This document shows positions 1-64,000 of a DNA stretch of 64,000 nucleotides, piece after piece. The stretch's first letter is position 1; every line of letters begins with the position of its first letter. The notes beneath the pieces are model-generated. The model worked only from the letters and a program-made list of their open reading frames with translations, made no database searches and had not been told where the DNA came from. The DNA is from Chitinophaga caseinilytica. GTDB taxonomy: Bacteria; Bacteroidota; Bacteroidia; Chitinophagales; Chitinophagaceae. The translations under genes and the position numbers were made by a program. Where the stretch lies: assembly GCF_038396765.1 (NCBI RefSeq), contig NZ_CP150096.1, positions 3,269,001 through 3,333,000 on the forward strand, read 5' to 3'.

Positions 1-711
1 AGTATCGGACAGACGACCGCAAAATTGTTCCTCGACGAAGGCGCCAAAGTGGTGCTGGTAGACCTGGATGAAGGAGCGCTGAAAAAGATCACCGGAGAAT
101 TGGGCCCCAACGCGGCTTATGTGTCGGCAGACGTGACGAAGTCTGAAGACGTAAAAAAATACGCGGAAGAAGCGGTGAAGAAATTCGGGAAGATCGACGT
201 GTTCTTCAACAACGCCGGTATCGAAGGGGCCGTGGCGCCCATCACCGAGTTCCCGGAAGACGTGTTCGATAAAGTGATGGCCGTGAACGTGAAAGGCGTG
301 TTCCTGGGATGCAAATACGTGCTCCCGCAGATGAACGACGGCGCCAGCATGATCATCACCTCCTCCGTGGCCGGCCTGGGCGGTTCGCCCGAATTCGTGG
401 CCTATGTTACCTCCAAACACGCGACCCTCGGCATCATGAAAACCGCTGCGCTGGAAGCGGCGGCCCGAAAGATCCGCGTGAACTCCATCCACCCCTCGCC
501 GGTCAACAACCGGATGATGCGCTCCATCGAAGAAAGCTACGCGCCCGGTAATGCGGCGGAAATGCAGAAAGGCTTCGCCGCGGGGATTCCCCTCGGCCGG
601 TATGCAGAGCCCATCGAAATCGCGAAACTGGTGCTGTTCCTCGGGTCAGACGACAGCCAGTTCATCACCGGCGCACAATATGTGATAGACGGTGGTTCCA
701 ACGCCAAATAG
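1..711 (+). CDS. SDR-family NAD(P)-dependent oxidoreductase, 5' truncated
   Basis: The reading frame is open from base 1, so the start lies upstream of the window. The first visible residues (SIGQTTAKLF) match the end of the TGxxxGIG dinucleotide-binding motif, so only about 10-20 residues are missing. An acidic residue after the second beta strand (VLVDLDEG) suggests NAD(H) preference. The NNAG motif is at about residues 70-73 of the fragment, the catalytic serine in ITSSVAG at about 121-122, and the YxxxK pair at Y135/K139. The C-terminal FITGAQYVIDGG segment is typical of classical 250-residue SDRs. The substrate cannot be read from sequence. A rho-independent terminator follows directly. 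Confidence 0.93.
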   Translation, partial: SIGQTTAKLFLDEGAKVVLVDLDEGALKKITGELGPNAAYVSADVTKSEDVKKYAEEAVKKFGKIDVFFNNAGIEGAVAPITEFPEDVFDKVMAVNVKGVFLGCKYVLPQMNDGASMIITSSVAGLGGSPEFVAYVTSKHATLGIMKTAALEAAARKIRVNSIHPSPVNNRMMRSIEESYAPGNAAEMQKGFAAGIPLGRYAEPIEIAKLVLFLGSDDSQFITGAQYVIDGGSNAK

Positions 712-731
712 CAAATGCTCGCACTTATACG

Positions 732-767
732 AAAGCGGCTCCCGGATGTTCCGGGGCCGCTTTTTTT
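732..767 (+). terminator. rho-independent terminator after the SDR gene
   Basis: The arms AAAGCGGC and CCGG pair with CCGG and GCCGCTTT around a short loop (ATGTT), with one bulged T at 740, and a run of seven T follows. It ends transcription about 20 bases past the SDR stop and isolates that gene from the DinB-like gene. Confidence 0.85.
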
Positions 768-793
768 CTTGATGGCCATATCGATAAATACAA

Positions 794-824
794 TTTGACT
801 GAATGGTTTAAAAAGGTACATTTG
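794..824 (+). promoter_or_regulatory. Bacteroidota-type promoter of the DinB-like gene
   Basis: TTTG at 794-797 and TACATTTG at 817-824 are separated by 19 bases. This matches the known Bacteroidota housekeeping consensus of TTTG and TAnnTTTG with about 19 bases between them. The ATG of the next gene is 17 bases further on, which implies a very short leader. Confidence 0.72.
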
Positions 825-841
825 ATGAAAATTGTACGACG

Positions 842-1312
842 ATGACACAAGGATCCCCCGAAAAGGAAATATGGTCGGCCTGGGCGAAACTGCTCGACCG
901 CGATCTGAAGAAACTCCACGAAGAGATCGCTGCTTTCAAAAGCGAAGAAAACGTATGGAAAACGATCGGCTCCATCATTAACCCGGCCGGAACGCTTTGC
1001 CTGCACCTTACCGGTTCGCTGAACCATTTTGTGGGCAATACCATGGGCAATACGGGTTTCGTGCGCGACCGCGAAGGCGAATTCGCCAACAGGAACATCC
1101 CCCGCGAAACTATGCTCCGCGACCTCGACGCCTGCCGGGAAATGGTGGTGAAAACGCTGAATGCCCAGCCCGAAGGGACCCTCACGGCCACATTCCCCCG
1201 CAAATTCATGGAGCAGGACGTTACGTACGCCTGGTTCCTGAGCCACATCCTTACGCACCTGAGCTATCATCTCGGCCAGGTGAATTACCTCCGCCGGGCG
1301 TTGGAAGGGTGA
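842..1312 (+). CDS. DinB-like / DUF1572 family protein
   Basis: A 156-residue protein with the fold signature of the DinB/YfiT metalloenzyme superfamily: a four-helix bundle with histidines where this family binds a divalent metal (H55 in the LCLHL segment, H139 and H143 in the LTHLSYHLGQVNYLR helix). It ends with the typical GQVxYLRR motif. Relatives include thiol-dependent transferases, but most members of this subgroup (DUF1572) have no assigned reaction. It is probably cytoplasmic, since no signal peptide is seen. It has its own promoter and looks monocistronic. The family is clear; the reaction is unknown. Confidence 0.88.
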   Translation: MTQGSPEKEIWSAWAKLLDRDLKKLHEEIAAFKSEENVWKTIGSIINPAGTLCLHLTGSLNHFVGNTMGNTGFVRDREGEFANRNIPRETMLRDLDACREMVVKTLNAQPEGTLTATFPRKFMEQDVTYAWFLSHILTHLSYHLGQVNYLRRALEG

Positions 1313-1366
1313 TGATGGGAAATGTGAAGGACTTGGCGTAATTTCAGGGAACCAATCCCTTCGCCT

Positions 1367-1939
1367 ATGCCGCAATTCACCTTGAAACCCTTCCTGTTTT
1401 TCAGAACGGTCCTTTTTTACCTGGCCGCCACGATCGCGTGGACGGTTGCCGCTATTCGTACCCAGGAATTCGGGGAACCCGGTGAGGGCTTCATCCTGGA
1501 GCTGGGATATTTGCTGATCCTGGGGTTTTCGCTGGTTGTGGGTATGCGCAACTTTCGATCGGGGATGCTGGTGATGATTCCTGCCGGCGTGATCCTGATT
1601 TTCCTCATCGCTACATTTGTTTTGGGCCTGGCCTTGCTGGCGATGCATGCGCCGGTATGGATATATTTTATCATGAACGCTGCATTCGTCTCCGTTGCCA
1701 TGACATGGTTGATCGATTGGTGGGACGAACTTTCCTTCCGGAAATGGACGATCGTGCTGACCGGGGGATGTTTGCTGATCGGGTACTTGTTGATCGGCGT
1801 ATGTAAGTCGGCGCTGGAAGAAGAATTTAATATTAAAGCGAGGATGTCTATGTTCCTCATTTTTCAGACTGTACTGATCATTCCGCTGGCGTTCGGTATG
1901 GCGGTAGAGAAGTTAGGAGCGGAGCAGGAAAATATGTAA
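1367..1939 (+). CDS. multi-pass membrane protein, paralog 1 of 3
   Basis: A 190-residue, very hydrophobic protein with about six predicted membrane spans (near residues 9-31, 44-62, 66-94, 97-120, 127-149 and 160-180). I do not recognise a named family. It shares its layout and several anchor points with the next two genes: an N-terminal FxxRT segment, a G-M-x-x-F/R loop after span 2, and a closing F-L-I-F-x-x-L-I-I-P-L-A-x-G-M-A block. The three were therefore probably born by tandem duplication. Function unknown; in the inner membrane. Confidence 0.8.
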   Translation: MPQFTLKPFLFFRTVLFYLAATIAWTVAAIRTQEFGEPGEGFILELGYLLILGFSLVVGMRNFRSGMLVMIPAGVILIFLIATFVLGLALLAMHAPVWIYFIMNAAFVSVAMTWLIDWWDELSFRKWTIVLTGGCLLIGYLLIGVCKSALEEEFNIKARMSMFLIFQTVLIIPLAFGMAVEKLGAEQENM

Positions 1940-1981
1940 TTCGCATAACTAGCGAACAATGCCAATGTTAAATTCTAACCT

Positions 1982-2536
1982 ATGAAATCTATCACTTTCA
2001 ACCGGCCTGTATTTCAGCGAACTTTGGGTGTTTATGTAGTGGGCACATTTGTCGTGCTTGCGCTGAGCGTGCTTTTGCGGCTTTCCACCATTTATAATGA
2101 AATGCTCGTATTGCTGGCGTTGTTCCTCGTTTTACCGGTAAGCCTGGTTTGGGGGATGGGGAAATTCCGGCCGGTGACGTTGCTATTGGTCCCGGTTGCG
2201 GTAGCCTTGTTTCTGTTCAATTCTTTTGGATTGATGGGGATCGTCAGCAGCCTAACTGATGCGCGTTGGGTATATGCGGTGGCGGCATCACTGTTGACGG
2301 CGGCGGTATTTACCTTGCTGGTAGACCGCTGGCATAAGGTGGCTTTCCGGTGGCAGACGATGCTGGGTACGGAAGTGGGGATGGCAGTGGCCTATGTGAT
2401 TATTGATTATTTAGAGCGGCAGCGGCTCGACCTGGGTATGATTGGCAATTCGTCGGTATTTCTGATCTTCCATACCCTCATCATCCTTCCATTGGCGTTG
2501 GGAATGGCAGTGGGGAAGAAGGAAGTAACGGCTTGA
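1982..2536 (+). CDS. multi-pass membrane protein, paralog 2 of 3
   Basis: A 184-residue protein starting MKSITFN, with six hydrophobic stretches and the same closing block as its neighbours (FLIFHTLIILPLALGMAVG). It lies 42 bases after paralog 1, so the two are probably co-transcribed. Identity between paralogs is low outside the ends, which points to an old duplication. No catalytic or binding motif is visible; function unknown. Confidence 0.8.
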   Translation: MKSITFNRPVFQRTLGVYVVGTFVVLALSVLLRLSTIYNEMLVLLALFLVLPVSLVWGMGKFRPVTLLLVPVAVALFLFNSFGLMGIVSSLTDARWVYAVAASLLTAAVFTLLVDRWHKVAFRWQTMLGTEVGMAVAYVIIDYLERQRLDLGMIGNSSVFLIFHTLIILPLALGMAVGKKEVTA

Positions 2537-2563
2537 TGTATACTGATGCAGAAAAAAGCAATA

Positions 2564-3115
2564 ATGAAATCAATCACATTCAATTGGCAGGATTTTTCGC
2601 GCACGATGGTTATTTACGTGGTGGCTACGATATTGTTTCTGGCCATCCGCAGCACTTCTCTGGAGCTTGGTGGCAAAGCTGATTTCGCTTTTTTCCTGGT
2701 TTTCCCGCTAAGCCTGATATTAGGCATGCGGCCGTTCAGTTGGTTTAGCCTCGCGTTGATCCCGATAACGCTGGGAATTTGTGCTGTCACGGGATTTTTT
2801 ATTTTGGGAGGACTGAATCATGGGGGAACGAGTTTTTGGGGATTGTATTTATTTTCTTCGTTGATGACCGCTGGCTTCGTCGTTGGGGTGCTACATTTTT
2901 GCAGGCCAATGCGCTACCCGGTGTGGGTGTTTGTGGCTACTGCCGGTTTCAAAATGATCGCTTTCTGGGTTTTTCAGGCGCATTATATGTTGAGGGATAC
3001 AGCCACCGATAATTTCAACATATTTCTGCTGTTCAATTCCCTGATGGTATTGCCGCTGGCGACGGGTATGGCGCTGGAAAGCAAGGGCAGCCTGCCGGAA
3101 GAGGCGGTGGCATAA
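2564..3115 (+). CDS. multi-pass membrane protein, paralog 3 of 3
   Basis: I place the start at 2564, not at the in-frame ATG 18 bases earlier, because the protein then begins MKSITFNWQDFSRT, aligning with the MKSITFN start of paralog 2. It has 183 residues and about six membrane spans, and the terminal motif FLLFNSLMVLPLATGMALE matches the other two copies. It is the last gene of a three-gene run. Function unknown. Confidence 0.78.
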   Translation: MKSITFNWQDFSRTMVIYVVATILFLAIRSTSLELGGKADFAFFLVFPLSLILGMRPFSWFSLALIPITLGICAVTGFFILGGLNHGGTSFWGLYLFSSLMTAGFVVGVLHFCRPMRYPVWVFVATAGFKMIAFWVFQAHYMLRDTATDNFNIFLLFNSLMVLPLATGMALESKGSLPEEAVA

Positions 3116-3139
3116 AAAAGGACCCACCGTTCCGGTGGG
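3114..3139 (-). terminator. terminator of the TetA-like exporter gene
   Basis: A 7-bp stem (CCCACCG/CGGTGGG, 3123-3129 with 3133-3139) is followed on the minus strand by TCC and six T. It sits 27 bases beyond the stop of the minus-strand exporter and abuts the stop codon of the plus-strand membrane protein, so it separates two convergent units. Confidence 0.78.
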
Positions 3140-3165
3140 CCCCATATTCAATTTCGTATCCTTAA

Positions 3166-4443
3166 TTAGTGTAAAGGCATTTCCGTAGCCGCCTGTGTTT
3201 GCTCGAGCACATGCCCGACGGAGGGATTCGACTTCTCCCGCATGAACACCCGCTTGATGATCACGATGCTCAGCCCCATGAAAACGGCGCCGATAATAAA
3301 GTGGATCCCCGGGAAATGGAACGGCGCCTTCACCGAAGTGAAATAAGCGAACGTACCGTTCATGATCAACGGCCCGAAGATGGTGGTGAGGCTCATCAGG
3401 CTGGTAAGCCCTCCCTGGAGCTCACCCTGCTGGTTGGCCGGCACGTGCCCGGCGATAACCGATTGCAGGGAAGGGCCGCAAATCCCGCCCAAACAGTAGG
3501 GCACAAGAAAAGCAAACATCATCCAGCTTTGGTTGGCAAATGCGAAAAGTACCATTCCGAGCGTATACAGCCCCAATCCCACATAAATACTCCTTTCGTT
3601 CCCGATTTTCGGGACGATCACCCGGGTAAGCCCGCCCTGCACGGCGCCCACCAGTACGCCTACGAGCGCCAGCGACCAGCCTACCATATCAGAATGCCAG
3701 CCGAAGCGGTATTGGGTAAAGAAGTTCCAGTTGCCCTGCACCGCCTGGCTGCCCAGGTAAATGAGGAAGAAAGCGACCGACAGCCCGGCGATCTCGGGGT
3801 GGCGGGTGAGGAATTTCAGGGAGCCGAAAGGGTTGGCGCGCTTCCAGTCGAACGGCCGGCGGTTTTCCTTCGCCAGCGATTCGGGCAGCAGGAAGTAACC
3901 GTAGATGCAGTTGATGAGGCAAAGCACGGCCGCGGCGTAGAACGGTGCGCGCAGACCGAATTTGGCGAGCAGCCCGCCCAGCGCAGGCCCCAACACGAAA
4001 CCCAGGCCAAAGGCCGCCCCGATCATCCCGAAGTTCTTGGCGCGGGAGGTCTCGTCTGTGCTCACATCAGCTATATAGGCCGAAGCTGTGGTAAAGCTCG
4101 CCCCGGTAATCCCCGCGATGATTCGGCCCGCGAACAGCCAGCCATATGTTGGTGCCATGGCCAGGATAATATAGTCGATACCAAAGCCCAGCAGCGAAAT
4201 CAGCAGGATGGGCCGGCGGCCGTAGCGGTCGCTCAGGTTGCCCACCAGCGGCGCGCAGATGAATTGCATGATGGCGAAAACGGACAGCAGCAGCCCGCCA
4301 TAGGTACTGGCCTCATTCAGCGGAATACCCTTCAGCTCGGCGATCAGGTCGGCCATTACCGGGATGATCAGCCCGAAACCCATCACGTCGATCAGTAGTG
4401 TTACGAAAATAAAGGCCAACGCCCCTTTCTTGTTTGATTGCAT
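3166..4443 (-). CDS. TCR/Tet-family MFS exporter (TetA-like)
   Basis: A 425-residue protein with twelve predicted membrane spans. MFS motif A is GNLSDRYGRRP (about residues 68-78) and antiporter motif C is GFVLGPALGG (about 148-157); both are hallmarks of the drug:H+ antiporter group that contains TetA. A cytoplasmic central loop follows span 6. The family exports tetracyclines or other small hydrophobic compounds from the inner membrane, but most such chromosomal copies in Bacteroidota have unproven substrates. It stands alone, downstream of an unusual dyad-plus-promoter element at 4573-4608. A second TAnnTTTG box (TATTTTTG on the minus strand, 4463-4470) lies closer to the start. Confidence 0.88.
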   Translation of the reverse strand: MQSNKKGALAFIFVTLLIDVMGFGLIIPVMADLIAELKGIPLNEASTYGGLLLSVFAIMQFICAPLVGNLSDRYGRRPILLISLLGFGIDYIILAMAPTYGWLFAGRIIAGITGASFTTASAYIADVSTDETSRAKNFGMIGAAFGLGFVLGPALGGLLAKFGLRAPFYAAAVLCLINCIYGYFLLPESLAKENRRPFDWKRANPFGSLKFLTRHPEIAGLSVAFFLIYLGSQAVQGNWNFFTQYRFGWHSDMVGWSLALVGVLVGAVQGGLTRVIVPKIGNERSIYVGLGLYTLGMVLFAFANQSWMMFAFLVPYCLGGICGPSLQSVIAGHVPANQQGELQGGLTSLMSLTTIFGPLIMNGTFAYFTSVKAPFHFPGIHFIIGAVFMGLSIVIIKRVFMREKSNPSVGHVLEQTQAATEMPLH

Positions 4444-4572
4444 ATAGTGGTTTTACAGATTCCAAAAATAATCCCGGCAAATCAGATTGAAGGGGCGCAA
4501 ACGCGACAATTTTAGGGTATTTTAAAACTTCCCTGAAAAGTACAACCGCGGCTTCCCTTCGTCTTTTCAAGA

Positions 4573-4608
4573 CAAAGTTAAACCGCGGTTTTGACAGCCT
4601 TATGTCAG
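4573..4608 (-). promoter_or_regulatory. 18-bp dyad operator plus TAnnTTTG box before the exporter
   Basis: Read on the minus strand, CTGACATAAGGCTGTCAA (4608-4591) is followed after exactly 10 bases by TAACTTTG (4580-4573). The dyad arms are TGACA/TGTCA. The same 18 bases and the same 10-base spacing to a TAnnTTTG box occur at 17815-17850. No TTTG box is found at the usual -33 distance; the dyad occupies that place, suggesting an activator-dependent promoter. The spacer here is part of a second perfect palindrome (AAACCGCGGTTT, 4580-4591). Confidence 0.6.
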
Positions 4609-4618
4609 CAGTAATTTT

Positions 4619-6526
4619 CTACGCAACCGATTTTTCCATCACCTGTTCCTGCGTGCTTTTTCCGATGGTAGCCATAAACCGGTCGTATTCGATCGATTCT
4701 TTGTTCATTTTGTCGTACCAGTTCTTTTTCAGGATCAGGGTGGTAATGCCCAGCACGAGGACGGTACTGAGGAGCGACAATTTGTGTTGCAGCACGATGT
4801 ACATGGGCAGCAGGGTAAGGGCGCATTGCCAAACGATCCCCACGCCGATGTTCACCATATCCCGCCGGAAGTTCCTGTTCGGTTGCAGGCCGGGGTAACG
4901 CGCCATGGCCTTCGCCGCCACCGGCCCCCAGAAGCCCCAGGGCCGCACGCGCACATAAAACTCCACGAGCGTATCCTCATCCACCGGCGGCGAACTGTAT
5001 GTGCCGATCAGGCAACCTGCCAGCGATACAACGAGCATGAGGGGGAAATAATACAACGGCAGGGTATTGGGGAATAGCAAGGGTACGAACATCGCCGCGA
5101 TGATCCCCGCCGCCATGCCCCAGAAGAACCCGAAACCGTTAAAGCGCCACCAATGCCACTTGAGCACGTTCGCCGCGATATAGCCGCCATACAGCGCGGA
5201 AACGATCCATTGCAGGATGGTATTGATATTTTGCAGGTAAAAGCCCACGCAGGTGCTGAAGATCACCACTACCGCCGAAATGATATAGCTGGCGCGGATC
5301 TGGGTTTTCACCGGCGCTTTGGGATTGATGTACCGCAGATAGATGTCGTTGATCAGGTATGCCGGCGCGGCGTTGACGGTGGAGGCAAAGGTGGAAATGA
5401 ACGCCGCCAGCAAACTGGCCAGCAGCAATCCCGTCAATCCCGCATACGAAAACTGGCTGATCGCCCGGGGAAGGATGGTCTCGAAGTCGATGCCGTTGCC
5501 CATCTGCCGGAAATCGTCGCTGAAAAATACGATCGCCAGCACGGTGAACCCCATGATCATCAGGTATCTCGGGAACAGGAGGAACACGGAAACCGATGCG
5601 CTCATGAGCGAAGCCTCGCGCGGGTTGCGGCACGCCAGGATCTTCTGCATGTCGTAGCTGGGCGCAGGCCCGGCCATGCTGAAGAATATCCCCTTGAAGA
5701 GCATCATCATCACGAATATGGCGAACAATCCGTACTGGTCGCCGCTGATCTTGTCCATGATCGCCGGGATGTGGTTACTCCAGTCCAGCCCCAGCTCCCA
5801 GCCAAAGAAAGGTGTATCCCATCCGGCCGGGACTTTCGCCGCCAAAGCTTCCGGGCTCACTGCGTTGATGGCCGTTACGGCGATGGTAATGCCGGAAATC
5901 GTCATGATGGTGAATTGCACGGCATCGGCCCATACGATCCCTTCCATCCCGCCCATGATCACATACAGGGTGGCGATGCTGGTAAAGAAAATCCCGTACA
6001 GGTGAGGGACGTACTCAGGGGCTACGTAAAAAGGAACGTAATTGGAAATAATGTCCCACGGCAGGAAAACCTCGATGAACTTGCCTACACCGATAAATCC
6101 GTAGCAGAGGAACCCTACCACGCCGATCACCGCGTAACAAACTACCACCCCGTGCGCCAGCCCGGCGCCGTTGCCGAACCCGAAGCGCGTCCGGATCCAT
6201 TCGGCGCCGGTCCGCGCATTGCTGCGCCGCAGCCACATGGAGAGGTACACCATCATGAAAATCTGGTTGAATACCGGCCACAGCCAGGGCACCCACAAGC
6301 TTTTCAGGCCGTATACGAACGCCAGGTATACCATCCACATCGTCCCCGAAATGTCGAACATCCCGGATGCGTCGGACAAGCCCAGCATATACCAGGGCAG
6401 CTTTTTGCCGCCGAGGAAATAGCCATCGAGATTCCGGGCGGCCCGTTTTTTCACGATGAGGCCGATCACCACCATGGCGGCGAGATATACGGCGATTATG
6501 ATCAAGTCGATTAATGCGATCTTCAT
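4619..6526 (-). CDS. sodium:solute symporter (SSS) family transporter
   Basis: A 635-residue integral membrane protein with 13-15 hydrophobic segments. The N-terminal region (YLAAMVVIGLIVKKRAARNLDGYFLGGKKLPW in outline) and the GMFDISGTMW segment around residue 55-65 are typical of Na+/solute symporters of the SSS family. These proteins import sugars, amino acids, nucleosides or vitamins with Na+. It lies 39 bases after the GH130 phosphorylase, so its likely role is uptake of the oligosaccharide that enzyme splits, or of a related sugar (inference from context). The stop is 10 bases from the exporter's operator. Confidence 0.88.
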   Translation of the reverse strand: MKIALIDLIIIAVYLAAMVVIGLIVKKRAARNLDGYFLGGKKLPWYMLGLSDASGMFDISGTMWMVYLAFVYGLKSLWVPWLWPVFNQIFMMVYLSMWLRRSNARTGAEWIRTRFGFGNGAGLAHGVVVCYAVIGVVGFLCYGFIGVGKFIEVFLPWDIISNYVPFYVAPEYVPHLYGIFFTSIATLYVIMGGMEGIVWADAVQFTIMTISGITIAVTAINAVSPEALAAKVPAGWDTPFFGWELGLDWSNHIPAIMDKISGDQYGLFAIFVMMMLFKGIFFSMAGPAPSYDMQKILACRNPREASLMSASVSVFLLFPRYLMIMGFTVLAIVFFSDDFRQMGNGIDFETILPRAISQFSYAGLTGLLLASLLAAFISTFASTVNAAPAYLINDIYLRYINPKAPVKTQIRASYIISAVVVIFSTCVGFYLQNINTILQWIVSALYGGYIAANVLKWHWWRFNGFGFFWGMAAGIIAAMFVPLLFPNTLPLYYFPLMLVVSLAGCLIGTYSSPPVDEDTLVEFYVRVRPWGFWGPVAAKAMARYPGLQPNRNFRRDMVNIGVGIVWQCALTLLPMYIVLQHKLSLLSTVLVLGITTLILKKNWYDKMNKESIEYDRFMATIGKSTQEQVMEKSVA

Positions 6527-6565
6527 TGTCTGGTGTTCCTTGTAACGTGGTAAAAGGCGGTAAAG

Positions 6566-7777
6566 TTAGATGAATTTAGGACTGGCGGAAGACTTTTCCT
6601 TTTGCTGCTCGAATGCCAGGTTCCGGTCGATCAGCTCGTTGATCCGCTGAACGGAGGAAGCCGACCGCAGGCCGTCTTCCGGCGTATGGAGGCAGTAATC
6701 CAGCAGTTTATCGACGGTGGTGGTGGCCACATGCATCCGCGTGTCGCTGGAAGCGTAGTAGATGTACACCGTCCCGTCGTCGTCGCAGATCCAGCCGTTG
6801 GAGAAAAGTACGTTGGATACGTCTCCTACGCGCTCCATGTCTTCCGGCGCCATGAGGTACCCCGCCGGTTCCGCGATCTGGCGGGAAGGCTCGTCGAGCG
6901 CCGTGAGGTAGAGGTACAGCACGTACCGGAGCCCCGCCGCGCAGGCGCGCACGCCGTGGGCAAGGTGCAGCCATCCTTTGGAAGTCTTGATGGGATGGGG
7001 GCCTTCGCCGTTCTTCAGTTCTTTTATCGTGTGGTAAAATCTTCTGTTGATGATCGATTCCTGCTCCACAACAGGATGGAGAATGTCTTTGACCAGCGCC
7101 CAGCCGATGCCGCCGCCGCGCCCGGCCATGATGAAATCGTCTTGCGGACGGGTATAGAACGCATAGCAGCCATCTACGAATTCAGGATGCAACACCACGT
7201 TGCGCTGCTGGCTGGTTGAGCGCAGGTTGGGCAGGCGCTCCCAGGCCTGGAAGTCTTTCGTCCGTACGATGCCTGCGCTGGCCATGGCGGTAGACAGATC
7301 GCCGGGCGCCGCATCGGGGTGATGGCGCTCGCTGCAGAACACGCCGTAGATCCAGCCGTCTTCATGCGCCGTGAGGCGGATGTCGTACACGTTGGTTTCG
7401 TGGGGATCGGTGTCCGGCAATTCCACGGGCCGCGGCCAGAACCGGAACTGGTCGGTACCGTTCGGGCTTTCCGCGATAGCAAAAAAGGATTTCCTGTCTA
7501 CCCCTTCCACGCGCACCATCATGAGGTATTTTCCGTTCCATTTGATGGCGCCGGCGTTCATGGTGGTATTGACGCCGATGCGTTCCATACAGTGCGGGTT
7601 CGACTGCGGGTTCTGGTCGTACCGCCAGTTAAGCGGAATATGTTCGTGGGTGATGACCGGGTTGCGGTATCGCTGCACGACGCCGTTGTGGTACGAAGCG
7701 GGAGAGTTAGGCTGGGCCAGCAGGGCCTCCTGTCGCTGAACGAGGGTTTCCCAGCGTTGCTGAAACTGGTCTTTCAT
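6566..7777 (-). CDS. GH130 phosphorylase, probable 4-O-beta-D-mannosyl-D-glucose phosphorylase
   Basis: A 403-residue cytoplasmic enzyme. I use the ATG at 7777 because AAGGA stands 7 bases before it; the longer frame would need a TTG. The sequence follows the GH130 subfamily-1 pattern: the RYRNPVIT N-terminus, the [11 protein letters not shown] segment near residue 74, and the [10 protein letters not shown] segment with the probable general acid D132, matching Asp131 of the Bacteroides fragilis enzyme. That enzyme splits mannosyl-glucose with phosphate to mannose 1-phosphate and glucose in mannan breakdown. No signal peptide, as expected. It lies between an arylsulfotransferase-like gene and an Na+ symporter. 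The family is certain; exact disaccharide specificity is inferred. Confidence 0.87.
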
Positions 7778-7824
7778 GTGTTTTCCTTTCTTCTGCAATT
7801 GTTAAAAGTCCAAAAATCTGTTGT

Positions 7825-9639
7825 CTAATAGGTTTCGGGGTAGAGGGATAAACGGGTAACTCTGTGGAAGGCGGTGCCGCTGGGCGCGGTGATCTCCATC
7901 TCGAAAATCACTTCTTTCGTGGCGGGATCCACTTCCACCACGCGGCCGCCGAACCCTTTGCCGGTAGGTACGCCCATACCGGGGAAGAACATGATGTGCC
8001 CGGTCTGCTTCAAATACTGAACGCCCGAAAGCGCCTGCGAAAACGCGGCCGCACCACGGTTTTTACCGTAAGACCATACCTGCTGCACGGTTCCTTTCGC
8101 TTCGTCGATCTTGTATTCTACGGCGCGACTGTAATTCTGCGTCTGCGAATTGGGGGTAAACTGGCGGTCGTAGCCATTGTCGAACACGAGGATATTGCCG
8201 TTGGGCAGGCTCACGGGCGTGTGCGGGCCCCAGGCCCAGTCGAACCCCGGCGCCGCGGCCTCTCCATTCACAACGGCAACGTCCGTAACCGCGTTCCCGG
8301 CTTCATCAACCGGTTTGAGCAGGAACCGCTGGAATTTGTCGCCCCAGTTTTTATGCGGCGAAAGGATCCATTTCAGCGTACCGCCGGCCGTATAGGAAAA
8401 AACGCCCTGGTAGCGGCAGGTGATGAGCAGGTTGCCGAGGTGCTCGGCTACGGAATTGTTATGCGCCCAGTTGCCGGGCGATTGTGCGAAGGGGCCGGGC
8501 GTGGAGCCGTCGGGCAACTTCGGATAGCGCGAAGAGTCGAGCATCGTAGCGAGGTCCCACTCATGGGCGATGGTGCCGTTGACGGGGTCTAGCTCTATGA
8601 TGAAGTCGTTGATGCGCGGCTTGCCGTTGGCGAGCCGGGCGGAAGATTTGCTTACCGTCACGAGGAAGTTCCCGTTTTGGGCTTCCGCCACTTCGTGATG
8701 GAAGGTATAGCCGAGTGCGGCGAGGTCCCACTTGCGGAGGAGCTTTCCGAACATATCCATCTCCACGATCCGGTGCAGTTGCCCGTCTCCGGAGATGAAA
8801 GTCCCTTTTTTCGTGCGTTTCAGGCCGATGGAAGCGCCGAACCGCTGGAAGTCGGGGGAGTTTTTCAGGAGCAATATCCACCTGATCTCGCCTTCCGCGT
8901 CTACCATGTAAGGCGCGGAAACGTCGATCTCGCTTTCCCCGGGATAGTTCACCAGGTTCAGGCCGGGTTCCATTTTGGCCGTTTGGGCAACGATGGTTTG
9001 GGGAATGGCGAAGCCCTGCATGGGCAGGGGGGCCGTCTGGATGCGGAGCTGCGTGGCGCCGCGTTCCTTCCCGTCTTTATCGGTATAGGTGAGGGTGATG
9101 GTGTTGTTATAGTTGGGGTAGAGGCCGAGGATGGGCACATCCTGCCTTACGAGCGTAGATTGCAGCAGGTGGGTAATGGTGCCGGAAGTGCCTTCTTTTC
9201 CCGCTACCGTTACGCGGATGCGGCCCGCCGCGGGCAACCGGAGCTCGGCCAGGGCGGCGAGGGGATTGCAGCCCGAGGGGTTCAGCGTCACGCCTTCCAC
9301 CATAAAATCGAGGTTGCCGCCTTTCGTAGGCACGGTTACCACGTTGCCGCCGCGAAGCGTTACCAGTGTTTTCCATTTGTCTTGCTGGTCCTGCACCTGC
9401 GCGATCTCTTCCGCGGGAATGCGGATTTCTTCCGTTTCGAAGCGGAAAGTATAAACGCCGCCGGAAAGGGAGTAGCCGTTGAGCAGGCTGCCGATGTCGG
9501 CGAGGCGTTCGAATGTCTTTTGAATAGCGGGGTCTGGCGAATCGTTGCCACGGTTTTTGCGGCAGGAGATCAGCGACGCGATGAGGAGGATGGGAAAAAT
9601 GGTCCGGGTAAGCCTTTGCATCAGGTTGTTCACTTTCAT
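7825..9639 (-). CDS. arylsulfotransferase (ASST)-like lipoprotein
   Basis: A 604-residue protein with a lipoprotein signal (LIASLISC, lipidated C26 followed by RKNRGND), then an Ig-like N-terminal region to about residue 190 and a six-bladed propeller to the end. H314/H315 (FHHEVAE), H393 (NWAHNNSV), R409 and H473 (WGPHTPVSLPNGN) match in order and spacing the four active-site residues known for the E. coli CFT073 ASST (His, His, Arg and the sulfated His). ASST moves sulfate from one phenol to another without PAPS. As a lipoprotein it would act in the periplasm or at the cell surface. It sits between SusCD and the GH130 gene. Activity is likely but not certain, as many ASST-fold lipoproteins are untested. 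Confidence 0.83.
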   Translation of the reverse strand: MKVNNLMQRLTRTIFPILLIASLISCRKNRGNDSPDPAIQKTFERLADIGSLLNGYSLSGGVYTFRFETEEIRIPAEEIAQVQDQQDKWKTLVTLRGGNVVTVPTKGGNLDFMVEGVTLNPSGCNPLAALAELRLPAAGRIRVTVAGKEGTSGTITHLLQSTLVRQDVPILGLYPNYNNTITLTYTDKDGKERGATQLRIQTAPLPMQGFAIPQTIVAQTAKMEPGLNLVNYPGESEIDVSAPYMVDAEGEIRWILLLKNSPDFQRFGASIGLKRTKKGTFISGDGQLHRIVEMDMFGKLLRKWDLAALGYTFHHEVAEAQNGNFLVTVSKSSARLANGKPRINDFIIELDPVNGTIAHEWDLATMLDSSRYPKLPDGSTPGPFAQSPGNWAHNNSVAEHLGNLLITCRYQGVFSYTAGGTLKWILSPHKNWGDKFQRFLLKPVDEAGNAVTDVAVVNGEAAAPGFDWAWGPHTPVSLPNGNILVFDNGYDRQFTPNSQTQNYSRAVEYKIDEAKGTVQQVWSYGKNRGAAAFSQALSGVQYLKQTGHIMFFPGMGVPTGKGFGGRVVEVDPATKEVIFEMEITAPSGTAFHRVTRLSLYPETY

Positions 9640-9649
9640 ATACGCGAGA

Positions 9650-9684
9650 GGATAAAAGGCCGGGAACGATGCCCGTTCCCGGCC
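9650..9684 (-). terminator. hairpin with weak U tract between susD and the ASST gene
   Basis: Perfect 11-bp arms (GGCCGGGAACG 9658-9668 with CGTTCCCGGCC 9674-9684) close a 5-base loop. On the minus strand TTTTATCC follows. The strong stem and short U tract suggest partial termination or a 3'-end stabiliser of the susCD message, so that downstream genes would be made at a lower level. Confidence 0.6.
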
Positions 9685-9704
9685 GGTGATTCACATTTTA
9701 CATA

Positions 9705-11338
9705 TTACCAAAGAGGATGCTGCCGGATAGCTGTGTTCGTGTTCAGCTCATTCTGCGGAATGGGCAGGTAGTAGTGTTTCTGCTGGAAGTTTTCGGCGCC
9801 CTGTTTCTTGTTGGCCACCAAAATCTGCTTCATATCTGCATAATTGTACCAGCGTTTCAGGTCGAAGAAGCGGTGCCCTTCGAAGAAGAACTCCAGTTCG
9901 TTCTGGTGTACCACTTCGGCCATGATAGCGTCTGCGGAGCCCCAGGTTTTCGCGGCGAGCCCGGCGCGGTTACGGATGCGCGTGAGGTCTGCGGCGGCAT
10001 CGCCGAGTTTGTTGGTCTTGGCGCAGGCTTCCGCATGCAACAGGAGCACTTCCGCGAAGCGCATCACGCGCAGGTTGTTGTTCTGGTTCGCCTGGTTGTA
10101 ATGGCTGTTGGCGTCTTTGACGTTCTTGTAGTAGTTGGTGAACTTCTTGATGAGGAAGCGCCCTTTCTTACCGTCGATCGTCGGGTAGTCGGGCTGGCCG
10201 CGGAGGCGTTTGGATGCGGAGGCTTCCCATATCTCGTCGAACGACATATTCCCGAACCACGCACCATCGGGTACGTTGTCAGTGAAATCGGAATGTTTCC
10301 AGAAGAAGCTGGTGTACATACGTTTGTCGAAACGCGTGTCGGAGCCTGCGGGCCTTTGTTCCTGCACGAAGCTGGAAACGATGGAGGCGGTGGGCATCCA
10401 TTTGAACCAGCCGCCGGTGCCCTGGGCCCTGCGAAGTTCGGGATCACGAAGCCCTGTGTGTCGTTGGGGCCTTCCGATCCCCAGGCGCCCTGTCCGAAGC
10501 TGCCGTCGTACTGGATCTCGAACACGGATTCCTTGTTCATTTCCGTGTATTCGGTGAAGTTATCGCCGAATTCGGCGGTGAGGTCGTAGGTGTAAGGCGC
10601 GCTCAGCAGCAGTCGCAGTTCCGTTTCGGCTTCCGCGTATTGCTTGGTATAGCACAATGCTTTACCGAGGTGGGCAATGGCGGCACCTTTGGTCACGCGG
10701 CCGGATTCTTTCGCGGGGCGGGTCACGGGGAGGAATTCCTTCGCCGTTTTGAAGTCGGCGATCACCTGTTTCCAGATATCGGCCTCGGGCGAGGAAGCTT
10801 TCATCACTTCGGCCTGATCGTCCAGCGCGGGGATGAGGCGCAGGGGCACATTGCCGAAGTTGGCCGCCAGCAACAGGTAGTTGTACCCGCGGAGGAAGGC
10901 GGCTTCGCCGTAGAGCTCGTTTTTCTTTGCCTCGCTCATGGGCACGTTGCGCACGTTCTTCATCACCACGTTGGCGCGGTTGATAGCCTGGTACAGCCGG
11001 TCGAAATCGCTTTCGGCGGTGTTGGGCGTGTTGGTGTAGGTAGCGGGCTCCCAGTTGTGCATTTCCTCGTTGAGGATGAACCAGACATCGTCAGCACGGT
11101 TCATGGTATGCCAGCCGGTGTAGCCGCCGAAGTAGCCGTACATCTGTCCGCGGATGGGGGAGTAGACGGTGGCCATGGCAGCCTGTGCGTTGGCTTCCGA
11201 CGTCCAGAAGGTTTTATCTACGGCCTGGTTGGGATTCGTCAGGTTGAGGAATTCCGATTCGTTGCAGGCTGCGAACGTGCACGCCAGGAAGGCGGCAAAT
11301 GAAGTTCTTTTTATAGTGGAAAAGTTCATTTTTTTCAT
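9705..11338 (-). pseudogene. susD: SusD/RagB-family starch-binding-like lipoprotein, frameshifted
   Basis: The N-terminal part (from 11338) has a lipoprotein signal (C24-25 region, AACNESEFL), the SusD tetratricopeptide-like helices with YGEAAFLRGYNYL, and runs in frame to about 10430. The C-terminal part, including RFAEVLLLHAEA, RIRNRAG, ELEFFFEGHRFFDLKRW and the closing LPIPQNELNTNT, is read in another frame that begins upstream of 10397. Inserting one base in the GGGCCC run at 10424-10429 would join them as a continuous protein of about 543 residues (FAGAQGTGGWFKWMPT across the join). It is either a real one-base deletion or a homopolymer sequencing error. SusD proteins bind glycans on the outer membrane with SusC. 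Confidence 0.88.
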
Positions 11339-11366
11339 TTTTCGGTCGATGTTGTGGATGACAGTC

Positions 11367-14300
11367 TTAGAAGTTCACCTGGAGGCCTACCATGATCGTT
11401 CTCGCGAGGGGGAAACGGCCGTGGTCGGTACCTCTTGTCATGGTGCCGCCGCCGCCGCCGTTCTGCTCGTTGTTCTGGCCGAGGTCGGGGGAATAGCCCT
11501 TGTATTTGGTGATGGTGAAAGCGTTATCCATAGCGGCATACACCCTGGCGTCGCGGAAACGTGCTTTCTGCACGAGCGTGTTGGGCAGGGAATAGCCGAG
11601 CTCCAGCGTTTTGAGGCGGAGGAAATTGCCGCTTTCCAGCCAGCGGTCGCTCACGCGGCGGGCGTTCTTGTTTTTGTCTTCCTGGGTGAAGCGGGGCATG
11701 TCGGTGTTGCGGTTGGTTTCCGTCCACGCGTTGAGCACATCCTTGCCAAAGTTGGTATACTCGTTCATGGATTCCATCCGGGCGCGGGTGTAGTTGTAGA
11801 TTTTGTTGCCGGTCATACCGTCGAAGAAGAACCCGAAGTCGACCCCTTTATATTCCAGCGATCCGCGGATACCGTACATGAAGCTGGGGAAGGGGCTGCC
11901 TGCGAACTGGCGGTCGTCGTCACCGATCTTTCCGTCGCCGTTGAAGTCGATATAACGGATATCGCCGGGCTTCGCATCGGGCTGGATGAGCTTACCATCT
12001 TTCCCTACGTGTGCATTCACTTCGTCCTGGCTCTGGAACAGGCCGTCGGTTTTGGTCACGAAGAACGAGCCGATGGGATATCCCACTTTCGCCCAGGTTA
12101 CCGTGCCTTCGCCCTGTGGGTTGTAACCGCCGAATTCCTGGATGGTGCTGCTTACGGTGATGGCTTTCACTTTGTTTTTCGCGGTGGAGCCGTTCACGCC
12201 GATGCTGTAATTCACCTGGCCGATGTTGCTGCGGTAATTCACGAGCACTTCATACCCGGTGTTGCGGATGATGCCGGCGTTCATCGGGGGGCTGCCCTTG
12301 ATGCCGGTGGAGCCGGGCTGACCGATGTTCAGCAGTACGCCGTCGGTTTCCTTGATAAAGTAATCGGCGTTCAGCGTCAGCTTGCCTTTCAGGAAGCTCG
12401 CGTCCAGACCGATGTTGCTGGTTTTGGTCTCTTCCCAGGTCAGTTGCGGAAGGGCTACCCATTCCACACCGGTGTTGGTACCCATCCACCAGGTACCGCC
12501 CTGGATGTAGTTGATACCGCTGGTGCTGATGCTCTGGGTGGTATAGTTACCGATTTCCTGGTTGCCCAGTACGCCGTAGCTGGCGCGCAGTTTCAGCTCG
12601 TCAATGGAGTTTTTCAATGGCGCGAAGAAGTTTTCGTTCATCACGTTCCAGCCTACGGAAACGGAGGGGAACACGCCGAACTGGTGGCCCGGCGCGAACC
12701 TGGACGATCCGTCGCGACGAACGGAAGCGGAGAACAGGTACTTCGAATCGTAGCTGTACATCACCCGGCCGAACATCGATACCAGGGCGTTTTCCTGCAG
12801 CGAACCGTTGGTGGATTGCTGTGTGGTAGGGCCTGCGTTGATCGCGTCGGTGCCAAAGGGAACGTCGAGGCGGCTGGCGCCGAACCCGCGGTTGGAGTTC
12901 TTCTGCGCGGCATAACCTACCACAGCGGAAATGTTGTGGTTGCCGATCTCGTTATCGTAGTGAAGAGTGTTCTCCGCCAGCCATTGGTTGTTGAAGAACG
13001 CTCCTTCGGCGAGGCGCGACTGGTAAGAACCGGAACCGAAATCATAGGGCACGTTCGCGTTGTAGTTGCGGCCGTTGTTGCGGTTGATACCGAGGTTGAA
13101 TTTGTATTTCAGTCCTTTCACGAACAGGTCTACTTCCGCATAACCGTTCACCAGCAGCTCGTTCACGTGTTGCTGTTCGTTGAACAGCATGGAGCGGCCC
13201 ACCGGGTTGTCCATGTTCTTCATCCAGGGCGAGATGCCGGTGTACCCGCCGAGCTGGTTGGGGTTGTAAACGGTCATCAGCGGGTTCTGGCGGAGCGCAT
13301 CGGTGATGGTCATCGAGTTGATCTGCTTGTTGGAATTGCGCAGCAAAATGGTGCTTCCCAGGCGTACATGATCGTTCAGGAAGTTGAAGGTATTTTTTGC
13401 GCGGATGTTGTAGGATTTGAACCCGGAATTGAGGATAACGCCTTTCTGGTTGATATAACCTGCGGAAAGGTTGTAGGTGGAACGTGCGGTACCGCCGGCC
13501 ACGCTGAGGTTCAGCTTGGAGATGGGGGCGGAGCGGTATACTTCGTCTTGCCAGTTGGTGCCTTCGCCCTGGAAGTCTACGGCTTCCTGGGGCAGGTAGC
13601 CGGATTGTTTCATCACGGTTTTCCACTGCTGGGCATCGAGCACGCCCAGTTTGCGGGTCACGTTCTGAACGCCGGTCAGGGCGTTGATGTTCACGGTAGG
13701 CGCCATGTCTTTGCGGCCGCTTTTCGTGGTAACGAGCACCACGCCGTTGGCGGCGCGGGCACCGTAGATCGCTGCTGCGGATGCGTCTTTGAGCACTTCG
13801 ATGCTGGCGATGTCTGCGGGGTCTACCATGTTCATGTCGCCATACACCCCGTCGATCACGTACAGCGGTGTGTTGGAGCCGAGAGAGCTGAGGCCGCGGA
13901 TGTTGATGCTCATGCCGGCGCCGGGCTGGCCGCCGCTGTTGGAGACGGTTACGCCGGCGATGCGGCCCTGGAGGGCGGATGCGGCGCTCTTGGCGATGTC
14001 TGCCTGGAGGTCTTTACCGGTCACGGAAGCTACCGCGCCCGTGAGGTCTTTTCTTTTCACACGGCCGTAACCGACAACGATCACCTCTTCGAGCCTGCTG
14101 TCAGATTCCAGTGTGATGGCCACGTTCGCGGATTCGCCGACTTTGATTTCGATCTTTTGCATGCCCACGGAAGAGAATTCCAGGGTCTGGCCCTTTTCGA
14201 CGTCCAGCGAGAAATTACCGTTGGCGTCTGTGGTCGTGCCTTTGTTAGTGCCCTTGATGCGGACAGTGGCGCCGGGGATCCGGTTGTTTTCCCTGTCGGT

Positions 14301-14387
14301 CACCGTGCCTTTGAGCGGGCGCGCCTGTTGCGCCCATGCGTTGAGGCTGAATACTCCAAATAGCAGTATGAATGCGATTTTTTTCAT
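11367..14387 (-). CDS. susC: SusC/RagA-family TonB-linked outer membrane protein
   Basis: A 1006-residue protein with a signal peptide ending near AWAQ (residues 1-19), a carboxypeptidase-regulatory-like domain (about 24-100), the SusC-family signature LEEVIVVGYG (about 104-113), a TonB plug (about 118-225, with NIRGLSSLGSNTPLYVIDG and DASAAAIYGARAANGVVLVTTK), and a 22-strand barrel ending in F. It has no STN domain, so it is not wired to a FecI/FecR pair. It imports glycans or other large nutrients with the SusD 28 bases downstream. It opens an operon that probably includes SusD, ASST, GH130 and the symporter. Confidence 0.95.
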   Translation of the reverse strand: MKKIAFILLFGVFSLNAWAQQARPLKGTVTDRENNRIPGATVRIKGTNKGTTTDANGNFSLDVEKGQTLEFSSVGMQKIEIKVGESANVAITLESDSRLEEVIVVGYGRVKRKDLTGAVASVTGKDLQADIAKSAASALQGRIAGVTVSNSGGQPGAGMSINIRGLSSLGSNTPLYVIDGVYGDMNMVDPADIASIEVLKDASAAAIYGARAANGVVLVTTKSGRKDMAPTVNINALTGVQNVTRKLGVLDAQQWKTVMKQSGYLPQEAVDFQGEGTNWQDEVYRSAPISKLNLSVAGGTARSTYNLSAGYINQKGVILNSGFKSYNIRAKNTFNFLNDHVRLGSTILLRNSNKQINSMTITDALRQNPLMTVYNPNQLGGYTGISPWMKNMDNPVGRSMLFNEQQHVNELLVNGYAEVDLFVKGLKYKFNLGINRNNGRNYNANVPYDFGSGSYQSRLAEGAFFNNQWLAENTLHYDNEIGNHNISAVVGYAAQKNSNRGFGASRLDVPFGTDAINAGPTTQQSTNGSLQENALVSMFGRVMYSYDSKYLFSASVRRDGSSRFAPGHQFGVFPSVSVGWNVMNENFFAPLKNSIDELKLRASYGVLGNQEIGNYTTQSISTSGINYIQGGTWWMGTNTGVEWVALPQLTWEETKTSNIGLDASFLKGKLTLNADYFIKETDGVLLNIGQPGSTGIKGSPPMNAGIIRNTGYEVLVNYRSNIGQVNYSIGVNGSTAKNKVKAITVSSTIQEFGGYNPQGEGTVTWAKVGYPIGSFFVTKTDGLFQSQDEVNAHVGKDGKLIQPDAKPGDIRYIDFNGDGKIGDDDRQFAGSPFPSFMYGIRGSLEYKGVDFGFFFDGMTGNKIYNYTRARMESMNEYTNFGKDVLNAWTETNRNTDMPRFTQEDKNKNARRVSDRWLESGNFLRLKTLELGYSLPNTLVQKARFRDARVYAAMDNAFTITKYKGYSPDLGQNNEQNGGGGGTMTRGTDHGRFPLARTIMVGLQVNF

Positions 14388-14549
14388 ACGTAGAAGCGGA
14401 TTTTTAAAGTGTATTGAAGAAAGGTGTTATGTCTGATGGGGCCCGCTGCGGGGCGCGATTGCTTATCATTTTGGTTGCTGTCTCGTTTTTATCCGGTGGT
14501 AAAGCTAGAAGATTGGTGCTTCGGAGGATTGACCGTATTGCTCATTTTG

Positions 14550-14568
14550 ATTGAACAATCGGTTCAAT
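14550..14568. promoter_or_regulatory. dyad ATTGAAC N5 GTTCAAT, candidate operator
   Basis: Perfect 7-bp arms (ATTGAAC 14550-14556, GTTCAAT 14562-14568) are separated by AATCG. It lies about 43 bases upstream of the weak susC -7 box. The same hexamer pair recurs at 14742-14758. The adjacent AraC-type regulator is the obvious candidate, although AraC proteins often bind direct repeats. Confidence 0.45.
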
Positions 14569-14741
14569 TTTGCAGGCGTATGGAATACAGCTGACGCTAA
14601 CGGACGCTAAATTTCCGGTTGCGGGCGTAAATGCCCGCAGTGGCAGTTCAGGGAAGATTAAATGTCGGATTGACGTCGTTGTCCGGGAGGGGCAGGCAGG
14701 TTGGGGAAGTTTGCTTGTGGGGAGGTTTTGTTGTACGATTT

Positions 14742-14758
14742 GTTCAATCGGGTTGAAC
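14742..14758. promoter_or_regulatory. second dyad GTTCAA N5 TTGAAC
   Basis: GTTCAA (14742-14747) and TTGAAC (14753-14758) flank TCGGG. The half-sites are those of the dyad at 14550 in reversed order, and both contain the core AATCGG or CAATCGGG. It lies just past the AraC stop codon, some 355 bases from susC. Confidence 0.38.
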
Positions 14759-14784
14759 TTCTGCGTCAGCCGGTTTCCCGGAAA

Positions 14785-15657
14785 TCAGATGATGGTTTGA
14801 TGTTTCCGGGACATGTCGCGGTACTCCGCCGGCGTGATGCCTTTTGCCTTTTTGAAGACGCGGTAGAAGTAGGAAATGCTGTTGAAACCGCAGCGGGCCA
14901 CCACGTCCGGTATGGGCGCTCCGGCCTTCAGCTCCTGGATGGCCAGGTTGATGCGCACGTCCAGCAAATAATCCGTAAAATTCATACCGGTATGCAGTTT
15001 CAGAAACCGCGCGAAGGTAGACCGGCTCATGTTGAGGACCGCCGCGGCGTCCGTCATCCCGATGTCTCCCGACACCTGGCGGTTGATGAGCGTCCGTAAC
15101 TGCTGCAATTGTCGCTCGGCGCTGTTGATCTCCGGCGTGGCGGTGCTCGACAGCTCGCGGTAGTCATCTCCCTTCGACAATTCATGCAGCAACATCAAAA
15201 ACCGCATCACGGAATAAAAACCATCCGTTTCCATGGTGAGGATGCGCAGGAGCGGTTGCACCCTGTCTATGGTAGCCGTCCCGAAACTCACGCCCCTGGC
15301 CGCCCGCGAAAAAAGCTGGCGAACGCTGCGGAACTGGTTCTTGTCAAGATATTGCTCGATGAGCGAAGAATGGAACTGGATCGTGATCTCATGGATATTG
15401 CTGGAAGTACAGGCCCCGTCTTTCCAGGCGTGCTTCAGCTCCGGGTTGGCGATCAGCACCAGGTCCCGCTCGCCGATGGTTTCCACCGAATCGCCGATGA
15501 CCCGCTCCGCCCCGGGCGCCCCTTCCACGAAATTCAGCTCGAATTCAGGATGCACGTGCACGGGAAAGGTGAACGACGACTTCCTTCTGTCGAACACAAC
15601 AAAGCAATCTTTCTCCGATAAGGGCGATTTCTCGCGGTAAATCTCGGGCGTAGTCAT
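14785..15657 (-). CDS. AraC-family transcriptional regulator
   Basis: A 290-residue protein. The N-terminal half is a cupin-like sensing domain (HVHPEFELNFVEG, about residues 33-45); the C-terminal 100 residues carry two helix-turn-helix motifs (MTDAAAVLNMSRSTFARFLKLHTG and IPDVVARCGFNSISYFYRVFKK in outline) ending with PAEYR, as in AraC/XylS proteins. It is read in the same direction as susC, 397 bases upstream, and probably senses a sugar-derived signal and controls the Sus-type locus. The effector is unknown. Confidence 0.93.
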   Translation of the reverse strand: MTTPEIYREKSPLSEKDCFVVFDRRKSSFTFPVHVHPEFELNFVEGAPGAERVIGDSVETIGERDLVLIANPELKHAWKDGACTSSNIHEITIQFHSSLIEQYLDKNQFRSVRQLFSRAARGVSFGTATIDRVQPLLRILTMETDGFYSVMRFLMLLHELSKGDDYRELSSTATPEINSAERQLQQLRTLINRQVSGDIGMTDAAAVLNMSRSTFARFLKLHTGMNFTDYLLDVRINLAIQELKAGAPIPDVVARCGFNSISYFYRVFKKAKGITPAEYRDMSRKHQTII

Positions 15658-15779
15658 AATCTCGGCGGTCTAAAAACGTGTTATGCGCCTTAAATGTAAC
15701 GATTTAGCGGAAATTTAGCAGGAAACGAAAAAAGGGGCCGCCATTCCCCTGGTTTTGATTTTGGAAGAATGTTATTATT

Positions 15780-15833
15780 TTGGGATAGCATACATTCCCA
15801 TCCCTAACCCGATCAAATATTATGTTATCCCAA
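15780..15833 (+). promoter_or_regulatory. long dyad that buries the start codon of the next gene
   Basis: TTGGGATAGCATA (15780-15792) pairs with TATGTTATCCCAA (15821-15833); 12 of 13 are Watson-Crick and the other is a G-U in RNA. The loop is 28 bases and the ATG at 15822 is inside the right arm. It could be a translation-blocking hairpin or a DNA operator. A near-consensus box (TTATTTTG, 15775-15782) overlaps the left arm, so whether the whole hairpin is transcribed is unclear. Confidence 0.4.
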
Positions 15834-16391
15834 TCAGATTTTACTTTATTCCTCCGGGCCTGGCCCGAAAAACTGCGGCCGGATGCGTTGGCCGTTGGTG
15901 AACATTTATCCGGCACCCTCAATAACGATCGCGCTATCGACGAGTATAATCATCCCATATTTTCGCTGGACGGTGAGCAGGTACATATTCCGGCGCGCAT
16001 GCATTGCCGGGAGCCGGATTTCGAGGCGGAGGTGCCGCAATTCACGGAAACGCAGCTACGGATGTATCATTGCACCTTTCTCCGGAACCACGACGGGTTC
16101 GTACGGCAGCGGGCCCTGGCGGCGCTGGACAAAGATCTTGATTACTGGATGGTACCTTTCGTGCTGCAACTGCTCGGAGAATACGTCATTGAAATTATCC
16201 AGGACCTGGATGCATACATCACCGGTGTGAACATGACAACTTTCGCGCGGTTCGTGAAAGAAAACCCGGCATATTGGCGGTTGACGGAAGACCGGATCGG
16301 TAGTTACTGGGTGTATTACCGCGACCGCTTCCCCGACATCCGGCAGTACCCCGCCAGGCTGATCGCCAACAGAATTAACGCAGCTTTATGA
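15822..16391 (+). CDS. hypothetical protein, 189 residues
   Basis: I do not recognise a family. The protein is soluble, rich in aromatic and acidic residues, with no signal peptide. Predicted helices occupy the C-terminal half (DYWMVPFVLQLLGEYVIEII, about residues 107-126) and the end (YYRDRFPDIRQYPARLIANRI). The pattern of a long helix after FLRNHDGFVRQRAL resembles small Bacteroidota proteins of unknown role. It stands 46 bases before the S41 protease gene and may share its transcript. Codon use is like its neighbours. Confidence 0.75.
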   Translation: MLSQSDFTLFLRAWPEKLRPDALAVGEHLSGTLNNDRAIDEYNHPIFSLDGEQVHIPARMHCREPDFEAEVPQFTETQLRMYHCTFLRNHDGFVRQRALAALDKDLDYWMVPFVLQLLGEYVIEIIQDLDAYITGVNMTTFARFVKENPAYWRLTEDRIGSYWVYYRDRFPDIRQYPARLIANRINAAL

Positions 16392-16437
16392 CTTGGCTTG
16401 CATCCACTGTTTCGGATTTTACCTACCTTTTCGTTCC

Positions 16438-17796
16438 ATGAATAGAATTGTTTTTTGCCTCCTGCTCCTGATCACCGGGAACACATTCGCCCAAAGCCCC
16501 CTCACGCGCGCCCAGGCCGTTTCCGATATCGATTATTATGTGCGAACGATGAAAGCTTCGCATTATTCGCCTTTCGCGGAAATTACTGAAAAGGAATTCG
16601 ACCGGCGGACAGGGGAGATCAAAAGCGCCATCGGCGACTCCATCTCCATCCCGGAATTTTTGTGGAAGATGTACGAAATCACCGCCCTTATCGGCGATGC
16701 CCACAGTACCCCGCAGCTCGGCCAGCCGGCTTTCCGTGACGATTTCCAAAGTCCGTTGTTCTTCCCGTACCGGTTGTTGCAAGACAAAAACGGCGTGTAT
16801 GTTCCCCGCATGATGGCCATCGTCCATGGCCTGGAGCCGGGCGAGCCTATCGTCAGCATCAACGGCGTAAGTATAGATGCGCTGCGCAGGGAGCTGGATA
16901 CGCACCTGGCCGGCCTTCCCGCCTTCCGCCGGGAGGCAGGCATACGGCTTTTTTCGTATTTCCTTTACCTGAAAGGCGTTCGCCCGCCATTCACGGTAAC
17001 GTTCCGGGAGAAGGGATCGCCACAGACCGTAATTCAACAGCGCGTTCCGTTGAAAGCGGCGCTGGCGGTGAGTATGCCCCATATCACGGAGCCGTTCGTG
17101 TTTGAAGTGCGTGCCGGGAAAGTGGGGTACCTGGATGTGAGGACGCTGAGCGCCAGTCCGGCGAAATTCTCCGCCTTCCTCGATTCCGCTTTCACCGCGT
17201 TCCAGCAGGTCAACGTACATACGCTGGCGATAGATCTGCGGAACAATAGCGGCGGCAATACCGATCTGGCCGACATCCTGCTCAGTTATATTACCCGGAA
17301 ACCCTACTCCTGGGGCCTCAAAAGCTGGAAAATCAGCCAGCCGTACAAGGATGCGCTCATCGCCAACGGCGATACCACCGCTCCCTACCTGCGCCGGGAA
17401 AACGGTACCATCTGGAATTCCAGCGATCCCCTCGTGCAGAAGCTGCCCTCGCGGCACGCAGACTCCCTGTTCAAAGGAAAAGTATATTTCATCACCGGGC
17501 CCTTCACCTTTTCCAGCGCCATGGCCCTCGCCGATGTCGTGAAAACCTGGAAACTGGGCACCATCGTGGGTGAGCCCACCGGCGAAAAGACAAAGGATTA
17601 CGGCGAAGCGTTCACCATCGAGCTGCCGGCCAGCAAAATCCGTATCCAGTCTACGTCTTCACTCAGTCATGGGGCAAGCGGCACCCGCGCAGCGAATATG
17701 CCGGTGATGCCCGGCGTGCCCATCAGGACGGAGGTTGCCGACGACCGGCGGGGCATCGACCGCGCCATGGCATACATCCTCCGGCAAGCGAAATAA
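16438..17796 (+). CDS. S41-family peptidase (C-terminal processing protease-like), secreted
   Basis: I start at the ATG at 16438, since the upstream extension needs a TTG and breaks the signal peptide. The 452-residue protein begins with a signal sequence (cleavage near NTFA/QSP). A PDZ-like segment (EPGEPIVSINGVSIDALRRE) is followed by the S41 core: GKVGYLDVRTL, AIDLRNNSGGN, the nucleophile serine in FTFSSAMALADVV (S359 or S360), and GEPTGE before the end. S41 enzymes cut exported or membrane proteins. A GHS motif is followed by a conserved lysine-like position. The target is unknown. It acts in the periplasm or is released. Confidence 0.9.
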   Translation: MNRIVFCLLLLITGNTFAQSPLTRAQAVSDIDYYVRTMKASHYSPFAEITEKEFDRRTGEIKSAIGDSISIPEFLWKMYEITALIGDAHSTPQLGQPAFRDDFQSPLFFPYRLLQDKNGVYVPRMMAIVHGLEPGEPIVSINGVSIDALRRELDTHLAGLPAFRREAGIRLFSYFLYLKGVRPPFTVTFREKGSPQTVIQQRVPLKAALAVSMPHITEPFVFEVRAGKVGYLDVRTLSASPAKFSAFLDSAFTAFQQVNVHTLAIDLRNNSGGNTDLADILLSYITRKPYSWGLKSWKISQPYKDALIANGDTTAPYLRRENGTIWNSSDPLVQKLPSRHADSLFKGKVYFITGPFTFSSAMALADVVKTWKLGTIVGEPTGEKTKDYGEAFTIELPASKIRIQSTSSLSHGASGTRAANMPVMPGVPIRTEVADDRRGIDRAMAYILRQAK

Positions 17797-17814
17797 AATA
17801 AAGTTGGCGGGCTA

Positions 17815-17850
17815 CTGACATAAGGCTGTCAATCCCCCGGAATACATTTG
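17815..17850 (+). promoter_or_regulatory. 18-bp dyad operator plus TAnnTTTG box before the YdeI-like gene
   Basis: CTGACATAAGGCTGTCAA (17815-17832), then 10 bases, then TACATTTG (17843-17850). It is the same dyad and the same spacing as at 4573-4608 on the other strand. The start codon is at 17869, giving a short leader. No canonical TTTG -33 box is present; the dyad stands there. Confidence 0.68.
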
Positions 17851-17868
17851 TGCTACAAACCCATTCAA

Positions 17869-18447
17869 ATGTTGAAACAGGACGCACCCACCTTTACGCC
17901 CGAAAGCAGCCAGGCATGGCGCCAATGGCTGAAACAACACCATCAGACCGAAAAATCGGTATGGCTGGTCATGTACAAACAACAATCCGGCAAGCCCGTC
18001 ATCAACTGGAGCGAGGCGGTAGACGAGGCGCTGTGCTTCGGGTGGATCGACAGTACCCGCAAAACGCTGGACGAGCATACGTTCATCCAGTTTTTCAGTC
18101 GCCGGAAGCCGAACAGCAACTGGTCGAAAATCAATAAGGACAAGGTCGAAAAGCTGATCGCCGCCAAAAAAATGACGAAAGCCGGGCTGCGTTGCATTGA
18201 AGTGGCCAAGCAAAACGGTTCCTGGACGATCCTCGACGAAGTGGAGCAATATCTCATCCCCAAAGACCTGGAAAAAGCGTTCAAATCCCATCCCGGCGCC
18301 AAAACCTGGTTTACCAGCCAGGCAAAATCGGTCCAGAAGCTCATGCTGGCGTGGATCGCCATGGCAAAACGCCCCGAAACGCGGGAGAAACGGGTGGCGA
18401 CGGTAGCTGAATCCGCCGGCCGGAAAGAGCGTCCCGCGAATTTGTAA
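17869..18447 (+). CDS. YdeI/OmpD-associated family protein
   Basis: A 192-residue protein; I choose the ATG at 17869 over a TTG 21 bases earlier. It has the family's features: WLKQHHQTEKSVWLVMYK, then EAVDEALCFGWIDS (about residues 45-58), FFSRRKPNSNWSKINKDKVEKL, and a closing stretch KRPETREKRVATVAESAGRKERP. Members are soluble, often found near stress or antibiotic-resistance genes, and have no proven reaction. Its promoter shares a unique operator with the TetA-like exporter, which suggests joint control. Confidence 0.9.
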   Translation: MLKQDAPTFTPESSQAWRQWLKQHHQTEKSVWLVMYKQQSGKPVINWSEAVDEALCFGWIDSTRKTLDEHTFIQFFSRRKPNSNWSKINKDKVEKLIAAKKMTKAGLRCIEVAKQNGSWTILDEVEQYLIPKDLEKAFKSHPGAKTWFTSQAKSVQKLMLAWIAMAKRPETREKRVATVAESAGRKERPANL

Positions 18448-18448
18448 C

Positions 18449-19090
18449 TCAGTTGGAGTACAGGCGTACCATTTCCGCCAATTCAATAATGTTGGAGATA
18501 TTGAGCTTTTCGAAGATCCGGCTTTTGTAGGTGCTCACGGTGGTGACCTGCAGGTTCAGTTCTTTGGAAATGTTCATCACGCTCATTCCTTTCGCCAGTA
18601 AATGCATCACTTCCTTCTCGCGGCCCGACAGCGTGTGCAGCGGGTTTACCGTGCCGTGGGGGCCGAAGCCATGATGGCCGCCATGGTCCATCAGCCGGGT
18701 GCGGATGCCGGGCGTGATGTATTTGCCGTTTTCGGCCATGGTAACGATCGCGCGGCGGATTTCTTCTTCCGGGGCGTGCTTTTCGAGATAGCCGTCTGCC
18801 CCCGCCTGGATATAATTAATGCCGAAAATCTGCTCGTCGTACCCCGAAAAAATGAGGATCCGGATATTCGGCTGCCGGAGGCGCACCGCGCTGATCATCT
18901 GGAGATTGTTGCCGCCCGGGATATTGATGTCGAGAATGAGAAGATCGAAGGGTTGTTCCGACAAATGCCGGATGGTTTCGTCGAAATCGGCGGCTTCCAC
19001 CACCTTCACCGGCTCCAGCAGGTCTTTGATGATGGTCGTAATGCCGAACCGTACAATGGCATGGTCTTCCGATACGAGTACAGATTTCAT
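18449..19090 (-). CDS. NarL/FixJ-type response regulator
   Basis: A 213-residue protein; the ATG at 19090 is preferred over a TTG at 19111. A receiver domain (1-120) has the acidic pair E8/D9, the phospho-acceptor D54 (LLILDINIPGG) and K103-like lysine in GYLEK. A LuxR-type helix-turn-helix follows at about 150-210 (LSGREKEVMHLLAKGMSV..., STYKSRIFEKL). A His/Gly-rich linker (DHGGHHGFGPHG) joins the two. It reads away from the sensor kinase at 19714 and its stop is one base past the YdeI stop. A TAnnTTTG box (TAGCTTTG) lies at 19116-19109. Confidence 0.93.
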   Translation of the reverse strand: MKSVLVSEDHAIVRFGITTIIKDLLEPVKVVEAADFDETIRHLSEQPFDLLILDINIPGGNNLQMISAVRLRQPNIRILIFSGYDEQIFGINYIQAGADGYLEKHAPEEEIRRAIVTMAENGKYITPGIRTRLMDHGGHHGFGPHGTVNPLHTLSGREKEVMHLLAKGMSVMNISKELNLQVTTVSTYKSRIFEKLNISNIIELAEMVRLYSN

Positions 19091-19108
19091 GGACTGGTAA
19101 TATGCCGG

Positions 19109-19116
19109 CAAAGCTA
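19109..19116 (-). promoter_or_regulatory. -7 promoter box (TAGCTTTG) of the response regulator
   Basis: On the minus strand TAGCTTTG matches TAnnTTTG and lies 19 bases before the ATG at 19090. No good TTTG is found 19-21 bases further upstream. Confidence 0.45.
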
Positions 19117-19191
19117 GCGATTTTGACGAGTTTGCCGGATGAATGCCCCGAATGTCGAATAATTACTACAGGCCGGCCCATGGAGACGGTA

Positions 19192-19446
19192 TATCTTTGT
19201 GCCGCGTTTGGAAACCTGCCGGTTTACGACGGCCCTCCCGGCCGCCCCGGTCTTGCCCCTGTTGTGGAAATCACCCGTCCACCCCCGTTTCCCATCCGCT
19301 GCTATCCATTTTTTCACACACGATCACTATCCGTCCGCCCGTTCGAAACCACGGGCCGGAAGGCTGTACATACAGGAACTATTTTGGTTTTTCAAAGGAT
19401 ATGGTTTTAAAAGAAAGGGTTGTTATTCCTGACGACCCTTTTTTAT
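19192..19446 (+). ncRNA. candidate small RNA or attenuated leader
   Basis: TATCTTTG at 19192-19199 matches the -7 consensus. A strong terminator follows at 19414-19446: arms AAAGGGTTGT (19414-19423) and ACGACCCTTT (19432-19441), one G-U pair, loop of 8, then TTTATTT. Nothing between them codes convincingly. A transcript of about 240 bases is implied, either a free small RNA or a terminated leader of the kinase gene. The -33 box is missing, so the promoter call is weak; the terminator is strong. Confidence 0.42.
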
Positions 19447-19675
19447 TTCATACCTATACGTAACGGATATACGATGATCCGTGTACCGGTACTTTTTACT
19501 GAAAATCCTAACGAGTCTTTTTCCTTTCATGGTTATGCGTAACGGCGATGCGAGTTGTCGTGTTCCGGCACTTTTATGGGGAAATACCGGAAATCCAGGC
19601 GACCTTTTTTCATTTTAGCTATCTGTAACGGCTATACGGGTTGTCGTGTTTCGGTACTTTTTACCGGAAAAAGCA
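19428..19675 (+). repeat. three degenerate tandem repeats of about 79-88 bp
   Basis: Three units start near 19428, 19507 and 19595. Each has an opening CCTGACGACC-type block with a T run, then a pyrimidine-rich CAT stretch, then GTAACGG (19460, 19539, 19625), then a TTGTCGTGTTTCGGTACTTTTT-like block given here in outline, then an A-rich tail. The units diverge by roughly a third, so they are old. They fill the gap before the sensor kinase. A role as regulator-binding cluster is possible. Confidence 0.7.
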
Positions 19676-19713
19676 GGAAGTTTTGATTTCGGGAGATGGC
19701 GTGCTAAATTTGC

Positions 19714-22700
19714 GTGCTAAAACGGAAACGGACCAGTCTGAAATTATTTATCTACATATCTGTGTTGATATCCCTTTGCCTTGCCGCGAAAGCGCAGCAT
19801 GGGATGGATACCGCACGTTATCTGCTGCGGCATTACGACAACAGCAGCGGGCTGCCGCAAAACAGCGTAAACGCCATCGGCGCGGATGCGGAAGGGTATA
19901 TCTGGCTCGCTACGGAAAACGGGCTGGTGCGGTTCGATGGGTTGCATTTCCGGCTGTGGACGGGCGAAAACCCTCCGCTGAAGAACAACCGTTACTATAA
20001 TATTTTCTTCGACGAGAAAGGACGCCTCAGCGCCATGAACTACCACGACGAAGTAGTGACCATCGCGCACGGCCACGTAACCCGCGACTCCCTGACCCCG
20101 CTCTCCGCCCGCGATTTCGTACGCTGGCGCCAGCCGGATAATTCGCTCGACAGCGGCATTTCCTACCACATCCGCCTGCCGCTCCGCCCCATGGGCTGGG
20201 GCGCCGAGCTGGAATGTCTCCACTGGCAGACGGGGAACGACCGCTTTGTGGATTACAGGAACGGCAAGATGACGAGCCTCCGGGACGGCAAGCCCGAATA
20301 CCAGCACCCGTTCCTCCATCACGGCAGCTGGAACTTTTTCCTGCTCAACGGCGTGCTGTATTTCCTGGAAAAGGACGGGCGCTCCGTTCGGTTCGGCCCG
20401 CAAATGCAGACCGCGCGCCTCCGGGGCGACATCGCCCGCGATCCCGCCTTCGCACGCCGGCCGGGAGAAATAAAGATTTTCTGGAACCGGCTCTATCCGG
20501 GCCATGTGCTGCTGTACTTCAATCATTCCTTTTACCTTACTACAGCCAAAGGCGATGGGCTCCACACACGGAAAGTATTCTCCGGATTCGATGTGAAGGC
20601 GAACAACATCAACGCCGCCTTTTACGATACCGCCTCCGGCAGCCTGTACCTCGGGAGCGGCACGCTCGGACTTTTCATCCTTACCCCGCAGTCTTTCTCC
20701 AGCAACCACGTGCCCGACGGCAATAACAGCCACTACAGCGTAATTCCCTATGGCCCCGACCGCGTGCTGACGCGCGGGTTCCTGTTGGGGCTGCCGGGGT
20801 CCGGGGTGCAACGGCTCGGCTGGCAGGCGACCAGCTCCGATTACTACAGCATGAGCCTGGATGGTTTAGGCAACATGTGGACGAAAGGGCACAACCAGCT
20901 GATGCGCTACAACCTGTTGCCGCCGCTCCGGCAAACCGGCCGGTGGCAACTGCCCGCCAAGATCACGATGTTGTACACGGACAGCCGGCAAAAGCTCTGG
21001 ATCGGGCTGAACAACCACATGGGCGTATGGACGATCGACTGCCGGAAACCGGACACTGCCGCCACGAAGCTCCTGCAGCTATGGCTCGACCCTACCTGTT
21101 TCGCGGAAGACGGGAACATCATGTACATTGGTGCTAACCGCGGATGTTATATCTACAATATGGCTTCGCGACGCCTGGATTCATTAGCCGGACTAACGGG
21201 AAAGTATGTACGCAGCGCGAAAGTGACGCGGCCCGGCGAAGTGTGGATCACGACCTACGAAGACGGATTTTTTCTTTATAAGGACGGCCGGCTGACGGCG
21301 TTCCCGGCGGATAACGACCGCTACCTGGCGAATGCGCACTGCATTTACGCAGACCAAAAGGGGTATTTGTGGATCCCGACCAACAAAGGTCTTTTCCAGG
21401 CGCGGCGGACGGATTTGCTGGCTTATGCCGCCGATTCCACCGTTTCGCCCTATTATCATTATTACGATCGCAGCGACGGATTTGCCACCAACGAGTTCAA
21501 CGGCGGATGCCAGCCCTGTGCGGCGGAAATGGGGAACGGATATGTGGCGCTGCCTTCGCTGAACGGCGTCGTGCTCTTCCATCCCGACTCCGTACGGCCC
21601 CTTTTGCCCGGGGCGGTGGTTTCGCTGGACAGGGCTTTGCTGGACAAGGAAGCGCTGGCGGCCGACAGCTTGATCCGCCTGCCGGGGCAGTTCCATTCCC
21701 TTCAGCTGGAATTCAGCAGCCCATATATGGGCAACCGGAAGAACCTGCAACTGAACTATGCGCTGGTGCGGGTAGGAGCGGGCGATACGATCTGGATCCC
21801 GCTGCCGGCAGACGGGCGCGTAACGCTGTCTGCCCTGCCGCCGGGCGATTATGCGCTGGTGGTCCGCAAGATGGACGGGTTCGGTCCCGGGAATTTTACC
21901 GACAAAACCCTGCGCCTGCATGTAAAAACGCCCTGGTACGAATCGCGCCTGTTCTACTTCGCGCTGCTGCTGTCGGGTGTGGTAATAACGTTACTGGTTA
22001 CACGTTTAAGAACGGTTTATATCAACCGGAAGAACGCCATGCTGGAGGAGCTGGTGGCTTCGAAAACGCGGGAGTTGCAGGCGAAGTCGGCCTTGCAGGA
22101 GAAGATCATCCAGTCCGTTTCCCACAACATCCTCACCCCGCTGAAATACCAGCAGTTGCTGTCGCAGAAGATATTCGAAACGGTGGGGAAGGAGGCGAAA
22201 TCGCTGTCCGACATGTCGCGCATCCTGAACGACCATACCCATTATTTATATTACATGGTGGCCAACCTGTTGCGGTATCTGAAGAGTCAGATCGAGGAGC
22301 GGGATGTGAAGGAGACGGTATTTTTCCCTGCTGAGACTGCCGGCGAGGTGCTGAAGATATTTGCCGGCATCGCTTCGGAAAAGGGGACGGAGCTGGTGAA
22401 CGAAATCCCGGTTTCGCTGGCGTTGTATGGAGACGAGGTGTTGCTGTCGGTGATCCTGCACAACCTGGCAGACAATGCCGTGAAAGTGACGCGCAACGGG
22501 CGGATTGCGCTTTCGGCCAATGACGTGGGCGGCGGAACGGTGATCGTGATCTCGGATTCGGGGCCGGGGATGCGGGCAGACCTCGTCCAGTGGTTCAACC
22601 ATGGCGCCTCCCGCGATTATCCGCTGGCTGGCGGCGGAATCGGGCTCATGATCGTCAAGGAGCTGGCGCAAACGATGGGCCTGCACGTGGCGGCTACGGC

Positions 22701-22761
22701 GGAAGCTGGGAAAGGAACCGAATTTACGGTTTGGTTTCCTGGCGAGCGGGGAACGCACTGA
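19714..22761 (+). CDS. sensor histidine kinase with periplasmic two-propeller/Y_Y_Y sensor
   Basis: A 1015-residue protein starting at a GTG; a signal/anchor (KLFIYISVLISLCLAAKAQ) follows at once. The periplasmic part (about 30-740) has Reg_prop repeats (EGYIWLATENGLVRFDG, KGYLWIPTNKGLF) forming a beta-propeller like that of hybrid two-component systems, then a Y_Y_Y-type domain. One membrane span is at about 746-766. The kinase core has the H box SVSHNILTPLKY with H804, N box HNLADNAVK, and G boxes DSGPGMR and GGGIGLMI. Unlike true HTCS proteins it has no receiver or AraC domain, so it must signal to a separate regulator; two lie next to it. Its last 38 bases overlap the convergent regulator gene. 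A TAAATTTG box at 19705-19712 is too close to the start to be its promoter. Confidence 0.92.
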   Translation: MLKRKRTSLKLFIYISVLISLCLAAKAQHGMDTARYLLRHYDNSSGLPQNSVNAIGADAEGYIWLATENGLVRFDGLHFRLWTGENPPLKNNRYYNIFFDEKGRLSAMNYHDEVVTIAHGHVTRDSLTPLSARDFVRWRQPDNSLDSGISYHIRLPLRPMGWGAELECLHWQTGNDRFVDYRNGKMTSLRDGKPEYQHPFLHHGSWNFFLLNGVLYFLEKDGRSVRFGPQMQTARLRGDIARDPAFARRPGEIKIFWNRLYPGHVLLYFNHSFYLTTAKGDGLHTRKVFSGFDVKANNINAAFYDTASGSLYLGSGTLGLFILTPQSFSSNHVPDGNNSHYSVIPYGPDRVLTRGFLLGLPGSGVQRLGWQATSSDYYSMSLDGLGNMWTKGHNQLMRYNLLPPLRQTGRWQLPAKITMLYTDSRQKLWIGLNNHMGVWTIDCRKPDTAATKLLQLWLDPTCFAEDGNIMYIGANRGCYIYNMASRRLDSLAGLTGKYVRSAKVTRPGEVWITTYEDGFFLYKDGRLTAFPADNDRYLANAHCIYADQKGYLWIPTNKGLFQARRTDLLAYAADSTVSPYYHYYDRSDGFATNEFNGGCQPCAAEMGNGYVALPSLNGVVLFHPDSVRPLLPGAVVSLDRALLDKEALAADSLIRLPGQFHSLQLEFSSPYMGNRKNLQLNYALVRVGAGDTIWIPLPADGRVTLSALPPGDYALVVRKMDGFGPGNFTDKTLRLHVKTPWYESRLFYFALLLSGVVITLLVTRLRTVYINRKNAMLEELVASKTRELQAKSALQEKIIQSVSHNILTPLKYQQLLSQKIFETVGKEAKSLSDMSRILNDHTHYLYYMVANLLRYLKSQIEERDVKETVFFPAETAGEVLKIFAGIASEKGTELVNEIPVSLALYGDEVLLSVILHNLADNAVKVTRNGRIALSANDVGGGTVIVISDSGPGMRADLVQWFNHGASRDYPLAGGGIGLMIVKELAQTMGLHVAATAEAGKGTEFTVWFPGERGTH

Positions 22762-23365
22762 CTTTGTCTGCCAGTTCGATCACATTGTTAACTCCCATCT
22801 TCCGGAAAATTTTCATTTTAAACGTACTGAGGGTAGACGACTGGATGTTGAGGGCGGCCTTGATCTCGGGGTTTCCTGCGCCTTTGACCATCATCTGCAT
22901 CACTTCGAACTCCCTCGGCGAGAGTTGTGAGGATTCCTGCATTTTGTTTTTCGGGAAATGGCCCAGCAGCCGCGACTGCATGGGCGCGCTGATCCATGGC
23001 GCGCCGCCGATAACGGTGCTGATGGCTTCCTGGACGGTTTCGGGAGGGGCGGTTTTCTGCAGATAACCACTGGCGCCGGCTTTCAGGTAGCTGATGGCGT
23101 GGGTTTCTTCATCGAAATTGGAAAACACGAGGATGGGCGTGGCCGGGCGAATGCCCTGCACTTCGGCGATCATGCGCGGATGGCCGCCGCCGGGCAGCTG
23201 AATGTCCAGCAGTAAGAGGTCGCAGGGCGCTTCCCGCAGCAAATCCAGTACATGGTAAAAGGTGTCCGCTTCGCGGATAAAGGCTTTAGGATAACGTTCG
23301 CCGATAATGATCTTGACTCCCATTCTCAGTACGCTGTGGTCTTCGGCAATAATAATCTTTGGCAT
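22724..23365 (-). CDS. NarL/FixJ-type response regulator, convergent with the kinase
   Basis: A 213-residue protein with a receiver domain (E8/D9, acceptor D54 in LLLLDIQLPGG, lysine in GYLQK) and a C-terminal LuxR helix-turn-helix (LSPREFEVMQMMVKGAG..., STFKMKIFRKMGVNN). It resembles the regulator at 18449 in size, order and the odd LDIxxPGG context; the two are likely paralogs. The last 38 bases overlap the kinase gene tail to tail. A 14-bp palindrome stands 17 bases upstream of its start. Likely partner of the kinase. Confidence 0.93.
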   Translation of the reverse strand: MPKIIIAEDHSVLRMGVKIIIGERYPKAFIREADTFYHVLDLLREAPCDLLLLDIQLPGGGHPRMIAEVQGIRPATPILVFSNFDEETHAISYLKAGASGYLQKTAPPETVQEAISTVIGGAPWISAPMQSRLLGHFPKNKMQESSQLSPREFEVMQMMVKGAGNPEIKAALNIQSSTLSTFKMKIFRKMGVNNVIELADKVSAFPARQETKP

Positions 23366-23381
23366 AAGGTTCCCGGGTTCG

Positions 23382-23395
23382 TAGAAATATTTCTA
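23382..23395. promoter_or_regulatory. perfect 14-bp palindrome TAGAAATATTTCTA
   Basis: It lies 17 bases before the start of the response regulator gene on the minus strand, near an imperfect minus-strand -7 box (TACTTTTA, about 23415-23422). It could be an autoregulatory site. Confidence 0.4.
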
Positions 23396-23459
23396 TGGTT
23401 AGAATAGCTCTTATCATAAAAGTAGAAAACGAATGACACACCAACAAATTTGTGTCCGG

Positions 23460-23467
23460 TAATTTTG
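23460..23467 (+). promoter_or_regulatory. -7 box TAATTTTG, candidate promoter of the giant gene
   Basis: TAATTTTG matches TAnnTTTG perfectly and is the only good plus-strand match between the regulator and the giant gene. It implies a leader of about 170 bases. I see no matching -33 TTTG. Confidence 0.35.
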
Positions 23468-23641
23468 CGTATCGTGGCGGTAAACTGATCCGGAGCGTTT
23501 GTATTAACCAATCCTAAACCATAAAGCGGTATACCTATGTATTGACCTTTACATTACCCTGTACATACTGAACCTCATTGACTGTCGTGTCCGGGCTGCC
23601 GGAGGCGCCTTACCGATAACCATTTGCATACACCGATCCTC

Positions 23642-26600
23642 ATGAAGAAGATTCTTTCCCTTTTCGTATTGCTGTTCCTGACCCTGCCGATGATGGCCGC
23701 CGATTTTTACTGGGTGGCTGGCTCGGGCAGCTGGAGTAACCTGAATAACTGGCGGCTGGGCAGCCCTACTGGCAGCATTCCTGCCTTTGTTCCCACCAGT
23801 AATGATAACGTGATCTTCGGGACGGGTGCCGGCAATGCCGGCGCGTGGGTGGTAACGGTAGACGCGAACGTTTTCTGTAACAATTTCACCTGGATGCCGG
23901 GGCTTCCGGGCACACCGAGGATCAACCGGACGAACAATTCCTTCATCATATCCGTTTCCGGCAACGTAACCATCCAGCCGAACGTGGCGTACGATGCGAT
24001 GCAGATCGACATGGTGGGTGGTGTGAATGCAACCGTAACCGCCAATGGGCCGGCGAATGTGAATATGGGTTTTTACATCCGGAAAACGGGCGGGGCGGTC
24101 GTAACTTTTACCGATGATTACGTGGCTAAGGTCCTGTACAGCCGGAACGTCATTTCGCTGGTTACCGGGGGGCTGAATGTGGCCAACCGCAAAATCGGGA
24201 TGTACAGCTTCGGGACAGACCAACCGGGCACGCGTACCCTCGACATCACCAACGCCACGCTGGACCTCGCCTATATGTATAGTGCGTTAGGCAGCGGCCT
24301 CACGTTGTCTGCAACCGGCAGCAAGATATTTACGAACCGTTTTTATTCGGATGCAGGCGTTTACAATGAAGTACAAATCCGCAATACCAGCAAGGATGAA
24401 CATGCAATAGTGGGCAGCACGTTCCGGAAACTGGAGTTCATGAACGCCATAGCCAACTCGGAAGCGCGGATCGCATCCGGCAATACCATCGATACGCTGA
24501 TTTTCAACGGTACCGGCTCGATCCGGGCGTCGCTGAACAACGTGAAGTATGCGTTGTTCAAGATGGGCGGTTATTTCGGGGGAACGGGCAATACCGTGCA
24601 ATATGCGGAAGTGAATGGGGCTTTCAGTGTCATTGACAACGGAACGCATACGCTGGACACGCTGATCACCACCCCCAACAAAAATATTACGATCGCGGGA
24701 ACGCTTAATATCAACAAGCTGCTGCGGGCAGGCGGTACTCCCTGCAACGGTTTCACGGAGATCACCGGTAGCTCGTCGGGCACATTCAATCTGGCGGCAG
24801 GCACCGTAGTGGATATTGATAACGTGCTGCTGACGAACATGACCGTGGCGGGCCCCATGACACCGGTAACCGTGAATGGTATCGATAATGACGGGAACAC
24901 CGGATGGAACATCGTACAGCCATCTGCGCCCGGCACAACCCTGTATTGGGTAGGCGGCGCCGGAGACTGGAACGACAATGCGCACTGGAGCACCGCGAGC
25001 GGTGGCCCGGGCGGGGCCTGTATCCCATTTATCAATGACAACGTTGTATTCGACGCCGGTAGTGGATTTGCGGCGGGCAATAATGTGGTGACAACGTCGG
25101 CCAATACTTACTGTAAGGATATGACCTGGTCGGGCGTGGCGGCCAGTCCCGTTTTCAACGAAACCACCGCCTTTAACCTGAAGGTGTATGGCTCGTTGGT
25201 ACTCGACCCTTCGGTTACCATGAACGCAATTCTGTTTATGCATGGTGAAGCGGATGCGACGGTTACGACCAACGGCGCCACAATCGGTAAGCTCGGTTTC
25301 AACATCCGCAAGTTCAGGTCGGGTTTTCAGGCTACCGTAACTTTTACGGATAACTGGACAAACCCCAATGGCGCCATTGCCGTGCCACGAGGTGGAATCG
25401 ATCTGACTAACCGTACCTTGAATATCAATACTTTTTCTTCAGGTGGCGCCCTTGGCCGCTATATTCAAATCGAAAACGCAACGATCCTTGTCAACGACTG
25501 GACGGTAATCGGGATTGGCCATATCGTAACGAGTACCAATTCCTACATCCGGGCGGCAACGGGTTTTACATCCTATCTACAGACGTATAACGATGTGGAA
25601 GTATTGGCTACCGGGGAATTGGCGATGGAAATTGTCAGTACGAATTTCGGTTGGCTGACGTTCAGCAATACCAGCGTTACATCAGGCGCCAGGATACTAG
25701 GCAATAATACCATCCGCCGGCTGGAATTCAAGGGGAAAGCGCAAATACGGAATACCAACAATAATATAGACTCGCTGATCCTGGCGCCCAACCGCAACTT
25801 TAACTTGCTGGATGCAACAACGACCAAGGTTAACAAATATTTCAGGTCGGTTCATCCTGCCTGTAGCGGGTTAGGGGAGATCCGAAGCGGAAACGCCGCG
25901 ATCAGTACATTGAATTTTGGTGCGAATGCTACTGTGGAAATTGAAAACGTGTATATGGAGAATGTCGCCGCTACTGGTGGTGGCGGTTCGTTGACATTGC
26001 CGATCCCTTTCAATGGCGCCAATGCCGGCGGCAATTCGGGATGGACCATTTCTCCGGCAGCTGCCGGAGACAGGTATTGGGTTGGCGGGGCCGGTGATTG
26101 GAACGATGCCAGTCATTGGAGCAACACAAGTGGCGGATCGGGAGGAGCATGCATCCCGACTGCCAGCAACGATGTTTATTTCGACGCCAATTCCGGGTTT
26201 ACGGCGGCATCCAAAACGGTGACGATCGTTCAGGGCAACGCTTACTTCCGGAACATGGACTGGACCGGCGCTCCCAACAGTCCCCTCCTGGATAAAAACA
26301 ATACCTGGGTAGCGGAATGCTGGGGCAATCTGGTGCTGAACCCGAATGCCTTTATCAACGGGCAGATCCGGATGATGGGCGCCAACAGCGCAACGATCGC
26401 CGGCAGCACCAAAGGGAACTTCGATATAGATGTCCGGAAAACATCCGGCGCAGGCGTTTCCTTACTCAACGATTTCAATAACGCGAACTCGAACTTCCGG
26501 CTGACGACGGGTGGATTCAATATAGCCGGTAAAACAATCAATGTAACCAGCATCAGTAACTTCGGTATCGACGGTAACATCCAGCTGGATATTTCCGATG

Positions 26601-29600
26601 CCAATATCTCCGCAATAAATTTTCAGTATTACGGAGGTTTCGTCAACCGGACCGTCAATGCCGCGAATTCCCGGATAACCGGTTCGGTTATTCTGCATGG
26701 GGGAACATATAACTATATTTCCATACCGGGCACGCTGGCTGGCAATTGCCAGCTGACGAGCGCCACGGCGGATTCCCTCATTTTCACGAACCCGCACAAC
26801 GCATCGGCGGTTGGTATCAACGGTAATAACAACAACTTAAATTACGTAGAATATAAAGGCAGCGGTGCCATTTATGGTACGGGCAATACGATGGGAACGC
26901 TCGTATTCTTCCCCGGGAATATCTACCGTTTGAACGGGGGGTCCACCAATACCATCACCGGTAACTGGTTTGGCAGCGGTACGCCCTGCCGCCTGACAGA
27001 GATCCGGAGCAGCACTGCCGCGCAGGCTACTGTCGTTAAAACCAGCGGCAACGTCACTTTCGATTATGTGCGCCTCGAGCGCTCGAGGGCAACGGGTGGC
27101 GCTACATTCACAGCAAAAAGCCACAGCGACGATCTCGGTGGCAACTCCGGCTGGACGATCGAGCCGAAAGACGGTGTAACGGGAATCCTCGGCCTTGGCC
27201 CCGATCAGGAGCTTTGCGCCAGCGCATTCCCTCACACATTGAACACCACGGGCTTCTTCGGTGCGCCCGGCTCCGTGTACACCTGGAGCGACGGCAGCAA
27301 CGGGGAGACGCTCAGCGTAACCACCCCCGGGACCTACCGTATCAGCGTCACCTTCCCCGACGGCTGTAACGTGAAAGATACCATCAAGATCACCCAGGCC
27401 GTGGTACCCGTAGATCCCATCGCGGGAGATGCAGGCATTTGCGTGGGCGAAACCAAGACACTGACCAATACCACGCCCGGCGGCGTCTGGACCACCAGCG
27501 ACCCGGCACTGGCTACCGTGGACGCTTCCGGCATTGTGACCGGTGTAGCGGACGGGAACGTCACCATCACTTATACCGTTACTTCCGGCGCGGGTTGCGT
27601 GAACGCGGTAACCCATGCCTTGACGGTGAACGCGCTGCCCACAGTGGCGGCCATCACCGGTACGCCCGACGTTTGCGTGGGCGGCACCACACTGCTGGCG
27701 AACACCACGGCCGGCGGTACCTGGAAGAGCGGGAACACAGGCGTAGCCACGATCAGCGCTGGCGGCACCGTGACCGGCGTTGCTGCAGGTACGGCCATTA
27801 TTACATATGAAGTGACGAGTGCGGCAGGATGCAAATCCAGCCAGACGATCAATATTACGGTGAACGACCTTCCGGTTGTACCGGCCATCACCGGCACCAC
27901 TTCCGTGTGCACCGGCGGCACTACCACGCTGGCGAACGCAATGGCGGGTGGCGTGTGGACTTCCACCAACATCGGCGTTGCGGCGGTAGACCCGGTAACG
28001 GGCGTTGTGACGGGCATGGGCGTTGGTACGGCAGACATTACCTACACGGTGATGAACCCCGAAGGATGCTCGGCCGGCAAAACCATCACCGTTACCGTGA
28101 GCCTTCCGCCGGCGGTGGCGCCGGTTACCGGCATTACCACCGTTTGTATCGGGGGCAACACTACTTTGTCGAGCGCCACGCCCGGAGGCACCTGGTCTTC
28201 TTCCGACAATGCGATCGCAACGATCGACGGAAGCGGGATCGTGACGGGCGTTTCAGCCGGTTCGGTTACCATCACTTATACGGTGACCCTGCCCGGCGGT
28301 TGTGTGTCGACGCAGTCGGCCACGGTAACGATGAGCGCGCCGCCGACGGTAGGCGCGATTTCCGGCACCACCGCGGTTTGTGTGGGTGAACAGACGGCAT
28401 TGTCCAGCGCTACGCCGGGCGGTGTATGGTCTTCCCTGAACACGGCCGTAGCAACGATCGACAATAGCGGCAACGTGACCGGTATCGCTGCCGGCACCGC
28501 CGTTATCCAATATACGATCACCAACGGGACTGGCTGCGCAGCTACGCAATCGGCAACCGTGACGGTGAGCGGCAAAACTTACGTAGCGCCCATCTCCGGT
28601 ACCAATACCGTTTGCCTGGGCGACCATACTTATTTAACGAATGCCACGTCCGGCGGGATCTGGGCTTCCTCCAACATTAGCGTTGCTTCGATCGATCCGA
28701 CGGGCCTGGTGACGGGGTCGATACCCGGAACGGCGACCATCACCTATACCGTGACCAATGTGAACGGTTGTGCAACGGTGCGGTCGACGCTCTTCACCGT
28801 GAACACCCCGCTGCTGGTGGCACCCATTACGGGCAGCAATACGGTTTGTATAGGAGGGACGACCCCGCTGGCCAGCACAACGACAGGCGGCAGCTGGTCT
28901 TCCAGCGATCCGACGGTAGCCCTGATCAATGCCAATGGCGAAGTGACGGGTGTAACGCAGGGCAATGTCATTATAACTTACGAGGTTTCGAACAGCGCCA
29001 GCTGTAATGCTTCCGTGACGTTCAACCTGGCAGTGCAATCGCCGACGGTGGTGGCGCCCATTACCGGAACTACCGGTGTCTGCATCGGCGGTCAATCCAC
29101 TTTGGCGAACGCGACGCCCGCGGGGGACTGGTCGTCTTCCAACACCGCCGTGGCAACGATCGATGCATCGGGCGTTGTGACAGGCATATCCGACGGTACT
29201 ACTACCATCACTTATACGGTAACCGAGGCATCGGGTTGCAAATCCATCCAGACGGCTACGTTTACGGTGCATCCGCTGCCGACAGTAGACCCGGTTGGCG
29301 GTGTGACCGATGTGTGCGTTGGGGCCAATACGACATTGTCCAGCGCAACGGCTGGCGGCAACTGGTCGTCGTCGAACACGGCGGTGGCCACGGTAGATGC
29401 CTTTGGCGAGGTGACGGGCGTAAGCGCCGGAACGGCGATCATTACTTATGAGGTGACGAGCGGGGCGGGTTGCACATCTTCCCAGGTTGCTACCATTACG
29501 GTGCATGCGCTGCCCGGTGCAGGCACGATCACCGGTATTACCGATGTATGTGCCGGTTTGACCACCGATCTTGATAATGCGACGCCCAACGGTACCTGGA

Positions 29601-32600
29601 CTTCGTCTAATACCGCCGTGGCAACGGTGGATGTGAACGGTATCGTGACAGGGCTTACTTCCGGAACAACTACCATTACCTATACGGTGACCAACGCCTC
29701 AGGTTGCGAGGCGACGGCAACCGCTACCGTAACCGTTCATGCGCTGCCGAATGCAGGTACGATCACGGGGACGATGAATGTTTGTACAGGTTTGACGACA
29801 GACCTTGATAATGCGGTGCCTGGCGGCGTTTGGGCTTCTTCCAACACCGCTGTGGCAACGGTTGACGCCAATGGGCTCGTAACCGGCGTTGCTTCCGGAA
29901 CGGCCACGATCACTTATGAAGTGACGAGCGCGGCGGGATGTATATCTACACAGCAGGTGACGGTGACGGTCAATGCCCGGCCAGCGGTGAGCCCGGTCCT
30001 GGGTGTGGCCAGTGTTTGTATCGGCGGAACGACTACTTTGTCGAACGCTACGCCATTGGGCGTTTGGTCTACATCCGATGCTGCCGTTGCGACCATCGAT
30101 GCGGGAGGTGAGGTGACAGGTGTATCCGCCGGAACGGCTACCATTACTTATACGGTGACCAATGCGGCCGGATGCGTGTCTGCGAGAACGGCGATCGTTA
30201 CGGTGAATGCGTTGCCGAATGTGAGTGCGATTACGGGTGTTACCGATATGTGCGCAGGGGCGGGGACTACCTTGTCGAGCGCAACGCCGGGCGGTACCTG
30301 GTCTTCGTCGAGCACGCTGGTGGCTACCGTTAATGCGTCGGGCGAAGTGCTGGGCGTATCTGCCGGAACGGCGGTTATTACCTATTCGGTGACCAATGGT
30401 GCGGGTTGCGAATCCACGCGGACGATTACCGTTACGGTGAACGCCTTGCCGGCGATCGCGCCGATTACCGGAACGACTGACGTATGTGTGACCGGCACGA
30501 CCGATCTGGCGAGCGCTACACCGGGTGGTGTTTGGGCAACATCAGACGCGGCCGTGGCCACGGTGGATGCGGACGGAAAGGTGACGGGCGTGACTGACGG
30601 TACCGTTACCATTACTTATACGGTTACGAATGTATCCGGTTGTGAGGATGTGCAGATGGCAACGGTGACGGTGAATGCGCTGCCGGTGGTAGACCAGATC
30701 ACGGGTTCGACTGCGGTGTGTGAAGGATCGACGACCGAATTGGAAAATGCGACTGCCGGAGGTGTATGGACATCTTCGAATACGGCGGTGGCAACGATAG
30801 ATGCGAATGGCGTGGTGACCGGCCTTACTGCCGGAACGACCACGATTACATATACGGTGACCAACCCATCGGGGTGCGAGGCGGCGCGGACGTTTACCTT
30901 TACGGTGAACGGGATGCCGGTGATGGCGCCGATTACCGGAACGAACGACGTATGTGTGGCCGGCACGACCGATCTGGACAACACTACGCCTGGTGGAGTT
31001 TGGGCTTCGCTCAACACGGGTGTGGCTATGATCGACGCGAATGGTGTGGTGACGGGTGTTTCAACCGGTACGGCAACCATTACTTATACGGTGACTACTG
31101 CTGCGGGTTGTGTGTCTGCGGAATCGATGACCGTTACCGTGAACGCTCTGCCGAGTGCGGGTGCGATCACCGGTACTACCGATGTCTGCATTGGTCTGAC
31201 GACCGACCTGGACAACGCAGCGCCTGGTGGCGTGTGGACATCGTCCAACACGGCCGTGGCAACTGTTGATGCGAATGGAATTGTGACAGGCCTTACTGCC
31301 GGTACGTCTACCATCACTTATACGGTAACTTCTACATCCGGTTGCGTTTCAACTACAACTGCTACCATTACCGTAAATGCCCTGCCGAGCGCGGGTGCGA
31401 TCACTGGTACGACCGATGTTTGCATTGGCCTGACGACCGACCTGGATAACGCAGCGCCTGGTGGCGTGTGGACTTCGTCCAACACGGCCGTGGCCACTGT
31501 AGATGCGAATGGAATTGTGACAGGCCTTACTGCCGGTACCTCTACCATAACTTATACGGTGACTTCTACATCAGGTTGCGTATCAATCACAACGGCTGCC
31601 GTTACCGTGAACGCCATGCCGAATGCAGGCACGATCACCGGTACAACCGATGTTTGCATTGGTCTGACGACTGACCTGGACAACGCAGCGCCTGGTGGCG
31701 TGTGGACTTCGTCCAACACGGCCGTAGCGACTGTAGATGCGAATGGAATTGTGACGGGCCTCACTGCCGGTACGTCTACCATTACTTATACTGTAACCTC
31801 TACATCTGGTTGCGTTTCAACTACAACTGCCGCCGTTACCGTGAACGCCCTGCCGAACGCAGGTGCAATCACTGGTACGACCGATGTTTGCATTGGTTTG
31901 ACGACCGACCTGGATAACGTAGCGCCTGGTGGTGTGTGGACTTCGTCCAACATCGCCGTGGCAACTGTAGATGCGAATGGTATCGTTACGGGTGTCACCG
32001 CTGGTACGTCTACCATTACTTATACGGTGACGTCTGTATCCGGTTGCGTATCGACAACGACCACTATTGTTACCGTGAACGCGCTTCCGAACGCAGGTGC
32101 GATCACTGGTACCACTGATGTTTGCGCTGGCCTGACGACCGACCTGGACAACGCAGCGCCTGGTGGCGTGTGGACTTCGTCCAACACGGCCGTGGCAACT
32201 GTTGATGCGAATGGAATCGTGACAGGCCTCACTGCCGGTACGTCTACCATTACCTATACTGTAACCTCTACATCTGGTTGCGTATCTACTACAACAGCTA
32301 CCATTACCGTGAACATCCTTCCGAACGCTGGCACGATCACCGGTACCACCGATGTGTGCATTGGCCTGACGACCGATCTGGACAACGCAGCGCCTGGTGG
32401 CGTGTGGACTTCGTCCAACACCGCCGTGGCAACTGTAGATGCGAATGGTATCGTTACGGGTGTCACCGCTGGTACGTCTACCATTACTTATACGGTGACG
32501 TCTGTATCCGGTTGCGTATCGACAACGACCACTATAGTTACCGTGAATGCGCTTCCGAACGCAGGTGCGATCACCGGTACCACCGATGTGTGCGTTGGTT

Positions 32601-35600
32601 TGACGACCGACCTGGACAACGTAGCGCCTGGTGGTGTGTGGACTTCGTCCAACACGGCCATGGCGACTGTAGATGCGAATGGTATCGTGACGGGTGTCAC
32701 CGCTGGTACGTCTACCATTACTTATACGGTGACGTCTGTATCCGGTTGCGTATCGACAACGACCACTATTGTTACCGTGAACGCGCTTCCGAACGCGGGT
32801 GCGATCACTGGTACGACCGATGTTTGCATTGGTTTGACGACCGACCTGGATAACGCAGCGCCTGGTGGCGTGTGGACTTCGTCCAACACGGCCGTGGCGA
32901 CTGTAGATGCGAATGGAATTGTGACGGGTATCACCGCTGGTACTTCTACCATTACTTATACGGTGACGTCTGTATCCGGTTGCGTATCGACAACGACCAC
33001 TATCGTTACTGTGAACGCTCTGCCGAATGCAGGCACGATCACCGGTACCACGGATGTGTGCGTTGGTTTGACGACCGACCTGGACAACGTAGCGCCTGGT
33101 GGCGTATGGACTTCGTCCAACACGACCGTAGCAACTGCGGATGCAAATGGAATCGTAACTGGTCTCACTGCCGGTACGTCTACCATTACCTATACTGTAA
33201 CCTCTACATCTGGTTGCGTATCTACAACAACAGCTACAATTACCGTGAACGCCCTGCCGAACGCAGGTACGATCACCGGTACCCCCGATGTCTGCATTGG
33301 CCTGACGACCGACCTGGATAACGTTGTGCCTGGTGGCGTGTGGACTTCGTCCAACACGGCCGTGGCGACTGTAGATGCGAATGGAATTGTGACGGGCCTC
33401 ACTGCCGGTACTTCTACCATTACTTATACGGTAACTTCTACATCCGGTTGCGTTTCAACTACAACTGCTACAATTACCGTGAACGCCCTGCCGAACGCAG
33501 GTACGATCACCGGTACAACAGATGTGTGCGTTGGCCTGACGACCGACCTGGACAACGTAGCGCCTGGTGGCGTATGGACTTCGTCCAACACGACCGTAGC
33601 AACTGTGGATGCAAATGGAATCGTAACTGGTCTCACTGCCGGTACTTCTACCATTACTTATACTGTAACCTCTACGTCTGGTTGCGTTTCAACTACAACT
33701 GCTACCGTTACCGTGAATGCCCTTCCGAACGCAGGTGCGATCACTGGTGCCTTGGACGTGTGCGTTGGTTTGACAACCGACCTGGACAACGCAGCACCTG
33801 GTGGTGTATGGACATCGTCCAACACGGCCGTGGCGACTGTAGATGCAAATGGTATCGTGACGGGTATCACTGCCGGTACTTCCACCATTACTTATACAGT
33901 GACTTCTACATCTGGTTGCGTATCGTCAACGACCGCATTTGTTACCGTGAACGCCCTGCCGAACGCAGGTACGATCACCGGCACTACCGATGTCTGCATT
34001 GGTCTGACGACCGACCTGGATAACGCAGCGCCTGGTGGCGTGTGGACTTCGTCCAACACGACCGTGGCGACTGTAGATGCGAATGGAATTGTGACGGGTA
34101 TCACCGCTGGTACTTCTACCATTACTTATACGGTGACGTCTGTATCCGGTTGCGTATCGACAACGACCACTATCGTTACTGTGAACGCTCTGCCGAACGC
34201 AGGTACGATCACCGGTACCACCGATGTGTGCATTGGCCTGACGACCGACCTGGATAACGTAGCGCCTGGTGGCGTGTGGACTTCGTCCAACACGGCCGTG
34301 GCAACTGTTGATGCGAATGGAATTGTGACAGGCCTTACTGCCGGTACGTCTACCATTACCTATACTGTAACCTCTACATCTGGTTGCGTATCTACTACAA
34401 CATCTACCATTACCGTGAACATCCTTCCGAACGCAGGTGCGATCACCGGTACCACCGATGTCTGCATTGGCCTGACGACCGACCTGGATAACATAGCGCC
34501 TGGTGGCGTGTGGACATCGTCCAACACAGCCGTGGCGACCGTAGATGCAAATGGAATCGTGACGGGTATCACTGCCGGTACTTCTACCATTACTTATACG
34601 GTAACTTCTACATCCGGTTGCGTATCGACAACGACCACTATTGTTACCGTGAACGCGCTTCCGAACGCAGGTGCGATCACTGGTACCACTGATGTTTGCG
34701 CTGGCCTGACGACCGACCTGGACAACGCAGCGCCTGGTGGTGTGTGGACTTCGTCCAACAGGGCCGTGGCGACTGTTGATGCGAATGGTATCGTTACGGG
34801 TGTCACCGCTGGTACGTCTACCATTACTTATACGGTGACGTCTGTATCCGGTTGCGTATCGACAACGACCACTATTGTTACCGTGAACGCGCTTCCGAAC
34901 GCAGGTGCGATCACTGGTACCACTGAAGTTTGCGCTGGCCTGACGACCGACCTGGACAACGCAGCGCCTGGTGGTGTGTGGACATCGTCCAACACGGCCG
35001 TGGCGACTGTTGATGCTAATGGTATCGTGACAGGCCTCACTGTCGGGACTTCTACGATCACCTACACGGTAACCAGCACATCCGGTTGTGTTTCTACTAC
35101 GACTGCAACCATTACCGTGAACGCCCTGCCGAACGCAGGTACGATCACCGGTACTACCGATGTCTGCATTGGTCTGACGACCGACCTGGATAACGTAGCG
35201 CCTGGTGGCGTGTGGACTTCGTCCAACACGGCCGTAGCAACTGTGGATGCAAATGGAATCGTAACTGGTCTCACTGCCGGTACTTCTACCATTACTTATA
35301 CGGTGACTTCTACATCCGGTTGCGTATCGACAACGACCACTATCGTTACCGTGGACGCACTGCCGAACGCAGGTACGATCACCGGTACAACAGATGTGTG
35401 CGTTGGCCTGACGACCGACCTGGACAACGTAGCGCCTGGTGGCGTATGGACATCGTCCAACACGGCCGTGGCGACTGTGGATGCGAATGGAATCGTGACG
35501 GGTGTCACTACCGGTACTTCCACCATTACTTATACAGTGACTTCTACATCTGGTTGCGTATCTACTACAACAGCTACATTTACCGTGAACGCCCTGCCGA

Positions 35601-38056
35601 ACGCAGGTACGATCACCGGTACCACCGATGTGTGCGTTGGCCTGACGACCGACCTGGACAACGCAGTGCCTGGTGGCGTGTGGACTTCGTCCAACACGGC
35701 CGTGGCAACTGTAGATGCAAATGGAATTGTGACGGGCCTCACTGCCGGCACCTCTACCATTACTTATACTGTAACCTCTACATCCGGCTGCGTTTCAACT
35801 ACAACTGCTACCATTACCGTAAATGCCCTGCCGAGCGCGGGTGCGATCACCGGTACCACCGATGTGTGCGTTGGCCTGACGACCGATCTGGATAACGCAG
35901 CGCCTGGTGGCGTGTGGACTTCGTCCAACACCGCCGTGGCAACTGTAGATGCGAATGGTATCGTTACGGGTGTCACCGCTGGTACGTCTACCATTACTTA
36001 TACGGTGACGTCTGTATCCGGTTGCGTATCGACAACGACCACTATTGTTACCGTGAACGCACTTCCGAACGCAGGTGCGATCACTGGTACCACTGATGTT
36101 TGCGCTGGCCTGACGACCGACCTGGACAATGCAGCGCCTGGTGGTGTGTGGACTTCGTCCAACACGGCCGTGGCGACTGTAGATGCGAATGGAATTGTGA
36201 CAGGCCTCACTGCCGGTACGTCTACCATTACTTATACGGTGACTTCTACATCAGGTTGCGTATCAATCACAACGGCTGCCGTTACCGTGAACGCCCTGCC
36301 GAATGCAGGCACGATCACCGGTACCACCGATGTTTGCATTGGCCTGACGACCGACCTGGACAACGCAGCGCCTGGTGGTGTGTGGACTTCGTCCAACATG
36401 GCCGTGGCGACTGTGGACGCAAATGGAATTGTGACGGGCCTCACTGCCGGTACTTCTACGATCACCTACACGGTAACCAGCACATCCGGTTGTGTTTCTA
36501 CTTCGACTGCAACCATTACCGTGAACGCCCTGCCGAACGCAGGAACGATCACCGGTACTACCGATGTGTGCGTTGGCCTGACAACCGACCTGGACAACGC
36601 AACGCCTGGTGGCGTATGGACTTCGTCCAACACGGCCATGGCGACCGTAGATGCGAATGGAATTGTGACAGGTATCACTGCCGGTACTTCTACCATTACT
36701 TATACAGTGACTTCTACATCCGGTTGCGTATCGACAACGACCACTGTCGTTACCGTTAATGCGCTTCCGAATGCTGGTGCGATCACCGGTACGACCGATG
36801 TGTGTATTGGTTTGACGACCGACCTGGATAACGCAGCGCCTGGTGGCGTATGGGTCTCGTCCAACACGACCGTGGCGACTGTAGATGCAAATGGTATTGT
36901 GACGGGCCTCACTGCCGGTGCTTCTACCATAACTTATACGGTGACCTCCACTTCCGGTTGCGTTTCAACTACAACAGCTACCATTACCGTGAACGCCCTG
37001 CCGAACGCAGGCACGATCACCGGTACCACCGATGTCTGCATTGGCCTGACGACCGATCTCGACAACGTAGCGCCTGGTGGCGTATGGACTTCGTCCAACA
37101 CGGCCATAGCGACTGTGGATGCGAACGGTCTGGTAACCGGCCTATCCGCAGGTACGACCACCATCACTTACACCGTCACCAACACCGGCGGTTGCGCCGC
37201 CAGCAAGTCCATCGTCATCAGCGTGAAAGCCTGCACGCCGCAAGTTCCGCCCGTTGCCACAGACGACCAGGCCCGCACTTACCAGGCCCAACCCGTGAAT
37301 ATCAACGTGATCGCTAACGATACGCAGGCCAACGGCGCCATCGACGTAGCCACCGTTACGGTACAAGCACAGCCTGCTAACGGAACGGTAACCGTATCTG
37401 CCAACGGGATCGTACGATACACACCTGCACCGGGCTTCACCGGCACGGACAGGTTCACCTACATCGTCCGCAACACCGGTAACCTCCCGTCCAACATCGC
37501 TACCGTCACCATCAACGTAGACATAATGCCGGTGGCCGTGAACGATACGCTCAACACACGCCCCGACCAGCGCACGCAGATACCGGTACTCACCAACGAT
37601 AAAGGCGCCATCGACCCGGCCTCCATCGTGATCTCGCGCCAGCCGGCCAGGGGAACAGTCACCATCAACCCCGACGGTACCGTCACCTTCGCACCGCTGC
37701 CCGGATTCAAAGGCGCGGAAGAATTCAGGTACCGCATGCGCGATGTACACGGGACACTGTCGAACGAAGCCGTGGTGCGGATTTATGTGGGAGAAGAAGA
37801 CTTCTTCATCCCCAACGCCATCACGCCGAACGGGGACGGTATCAACGACCGCTTCGTGATCCCCGATCTGCACAAGTTCCAGCGGGTATCGCTCACCGTG
37901 TTCAACCGCTGGGGGAACGAAGTATACCACAAAGCACTATACGATAACAGATGGGATGGCAACGGCCTCTCCGGCGGCACCTACTACTATATCCTGAAAG
38001 TCGAAACGCCGCAAGGGCCCAAAGTCATCAAAGGCTGGATCCAGCTGCTTAAATAA
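23642..38056 (+). CDS. giant multi-Ig (Big_2-like) surface protein with type B T9SS C-terminal signal
   Basis: A 4804-residue protein; ATG at 23642 chosen because the longer frame needs a TTG and the signal peptide (MKKILSLFVLLFL) starts here. Order: three N-terminal modules of about 380-410 residues, each opening with YWVGGAGDW or a variant (residues 22, 434, 811); a PKD/Ig-like domain (about 1180-1253); 42 Ig-like units of 78 residues (1254-4530), each with one Cys in the TTDVC motif and one in the SGC motif; two tandem-Ig/cadherin-like domains (VATDDQ, PVAVNDT); and a CHU_C gliding-type C-terminal domain (NAITPNGDGINDRF, then FNRWGNEVY, about 4720-4804). That last domain is the known type B signal for type IX secretion. 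It is probably a long surface adhesin or fibre. SprF- and PorE-like genes follow. The ligand is unknown. Confidence 0.93.
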   Translation: MKKILSLFVLLFLTLPMMAADFYWVAGSGSWSNLNNWRLGSPTGSIPAFVPTSNDNVIFGTGAGNAGAWVVTVDANVFCNNFTWMPGLPGTPRINRTNNSFIISVSGNVTIQPNVAYDAMQIDMVGGVNATVTANGPANVNMGFYIRKTGGAVVTFTDDYVAKVLYSRNVISLVTGGLNVANRKIGMYSFGTDQPGTRTLDITNATLDLAYMYSALGSGLTLSATGSKIFTNRFYSDAGVYNEVQIRNTSKDEHAIVGSTFRKLEFMNAIANSEARIASGNTIDTLIFNGTGSIRASLNNVKYALFKMGGYFGGTGNTVQYAEVNGAFSVIDNGTHTLDTLITTPNKNITIAGTLNINKLLRAGGTPCNGFTEITGSSSGTFNLAAGTVVDIDNVLLTNMTVAGPMTPVTVNGIDNDGNTGWNIVQPSAPGTTLYWVGGAGDWNDNAHWSTASGGPGGACIPFINDNVVFDAGSGFAAGNNVVTTSANTYCKDMTWSGVAASPVFNETTAFNLKVYGSLVLDPSVTMNAILFMHGEADATVTTNGATIGKLGFNIRKFRSGFQATVTFTDNWTNPNGAIAVPRGGIDLTNRTLNINTFSSGGALGRYIQIENATILVNDWTVIGIGHIVTSTNSYIRAATGFTSYLQTYNDVEVLATGELAMEIVSTNFGWLTFSNTSVTSGARILGNNTIRRLEFKGKAQIRNTNNNIDSLILAPNRNFNLLDATTTKVNKYFRSVHPACSGLGEIRSGNAAISTLNFGANATVEIENVYMENVAATGGGGSLTLPIPFNGANAGGNSGWTISPAAAGDRYWVGGAGDWNDASHWSNTSGGSGGACIPTASNDVYFDANSGFTAASKTVTIVQGNAYFRNMDWTGAPNSPLLDKNNTWVAECWGNLVLNPNAFINGQIRMMGANSATIAGSTKGNFDIDVRKTSGAGVSLLNDFNNANSNFRLTTGGFNIAGKTINVTSISNFGIDGNIQLDISDANISAINFQYYGGFVNRTVNAANSRITGSVILHGGTYNYISIPGTLAGNCQLTSATADSLIFTNPHNASAVGINGNNNNLNYVEYKGSGAIYGTGNTMGTLVFFPGNIYRLNGGSTNTITGNWFGSGTPCRLTEIRSSTAAQATVVKTSGNVTFDYVRLERSRATGGATFTAKSHSDDLGGNSGWTIEPKDGVTGILGLGPDQELCASAFPHTLNTTGFFGAPGSVYTWSDGSNGETLSVTTPGTYRISVTFPDGCNVKDTIKITQAVVPVDPIAGDAGICVGETKTLTNTTPGGVWTTSDPALATVDASGIVTGVADGNVTITYTVTSGAGCVNAVTHALTVNALPTVAAITGTPDVCVGGTTLLANTTAGGTWKSGNTGVATISAGGTVTGVAAGTAIITYEVTSAAGCKSSQTINITVNDLPVVPAITGTTSVCTGGTTTLANAMAGGVWTSTNIGVAAVDPVTGVVTGMGVGTADITYTVMNPEGCSAGKTITVTVSLPPAVAPVTGITTVCIGGNTTLSSATPGGTWSSSDNAIATIDGSGIVTGVSAGSVTITYTVTLPGGCVSTQSATVTMSAPPTVGAISGTTAVCVGEQTALSSATPGGVWSSLNTAVATIDNSGNVTGIAAGTAVIQYTITNGTGCAATQSATVTVSGKTYVAPISGTNTVCLGDHTYLTNATSGGIWASSNISVASIDPTGLVTGSIPGTATITYTVTNVNGCATVRSTLFTVNTPLLVAPITGSNTVCIGGTTPLASTTTGGSWSSSDPTVALINANGEVTGVTQGNVIITYEVSNSASCNASVTFNLAVQSPTVVAPITGTTGVCIGGQSTLANATPAGDWSSSNTAVATIDASGVVTGISDGTTTITYTVTEASGCKSIQTATFTVHPLPTVDPVGGVTDVCVGANTTLSSATAGGNWSSSNTAVATVDAFGEVTGVSAGTAIITYEVTSGAGCTSSQVATITVHALPGAGTITGITDVCAGLTTDLDNATPNGTWTSSNTAVATVDVNGIVTGLTSGTTTITYTVTNASGCEATATATVTVHALPNAGTITGTMNVCTGLTTDLDNAVPGGVWASSNTAVATVDANGLVTGVASGTATITYEVTSAAGCISTQQVTVTVNARPAVSPVLGVASVCIGGTTTLSNATPLGVWSTSDAAVATIDAGGEVTGVSAGTATITYTVTNAAGCVSARTAIVTVNALPNVSAITGVTDMCAGAGTTLSSATPGGTWSSSSTLVATVNASGEVLGVSAGTAVITYSVTNGAGCESTRTITVTVNALPAIAPITGTTDVCVTGTTDLASATPGGVWATSDAAVATVDADGKVTGVTDGTVTITYTVTNVSGCEDVQMATVTVNALPVVDQITGSTAVCEGSTTELENATAGGVWTSSNTAVATIDANGVVTGLTAGTTTITYTVTNPSGCEAARTFTFTVNGMPVMAPITGTNDVCVAGTTDLDNTTPGGVWASLNTGVAMIDANGVVTGVSTGTATITYTVTTAAGCVSAESMTVTVNALPSAGAITGTTDVCIGLTTDLDNAAPGGVWTSSNTAVATVDANGIVTGLTAGTSTITYTVTSTSGCVSTTTATITVNALPSAGAITGTTDVCIGLTTDLDNAAPGGVWTSSNTAVATVDANGIVTGLTAGTSTITYTVTSTSGCVSITTAAVTVNAMPNAGTITGTTDVCIGLTTDLDNAAPGGVWTSSNTAVATVDANGIVTGLTAGTSTITYTVTSTSGCVSTTTAAVTVNALPNAGAITGTTDVCIGLTTDLDNVAPGGVWTSSNIAVATVDANGIVTGVTAGTSTITYTVTSVSGCVSTTTTIVTVNALPNAGAITGTTDVCAGLTTDLDNAAPGGVWTSSNTAVATVDANGIVTGLTAGTSTITYTVTSTSGCVSTTTATITVNILPNAGTITGTTDVCIGLTTDLDNAAPGGVWTSSNTAVATVDANGIVTGVTAGTSTITYTVTSVSGCVSTTTTIVTVNALPNAGAITGTTDVCVGLTTDLDNVAPGGVWTSSNTAMATVDANGIVTGVTAGTSTITYTVTSVSGCVSTTTTIVTVNALPNAGAITGTTDVCIGLTTDLDNAAPGGVWTSSNTAVATVDANGIVTGITAGTSTITYTVTSVSGCVSTTTTIVTVNALPNAGTITGTTDVCVGLTTDLDNVAPGGVWTSSNTTVATADANGIVTGLTAGTSTITYTVTSTSGCVSTTTATITVNALPNAGTITGTPDVCIGLTTDLDNVVPGGVWTSSNTAVATVDANGIVTGLTAGTSTITYTVTSTSGCVSTTTATITVNALPNAGTITGTTDVCVGLTTDLDNVAPGGVWTSSNTTVATVDANGIVTGLTAGTSTITYTVTSTSGCVSTTTATVTVNALPNAGAITGALDVCVGLTTDLDNAAPGGVWTSSNTAVATVDANGIVTGITAGTSTITYTVTSTSGCVSSTTAFVTVNALPNAGTITGTTDVCIGLTTDLDNAAPGGVWTSSNTTVATVDANGIVTGITAGTSTITYTVTSVSGCVSTTTTIVTVNALPNAGTITGTTDVCIGLTTDLDNVAPGGVWTSSNTAVATVDANGIVTGLTAGTSTITYTVTSTSGCVSTTTSTITVNILPNAGAITGTTDVCIGLTTDLDNIAPGGVWTSSNTAVATVDANGIVTGITAGTSTITYTVTSTSGCVSTTTTIVTVNALPNAGAITGTTDVCAGLTTDLDNAAPGGVWTSSNRAVATVDANGIVTGVTAGTSTITYTVTSVSGCVSTTTTIVTVNALPNAGAITGTTEVCAGLTTDLDNAAPGGVWTSSNTAVATVDANGIVTGLTVGTSTITYTVTSTSGCVSTTTATITVNALPNAGTITGTTDVCIGLTTDLDNVAPGGVWTSSNTAVATVDANGIVTGLTAGTSTITYTVTSTSGCVSTTTTIVTVDALPNAGTITGTTDVCVGLTTDLDNVAPGGVWTSSNTAVATVDANGIVTGVTTGTSTITYTVTSTSGCVSTTTATFTVNALPNAGTITGTTDVCVGLTTDLDNAVPGGVWTSSNTAVATVDANGIVTGLTAGTSTITYTVTSTSGCVSTTTATITVNALPSAGAITGTTDVCVGLTTDLDNAAPGGVWTSSNTAVATVDANGIVTGVTAGTSTITYTVTSVSGCVSTTTTIVTVNALPNAGAITGTTDVCAGLTTDLDNAAPGGVWTSSNTAVATVDANGIVTGLTAGTSTITYTVTSTSGCVSITTAAVTVNALPNAGTITGTTDVCIGLTTDLDNAAPGGVWTSSNMAVATVDANGIVTGLTAGTSTITYTVTSTSGCVSTSTATITVNALPNAGTITGTTDVCVGLTTDLDNATPGGVWTSSNTAMATVDANGIVTGITAGTSTITYTVTSTSGCVSTTTTVVTVNALPNAGAITGTTDVCIGLTTDLDNAAPGGVWVSSNTTVATVDANGIVTGLTAGASTITYTVTSTSGCVSTTTATITVNALPNAGTITGTTDVCIGLTTDLDNVAPGGVWTSSNTAIATVDANGLVTGLSAGTTTITYTVTNTGGCAASKSIVISVKACTPQVPPVATDDQARTYQAQPVNINVIANDTQANGAIDVATVTVQAQPANGTVTVSANGIVRYTPAPGFTGTDRFTYIVRNTGNLPSNIATVTINVDIMPVAVNDTLNTRPDQRTQIPVLTNDKGAIDPASIVISRQPARGTVTINPDGTVTFAPLPGFKGAEEFRYRMRDVHGTLSNEAVVRIYVGEEDFFIPNAITPNGDGINDRFVIPDLHKFQRVSLTVFNRWGNEVYHKALYDNRWDGNGLSGGTYYYILKVETPQGPKVIKGWIQLLK
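27401..37231 (+). repeat. 42 tandem 234-bp repeats inside the giant gene
   Basis: Units start at 27401, 27635 and so on, each 234 bp except one with a 3-bp insertion (third unit), giving 42 x 234 + 3. Units 1-16 (to about 31147) are diverged; units 17-42 (31148-37231) are near-identical and exactly periodic (25 x 234 from first to last). The rise in identity towards the 3' end indicates recent amplification or gene conversion there. Confidence 0.95.
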
Positions 38057-38082
38057 CCGATTCCTGAACGACCAAAAAAACG

Positions 38083-39099
38083 ATGCTCATGCGCAACAAA
38101 ATAATAGGGATGATCTTCCTCGCAACGGCGGCCACCTTTCCGGCCGCCGCCCAGCAGGAGGTGCAATTCAGCCAGTATGTGTTCAACGGGCTGGCCGTTA
38201 ACCCTGCCTACGCCGGTTACCGGGGCGACGGTTACCTGAACGCCACCTTCCGGAAGCAATGGGTCGATTTTCCCGGTGCCCCCACCACAGGGATCATCTC
38301 TTTCGACGGACTGCCCGCATGGGCCGACAATGAAAAGGTCGGCCTCGGCATCCAGGCGCTGTGGGACAAGTCCGGTCCGCAGGAATACATGTCCGTTTCC
38401 GGGGCCTACGCCTACCGCATCCCGCTCAACGAATCGGGCTCCCGCCGGCTGAACCTCGGGCTGGCCGTCAGCGTTGCGCAATACAGCGTTACGGGCAATT
38501 CCCTCCAGCTCACCGATCCCAACGATCCCTACGCGCCTACGGGCAAGATCAGCGCCTTCAAGCCAGACGCCAGTTTCGGTATGTATTATTACACGCCGAA
38601 CTTCTACGCCGGCGCCTCCGTGCTGCAGCTCTTCTCCCAAACGCTGGACAATAACGTGCATATCGGCGGCTCGCAAACCGAATACCTCGTCATCAAACGC
38701 ACCCGCCACGTCTACTTCACCACCGGTTGCATGATCAACCTCGACGCCGATGTGAAACTGAAACCTTCGATCATGATCAAGGAAGATTTTCACGGCCCCA
38801 CCAGCTTCGATCTCAACCTGTTCGCCCTCGTGTCTGAAAAACTCTGGATCGGCGGTTCGTACCGTTCCTCCGTGCCACTGCTCAACAAAAAAACATTGCA
38901 GGACGGACTGCGGAGGGCCAACGCAGCCAGCGCCATGGTGGAATATTTCGCGGGAGACAAGATCAGGATCGGTTATTCGTACGACTTCGCGCTGAGCGGC
39001 ATCGCCAGCTACCAGACGGGCTCGCACGAGATTTCGATCGGTATCCTCTTCCCCCGGAAACAAAATGGAGAACGGATCATCAGTCCGCGGTATTTCTAA
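38083..39099 (+). CDS. PorP/SprF-family type IX secretion membrane protein
   Basis: A 338-residue protein with a signal peptide (about 1-24, ending AAAQ) and a beta-barrel. The EVQFSQYVFNGLAVNPAYAGYRGD start and the FRKQWVDFPGAP segment are hallmarks of the PorP/SprF family, and it ends SIGILFPRKQ...RYF. Family members work with T9SS cargo carrying type B C-terminal domains, as SprF does for SprB in Flavobacterium. It lies 26 bases after the giant gene and 18 bases before the next, so all three are probably one transcript and this is the dedicated partner of the giant protein. Confidence 0.93.
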   Translation: MLMRNKIIGMIFLATAATFPAAAQQEVQFSQYVFNGLAVNPAYAGYRGDGYLNATFRKQWVDFPGAPTTGIISFDGLPAWADNEKVGLGIQALWDKSGPQEYMSVSGAYAYRIPLNESGSRRLNLGLAVSVAQYSVTGNSLQLTDPNDPYAPTGKISAFKPDASFGMYYYTPNFYAGASVLQLFSQTLDNNVHIGGSQTEYLVIKRTRHVYFTTGCMINLDADVKLKPSIMIKEDFHGPTSFDLNLFALVSEKLWIGGSYRSSVPLLNKKTLQDGLRRANAASAMVEYFAGDKIRIGYSYDFALSGIASYQTGSHEISIGILFPRKQNGERIISPRYF

Positions 39100-39117
39100 T
39101 CAAACAGCTTAACACCC

Positions 39118-41106
39118 ATGAACATACGTGCGATATGGCAACTGTCTGGCCTCCTATGCATTGGGGCGGGCCTCGTGGCGAACACCGCTTCCGCGCAGGA
39201 GCAGCGTACAGCCAGAGACAGGGCTGAGGTACATTACCTCCGGTACGAATACAGGAAAGCCGCCGTTTTTTTCGAAGAAGCGGCCAAAAGGAAATTTTTC
39301 AAAACGGAACAGCTGCGGATGCTCGCCGATTGCTACCGCCAGCTCGATGAATACGACAAGGCCGTAGACAGCTACCGCAAAATCACGGAAAGTAAAGACG
39401 CCCTTCCGGCGGATTTCCTCCATTACGCCGACGCGCTGAAGAGCACCGGCGATTACGCCACGGCGAAGGAAGTGTACGGCCGCTACCGCGAAAAAGGCGG
39501 CGCCGAAGCAGCAGCCCGCATCGCCGGCTGCGATTCCGCCATCGCCTGGATGGCCGCTGCGCCGCCGGTGATCACGAACCTCCGGCACCTCAATACCTCG
39601 GCGGCCGACTGGGGCGCCACCTGGAACGGGAACGGGCAGTTCGTTTTCACTTCAGACAGCCTGCGCTCCTCCATGCTCGACCCGAAACAGAAGGCTTCCC
39701 TGCAGCAATACCGCCGCACCGGCAACGCCTTCCAGAAATTATATCTGGCCGATACCGTGCACCGCAACCCAGACGCTATCGTGGTCCGCGGGTTCGATAA
39801 CGTACTGAACGATTTCAGGTACCACGTTGGCCCGGTGGCCTTTTCTCCGGGAGGTGACACGGCGTATATCACCGTAACGAGCCCCGGCAAGCCGGTAGCC
39901 CAGAAAGTGGGCCGCCACGAAAGATATCGCACCCGCAGACTGGAATTGTTCGTGAGCGTCAGGGGCCGGAATGGCTGGCAAGCGCCCGCGCCCTTCGCTT
40001 ACAACAACGCGCAATATTCCATCGGCCACGCCGCCGTTTCGGCCGACGGGAAAATACTTTATTTCACGGCAGACATGCCCGGCGGACAGGGGAAAACAGA
40101 TATCTGGTTTTGCGAACAGAAGGCAGATGGCACCTGGAGCGCGCCGCGGAACTGCGGAGCAGCCATCAATACGCCCGAAGAAGAAGCCTTTCTCACGGTG
40201 AACGAAGCCGGCTGGCTGTACTTCTCCAGCAAAGGGCATCCGGGCATGGGCGGCTTCGACTTGTTCGTAGCTGAAGGAGCGGGCCAGCACTGGAACCATC
40301 CCATCAACCTGAAATCAGGCTACAATTCCCCGGGCGATGATTTTCACCTGAAAAGCGGCCCCACCGGCACCGAAATTTTCGCCTCCAACCGCAAAGGTGG
40401 AATGGGCGGCGATGACCTCTATGGGCTCGTGCCCGAGATCGCGGCGAAACCTTCCATCGAAACCGGCAAAAAAATATTCATACTGGAAACCACCGTCTTC
40501 AAACAGGGATCAGAACAACCAGCCGCCGGGGCCACGGTGTTGCTGACGGACGAGAACCGCAACGACTACTGGACGCTGCATACGCAGGATGATGGAAAAG
40601 CATACATGGTGCTCACGGACGGTCACCGGTATGTTGTATCAGCGTCGGGCCCCGGTAATGGCTGGTCAGCAACGAAAACGTTCACCGCCGGGAAAGAGGA
40701 CACGGTGAAGATAGGCTTGCAGCTGCAGGCAGGCGTTCCCCGCCCCGGCGCCATCATGCACCTGGTGAGTATCTACTTCGACCGCGATGGCTACCGCCTC
40801 CGCCCCGAAAGCCTCTCCGCGCTGGATTCCCTGGCAGATATGATGGAACGCTTCCCCGGGCTGGAAGTGGAACTGGGCGCGCATACCGACAGCCGGCATA
40901 CGCACGCCTACAACATCACGCTGTCTGAACGCCGCGCTACCGCCGCCGCCAATTACCTCGTGAGCAAAGGCATCGACAGGGCCAGGCTCAAAACCGTGGG
41001 CTACGGCGAAAGCCGCCTGACGAACAAATGTGCCGACGGCGTGGAATGCACCGAAGAAGAACATCAGCAGAACCGCCGCATGGAAGCGCGGATCCTCAAA
41101 CGATAA
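39118..41106 (+). CDS. PorE-like OmpA-family protein (TPR, WD40-like, OmpA)
   Basis: A 662-residue exported protein. After a signal peptide (about 1-26) come TPR-like helices (residues about 30-130), PD40/WD40-like beta-propeller strands (about 150-440, e.g. FTADMPGGQGKTDIWF and YFSSKGHPGMGGFDLFVAEG in outline), a carboxypeptidase-regulatory-like domain (about 450-530) and a C-terminal OmpA domain (IYFDRDGYRLRPES, GAHTDSR, LSERRATAAANYL, GYGESRL, NRRMEARIL) that binds peptidoglycan. This is the layout of PorE of the type IX system. It would anchor or assemble the giant protein at the cell wall. The bidirectional terminator follows. Confidence 0.9.
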   Translation: MNIRAIWQLSGLLCIGAGLVANTASAQEQRTARDRAEVHYLRYEYRKAAVFFEEAAKRKFFKTEQLRMLADCYRQLDEYDKAVDSYRKITESKDALPADFLHYADALKSTGDYATAKEVYGRYREKGGAEAAARIAGCDSAIAWMAAAPPVITNLRHLNTSAADWGATWNGNGQFVFTSDSLRSSMLDPKQKASLQQYRRTGNAFQKLYLADTVHRNPDAIVVRGFDNVLNDFRYHVGPVAFSPGGDTAYITVTSPGKPVAQKVGRHERYRTRRLELFVSVRGRNGWQAPAPFAYNNAQYSIGHAAVSADGKILYFTADMPGGQGKTDIWFCEQKADGTWSAPRNCGAAINTPEEEAFLTVNEAGWLYFSSKGHPGMGGFDLFVAEGAGQHWNHPINLKSGYNSPGDDFHLKSGPTGTEIFASNRKGGMGGDDLYGLVPEIAAKPSIETGKKIFILETTVFKQGSEQPAAGATVLLTDENRNDYWTLHTQDDGKAYMVLTDGHRYVVSASGPGNGWSATKTFTAGKEDTVKIGLQLQAGVPRPGAIMHLVSIYFDRDGYRLRPESLSALDSLADMMERFPGLEVELGAHTDSRHTHAYNITLSERRATAAANYLVSKGIDRARLKTVGYGESRLTNKCADGVECTEEEHQQNRRMEARILKR

Positions 41107-41143
41107 TCCATGGGGGATTTCAACAGGACGAATACACCACAAA

Positions 41144-41174
41144 AAAAGCGTCGGACAGAAAGTCCGGCGCTTTT
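41144..41174. terminator. bidirectional terminator between the adhesin operon and the PQQ gene
   Basis: A 13-bp stem (AAAAGCGTCGGAC with GTCCGGCGCTTTT, one G-T pair) has A runs on one side and T runs on the other, so it can end transcription in both directions. It sits between two convergent genes. Confidence 0.85.
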
Positions 41175-41193
41175 CTTTTATGCATGGATGCAG

Positions 41194-42468
41194 TTATGGT
41201 TGATCGGGGAGTGGGATGGCGTACACGGTGCCGTCGGTAGCCGCAACGATCACCGATTTTCCGGCGATGAGCGGCGCGGCGGTAATGGGGCCGAGGGCGT
41301 AGAGCTTGTCCATCACGAGAAGCGTGGTGCTGTATTTTTCCGGTACCGCGCCGGCGGCGAGGAACAGGAAATCGATCTGGTCGCGGTCGAGCGTGGAGGT
41401 GCCGTGGGCTTTGCGACCCGGGGTGTCGAAGGTACTGAACACGTCCAGCGAATCTTTGTTGAGCAGGTACATCCGGCCCGTGAAATCGCCGTAGGCGACC
41501 AGGTTTTTGCCGACCGCCGGTGCGCCGAAAACGTAGCCGCCGCCTTTGTTGCGGAAGATCTCTTTCCCGGTTTTGGCGTCGAGCTTCAGCAGTAGATAGG
41601 AGTCGGACGTGCCCACGTAAACATGTTCACCGTCTGCCACCGCGGTGCCGGAGATCCAGGCGTTGCCGCCGTCGTACGTCCAGATGAGCTGGCCGGTAGC
41701 CAGGTCGATGGCGCGGAACTTCGCGTCGCGCGCGCCTACGTATACACGTCCGTCTGCGACTACCGGGCGCGCCTGTATGCCTTCGAGGACGCCGCCGTAT
41801 TGGGTGTCTGTCCCGGTTTTGAATTTCCATCTGAGCTTTCCGGTATTGGCATCGAGCGCATATATGTAGGTGTCCCAACTGCCGATCACGACCGTATTGT
41901 TGCTATACGCCGCGCCGCCATGGACGGGGCCTTGTGTTCGGAATTTCCATTTGAGTTTACCGGTAGCGGCGTCGAGCGCGTAGATGGAACTGTCGCTGCT
42001 GCCGAAGAACACACTTTTGCCGTTGGTTGCGGGAGCGGAGAGGAAGAAATCGTACACGTCTTCCATATAATCGGTATCGGGTTTCATCGACCAAAGCCCT
42101 TTGCCGCCGTTCTTCCTTTCCCCGCCGGTTTTGAACGTCCAGACGGCCTGTCCGTTTTTCACATTCACACCATAATAATGCCCGTCGTAACTCCCTACCA
42201 CGGCCGTGTTGCCGGCGATGCAGGGTTGTGTGGCGATCTCTTTTTTTGCGGAGAATTTCCATCGCTGTTTGCCGGAATGCAAATCAATTGCATATAGGTG
42301 CCCCGCGGAACTTCCCGCCAGTATCGTGTTGCCAGTAAGCGTCGGGGCGCTGAAGAACCGGCCTTCACCCTTGAACTGCCAGGATTGTGCGTGCGTGGAA
42401 AGGCTGACTGCGGCCAGGGGAGCCAGGAGGAAAATGCTTTTGAATTGTGGGAGGAAGGGAAGGGGCAT
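41194..42468 (-). CDS. PQQ-like beta-propeller repeat protein, exported
   Basis: A 424-residue protein with a signal peptide (cleavage near THAQ, residue 28). At least six propeller blades carry the PQQ-type motif A-x-D-x-x-T-G-x-x-x-W (e.g. YALDAATGKLKWKF, YALDANTGKLRWKF, AIDLATGQLIWTY). The resemblance to BamB and to PQQ-binding proteins is at fold level; no dehydrogenase domain is present, so a binding or scaffold role is more likely than an enzymatic one. Its cofactor, if any, is unknown. It stands alone between two operons. Confidence 0.85.
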   Translation of the reverse strand: MPLPFLPQFKSIFLLAPLAAVSLSTHAQSWQFKGEGRFFSAPTLTGNTILAGSSAGHLYAIDLHSGKQRWKFSAKKEIATQPCIAGNTAVVGSYDGHYYGVNVKNGQAVWTFKTGGERKNGGKGLWSMKPDTDYMEDVYDFFLSAPATNGKSVFFGSSDSSIYALDAATGKLKWKFRTQGPVHGGAAYSNNTVVIGSWDTYIYALDANTGKLRWKFKTGTDTQYGGVLEGIQARPVVADGRVYVGARDAKFRAIDLATGQLIWTYDGGNAWISGTAVADGEHVYVGTSDSYLLLKLDAKTGKEIFRNKGGGYVFGAPAVGKNLVAYGDFTGRMYLLNKDSLDVFSTFDTPGRKAHGTSTLDRDQIDFLFLAAGAVPEKYSTTLLVMDKLYALGPITAAPLIAGKSVIVAATDGTVYAIPLPDQP

Positions 42469-42556
42469 AAGGCTAAATGGTTTTGTGCATCAGTAAGCTA
42501 ATCAATTCCATGCAATAATTAATACATACTTAATACCACCGCGGGAAAATAGCCAG

Positions 42557-42564
42557 TAAGTTTG
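42557..42564 (+). promoter_or_regulatory. -7 box TAAGTTTG before the ECF sigma gene
   Basis: TAAGTTTG matches TAnnTTTG and lies 25 bases before the ATG at 42589. No TTTG at the usual upstream distance was found. Confidence 0.5.
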
Positions 42565-42588
42565 TCCCGGAAAATTGTGGTCATACTT

Positions 42589-43185
42589 ATGGGATTTTCG
42601 TTAACGGGACAATCGGATAACTTTTTGCTGGAGGAATGCAGGAACGGCAATCCCCGGGCATTCGACGAGCTGTTTGACCGTTATTCCGCCCGGCTCCATC
42701 ATTACGGCCTCAAATACATTGACGATGCCCACCAGGCCGAAGAAGCCATGCTCGACGTTATGCTCTGGCTCTGGCAGAAATGCGACCAGGTGCCCCCAGA
42801 CGTGCAGCTCGCTCCCTACCTTTTCCGCGCCATGAAAAACGCGGTAGTGCGCACGGTGACCCGCCAACGCAATTTCACCGTTCCCCTCGAGCACCTTGGC
42901 GAAAGTGTGCCCGCCGGTACCCTGGACGCCGACAGCCGCATCCGCGAGCGGCAGCTGGAAACCGCCTGGCTGGAAGAGCTGGGCCAGCTCAGCGAGCAAC
43001 GCCAGAAAGCGTTCCGCCTCAGCCGGCTGGAAGAATTGTCGCACGCCGAAATAGCCCGGGAAATGAAGCTTTCGCCCTTTACCGTCAAGAATCATATCAA
43101 AGCCTGCCTTTCCCAATTCCGTGAGCGGTTGAAAGACTACGCCGACCTCAGCACCGCCATTGTTATCTGTATATTAACTCTCTGA
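42589..43185 (+). CDS. ECF-family RNA polymerase sigma factor (FecI-like)
   Basis: A 198-residue protein; ATG 42589 is preferred over the TTG at 42562. Sigma-2 (CRNGNPRAFDELFDRYSARL and AEEAMLDVMLWLW) and sigma-4 (LSEQRQKAFRLSRLEELSHAEIA in outline, then TVKNHIK) are complete, with no sigma-3. The protein ends in a short hydrophobic tail (TAIVICILTL), as several Bacteroidota FecI-type factors do. It is followed by a FecR gene and an STN-type TonB receptor, so the signal is expected to come from that receptor. It probably transcribes the surface-gene run to 59863. Confidence 0.94.
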   Translation: MGFSLTGQSDNFLLEECRNGNPRAFDELFDRYSARLHHYGLKYIDDAHQAEEAMLDVMLWLWQKCDQVPPDVQLAPYLFRAMKNAVVRTVTRQRNFTVPLEHLGESVPAGTLDADSRIRERQLETAWLEELGQLSEQRQKAFRLSRLEELSHAEIAREMKLSPFTVKNHIKACLSQFRERLKDYADLSTAIVICILTL

Positions 43186-43265
43186 TTTTTTCCTTTCCCG
43201 GTTAGCCCTCCCTTCCCGATACTGTACTATATAGGCATGCGGCGATTAATGCCGCCTTGCAGATC

Positions 43266-44276
43266 ATGACGAATCAAGTCGACAGCCCACACATACACCG
43301 CTATCTCGATCGCCTTTGCACGCCCATGGAGCAGGCGCGGGTGGAAGCATTCCTCCAGCTGCCGGAAGGCCGCGAACTGCTAAACGCCGTTCTCGAAGCC
43401 CGGATGGCTGCGGATATGGAGGAAAGCGCCTCCGCAGTGGTTCCCGCCGAAACGCGCGCGCAATGGAAAGCGAAGCTCGCGGAAAGAATGTTCGGGGATG
43501 GAAGCGCCCCCGCCAAAGTGGTCCCCATGCGCAAATGGTTCAAAGCCGCCATGTGGGCCGCAGTGATCGGCGGCGCGGGATGGATGGGCGCACGGATGCT
43601 GAAGCACGCGCAGCGCGAACCGGCCATGGTCATGGCTTCCAAGCAAACGGCCAATGGCCGCCGCGCGGTAGTGCGGTTGACGGACGGGTCGGTAGTACAC
43701 CTCGGCGCCGGAAGCAGCCTGCGCTACCCGGAATCGTTCAGCGGCGATGCCCGCGAAGTATTCCTCGACGGCGAAGCATTCTTCGAAATAGCAGAAAAAC
43801 CCGGACAGCCGTTCATGGTGCATTCCGGCGAAGTGCGGACCACCGTGCTGGGCACCTCGTTCCGCGTGAGCGCGTTCAACGGCAGGCAGGCCCTGGTGGC
43901 CGTGGCTACGGGCAAAGTGCGGGTAGACCATGTGAAAGACGGCGTTCCGCAGGAACTGGCGGTGCTGACGCCGGGCGAGGAACTGAACTGGGAACAGACC
44001 GGTGGAAAATTCCACGTAGCGGAAGTAAAAGCGACAGACGTGGAAGCCTGGAAAGGCGGAAGGTTGGTATTCCACAGCAAGCCGCTGTTGGAGATCGCGA
44101 AAGAACTGGAACGCTGGTACGGCGTAGAGATCGCGATCGGCAAGGAAAGTATTTCAGATCAGAAAATAACGGTAACCCTTTCCGGCGCGGCGCCGCTCGA
44201 CAAAACGATGCAGCTGCTGGCCGCGGGAGGAGGGTTTTCCTATATCACCCAAGGGGGAAAAGTCACCATTCATTAA
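43266..44276 (+). CDS. FecR-family anti-sigma factor
   Basis: A 336-residue protein (ATG 43266, not the TTG upstream). A short cytoplasmic N-terminus binds the sigma factor, one membrane span (about residues 93-112, FKAAMWAAVIGGAGWMG) follows, then the FecR domain (TANGRRAVVRLTDGSVVHLGAGSSL... in outline, GEAFFEIAEKPGQPFMVHSG) and a C-terminal DUF4974-like domain. In the known pathway the receptor's STN domain contacts FecR in the periplasm. It lies 80 bases after the sigma gene, as usual. Confidence 0.95.
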   Translation: MTNQVDSPHIHRYLDRLCTPMEQARVEAFLQLPEGRELLNAVLEARMAADMEESASAVVPAETRAQWKAKLAERMFGDGSAPAKVVPMRKWFKAAMWAAVIGGAGWMGARMLKHAQREPAMVMASKQTANGRRAVVRLTDGSVVHLGAGSSLRYPESFSGDAREVFLDGEAFFEIAEKPGQPFMVHSGEVRTTVLGTSFRVSAFNGRQALVAVATGKVRVDHVKDGVPQELAVLTPGEELNWEQTGGKFHVAEVKATDVEAWKGGRLVFHSKPLLEIAKELERWYGVEIAIGKESISDQKITVTLSGAAPLDKTMQLLAAGGGFSYITQGGKVTIH

Positions 44277-44413
44277 CCTTAAACATTGCGCATGATGTAG
44301 AACGGTACGCAAAAAAAATGCCCCCGCTTGCGTTTGCACCGCCGGCAGGAGCATGTAGATAATTTCTTTCACCTTTCATGTTTTGGACGACGATGACGGT
44401 GAGGAAATTACAT

Positions 44414-44458
44414 GGGCATCTCATGCCCGTACGTTAACAGATTGCCCTTCGCAGGGCT
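44414..44458 (+). promoter_or_regulatory. two small hairpins in the leader of the STN receptor gene
   Basis: GGGCAT/ATGCCC (44414-44419 with 44423-44428, loop CTC) and GCCCT/AGGGC (about 44444-44457, loop TCGC) stand in the 203-base gap between fecR and the receptor. They lack T runs, so they are not obvious terminators; they may shape the leader RNA or be part of a sigma target. Confidence 0.35.
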
Positions 44459-44479
44459 TAACCAGTAACATTCAAAAGT

Positions 44480-47400
44480 ATGAAAAAAGGATTAAAGAAT
44501 GATCCTTTCGGAAAAGTCATGCCCGCTGTGACCGATGGCCGCGCACTTGAATGTAACGCTCCCGGGAACGCCGCTTGGCCCGATTCCGGACCGTTACGTC
44601 AAATACGCTTCCTGATGAAATGCTCGTTTATCTTCCTGCTGATCCAACTTACCTGCGTGAGCCTGCTGCTGGCCGGCACGGCCACCGGGCAAGACCTTTC
44701 CGCCCGGCTCGATCTCCGGCTGACCAATGCCGGTGTGCGGGAAAGCCTGCTCCTGATCGAAAAGGAAAGCGGTGTGCGCTTCCTGCTCCCCGAATCGCTG
44801 CTGGAGAACACCGGCAAAAAGATCACCCTGCATCAGCCCGGTATCTCCGTGAAAGATGCGCTGGCGCATGTTTTTGCGGGAACGGAACTGACCTATAAAC
44901 TATTGAACGGATATGTGGTAGTGGTCCGCAAGCCCGTTCCCATCCGCGTTTCCGGGCGGGTGCTCGACGGGAAGTCGAAAGAGCCGCTGCCCGGGGTGTC
45001 GATCCGTGTGAAGGGGACTTCCAGCGGCGCAGTGACGGATGTATCCGGCAATTTCGCGATCGATATTCCCGAAGAGGGCGCTACACTGGTATTCAGCCTG
45101 ATGGGATATGACGCGAAGGAAGTAAAAGTTGCAAAGGGCACCACTTCGATTTCCGTAATGCTCAATACCGCGTCGCGCCAATTGGGCGAAGTGACGGTGA
45201 ACGCCCGCAGGAAAACGAACACCGAAATCACGGTGCTCCAGGAACGCAAGAACGCCGCCATCGTGCAAGACGCCATTTCGGCGCAGCAGATCGAGCGCAC
45301 CGCTTCCATCACCACCACCCAAGCCCTGCAACGGGTGAGCGGCGTAACGGTGACAGACGATAAGTACGTGGCCATCCGCGGGCTGGGCGACCGCTCCGTG
45401 ATCGGGCAGCTCAACGGCGTGCGCCTCGCATCCTCCGACCCCGACCGCAGCGCCATTCCCCTCGATCTCGTGCCCGCAAGTCTCCTCGATAACATCACCA
45501 TCTTCAAAACCGTTACGCCCGATAAACCGGCAGACGCCGCCGCAGGGATCGTGGAGCTGAAAACCAAATCCATCCCCGACAAAGCCACACTGGAGATCAT
45601 CGCGCAGACGGGCTTCAATTCCAACATCGGGATGGGCGGGAAGATGAACAGTTTCTATAACAGCGAGCTCGGTTTTTTCGGCGGGAAAGTGAATGAGAAA
45701 AACCTTTCCCCCGAATTCCTCAACCTTTCCAAACAATATCCCGGCGGGCTGGGCCAGATACAAACGCTCATCGCCAACAGCCAGCACGACCCCGCCATGC
45801 GCCAGGAAGCCAATCGCATCAACCGCATCATGCACGGATTCGATCCTGTGCTGACCACCCGCTACAAACAGGCGCCCCTCAACCAGCTGTATTCCGCTAC
45901 ATACGGCAACAGCTTCAAGGTGCTGAAGAATAAACAGCTGGGCCTCGTGCTGGGCGCCAACTATTACCGCCGCGCGAGCGATGTGTATGGCGGCGAGCTT
46001 ACACAGTACAGCATTTACCAGGGCGTGATCACGGGAAACCCACAGGTGTACAGCCCGCGGAGTATCCCGAATTACATCACGCCGAACAGCCTCTACATGG
46101 GCAAATACCAGACGTACAAGGAAAATACCGGCACCGAAACCCTCAACTACGGTACCCTCGCGGGGCTTTCGTTCCGCTTCAGTCCGCGCCACGAGATCAG
46201 CATGCAATACCTCGGCAGCTGGGGCTCCGAAGCGCAGGCCGTGAACATGTACGGCCAATATCAATACACCGGCCTGCCCGGCGAAGTGAACAGCACGATC
46301 TATTCCCTCAAGCAAACGCGCCGCAGCCTCAACACGTTCAACCTGCAGGGCGAGCACAAGTTCACCGCATCGGCGTATTCGCCGCGGCTGAGCTATAACA
46401 TGGCATCTTCCTCGTCTTCCCAGAACGATCCCGATTTCCGGTTCGTAACGCTGACGGATTATAAACCCCGCAACGGCGCCTATTACTGGCGGCCTTCGGT
46501 AAGCCCGGCAAGCGGACAGGGCACCTGGAACCATACCGATCATCTCTACGCCCTGAACTCCGGATATGTGAACGGGTACGGCACCTACGGCATCATCCAG
46601 GCGGAGCCAAACGGCCGCCGGTGGCGCAATCTGGAAGAAACGAACTGGAACTACAAAGCCGATGTCACCCTTCCGTTCCCGCTGTTCGGCCGGAAACAGG
46701 AATTCAAAACCGGTGTCAATTACCTGAATCGCGACCGCACTTTCCGGGAAAACATGTTCTTTTTGCCCGGCTCCAACTTCGCGCCGAACGGTGCGCTCAC
46801 GCTGTACGACGTTGCCGGTAATCTCGACAGGTTCGTCAGTGCCGATGTGATCGGCATCAGGCCGGTTGCCGGCGGAACGGGCGAAGGGGCGGACAAAGTC
46901 GGCGGTTACCTGTACAACAGCCAGAAATCACCGAACAACTACACCGGCTTCTTCGAAACGAATGCGTTCTACGGTATGCTCGACATGCGCATCCTTGAAA
47001 ACCTGCGCCTGGCGGGTGGTGTGCGGTTCGAGAAAACGAATATCCAGTCGGCCGTGGATACGTCCGACGTATATCTCGATCCGGCATTGACGAAGAAAAA
47101 CGACGACGGGCAATCCGTTCCCGTCATGATGATCGACCCGAACACCGTTTACAAAACATCCTACAAACCCTACTACGCGGCCAACCTGACCTACACGCTC
47201 CACGAGAACATGAATTTCCGCATGGCCTACAACACCACACTGGCGCGGCCGGAGCTGCGCGAGCTTACGAACGTGTTCGAGTTCGATGCGTTCCAGATGG
47301 GCCTGGTAGTGGGGAACCCCAACCTCGTGAACCAGCATACCGAAAACCTCGACTTCCGTTGGGAATGGTTTCCGGCGGCGGGGGAAGTGATCTCCGTGTC

Positions 47401-48052
47401 GGCCTTCGGCAAGCGCATCCAGAACCAGCTCGTGAAAGTGTTCAGCTTGAAAACGGACGGCCTGGCGGCGAAGTATCCCGAATATCCCACCATTCAATTC
47501 CAGAACGATCCCAACCGCGGTACGGTTTGGGGCGTGGAACTGGAACTGGTGAAGGATTTGGGAAGATTGTCGCCCGCATTCCGCAACTTCTTCATCGGCA
47601 CCAACCTGCTCCTCGCGCAAAGCAATATCAAGAAAACGCAGGAGCGGTACAGCGCCAATAAATCGCTGGACAGGCATACGCCGGAAAACAGTCCGCTTTT
47701 CGAACAGGCGCCTTTCAGCCTCAATGGCTGGCTCAACTACAAGAACGCACGTTCCGGTACCGACCTCACGGCCACGTTCAACATGGTAGGGGAGCGGCTG
47801 GTGCAGATCAATCTCACCGGCGAGCCCGATCTCTACACCCGGCCCGTGCCCATGCTCGACCTCGTGTTTTCGCAGACGCTGGGCAAACGCCTGTTGTTCA
47901 AGGGGTATATGAAAAATATCCTCAATCCCGCGATCGAAACGGTGTACGCCAATCCCGGAACGGGTGGCAAATGGTACGGCAACCGGTATGTGAACCGCAG
48001 CTTCAAGCGCGGCGCGGAAATCATGCTGGGCTTTACTTACAAGCTGTTATAA
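44480..48052 (+). CDS. STN-domain TonB-dependent receptor with carboxypeptidase-like domain
   Basis: A 1190-residue outer-membrane receptor. A signal-type segment (MKCSFIFLLIQLTCVSLLL in outline) begins at residue 46; an ATG at 44615 could be the real start if the first 45 residues are not translated. Then come an STN domain (about 70-150, VRFLLPESLLEN and VKDALAHVF), a carboxypeptidase-regulatory-like domain (about 155-240), a plug (with ALQRVSGVTVTDDKYVAIRGLGDRS in outline) and a long barrel ending GFTYKLL. The STN domain is the one that talks to FecR. No SusD partner follows, so this is not a classical SusC. Confidence 0.92.
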   Translation: MKKGLKNDPFGKVMPAVTDGRALECNAPGNAAWPDSGPLRQIRFLMKCSFIFLLIQLTCVSLLLAGTATGQDLSARLDLRLTNAGVRESLLLIEKESGVRFLLPESLLENTGKKITLHQPGISVKDALAHVFAGTELTYKLLNGYVVVVRKPVPIRVSGRVLDGKSKEPLPGVSIRVKGTSSGAVTDVSGNFAIDIPEEGATLVFSLMGYDAKEVKVAKGTTSISVMLNTASRQLGEVTVNARRKTNTEITVLQERKNAAIVQDAISAQQIERTASITTTQALQRVSGVTVTDDKYVAIRGLGDRSVIGQLNGVRLASSDPDRSAIPLDLVPASLLDNITIFKTVTPDKPADAAAGIVELKTKSIPDKATLEIIAQTGFNSNIGMGGKMNSFYNSELGFFGGKVNEKNLSPEFLNLSKQYPGGLGQIQTLIANSQHDPAMRQEANRINRIMHGFDPVLTTRYKQAPLNQLYSATYGNSFKVLKNKQLGLVLGANYYRRASDVYGGELTQYSIYQGVITGNPQVYSPRSIPNYITPNSLYMGKYQTYKENTGTETLNYGTLAGLSFRFSPRHEISMQYLGSWGSEAQAVNMYGQYQYTGLPGEVNSTIYSLKQTRRSLNTFNLQGEHKFTASAYSPRLSYNMASSSSSQNDPDFRFVTLTDYKPRNGAYYWRPSVSPASGQGTWNHTDHLYALNSGYVNGYGTYGIIQAEPNGRRWRNLEETNWNYKADVTLPFPLFGRKQEFKTGVNYLNRDRTFRENMFFLPGSNFAPNGALTLYDVAGNLDRFVSADVIGIRPVAGGTGEGADKVGGYLYNSQKSPNNYTGFFETNAFYGMLDMRILENLRLAGGVRFEKTNIQSAVDTSDVYLDPALTKKNDDGQSVPVMMIDPNTVYKTSYKPYYAANLTYTLHENMNFRMAYNTTLARPELRELTNVFEFDAFQMGLVVGNPNLVNQHTENLDFRWEWFPAAGEVISVSAFGKRIQNQLVKVFSLKTDGLAAKYPEYPTIQFQNDPNRGTVWGVELELVKDLGRLSPAFRNFFIGTNLLLAQSNIKKTQERYSANKSLDRHTPENSPLFEQAPFSLNGWLNYKNARSGTDLTATFNMVGERLVQINLTGEPDLYTRPVPMLDLVFSQTLGKRLLFKGYMKNILNPAIETVYANPGTGGKWYGNRYVNRSFKRGAEIMLGFTYKLL

Positions 48053-48076
48053 ACCATCAACGTAAAAAGATTTTGC

Positions 48077-49792
48077 ATGCAATACAGATTTTATGCGGCC
48101 GCATTGTGCGGGTTGATGCTGGCCTTCCTTTCCTGCCGGAAAGAAAAGCAGGACCACCAGTACGACAACCGTCCCGTCCAGGACGCGCGCGGCAATTCGC
48201 TGCTGCGGCTCGTTAACCTGGTGGGGCATAACCAGGTGCTGGCCGGCGGCGATACCCTCACCAATTACACGGCTTATCCGCCCGGTTACGCCGGCGAAGA
48301 GCTGTATCCCGGAACGCCTTTCTTCCCGGAGAACGGCCGCCTGGGCCAGACCTGGAGCGTTCCCCGCCAGTTTTTCCATGCCGGGAAACTGCAACTCATG
48401 ACGGAACGCTTCGCGGTGCAGGGTGCGCGCGATACGCTGGCGCTGGATGTAAAGGAAGACGGAACGGCAGCGAAGGATATATTCCTCCTGCAACCGGAAT
48501 GGGTGGCCGACAAGCGCCTCCCCCGCATCGTGGAGCTGCCGCGCAGCGTGACCGCCCCCGCCAAGGCCGGATACTTCAAAGTAAGACTGGTGAACCTGGC
48601 GCAGGCGATCCGCCCGCAGTCGGAGCCTATCGACGATCTCACCAAGCCCCTCACGCTCGCGTTCGCAGACGGTACGCCCGTTGCGCCCGCCACATCGGCG
48701 GTAGGCGTGGGAAAGGCTTCGGAATATGTTGAATTGCCTTACGGAACGTACCAGTTCAAGGTATTGAGCCCGGAAGGGTACCAGGTTACGGCAGGCCAGG
48801 GCAGTTCGCTGGAATTTACCAGCATCCTCGACCCGGCAACCGCCACCCTCACGAAAGGCGCTATCGGCCGGCCGCACACCGTCAGCACCCATCTCACTTA
48901 CTCGCCGGTGCGCACGTTCCAGCCGGGTGGTGTGTATACGATCGTGGTGGCGACAGACCAGTTTACCATTCCTTATTACAATGGGCAGTCCGGCGAAACG
49001 ACGGTCGCCTATATGAACGCTTTCCGCATCCTGTCAGACATCAGCGAGCCCGCGAACCTGAACTACGCCCGCATCCAGGCGGTGAACGCATTGCCGGGAG
49101 AAGGTGCCGTTTCCGTGCAGCTCGACGGGCAAAACCTGGCACAGCTCGGTTTTGGGAAACCCAGCGAATATGCGCTGCGCATCCGCGGAACGGTCCGCAT
49201 CGATGCTACGGACGCGAAAGGCACGGTGATCGCTTCGGCGAATGCAGACCTGGAGCCGAATATGAATTACACGGCCTGGGTGTTCCGCGGTGCCAACGGG
49301 AAAGCGGCCATCAACGTAGTGAGCAACAACCTCAGCGGTGGCTGGTATGTTGGCGGGAACGGGGCAGACGGGAGCCTGGACCGCCGCCAGCATAAATATC
49401 CTTTCCACATCCGTTTCCTGAATTTCTGCGAAGACCTTCCGTACGTAAGCTTTACAGAAGACAACGGGCAGCCTTTCGGCAGCGAATCGAGCATCAACCT
49501 GCAACCCGGCGTAGCGGCCACCAACGTGCCGTACATCCGCCTGTTCCAGCAAAAGGAAGCTTTCCAGATCATGGCCTACCGGTCTTCTCCGGGCGTGGTG
49601 CCCGGCAGCTGGATCCGGGAAGTGCCCGTGTTGAAGGGGGCGGATTTCATCGCCAGGAAAGCATTGTACGTACGTGGCGAATTACCGAACCTGGAGCCCG
49701 GCGTATTCACGGTGGCGCTCATCGGTAAACTGAACGGCGCATCGCCGGAAGCGCAAAAGGCCAGAATGATCATTGTAAAACATACGAAGTAA
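48077..49792 (+). CDS. DUF4397-type lipoprotein
   Basis: A 571-residue lipoprotein (lipobox AFLSC, C20, then RKEK, which favours surface display in Bacteroidota). Two DUF4397-like beta-sandwich domains are seen: about residues 165-255 (VRLVNLAQA, then SEYVELPYGTYQFKVL) and about 325-420 (ARIQAVNALPGEGAVSVQLDG). The family is of unknown function, typically in cell-surface proteins. It lies 24 bases after the receptor and overlaps the next start codon by one base (TAATG), implying translational coupling. A binding role next to the receptor is inferred. Confidence 0.83.
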   Translation: MQYRFYAAALCGLMLAFLSCRKEKQDHQYDNRPVQDARGNSLLRLVNLVGHNQVLAGGDTLTNYTAYPPGYAGEELYPGTPFFPENGRLGQTWSVPRQFFHAGKLQLMTERFAVQGARDTLALDVKEDGTAAKDIFLLQPEWVADKRLPRIVELPRSVTAPAKAGYFKVRLVNLAQAIRPQSEPIDDLTKPLTLAFADGTPVAPATSAVGVGKASEYVELPYGTYQFKVLSPEGYQVTAGQGSSLEFTSILDPATATLTKGAIGRPHTVSTHLTYSPVRTFQPGGVYTIVVATDQFTIPYYNGQSGETTVAYMNAFRILSDISEPANLNYARIQAVNALPGEGAVSVQLDGQNLAQLGFGKPSEYALRIRGTVRIDATDAKGTVIASANADLEPNMNYTAWVFRGANGKAAINVVSNNLSGGWYVGGNGADGSLDRRQHKYPFHIRFLNFCEDLPYVSFTEDNGQPFGSESSINLQPGVAATNVPYIRLFQQKEAFQIMAYRSSPGVVPGSWIREVPVLKGADFIARKALYVRGELPNLEPGVFTVALIGKLNGASPEAQKARMIIVKHTK

Positions 49793-50973
49793 TGAACAAG
49801 AAGCTGACAACATTATGCCTCTGGGGCATCCTGCTCGCCGGCCTCGCCGCCTGCAGCAAGGTGGAGTATACGGAGATCGAGAATCCTGCATACCTCCGTG
49901 TGTTCAATAACCTGAACCTGCGGATCGGGCTGGAGAACAAAGACGAGGAAAAGCCTTTCCTCACCATGCTCATCGACCCCGTGCTCGATGCCGACGGAAC
50001 GCCCGTGAGCGCCGCCATTAAAGGCGATTTCCTCGACCAGCGCGCGCCGTACGCACCGCCGTACCCTTCGCACGTGGGCTCCAGCAACAGCGTCAACAAT
50101 CCCGAATATCCCGGAAAGGAAAACGTGCTGGTAGGGCCCGTGCTCAACGGGTTCGACCTCAGCAGCTGGGCCCAGGTGCCCTCTGGCCGCCACCGCGTGA
50201 TGTTCTGCTACCGCCCCACCAACGCCGTGCCCTTCTTCAGCCTGGAGCCGCAGCTTCGCCGCAAGATCGTCATAGACACGGTGCTGGAACTGGGCGCGCG
50301 GGAAGTATACACCATGCACGTGCTCCAGCGCAACTTCGCCACCCGGAAAGTAGGCGTGATCGTCCGGACGGAGAACTTCCATAAAATTGCCCTGTCCGAT
50401 TCGCTCGTGTATGTGAATTTTTACAACTACAGCTCCGAAGGGTTCTGGCAGGCCGATAAATCACTGAAGAAAAACCAGTTCGAATCCGGTATGCTTAAAT
50501 ACGGCATCCGCGACCAGATGAACATCTTTCTCACCCTGTGCAAACCCGGCGGTTTTAACGCCATCCCCGGATACAAATTCATCCAGCTGGGATCGGTGAC
50601 GCGGGACGCCGCTTCGGGGAAAGTGACGCCTTACTTCAGCTTTCCGCTGTATGCCGACCCTACGTCCAACCATATCAGCACCGACATCTGGCAACGGATC
50701 TCCGTGCTGTCGCCCTCCATCGATCCGGAACGGAATCCCTACGGCGATGTGGCGGCGGATACGGATTGCCAGTATGGCGTGATCGCCTGTATCGGCAACG
50801 GCAGCCGTACCAGCTTCGAACAGGGGGCGCTGCACCTGCCGGGCATGATCGTCAACATTCACTCCGGCGTGCATAACCCGCGATCATTCTCCACGGTCAA
50901 CACCATCGAGATCGTCAACGGGAATGCGTACCTCACCACCATCCAGCGAAAATATCCGCCGCCGGTGTACTGA
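49792..50973 (+). CDS. lipoprotein related to DUF4397 proteins
   Basis: A 393-residue lipoprotein (lipobox LAAC, C21, followed by SKVEYTE). The AYLRVFNNLNLRIG start after the lipid anchor, the GFDLSSWAQVPSGRHRVMF segment and beta-rich character recall a DUF4397 domain with a long insertion rich in Pro/Ser/Asn (about 75-105). The rest (residues 160-393) has no match I recognise. It is translationally coupled to the preceding gene. Function unknown, probably part of the same surface assembly. Confidence 0.75.
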   Translation: MNKKLTTLCLWGILLAGLAACSKVEYTEIENPAYLRVFNNLNLRIGLENKDEEKPFLTMLIDPVLDADGTPVSAAIKGDFLDQRAPYAPPYPSHVGSSNSVNNPEYPGKENVLVGPVLNGFDLSSWAQVPSGRHRVMFCYRPTNAVPFFSLEPQLRRKIVIDTVLELGAREVYTMHVLQRNFATRKVGVIVRTENFHKIALSDSLVYVNFYNYSSEGFWQADKSLKKNQFESGMLKYGIRDQMNIFLTLCKPGGFNAIPGYKFIQLGSVTRDAASGKVTPYFSFPLYADPTSNHISTDIWQRISVLSPSIDPERNPYGDVAADTDCQYGVIACIGNGSRTSFEQGALHLPGMIVNIHSGVHNPRSFSTVNTIEIVNGNAYLTTIQRKYPPPVY

Positions 50974-51003
50974 TCGCCGGGCGCTCACATCAAAACGAAA
51001 GTC

Positions 51004-52077
51004 ATGTTTCAAACCATCAAAAAATATATCCTGTCTCTTTCCGTACTGGCGGCGCTCGGCGCCTGCAGCCACGACGAACTGGAACAGGTCAACAAAGCGC
51101 AGGCGTTCAGGCCGGCCGGCGATTTCATCCGGAATAACTACGACCTGTCGCTCACCTACGCCGCCATGCAAAGGGCCGGCATAACGGAGGCGCTCAACGG
51201 GAAAGGGCCGTTTACGGTGCTGGCCCCGGGCAATACCGCCTGGAACCGGATAGGGATCATGCGGGCGGAAGACTTCCAGCGGCTGGATGCGGACAGTCTT
51301 CGCAACATGCTCAACTACCACATCATCAACCGCAGGCTGCTTCTCGCCGAAATCCCCGTGAACGGGATCGACGTCCGCTACGCCACACTCTATGACAACA
51401 AGGAGCTGTTTACTACGTTCGCCACGCATCAGCAGGGATATCCCCAATACCCACAGAACCATTTGTTCTTCAACGGTTCGTATTGCACCAAGAAGGAAGT
51501 GACGCTGGCCAACGGTACGCTGTACGTGCTGGACAAAGTGATCAAATATAACCCGGGTACCGTGCAGGACTGGCTGTCCCAAAGGCCGGAATACAGTTTG
51601 TTCGTAGCGGGACTGAAGAAATTCGGCCTCTGGGAACAGCTGGCGCAGGCGGGCCCTTTTACCGTGTTCGCCCCGGAAAATGCGGCGTTCGAAGCCGCAG
51701 GGCTCGACCTGGCTACGCTGAATGCTATGAACGCGGATGCGTATATCGGGGCGCGGCTGTTTGGCGTGTACATCGTTCCCCGCAGCCATTATTTCATCGG
51801 CGACTTCCTGGCTTTTAACACGATCTATGGAACGGGAGGATTTACGGCGAAGATAGAAGGGGATACGCATAACCGGGCCATCCGGGCCGATCGGATCAAT
51901 GTGCAGGGAGATGTGACTTACACCCTGTCGGTTTTTACGCCAAACGATCCCTGGAGCCCCATCGGCGGCGCCATGGGCACGGTGGCGGCCCGCAGCGATT
52001 TTCAGACGGATAACGGGCTGGTGCACAATCTGCCCCAATTATTGATCAAGCCCGACCAGGCGCGGAAAAACCAATGA
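51004..52077 (+). CDS. fasciclin (FAS1) domain lipoprotein 1
   Basis: A 357-residue lipoprotein (LGAC, C21, followed by SHDELEQ). Two FAS1 domains: about 40-180 (GPFTVLAPGNTAWNRIGI, then LRNMLNYHIINRRLL, closing with GTLYVLDKVI) and about 185-345 (GPFTVFAPENAAFEAAGLD). FAS1 domains mediate adhesion or ligand binding in many surface proteins. The second domain lacks the usual LxxHV motif (here LFGVYIVPRSH). It overlaps the next gene by ATGA. Function in the operon unknown. Confidence 0.88.
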   Translation: MFQTIKKYILSLSVLAALGACSHDELEQVNKAQAFRPAGDFIRNNYDLSLTYAAMQRAGITEALNGKGPFTVLAPGNTAWNRIGIMRAEDFQRLDADSLRNMLNYHIINRRLLLAEIPVNGIDVRYATLYDNKELFTTFATHQQGYPQYPQNHLFFNGSYCTKKEVTLANGTLYVLDKVIKYNPGTVQDWLSQRPEYSLFVAGLKKFGLWEQLAQAGPFTVFAPENAAFEAAGLDLATLNAMNADAYIGARLFGVYIVPRSHYFIGDFLAFNTIYGTGGFTAKIEGDTHNRAIRADRINVQGDVTYTLSVFTPNDPWSPIGGAMGTVAARSDFQTDNGLVHNLPQLLIKPDQARKNQ

Positions 52078-53327
52078 CCATGAACACAACTACCAAACAT
52101 ACCATCCGCAGCGCGTTTTTCGCCTGCCTGATGCTCCTCGCTGCCGCGGCCTGCCGGAAGGAAGAATTCCAGCAGCAGCCGCACGGCGAGCCCATGCCTT
52201 ACGCCGACACAGCACGCCATGATGTGCGGGGGCTGCTCGCCGTATCGCCATTCAAATTGTTCGACGCCGCGTGGCGGCGCAGTCATATGGACGAACTGAT
52301 GGCTTCCAAACCGCCGTCTATGCGCTTTACCATCCTCGCGGTAGATGATGCGGCCATGACGGCAGCGGGCTTCAGCGCGGCGGGGATTGCGGCGGCATCG
52401 CCGGAAACGCTCGATTCCATGCTTCGTTTCCATGTGCTGGTGGAAGCGGTCGACACAACGGCGCTCCGCCTGCAGACGCGCAACGTGGGCAAGAAAACGC
52501 TGTTCGAAAGCACCACCCTGCAGGAAATGCTGAACCGGGTCGGCTCGAACGTAACGTATCCCGAGCCCTACAATTACCGTCAGTTTATCAGCGCCGGCGC
52601 AGACGGAGAGCTGATCGTGAACGGAAAGCATACCGGCTCGCGCAGGCCCCTGTTTGCCAGGAACGGCGTGGTATGGCCCGTGAACCGCGTGCTGGAATTC
52701 CCGCGGCAACATGCATTGGATTATCTCGCCAGCGACCCGCGCTTCAGTCTGTTCGTGGCGCTGGAGCATTGGTGCGACAGCGTGTGGACCGAAGCGAGCT
52801 GGGGATATTTTCAGCGCACGACCTTCTCTTCGCTCCGGCCTAACATGTCGAACGGCGCCATCCAGCAGGAAATGTTTCTCGCGCCCACGAACGAGGCTTT
52901 CGCCGCGGCCGGGTTCCGTACGCTGGAAGATCTCGTCAACCTGAACATGCGGTCGCTGCCATACATGGATATGGACTGGTTCGAAATGCGGAACGGTTTT
53001 GTGACGGATACGCTGCTCAGTTACCATGGCCTCGGCCGGATGTACGCGCCCGTAGGCTCGTGGGGCCCGGGGGCGGGATCGATGGCGGTCTTCTTTTCCA
53101 GCGACCTGAACGCATCGCTGTCCGGCTTTGTGCTCAATGTGACCGACGGGTTGTTGCCGCCCTATTACATGCCGCTGGTCTTCAGTTCCGGGAATGGAAA
53201 GATCACCATCAGGCTGCCGGCCGGTACGCATACCGCAACCGTCACCGATGCGGATATCCGTACGTTGGAAGGGCCGATACATGCGGTTGACAGGCTGATC
53301 GTTCCCGCAAACCTGCAACTTCCCTGA
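52074..53327 (+). CDS. fasciclin (FAS1)-like lipoprotein 2
   Basis: A 417-residue lipoprotein (AAAC, C27, then RKEEFQQ). Two diverged FAS1-type domains: about 45-205 (RFTILAVDDAAMTAAGFS, LDSMLRFHVLVEAVD) and about 215-410 (EMFLAPTNEAFAAAGFRTLEDL). The repeats are less regular than in the neighbouring proteins. The ATG at 52074 overlaps the previous stop (ATGA), so the genes are coupled; a second ATG two codons later would also serve. Confidence 0.82.
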   Translation: MTMNTTTKHTIRSAFFACLMLLAAAACRKEEFQQQPHGEPMPYADTARHDVRGLLAVSPFKLFDAAWRRSHMDELMASKPPSMRFTILAVDDAAMTAAGFSAAGIAAASPETLDSMLRFHVLVEAVDTTALRLQTRNVGKKTLFESTTLQEMLNRVGSNVTYPEPYNYRQFISAGADGELIVNGKHTGSRRPLFARNGVVWPVNRVLEFPRQHALDYLASDPRFSLFVALEHWCDSVWTEASWGYFQRTTFSSLRPNMSNGAIQQEMFLAPTNEAFAAAGFRTLEDLVNLNMRSLPYMDMDWFEMRNGFVTDTLLSYHGLGRMYAPVGSWGPGAGSMAVFFSSDLNASLSGFVLNVTDGLLPPYYMPLVFSSGNGKITIRLPAGTHTATVTDADIRTLEGPIHAVDRLIVPANLQLP

Positions 53328-53349
53328 TTCACCCAACAAATTTTGAGCG

Positions 53350-54351
53350 ATGCAATCCAATCCGATCAAAACGATATTCACCGGCTGCATGGTGGTGACG
53401 ATAGCCATCGCCACCAACGGCTGCGATAAAGATAAAAACGACGCGCGGCCACAAGACAACAGCCGCATTCCACAGGTGCTGACAGACAACTTCAACCTGA
53501 CCGTCATGAACACCGTGGTGCTGCGTACGCATATGAAAAACGAATTGCTGAAGTCCGGTCCCTATACCCTTTTCGCGCCATCGGACGAGGCTTTCAACAA
53601 AGCCGGTTACGGTACCGTGACGGCCATCCTCGGCGCCAGCCAGCAATTGATTGACGGCATGGCCAATTACCATGTGATGCCGGGGCTGTACGATCTGCAG
53701 AAAATGCCTTTCCTCTTCAACCAGGAGATCAAAAGTTTCAGCGGCAAGCTGTTTGTGACGCGATGGGTGAAGGGGCAGGATACGATCATCACGGTGAACG
53801 GGAGCCGCCTCCTTTCATCCGGCATTTCGGCGAGCAATGGCTATGTGCAGGTGATCGACCGGGTGCTGGAGCCTTACCGGCATGAGCAGGTGGGGAATGC
53901 GGTTGCGGGGGAAAAGAGCCTGACGCTTTTTTACCATGCGCTCCGTGTGGCAGGAATGATTCCCCTGCTGGAAGGTGCCGGGCCGCTGACGGTTTACGCG
54001 CCCGCCAACGACGCCATGAAGGCCTACGGCTACCCCACGCTGGAAACCATTGAAGCCACCGATCCCGCCATCCTGCGGAATATGCTGCGCTACCACATCG
54101 CGGCAGACCGCCGTTTCGTGAACGATTACATATTATCTACGGGCAGCGGATCGGCCACCACACAGGGGATGATCAACAACAACTCCGTGAAGGTGACGCT
54201 GGTGCCCGATCCCCAGCAACCCGGCAACTTCACCGGCATTACGCTCCGCGGAACGGGGAACACGGCAGACGTGAAACTCGTCCGCCGCGACATCATCGCC
54301 GGCAACGGCGTGCTGCACATTACCGACCAGGTATTGCGCATCAATCAATAA
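53350..54351 (+). CDS. fasciclin (FAS1) domain lipoprotein 3
   Basis: A 333-residue protein with a lipobox of unusual form (IATNGC, C25, followed by DKDKND). Two FAS1 domains: about 40-175 (GPYTLFAPSDEAFNKAGYG, ...GMANYHVMPG, closing with GYVQVIDRVLEP) and about 185-330 (GPLTVYAPANDAMKAYGYP, LRNMLRYHIAADRR, closing with VLHITDQVLRI). It follows FAS1 protein 2 by 22 bases and precedes the second receptor by 19. Confidence 0.9.
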   Translation: MQSNPIKTIFTGCMVVTIAIATNGCDKDKNDARPQDNSRIPQVLTDNFNLTVMNTVVLRTHMKNELLKSGPYTLFAPSDEAFNKAGYGTVTAILGASQQLIDGMANYHVMPGLYDLQKMPFLFNQEIKSFSGKLFVTRWVKGQDTIITVNGSRLLSSGISASNGYVQVIDRVLEPYRHEQVGNAVAGEKSLTLFYHALRVAGMIPLLEGAGPLTVYAPANDAMKAYGYPTLETIEATDPAILRNMLRYHIAADRRFVNDYILSTGSGSATTQGMINNNSVKVTLVPDPQQPGNFTGITLRGTGNTADVKLVRRDIIAGNGVLHITDQVLRINQ

Positions 54352-54370
54352 TCAACAAAAAAACTACATC

Positions 54371-57300
54371 ATGCAGCATTTTACTGTGAGATATATTTGG
54401 GCCTTTTTGCTGTTGCTGCTCCCGTTTGCGGGCGTGGCGCAGGAAACGGGCGGCGGCCTCACCGGCAGGGTGCAGGACGCGAAGGGCGGCCCCCTGCCCG
54501 GGGTCACCGTGGTGGCCGTTCACGAGCCCTCCGGCACTAAGTACCCCGTCATCACCGACGAAGGCGGCCGCTACCGGCTCATGGGTATGCGCATCGGCGG
54601 GCCTTACAAGGTAACCGCCACCATGATGGGCATGCAGCCTTTCGAACAGAACGGAATTGTCGTGAAACTGGGAGAGCCCCAACTGCTGCACATCGTACTG
54701 GCGGAAGAAAGCCGCCGGCTCGGGGAAGTGGTAGTGAAAGGCGCCAACAAGGGAACACGCGCCAATACTTTCGGCGCGGGCCAGCACATCAGTCGCACCC
54801 AATTGAACAATATGCCCGCCGTGAGCCGCAGCATACAGGACATCACGCGACTGGTGCCCCAGGGCAGTAAAGACAACAGTTTCGCCGGCACCAACTTCCG
54901 GTACAACAACGTGACGATAGACGGGGCGGTGAACAACGACGCCATCGGGTTCAGTCCTTCTAACGGCGGCCAAAGCGGTACTTCCGGCCAACCCGGCAGC
55001 AGCACCCGCACCAACCCCGTTTCTTTGGACGCCATCGAGGATATGCAGGTGTACCTGGCGCCGTACGACGTAAAGATCGGGAACTTCACCGGCGGCAGCG
55101 TGAACGCCGTCACCCGCAGCGGCACCAACAAACTGACCGGTTCGGTCTATGCTTATGGAAGAAACGCCGCCATCACGGGGAAAGACCGGAAAGGCACGCT
55201 GGGCAAAATGAACAGCGATTTCCAGGATTACCAGGCCGGCGTGCGACTGGGTTTTCCCATCATCAGAAACAAATTGTTCTTCTTCACCAACGAAGAAATC
55301 ACCCGCCGCACCGATCCCTCGCAACTGATCGCCGGGAAAGCCGAAACGGAAGGCATCCTCAGCGCCAAAGACGCCGAAGCCATCCGCAGCACCACGATCG
55401 GGCGGTACGGGAATGTTTTCGATCCCGGAACGGCGGGAGTATTCAATTCGTCGTCCAAATCGGTAAAGTTTTTTAACCGCATCGATTGGAACATCAACGA
55501 CAAACATCAACTCTCGCTCCGCAATAATACCATTCGTTCCAGCGCCATCAGCCTCGACCGCGACCAGCAGGATTTCCGGTTCTCCAGCATGGCTTTCAAA
55601 CAGACCAACAACCAGAGCAGTACCGTGGCCGAACTGAAGAGCCGCCTCGGCAACCGCATCACCAACAGTTTCGTGGCCGGTTTCAGTACCGTGCACGATT
55701 ACCGCGATCCGCTCAGCGATCCGTCTTTGCCGCAGGTACAGATCCAGGGCAGGACGCCGGGCACTACCATCTACCTCGGTACCGACCGCGAAGCGTCAAT
55801 CTTCAACATGAAACAGCGGACGGTCGAGATCACCAACAATTTCAGCTGGAGCCGCGGGAAACACAACTTCCTCGTCGGCACCCACAACGAACTGTACCAT
55901 ATCGATTACGGTTTCGTGAACAGCTGGAACGGAAGGGTGGATTACCTGAGCATCGGGGATTACATCAATAATCAGCCGTACCGCGTGCGCGGCAGTTACA
56001 ACTATACCAATAATTCGAGGGATTACATCCTGGCCAATCCGGGCGCCGTGTTCAATGTGAACCTTTACAGCCTGTACGTGCAGGACGAAATCCAGGTGAA
56101 CGACAAACTGAAGCTCATGCCGGGATTGCGGGCGGATTACACGCATCTCCCCGAAAAACCGGAACTGAGCGACAAGGTGCGCAACGCCATCGCCGATCCC
56201 TTTTTCGGCAATACTTTCGAGTACACGCCGCTGAGCCGCATCCGGAACGATTATTTCAGCAAAGTGAAAATCTCCCCGCGCCTCGGTTTCCGGTACGACT
56301 GGCTGGGCGATCAAAGCCTGGTGCTGCGTGGCGGTGCCGGCCTGTTCACGGGGCGCATCCCGTTTGCGTGGCTGGCGTATGCCTATTATAACAACGGGAT
56401 CGGGTATGGGTCGTTCGATCAGCGGGCAGACCAGAAACCCTTTGCCCAGGGTGCAGACGCCATCCGGCCGGGCAAAAACGGCATCGCGGATTTTGTTGCG
56501 GCCAACGGCATCGTCACCAATAATCCCTATGCCGGCAAAACGCAGGTAGACCTGGTAGACAACAACTTCAGCATGCCGCAGGTGCTCCGCGCCAGCCTGG
56601 CCGTAGATTACACGACGGCTTCGCAGTGGAAACTCGGCATCGAAGGGCTCGTGACCAAAAGCCTGAAAGACGTCGCTTTCCAACAGGTGAACATCACCGA
56701 CGATCCCCGCTGGTACGGCTACGACCGGCAAAGGAAGCAACCTGTTTACAATAGCACCGTAGATCCTGCGTTCTCCAACGCATACCTGCTGAGCAATACC
56801 GGAAAAGGGTATCGTTACAGCATCACCGGCACCGTGCAGCGGACGTTCGTGAACGGGCTTTTTGTGTCGGGGGCGTATACCTACGGGCAAAGCAAAGACC
56901 TGTACAACGGCATCCGGAACTCCATGGAAAGCAACTGGCAGCTGAACCCTGCGCTGAACCCGAACAATCCTTCGCTGGCATATTCGAACTTCGACATCCG
57001 CCACCGCATCGTGCTCAACTCCAGCTACCGCAAGGCCTGGAACAAGGTGATGATCAGTACGCTGAGCGTTTTCTTCAGCGCGCAATCTGGCAGTCCGTTT
57101 ACTTACGGCGTGGTGAACAACAGCGTGCAGGGCCTCCCGCAGCAGGTAAGCCTCGCCTACATCCCGGAGCGGGACGAAGCCATCGGTTTCTTTAAAGACC
57201 GGACGATCGACGGCGTTATGATTTCCGCTGCCGACCAGGCCGCCGCTTTCAACGCGTTCATCGACGGGAATAAATACCTCAACGGCAGACGAGGCGATTT

Positions 57301-57640
57301 CACGGAACGCAACATGGGCCGGACGCCCTGGAACGTACAGGCCGATCTGCATTTTGCACAGGAATTCCACTTCCCAAAATTGCAAACCAGGTTCATCACG
57401 TTCACGGCCGATATCGTGAACCTGACGAACATGCTGAACCGTGGATGGGGGATTCAATACTTCTCGCCCAATACCTTCAACAGCACGGCCAGCGTAGGCC
57501 TGACGCCAACACTGTTCCCGCCGGAACAGGGGAAAGACGGTTATCCCGTGTACACCTTCGCCAAACCCGGACTGCCGTATTCGGTGGATTACCTGGCGTC
57601 CAGGTACCAGGTGCAGCTGGGACTGCGGTATACTTTTTAA
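54371..57640 (+). CDS. Oar-like TonB-dependent receptor
   Basis: A 1089-residue receptor with a signal peptide (ending near GVAQ), a carboxypeptidase-regulatory-like domain (about residues 29-112) and a plug and barrel. Blocks such as NVTIDGAVNNDAIGFS and NFTGGSVNAVTRSGTNKLTGSVYAY (in outline) are typical of the Oar family of large TonB receptors. There is no STN domain, so it cannot itself signal to FecR, and no SusD gene follows. The substrate is unknown; Oar-type proteins elsewhere export or import large molecules. Confidence 0.9.
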   Translation: MQHFTVRYIWAFLLLLLPFAGVAQETGGGLTGRVQDAKGGPLPGVTVVAVHEPSGTKYPVITDEGGRYRLMGMRIGGPYKVTATMMGMQPFEQNGIVVKLGEPQLLHIVLAEESRRLGEVVVKGANKGTRANTFGAGQHISRTQLNNMPAVSRSIQDITRLVPQGSKDNSFAGTNFRYNNVTIDGAVNNDAIGFSPSNGGQSGTSGQPGSSTRTNPVSLDAIEDMQVYLAPYDVKIGNFTGGSVNAVTRSGTNKLTGSVYAYGRNAAITGKDRKGTLGKMNSDFQDYQAGVRLGFPIIRNKLFFFTNEEITRRTDPSQLIAGKAETEGILSAKDAEAIRSTTIGRYGNVFDPGTAGVFNSSSKSVKFFNRIDWNINDKHQLSLRNNTIRSSAISLDRDQQDFRFSSMAFKQTNNQSSTVAELKSRLGNRITNSFVAGFSTVHDYRDPLSDPSLPQVQIQGRTPGTTIYLGTDREASIFNMKQRTVEITNNFSWSRGKHNFLVGTHNELYHIDYGFVNSWNGRVDYLSIGDYINNQPYRVRGSYNYTNNSRDYILANPGAVFNVNLYSLYVQDEIQVNDKLKLMPGLRADYTHLPEKPELSDKVRNAIADPFFGNTFEYTPLSRIRNDYFSKVKISPRLGFRYDWLGDQSLVLRGGAGLFTGRIPFAWLAYAYYNNGIGYGSFDQRADQKPFAQGADAIRPGKNGIADFVAANGIVTNNPYAGKTQVDLVDNNFSMPQVLRASLAVDYTTASQWKLGIEGLVTKSLKDVAFQQVNITDDPRWYGYDRQRKQPVYNSTVDPAFSNAYLLSNTGKGYRYSITGTVQRTFVNGLFVSGAYTYGQSKDLYNGIRNSMESNWQLNPALNPNNPSLAYSNFDIRHRIVLNSSYRKAWNKVMISTLSVFFSAQSGSPFTYGVVNNSVQGLPQQVSLAYIPERDEAIGFFKDRTIDGVMISAADQAAAFNAFIDGNKYLNGRRGDFTERNMGRTPWNVQADLHFAQEFHFPKLQTRFITFTADIVNLTNMLNRGWGIQYFSPNTFNSTASVGLTPTLFPPEQGKDGYPVYTFAKPGLPYSVDYLASRYQVQLGLRYTF

Positions 57641-57667
57641 ACAACCACAAGCGATCAATCATTGCAT

Positions 57668-59863
57668 ATGAAAAAGCTCATCAGATATTTTTTGCTCCTG
57701 TGCCTGTTTGCCGCAACGGTTGGGGTACAGTCGTGCAGGAAAGAGAAAGATCCCGTGAAAACGCCCCTGGCCGTAAAAAGCTTCTTCCCCAACAGCGGGA
57801 ACGGCGGCACATTGGTCACGATCCTGGGATCGGGATTCAACAACGAAGGGTCCGTGAAGGTTTCTTTCGCGGGTAAGGACGCCGACATCATCAACCGGCA
57901 AGACACCGTGCTGGTGGTGCGCGCGCCCGCAACGGGCGGGTCCGGCGCTATCCGGGTAAACCTGGGTGAACAGTCTGCCGAAGCGGGGAATTATACTTAT
58001 CAAAAATTGTCGGTGAAACAATTCTTCCCCGGCAACGGTCCCGCCGGCATGCATATCCGTATCAGCGGCGAAGGGTTTAGTAGTTTGGATAGTCCGGCGG
58101 AGGTATTGGTGAACGGCAAAAGCGCCACCATCGTCAGTGCCACCGATACCCTGATCGTTGCGGAAGTGCCTGTTGCGGCGGGCTCTGGCCCGGTAACGGT
58201 GAAGGTGGACGGGAAATCTTCCTCCGGCGCGGACTTCCGGTTCCAGGCCATCACCGGCATCAAGCCCGTTACGGGCGGAGCTGGTACGAAGGTGGTGATC
58301 AGTGGTGGAGGATTCGAGAACGTATTGGCCGGAAATGTGGTGGATTTCAACGGCAAACCTGCCGTGGTGAAAGAAGCCGCTGAAAACCGGCTGGTGGTGG
58401 AAGTGCCGGCGGATGTGCGCACAGGGCCCGTATCCGTCGTGATCAACGATCAGAAAACGACCGGCCCGGACTTTACCATCGTTCCCCTGCCAACGATTAG
58501 CGGCGTTACGCCGTTGAGCGGCCCCGCCGGTACGGAAATGACGATCACCGGCCTGCATTTCAGTAAGGAGACAGACGAAAATATCGTGAAGATCAACGGC
58601 ACGGTGGTGCCCGTCAAGTCGGCGACGGGCACGAAACTGACGCTCGTGCTGCCCGGTGGTACCGGCGTCGGTAAGGTGACGCTGAGCGTGAACGACCAGG
58701 CCGTAACCGGGCCGGAGTTCCGCGACCAGCAACTGGGCATCCTGTCCGTAACCCCGGCCAATGGCCTCGCCGGCACGAAAGTAACGCTTGCCGGAACAGG
58801 CTTCAGTACCATTCCCGCGGAGAACATCGTCACCTTCAACGGCATCCCTGCAATGGTGGAATCGGCTACGGAAACCTCCATCACCGTAACCGCTCCGGCG
58901 GCGCTGACGAGCGGCCCGCTGGTGGTGAAGCGCGCTGCACTGGAGGCAAGGGCGCCCCAACAGTTCATGCGCGCAGGCGTGATCACGATCGCCGGAGGGC
59001 CTGCCACCAACACCTTGCTGACGAACACGATGAACGGCATGGCGGTCGATTCCAAAGGCAACATCTTCGTCATAGACCGATCGCAATTCAATGTGCTGAA
59101 AGTGACGCCCGACGGGCAAATAAGCGTTTTTGCCGGTAGCGATGCCGGAGAAATGGGCGTTGTGGACGGGAAAGGGATAGCCGCGCGTTTCATGACGCTC
59201 CGCGGCATCGTGATCGATCCCAACGATAACATTTACGTGACCGAAGTGGCCACCCGCAACAATATTCGTAAGATCAAACCCGATGGAACGGTAACTACCT
59301 TCAAATCAGGACTGGAGCGCCAGCCCGGCCAGATCATCCTCGACAAAAAAGGCAACATGTACGTGTCGCAGTTGTATTGGGGGATGTTGAAGATTTACCC
59401 GGATGCCGCGGTGGAACAGGCTTTCAATGGCAGTGTGTCTGACGATTGCCGTCCTGCCGTTGACGCGCAGGGCAACCTGTACTATTATGTAGACGAAAAC
59501 GAAGGGTTCCTCGGTAAGTGGAACTTCGGCGGGGCGGTCGATTACCGCTGGCTGGGCAGCTCGTTCGGTCATCAGGACGGCCCCTTCGACCAGGCGCTTT
59601 TCATGTACGGCATGCGCGGCCTGCTGTTCGATGCAGACGGCAACATGCTCATCCTCGACAAAGCCAACTATTCCATCCGTAAAGCCAACTTGGCGACAAG
59701 GGAAGTGAGTACCGTGGCGAAACTCGGCCGAGGCTTCGAAGACGGGAGTTTCGAACAGGCGAAGTTCTCGTTCTCGACGGTTGATATGGCGACCGACCGG
59801 GACGGCAATATTTACCTGCTGGACGCGGGCAACAAAGCGATCAGGAAAGTAATGTTAAAATAG
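57668..59863 (+). CDS. IPT/TIG-NHL lipoprotein
   Basis: A 731-residue lipoprotein (VQSC, C23, then RKEKD); I use ATG 57668, not the TTG 6 bases earlier. Five IPT/TIG Ig-like domains of about 80 residues (about 36-430, each with GxxVTIxGxGF or a variant) are followed by a propeller of NHL-type repeats (about 435-731, e.g. MAVDSKGNIFVIDRS, GIVIDPNDNIYVTEV, DRDGNIYLLDAGNKAIRKV). This arrangement is common in Bacteroidota surface proteins next to SusCD genes, with carbohydrate or protein binding presumed. It closes the operon; a strong terminator follows. Confidence 0.9.
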   Translation: MKKLIRYFLLLCLFAATVGVQSCRKEKDPVKTPLAVKSFFPNSGNGGTLVTILGSGFNNEGSVKVSFAGKDADIINRQDTVLVVRAPATGGSGAIRVNLGEQSAEAGNYTYQKLSVKQFFPGNGPAGMHIRISGEGFSSLDSPAEVLVNGKSATIVSATDTLIVAEVPVAAGSGPVTVKVDGKSSSGADFRFQAITGIKPVTGGAGTKVVISGGGFENVLAGNVVDFNGKPAVVKEAAENRLVVEVPADVRTGPVSVVINDQKTTGPDFTIVPLPTISGVTPLSGPAGTEMTITGLHFSKETDENIVKINGTVVPVKSATGTKLTLVLPGGTGVGKVTLSVNDQAVTGPEFRDQQLGILSVTPANGLAGTKVTLAGTGFSTIPAENIVTFNGIPAMVESATETSITVTAPAALTSGPLVVKRAALEARAPQQFMRAGVITIAGGPATNTLLTNTMNGMAVDSKGNIFVIDRSQFNVLKVTPDGQISVFAGSDAGEMGVVDGKGIAARFMTLRGIVIDPNDNIYVTEVATRNNIRKIKPDGTVTTFKSGLERQPGQIILDKKGNMYVSQLYWGMLKIYPDAAVEQAFNGSVSDDCRPAVDAQGNLYYYVDENEGFLGKWNFGGAVDYRWLGSSFGHQDGPFDQALFMYGMRGLLFDADGNMLILDKANYSIRKANLATREVSTVAKLGRGFEDGSFEQAKFSFSTVDMATDRDGNIYLLDAGNKAIRKVMLK

Positions 59864-59891
59864 CTAAGTAAAAGCAAAACACTTGGATAGC

Positions 59892-59922
59892 CCGCCCTGG
59901 CTTCTGCCGGGGCGGTTTTTTT
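59892..59922 (+). terminator. terminator of the FecI/FecR-linked operon
   Basis: A 10-bp stem (CCGCCCTGGC with GCCGGGGCGG, one T-G pair), a TTCT tetraloop and seven T. It lies 29 bases after the IPT/NHL stop codon. Confidence 0.92.
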
Positions 59923-59940
59923 GTTGCGCATGTAAAATGT

Positions 59941-59977
59941 AAAAAAGGGAACAGGGCCGTCTTGGAACGGCCTTGTT
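59941..59977 (-). terminator. terminator of the LysR gene
   Basis: An 11-bp stem (59950-59960 with 59967-59977) is followed on the minus strand by TCCC and six T. It lies just past the LysR stop codon. Confidence 0.8.
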
Positions 59978-59980
59978 TTA

Positions 59981-60865
59981 TTACCCCATCCGCTTCGAGG
60001 TTTCCTTCAGCAATCTGTAAAACTCCGTTACCGCTTTCTTTTCGTACGATTCCCGCAGCGAAATGATCATCGCTTTGCGGCGCATGTTTTTTCCCGTGAT
60101 GGGGACCGCCGTTACGCCGTCTTCCTGCCGGATGGAGGTGCGGATGAGGATGGAGTACCATTCGCCCGAGCGCACTACTTCCAGGAGCATGTGGATGTCG
60201 TTGATCTCGAGGGAAATGTTGGGGGAGAGGTTTTTCTGGGACAGTACTTCGGAGATGAAGGCCCTCGTGCTGTAACCCTGTGCGGGCAGTGCGAGCGGCA
60301 GGCGGGCGGCTTCTTCCAGGCGCACGCTTTTCTTTTTCGCCAGCGGCATGCCGGGCGCCATAACGAGCGTCATGGGCGATTCGAAAAGCAGTTGGTAGCG
60401 GATGTCTTTTTCCTTTTCCGCTTCATGGAACGTGAGCACGAAATCGAATTCGAAATGCTGGAGTTTTTCGATCATTTCTGAAGACGTTCCCAATACCACC
60501 TGCACCCGGATGTTGGGGTGCGTTTCCATAAACCGGATAAGGGCAGGGGCAAGCACCGGGCGCAGGCCGTAGGTGAGGCCGATCCGGATTTCGCCGGTTT
60601 CGAGGTTGTTGAGGTCGCGCAGCACCTGGAGCCCGCTTTCCGCCTTGTGGACGCTTTGCAACGCGTAGTCGGAAAACAGTTGCCCGGCCTCGGTGATCAC
60701 CACGCGCTTGCCCACCCGGTTAAACAGCGGCACGCCCAGCTCGTCTTCCAGCTGCCTGATCTGCTGCGAAAGCGTACTCTGGCTGATATGCAGCAACCTC
60801 GCCGCTTCCCTGAAATTCCCCATTTCCTTCGCCTTCAGAAAATACCGCAACTGTCGCAGTTCCAT
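59981..60865 (-). CDS. LysR-family transcriptional regulator
   Basis: A 294-residue protein. The N-terminal winged helix-turn-helix (MELRQLRYFLKAKEMGNFREAARLLHISQSTLSQQI in outline, LEDELGVPLFNR, residues 1-60) is full length; the rest is the periplasmic-binding-protein-like effector domain (about 90-290). It is divergent from an MFS transporter gene across 97 bases, the usual arrangement for a LysR regulator and its target. On the minus strand TAAATTTG (60919-60912) matches the -7 consensus. The effector is unknown. Confidence 0.95.
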   Translation of the reverse strand: MELRQLRYFLKAKEMGNFREAARLLHISQSTLSQQIRQLEDELGVPLFNRVGKRVVITEAGQLFSDYALQSVHKAESGLQVLRDLNNLETGEIRIGLTYGLRPVLAPALIRFMETHPNIRVQVVLGTSSEMIEKLQHFEFDFVLTFHEAEKEKDIRYQLLFESPMTLVMAPGMPLAKKKSVRLEEAARLPLALPAQGYSTRAFISEVLSQKNLSPNISLEINDIHMLLEVVRSGEWYSILIRTSIRQEDGVTAVPITGKNMRRKAMIISLRESYEKKAVTEFYRLLKETSKRMG

Positions 60866-60962
60866 AATTGATCGGTTTTATCGATGGATGTGATAGAAAA
60901 ATACCGTTTTTCAAATTTAGGCATTGTTGGGAACTTTGCCGTGAAACAAACCGTCTTACCCG
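60866..60962. promoter_or_regulatory. divergent promoter region between lysR and the MFS gene
   Basis: 97 bases with a TAAATTTG box for the LysR gene on the minus strand. I see no clear plus-strand TAnnTTTG box. LysR proteins usually bind such gaps at T-N11-A sites; several AT-rich candidates exist but none stands out. Confidence 0.5.
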
Positions 60963-62186
60963 ATGGATGCCGTTCAACAGACCCTTTCACCTTCCCGGCG
61001 CCTCAGCATCGTGCTGGGGTTCACACAAATCCTTTTATGGGGTGGTTCCTTCTTCCTCATGGCCATCGTGGGCGAGCCGATCGTCCGGAATACGGGCTGG
61101 TCGCACGAGATGGTATATGGTGCATTGTCGCTGGCGTTGCTCATTTCCGGGCTCATGGCGCCTTTCATCGGCCGGGTGATCGGGAAGCCGCTGGGCGAGC
61201 GGCTCATGCGGTTCAGCGGGCTCGTCATTGCGGCTGGACTGGCCATCGCGGCCATCGCGCCGCACGTGACCGTGTTTTTCCTGGGATGGGCCGTTATCGG
61301 AACGGGTATGGCGCTGGGGTTGTACGATGCGCTCTTTGCCGCGCTGGGCAAGCGTTATGGCGCTACGGCCGGGATGGCTTTCACTTATATCACGCTCATC
61401 TCCGGATTCTGTACCACCATCATCTGGCCTTTGCTCACCTTGCTGCTGGGGCAGTTCGGCTGGCGGGGCACGCTGCTCATTTACGCGGCGGTATTAGCGG
61501 TGGTTATTTTTCCCGTCTATACTTACATCTTCCCGAAAAACAGTGCAAATGCCCCGCGGCCCGCGCCCAAGCCCCTCCGCGAACTCGCCCCGCCCACCAC
61601 CGGCGACCCGAAAGTCTATTACCTGGTGATGGTCCACCTCACCATTGGTGCCATCCTCATGACGGGCATGTCTGTCCATATGATCGATATCCTGCGGAAC
61701 AATGGGTTGTCGCTCCCTGCGGCCGTGGGCATCGGCGCGCTGCTGGGCCCGAGCCAGGTGGGCGTGCGGTTCCTGGACCTTTTCTGGCCGAAGAAGTCGC
61801 AATTAACGGCTACGGCCATTTCATCGGCCGGCGTGCTGACGGGGATGGGCCTGTTGCTGGGGAGCCCCGCCCTGGCGGCGATGGGCATCGTTTCTTACGG
61901 GGTAGGTAACGGGATGCGGACGATCCTCAGGGGCACGCTGCCGCTGCATCTCTTCGGGGCAGATGGGTATGCGGCGCTCATGGGCAAACTGGCGCGCCCG
62001 CAGCTCATCGCGCAGGCGGCTACGCCGTTCGTCGGCGGATGGGTGATCCAGTCGATGGGCGTATCGGCGTTCGTGTGGGTATTGGCCGTGCTGGCGGGGA
62101 TCAACCTGCTCATTTCATTGCTCATCCGCAAAACCGCAGTGGTACATGTGATGGCGGAACCCTCGGTTATTCGCAAAGCTTCGTAA
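60963..62186 (+). CDS. MFS transporter
   Basis: A 407-residue protein with twelve predicted spans and a central loop of about 25 residues (NSANAPRPAPKPLRELAPPT). The motif A-like segment after span 2 is FIGRVIGKPLGERLMRF, and GFCTTIIWPLLTLLLGQFGW in span 5 is typical of MFS proteins of the CynX/YbfB kind. Substrate unknown. Divergent from lysR, which probably controls it. Confidence 0.9.
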   Translation: MDAVQQTLSPSRRLSIVLGFTQILLWGGSFFLMAIVGEPIVRNTGWSHEMVYGALSLALLISGLMAPFIGRVIGKPLGERLMRFSGLVIAAGLAIAAIAPHVTVFFLGWAVIGTGMALGLYDALFAALGKRYGATAGMAFTYITLISGFCTTIIWPLLTLLLGQFGWRGTLLIYAAVLAVVIFPVYTYIFPKNSANAPRPAPKPLRELAPPTTGDPKVYYLVMVHLTIGAILMTGMSVHMIDILRNNGLSLPAAVGIGALLGPSQVGVRFLDLFWPKKSQLTATAISSAGVLTGMGLLLGSPALAAMGIVSYGVGNGMRTILRGTLPLHLFGADGYAALMGKLARPQLIAQAATPFVGGWVIQSMGVSAFVWVLAVLAGINLLISLLIRKTAVVHVMAEPSVIRKAS

Positions 62187-62195
62187 AAAGAAAAA

Positions 62196-62217
62196 CCCGC
62201 TCTGTGGAGCGGGCTTT
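62196..62217 (+). terminator. terminator after the MFS gene
   Basis: CCCGCTC/GAGCGGG (62196-62202 with 62207-62213) has a 4-base loop, with CTTTCC downstream and an A run upstream that would serve the minus strand. The plus-strand T run is weak, the minus-strand run (GTTTTTC) is better, so it may work mainly for the phosphoesterase gene. Confidence 0.65.
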
Positions 62218-62361
62218 CCTGATAAAATATTACTTGCAGATCTCGCCGCAACATCATGCCCGTAACTCATTTTAGTTGCTACGTGCGCGCTTTTTCAGGA
62301 AATGCTGATCTTTGATGATCGTTGTTGTGGCGGAGAAATCATTTCCTTTTGTAGTGCCTAC

Positions 62362-63534
62362 CTATTTCGTCGGTTTCAACACCACTTCATCGATCTTCTT
62401 TCCCGATACATCAAACACTTCGATCTGCAATTGCTTCGCATCCGCTTTGGCTTTCACGATGGAGGTATTGGAGTTCACCAGCACCGGGAAATTCCAGGCG
62501 CCGGCCTCGGGCATCCTTTTCACGTTGCGGTGCAAATGGCCGGACAGCATCACCTGCGCCCCGGCCTGGTTCAGCAGCGGCACGAATTTTTCCGCCACTT
62601 CCTTTTCCCCGTGCCAGCCGCCAAACGGCGGAATATGCGCGATCACCACTTTATACGGCGCTTCGGTGTACTCCGGCCGTTTCAGCGCCTCCTTCAGCCA
62701 GGCGGCCTGTTGGGTGCGGTAAGCGTCATAGTCTGCGATGCCGGAGTATTCGATGTCGGAATCGGGCTTGTCTTCCCCCGTATCCAGCACCACGAAGCAA
62801 ACGGGCCCCGTGCGGAAAATGTAGTACAGCTGGCCGTTGGCCGCAGGGAAGTACCGCGGGAATTCACTGGCGAACTCGCCCCGCGTTTCGTGGTTGCCGC
62901 GGGCGTAATACATGGGCACACGATCGGCAAAAACGCTGATCGCCGTATCCATGAACGAGCTGAATATCTGTGCTTCATTCCTTGAATTGTTCTGCATGTC
63001 GCCGTTGAAGAACACCAGCTGGTTTTGTTTCCAGTCTACCTGCGAGAGCAGTTTCTTCAATACATCGCTTTGCTGGTGGATGTCGTTCACCATGGCGAAA
63101 CCGGTTTCCGTGGCCCGGGGATCGAGGGTGGTGAAGGTGGGTAGCTCGGCGCGGTAAGCGGCGCTGGCGGCGATGTTGCCGTATTTGACGATGTAACTTT
63201 CGTGGCTGAGGATTTCCTGCGAATAGATGCGGTAACGGTATTTGGTGGCGGGTTGCAAGCCTTCGATGCGCACATTGTGCACCATGCCTTCCGTTTTCTG
63301 CCCATGTGCCGCTGCGAAATATTTCGGGCGCTCTTTGGCGTAAAAATGCGAATCGTCCACAGGCGCCAGCTCCACCCAGGCGATGGAATTTTTACTGGTC
63401 GTCCACACGATATTGACGCCGGTTTCCCCGAGCGCCTGCAAATACGGGCCATGTGTGATCTTGAAAGCTTCCTGGCTGAATACGAACAACGGGGCCATGA
63501 CAAAGGCGCCGAGTAGCAATAGGTAATTTTTCAT
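62362..63534 (-). CDS. purple-acid-phosphatase-like metallophosphoesterase, exported
   Basis: A 390-residue protein; I start at ATG 63534 (MKNYLLLL, signal peptide ending near FSQ) and not at the upstream in-frame codon. An N-terminal Ig/fibronectin-like domain (about 22-135, GPYLQALGETGVNIVWTT) precedes the metallophosphoesterase domain with its metal motifs: D151-x-H153, GD 178-179, GNHE 213-216, AHIPP and GHLH. This order matches purple acid phosphatases. It hydrolyses phosphate esters, probably in the periplasm or outside the cell. It is a single gene. Confidence 0.92.
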   Translation of the reverse strand: MKNYLLLLGAFVMAPLFVFSQEAFKITHGPYLQALGETGVNIVWTTSKNSIAWVELAPVDDSHFYAKERPKYFAAAHGQKTEGMVHNVRIEGLQPATKYRYRIYSQEILSHESYIVKYGNIAASAAYRAELPTFTTLDPRATETGFAMVNDIHQQSDVLKKLLSQVDWKQNQLVFFNGDMQNNSRNEAQIFSSFMDTAISVFADRVPMYYARGNHETRGEFASEFPRYFPAANGQLYYIFRTGPVCFVVLDTGEDKPDSDIEYSGIADYDAYRTQQAAWLKEALKRPEYTEAPYKVVIAHIPPFGGWHGEKEVAEKFVPLLNQAGAQVMLSGHLHRNVKRMPEAGAWNFPVLVNSNTSIVKAKADAKQLQIEVFDVSGKKIDEVVLKPTK

Positions 63535-63892
63535 CAAGTAAGGATTAAGATAGCCGGTTTCCTGCGGCGCTAACAAGATAGGGGGATTTTAGCGGGATTT
63601 CCTATCCTGAAATCGATTTCAAGGGAATTCGCTACGTTCAGACAGGTTCCGGGACGCATCCTTCCATCCGCCGCCACCGCCTTTCGTCCAGAATTCAACC
63701 GGTAGGGCCGGGTAGCGTGGAAAATGCCGAAATGGCTATTGGTAGGGGATTTGGGCGGCCGGGAGCCATTCACTAAGCGTATGAAGTACACAATCCATGG
63801 AAAAAATTTCCTTCCGGAAAATTTATTGATTACTTTGAGCGGCTCATTTGATAAGCATTTTAACCGTTCGCTCTTAAACAGCACTTAACACG
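63535..63892. other. intergenic region with palindrome, no gene seen
   Basis: 358 bases between two divergent genes. It holds the perfect 14-bp palindrome TGAAATCGATTTCA (63608-63621), and near 63831-63838 a TTACTTTG box one base off the promoter consensus on the plus strand. A 104-codon frame on the minus strand has no coding character. Confidence 0.6.
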
Positions 63893-64000
63893 ATGATCAA
63901 AACTTCGCTTGCCCTGCTCTGCACCGCATCGGTACTGGCTGGCGCAAACTTCTACTTGGGAGACAAGAAATTCAAGTTGTCCGATCCCCCGGAATTGACC
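63893..64000 (+). CDS. start of an exported protein, cut by the window edge
   Basis: ATG at 63893 opens a frame of 36 codons to the end of the window. The N-terminus (MIKTSLALLCTASVLAGANF) looks like a signal peptide with cleavage near LAGA, followed by charged residues (GDKKFKLSDPPE). There is no stop within the window. The family cannot be told from so little. Confidence 0.6.
   Translation, partial: MIKTSLALLCTASVLAGANFYLGDKKFKLSDPPELT

Follow-up and report, generated by a model that had tools for sequence, protein, structure and literature searches.

A conserved FecI/FecR-type locus of Chitinophaga caseinilytica with two TonB-type receptors, six lipoproteins and no SusD: a putative surface uptake complex

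Outer-membrane uptake in Bacteroidota is commonly read through SusC/SusD pairs, and SusCD systems and polysaccharide utilisation loci are often under FecI/FecR control. A locus of Chitinophaga caseinilytica that combines such regulators with TonB-type receptors and a series of lipoproteins, and in which a first-pass annotation saw neither SusD nor a glycan enzyme, raises the question of what kind of machine it encodes. Our preferred answer, to which we assign a probability of roughly 60%, is that its ten genes form one FecI/FecR-controlled, SusD-less, TonB-dependent surface uptake complex. The gene content, the conserved order, the self-contained boundaries and the co-occurrence of the genes are the observed part of this reading. 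In the window, i.e., the whole analyzed stretch of 64,000 nucleotides to which all coordinates refer, the ten open reading frames span 42589-59863, all on the + strand and in the order first described:

42589..43185, +, ECF (FecI-type) sigma factor (Pfam: Sigma70_r4_2 3e-12, Sigma70_r2 3.9e-7)
43266..44276, +, FecR-type anti-sigma factor/signal transducer (Pfam: FecR 2.3e-15, FecR_C 7.6e-15)
44277..44479, +, FecR-TBDT1 gap of 203 nt, candidate promoter region of the structural genes (G+C-rich inverted repeat by alignment, and the motif GTTTTSGAMGAC)
44480..48052, +, TBDT1, with STN, CarbopepD_reg_2, plug, and a barrel nearest to TonB-Xanth-Caul (Pfam, NCBIfam)
48077..49792, +, lipoprotein 4, DUF4397, Ig-like domains (DUF4397 7.8e-11; AF2 mean pLDDT 83.7; Foldseek)
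49792..50973, +, lipoprotein 5, unnamed family, two predicted Ig/transthyretin-like domains (AF2 mean pLDDT 72.6; Foldseek/VIA)
51004..52077, +, FAS1 lipoprotein a, gene 6 (Fasciclin 5.5e-28, two stretches)
52074..53327, +, FAS1 lipoprotein b, gene 7, divergent (Fasciclin 2.8e-9; profile matches FAS1 structures)
53350..54351, +, FAS1 lipoprotein c, gene 8 (Fasciclin 2.2e-36, two stretches)
54371..57640, +, Oar-like outer-membrane receptor, gene 9 (OMP_b-brl_4 7.8e-51, CarboxypepD_reg 7e-18)
57668..59863, +, lipoprotein with five IPT/TIG stretches and an NHL/propeller C-terminus, gene 10, start probable (TIG 8.3e-49; NHL 1.1e-7)
59892..59915, +, candidate intrinsic-terminator-like hairpin and T run (10 pairs, 9 of them G-C, T-rich tail; consensus match)

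The tight or overlapping junctions originally noted hold from TBDT1 to the last gene, where the distances range from -4 to +30 nt, but not at the regulatory end: 80 nt separate the sigma factor from FecR (corrected start 43266), and 203 nt separate FecR from TBDT1. A terminator had been placed at the 3' end, and a terminator-like hairpin is indeed found there, as the first of 28 candidates where shuffled sequence yields 22.5. By Pfam, none of the ten proteins has a SusD match, none matches an enzyme family above that family's own cut-off, and neither a phosphatase nor a phosphodiesterase is present, which bears out the initial description in this respect. The genome as a whole has 109 PF07980 matches, of which the nearest lie about 15 kb downstream and about 32 kb upstream of the locus. 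The ten-gene set likewise contains no periplasmic binding protein and no inner-membrane transporter, and a scan of the six lipoproteins with the PADLOC anti-phage defence models (E<=0.001) returned 0 families. Directly upstream of the locus lies a giant Big_2/CHU_C adhesin gene.

The two receptors differ from each other, as had been proposed, one being STN-type and the other Oar-like by their Pfam domains. The STN match of the window's TBDT1 scores 22.3 bits, under the cut-off of 28.4; among the 18 TBDT1 proteins scanned out of 54 collected, 17 carry STN at E<=0.001. The SusC-type profile TIGR04056 covers only residues 156-293 of TBDT1 (75.9 bits) and residues 30-152 of the Oar-like protein (52.9 bits), against a cut-off of 368.25, and judged by these matches both barrels are not of the SusC type over the barrel region. 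Oar-like proteins are also widespread outside the operon, occurring in 137 of 195 genomes at E<=1e-100. In a tree built from 36 of the 51 Oar proteins of the operons together with 14 solo proteins, the operon proteins form a single clade (36 rows, SH-aLRT 100) with the solo proteins as sister, in a quick method without bootstrap that carries a long-branch warning. The Oar-like protein is regarded here as a putative importer.

Of the regulatory genes, sigma factor and FecR are both present in 52 of 54 loci and missing from L041, at a contig end, and L053. The sigma factor scores 117.6 bits with TIGR02985, under the cut-off of 126.4, and the ECF sigma and FecR genes adjoin a receptor gene, which is the arrangement of FecI/FecR surface signaling. 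The motif GTTTTSGAMGAC occurs exactly at 44380-44391 in the FecR-TBDT1 gap, and 20 of 54 operons have it, with at most one mismatch, close to the start of TBDT1 (FecR-coding controls, 0 of 54), the match overlapping the called ORF start in three loci; its sharing is largely confined to related Pedobacter and Chitinophaga species, and in 33 of 54 operons it is missing even when two mismatches are allowed. When one is allowed, 6 copies lie in the window against 1.3 expected, five of them outside the gap. The stretch 44277-44400 folds no better than its shuffles.

The FecI/FecR naming suggests another reading, namely that the locus serves iron, siderophore or cofactor uptake with accessory lipoproteins. 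The FecI/FecR genes and the STN receptor speak for it, and the locus shares an ECF sigma factor, FecR and an STN-bearing receptor with FecI/FecR/FecA signaling, but it differs from that system in its eight structural genes, six of which encode lipoproteins, and in its second, unlike barrel. Eight structural genes would seem excessive for a small-molecule system, FecI/FecR pairs in Bacteroidota also control glycan and other loci, and TBDT1 has no siderophore-receptor match in NCBIfam. The Oar-like protein has a very weak match to the FepA family (21 bits, cut-off 493). A precedent is BtuB-BtuG, in the accessible text of PMC10404256 a TBDT with a surface lipoprotein lid, not named SusD, for a small molecule; its lid serves a vitamin, whereas the locus has Ig-like and FAS1 lipoproteins and two barrels. 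On balance we consider the iron or cofactor reading clearly improbable.

The first-pass annotation had proposed a surface uptake or adhesion machine without SusD and had named beforehand conserved synteny as a check. All ten genes are present in 44 of 54 loci from Chitinophagaceae and Sphingobacteriaceae, and three further loci are cut by contig ends (gene calls being the longest ORF, labeled by best BLAST match). Since 44 of 54 loci hold the full set, the arrangement is beyond chance; the gene order is conserved and the products are not scattered, apart from the Oar-like proteins also found outside the operon. The block is kept together by some soil- and plant-associated Bacteroidota. TBDT1 and lipoprotein 5 coincide at the same places, at least 20, in an identical set of 13 genomes out of 195 from the family, one of which is that of the window. 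The IPT/NHL gene varies in place or presence between loci. Some genomes carry two or three diverged operon copies, which came from searches other than the short-peptide scan; three candidates per genome were scored in the family searches and at most four in those of class and phylum, and copy numbers are lower bounds. The unit is rare: profile searches gave matches in 3 of 395 genomes of the class and in 2 of 395 of the phylum, counts that include the window's genome. In the flanks of 21 operons from 14 genomes, no non-operon family recurs in more than four genomes, and the sole family that reaches four is another TonB receptor.

For the lipoproteins, the original assignments stand for the three FAS1 proteins, with Fasciclin matches in genes 6, 7 and 8, and for the IPT/NHL protein, with TIG and NHL matches in the last gene. 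Of the two lipoproteins called DUF4397-like, gene 4 has the Pfam match, but lipoprotein 5 resembles DUF4397 in predicted fold only. The latter has no Pfam, NCBIfam or PDB sequence relative; at least 413 database relatives exist, and none of the 120 listed has a Pfam domain. Profile-profile comparison found just the signal-peptide end and a short stretch, at probability 29. Residues 91-120 of lipoprotein 5 are highly conserved (0.83-0.96) and have a pLDDT of 28-36 in the AlphaFold monomer, which may reflect the shallow alignment of 23 sequences; over all 40 blocks, conservation and pLDDT correlate weakly (-0.28). This conserved yet unplaced stretch of the model might be a partner-binding surface. 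The first-pass annotation had suggested that FAS1 and DUF4397 proteins could act in place of SusD; because of the stretch, we would sooner assign the part of a barrel's permanent partner to the gene-5 lipoprotein than to the FAS1 proteins. Two other weak FAS1 matches of the same genome adjoin SusD genes, and relatives of FAS1 lipoprotein c with 33-34% identity occur in genomes G912, G913 and G915.

The charge after the lipobox, initially ascribed to most of the lipoproteins, is clear for half of them. Among sequences with a lipobox, K/R-(D/E) follows in 37 of 52 for gene 4, 43 of 52 for gene 8 and 36 of 45 for gene 10, but it is scarcer for gene 6 (9 of 54) and gene 7 (16 of 52), and gene 5 does not show this form (0 of 52). 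The export signal of Bacteroidota surface lipoproteins, as given in the accessible text of PMC5080379, is K-(D/E)2 or Q-A-(D/E)2, and in this strict form it occurs in 0, 0, 3, 16, 25 and 5 sequences of genes 4, 5, 6, 7, 8 and 10, respectively (n=52, 52, 54, 52, 52 and 45). Surface display of the six lipoproteins is thus a tentative proposal, since the short pattern of charges behind it is weak in half of them.

Such domains also allow the locus to be read as a surface adhesion apparatus, in which the lipoproteins with FAS1, Ig-like and IPT domains attach to other cells or to surfaces, and the receptors act in secretion or signaling instead of import. The FAS1 proteins match the adhesion proteins TGFBI and periostin, lipoprotein 5 has weak Foldseek matches to putative cell-adhesion proteins of Bacteroides, and the Big_2/CHU_C adhesin lies just upstream, but it is not shared by the flanks of other operons. 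The receptor-type barrels are better conserved than the lipoproteins, with median identities to the window of 66-68% (TBDT1, 68%) against 32-54% in 35 named loci, which were collected by exact short peptides of lipoprotein 5 and are biased toward one subfamily; this and the STN/FecR switch fit uptake better. We therefore favor uptake over adhesion because of the two TonB-type receptors and the FecI/FecR/STN switch, and we regard adhesion as unlikely.

In the uptake complex that we propose, the six lipoproteins would be displayed on the cell surface. A ligand would bind the STN-bearing TBDT1, which would signal via FecR to the sigma factor, and the latter would drive transcription of the structural genes, starting in the gap between FecR and TBDT1. 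Together with lipoprotein 4, lipoprotein 5 would be permanently seated on a barrel and replace the SusD lid, and the Oar-like barrel and the lipoproteins of the FAS1 and IPT/NHL types may capture a second component or pass the ligand on. The fate of any substrate is not accounted for by the model, because the set is without an enzyme, a periplasmic binding protein and an inner-membrane transporter.

As to the substrate, the relatives of the receptors give a possible hint of phosphorus. Of the 30 close solo Oar relatives (41-59% identity) that could be evaluated, 14 have a PhoU_div gene no more than 20 kb away, but none of the nine Oar proteins at 38-40% identity and none of 67 remote ones does. 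The Fisher values of 2e-7 (113-row comparison) and 5e-9 (with 37 more rows) ignore relatedness. Three PhoU_div places, those of G114, G004 and G029, came from loci read directly, and all three were linked; without them, the counts are 11 of 27 and 0 of 64 (Fisher 2.8e-7). Set aside as having no PhoU_div place were 3 operon, 7 close and 1 intermediate entries of the 113 rows and 16 of the further 37, the latter including G059 (42%, partial) from the close group; G047, with no PhoU-like gene seen across 20 kb, was counted as not evaluable. The phosphate genes near solo Oar were recognized by eye and confirmed by Pfam for L087 and L138, and the OprP-like porins had no Pfam match. The two best full-length TBDT1 paralogues found in the genome rank equal (234 vs 233 bits): one (E 5.5e-66, 25%) belongs to a phosphate cluster, where PhoU_div, PiT and an FII-like lipoprotein are also encoded, and the other (8.7e-66) to a sigma/FecR/S41-peptidase cluster (L139).

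These data suggest a phosphorus-scavenging offshoot, with barrels recruited from PHO-type receptors and a phosphorus-rich polymer taken up, which is a special case of the uptake complex and compatible with it. FII-like lipoprotein genes in the flanks of 2 of 21 operons are in line with this, as are the Pi-induced TBDTs, one with PF13620 only, in the accessible text of Lidbury et al. (PMC8115612). None of the 17 operon copies that could be evaluated, however, has PhoU_div nearby, the set lacks a phosphatase, one of the two best TBDT1 paralogues is outside the phosphate cluster, and any homology between Fjoh_3841 and the operon Oar, or between FII and the FII-like proteins, is putative. The offshoot is therefore a tentative and somewhat improbable proposal, and a phosphorus-containing polymer or ester is our best single guess for the substrate, held with low confidence. 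A more far-reaching version would place the locus in a class of outer-membrane machine not described before: the STN/TonB-Xanth-Caul-like barrel and the unlike, Oar-like one, both TonB-type, would join the six lipoproteins, with their FAS1, DUF4397-like Ig and IPT/NHL folds, in a single complex whose permanent lid is the unnamed gene-5 family. As a self-contained cassette, it would have spread between the Chitinophagaceae and the Sphingobacteriaceae, and duplication would have given it several specificities for environmental polymers that contain phosphorus. This version appears doubtful.

With SusCD systems and polysaccharide utilisation loci, the proposed uptake complex shares a TonB-dependent barrel, surface-type lipoproteins and several diverged copies per genome, but it has no SusD, no glycan enzyme and two unlike, non-SusC-type barrels. 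The Flavobacterium PUSI-IV, in the accessible text of PMC8115612, also combine TBDTs with unnamed lipoproteins, with a FecR-like regulator in PUSII, and genes in clusters next to two of the operon copies are similar to their S41 peptidase and FI/FII lipoproteins, but "fasciclin" has 0 occurrences in the main text of that paper, and the operon is without a phosphatase. Our searches of open-licence full-text papers gave no description of the locus, and no paper that joins fasciclin, DUF4397 and TonB-dependent; the papers that they gave for DUF4397 concern, by title, phage nucleases, archaella and a Clostridium chitinase. A SusD-less lipoprotein-assisted uptake unit of this kind looks to be undescribed.

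The conserved SusD-less unit, well delimited and clonable, is a target in the search for a second way of building lipoprotein-assisted import, and the locus suggests a function for the FAS1 and DUF4397 domains of bacteria. The link to the receptors of phosphate clusters makes the substrate question testable with few growth conditions.

Ten genes on the forward strand, defined by ORFs and by Pfam and NCBIfam domains, make up the operon, and the features of the stretch that concern us here are as follows:

42589-59863, + strand: ten-gene set
44380-44391: motif GTTTTSGAMGAC, near the start of the gene for the STN-type TonB receptor (TBDT1), kept in part of the family
from 59892: terminator-like hairpin downstream of the set

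In gene order, the set encodes an ECF sigma factor, FecR, TBDT1, five lipoproteins (one DUF4397 protein, one without a family and three FAS1 proteins), an Oar-like receptor (OMP_b-brl_4) and a sixth lipoprotein, in which five TIG stretches are combined with NHL repeats (IPT/NHL). The barrel of TBDT1 best matches TonB-Xanth-Caul (221 bits, residues 483-1188, below the cut-off of 310), and its SusC match is confined to the N-terminus. In the C. caseinilytica genome, a single contig of 6.5 Mb, SusD is matched 109 times, at no place closer than about 15 kb to the operon. Besides the operon, the genome contains just two FAS1 matches, both weak, at 1637396 and 3180932 (regions L005 and L006), and as both adjoin SusD matches, FAS1 proteins occur in SusCD loci too, where they may also serve. 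Just upstream of the operon (23624-41106) lies a giant-adhesin locus, in which the gene for a Big_2-repeat protein of 4810 residues, bearing the type IX secretion signal CHU_C, is followed by PorP/SprF and OmpA-family genes; the flank comparison described below did not find this locus beside other operons.

Scanning named genomes with lipoprotein 5, the product of the fifth gene, gave 35 loci from Chitinophaga, Pedobacter, Sphingobacterium, Mucilaginibacter, Desertivirga, Gynurincola, Pseudoflavitalea and unclassified relatives, and together with 18 further loci and the window these form a sample of 54, in which 44 loci possess all ten genes. L038, L041 and L042 are incomplete through contig ends, L053 is without sigma, FecR and Oar, and six loci (L070, L079-L083) miss the IPT/NHL gene; in three of these six (L081-L083) the FAS1 genes number four, and L080 has none labelled FAS1b. 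The IPT/NHL gene lies upstream of Oar in L051, L052, L054 and L058, and the sigma gene is inverted in L077, L078 and L082. The persistence of the same set despite altered internal order argues for a functional and not just inherited link among the ten genes. Compared with the window proteins, the barrels of the named loci have median identities of 66-68%, the lipoproteins 32-54% and the regulators 36-37%. Pedobacter sp. MC2016-24 shows a tandem arrangement, where a complete operon is directly preceded by the last part of another copy (Oar and IPT/NHL; L059:3-2650).

Of 195 family genomes, 13 gave a match to lipoprotein 5 (21 rows, two being one gene, hence 20 loci), and TBDT1 (E<=1e-100, three candidates scored per genome) turned up in exactly these 13, at the identical 20 places. 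When about 13 kb on each side of 20 operons and the surroundings of the operon in the window were compared (14 genomes), no flanking gene extended the ten-gene unit: operon-gene pieces aside, the most recurrent family, another TonB-receptor family, reached 4 of 14 genomes, and a handful, including a second receptor family, a dehydrogenase, a regulator and a kinase, reached three. In genomes with two or three operons, the copies are spread over separate branches of the Oar tree. There, the Oar proteins of four loci from the window's family (L055, L057, L068, L070) nest inside a well-supported, otherwise Sphingobacteriaceae group, which suggests either that operons passed between families or that the paralogy is old.

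Lipoprotein 5 is the best conserved of the six lipoproteins. Its top-conserved block lies within residues 91-120, where AlphaFold confidence is lowest (pLDDT 28-36), and the last three C-terminal residues are conserved, yet of low pLDDT (39). A surface that takes its fold on contact with a partner would show this pattern, although the alignment, with 23 sequences, is shallow. Fold comparison of the predicted structure indicated two Ig-like domains, and lipoprotein 4 is predicted to be of the same Ig-like type; the sequence search found no solved relative of either. Scoring the 7995 database candidates with the most words in common gave lipoprotein 5 at least 413 relatives, and among the matches listed, none of 120 has a Pfam domain, their names, where given, being hypothetical, uncharacterised, lipoprotein, or some DUF.

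An STN domain is present in 17 of 18 TBDT1 proteins scanned, and FecI/FecR genes adjoin TBDT1 in 52/54 loci, which together make surface signalling by TBDT1 with FecI/FecR likely. The FecR-TBDT1 gap, the widest of the set in the window, contains an inverted repeat and the motif GTTTTSGAMGAC, and may hold the promoter of the eight structural genes. When one mismatch is allowed, the motif occurs in 20/54 operons versus 0/54 controls, and it is absent from 33/54 operons even at two mismatches; it is possibly an ECF sigma promoter element.

A lead to the substrate comes from receptor relatives. In the Oar tree, the operon proteins form one clade, and Oar proteins encoded outside the operon (solo Oar) are its sister. 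Among the closest solo Oar (41-59% identity), 14 of 30 evaluable cases have a PhoU_div gene within 20 kb, nine of them within 5 kb, versus 0/9 Oar at 38-40% identity, 0/67 remote Oar and 0/17 operon copies. Three of the 14 depend on PhoU_div places taken from fetched loci, and without these the ratio is 11/27 close versus 0/64 remote. Example loci of solo Oar contain PhoB/PhoR-like, PhoU_div and PiT genes (Pfam run for L087). Among four regions of the window's own genome that were compared with TBDT1, two full-length paralogues tie as best: one is the receptor of a sigma/FecR/S41-peptidase cluster, and the other (PF14905, PF13715 and PF07715) sits in a phosphate cluster:

L138:5172-12829, own genome 0.54-0.56 Mb: FII-like lipoprotein (no Pfam match), TBDT, PhoU_div, PiT

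The domain set of this paralogue is identical to the one given by Lidbury et al. (PMC8115612) for Fjoh_0545, a Pi-induced member of the PhoBR operon. They also list Fjoh_3841, a Pi-induced orphan TBDT with PF13620 as its sole domain. From domains and context, we infer Fjoh_3841 to be an Oar orthologue and the lipoproteins of about 460 residues to be FII. FII-like genes adjoin 2/21 operons. Beside two operon copies, clusters of receptor, FecR, FII-like lipoprotein and S41-type peptidase (L115:2061-10764, with Pfam run, and L104:582-13930) resemble PUSIII, a phosphate-utilisation system of Flavobacterium; a sigma gene was seen in L115, not in L104.

Because of the proximity of solo Oar to PhoU_div and the TBDT1 paralogue in the phosphate cluster, the operon may have been assembled from phosphate-type receptors, a reading that does not show the present substrate. 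The literature searched held no description of the ten-gene locus, and we rate it as a new form of lipoprotein-assisted TonB-dependent uptake.
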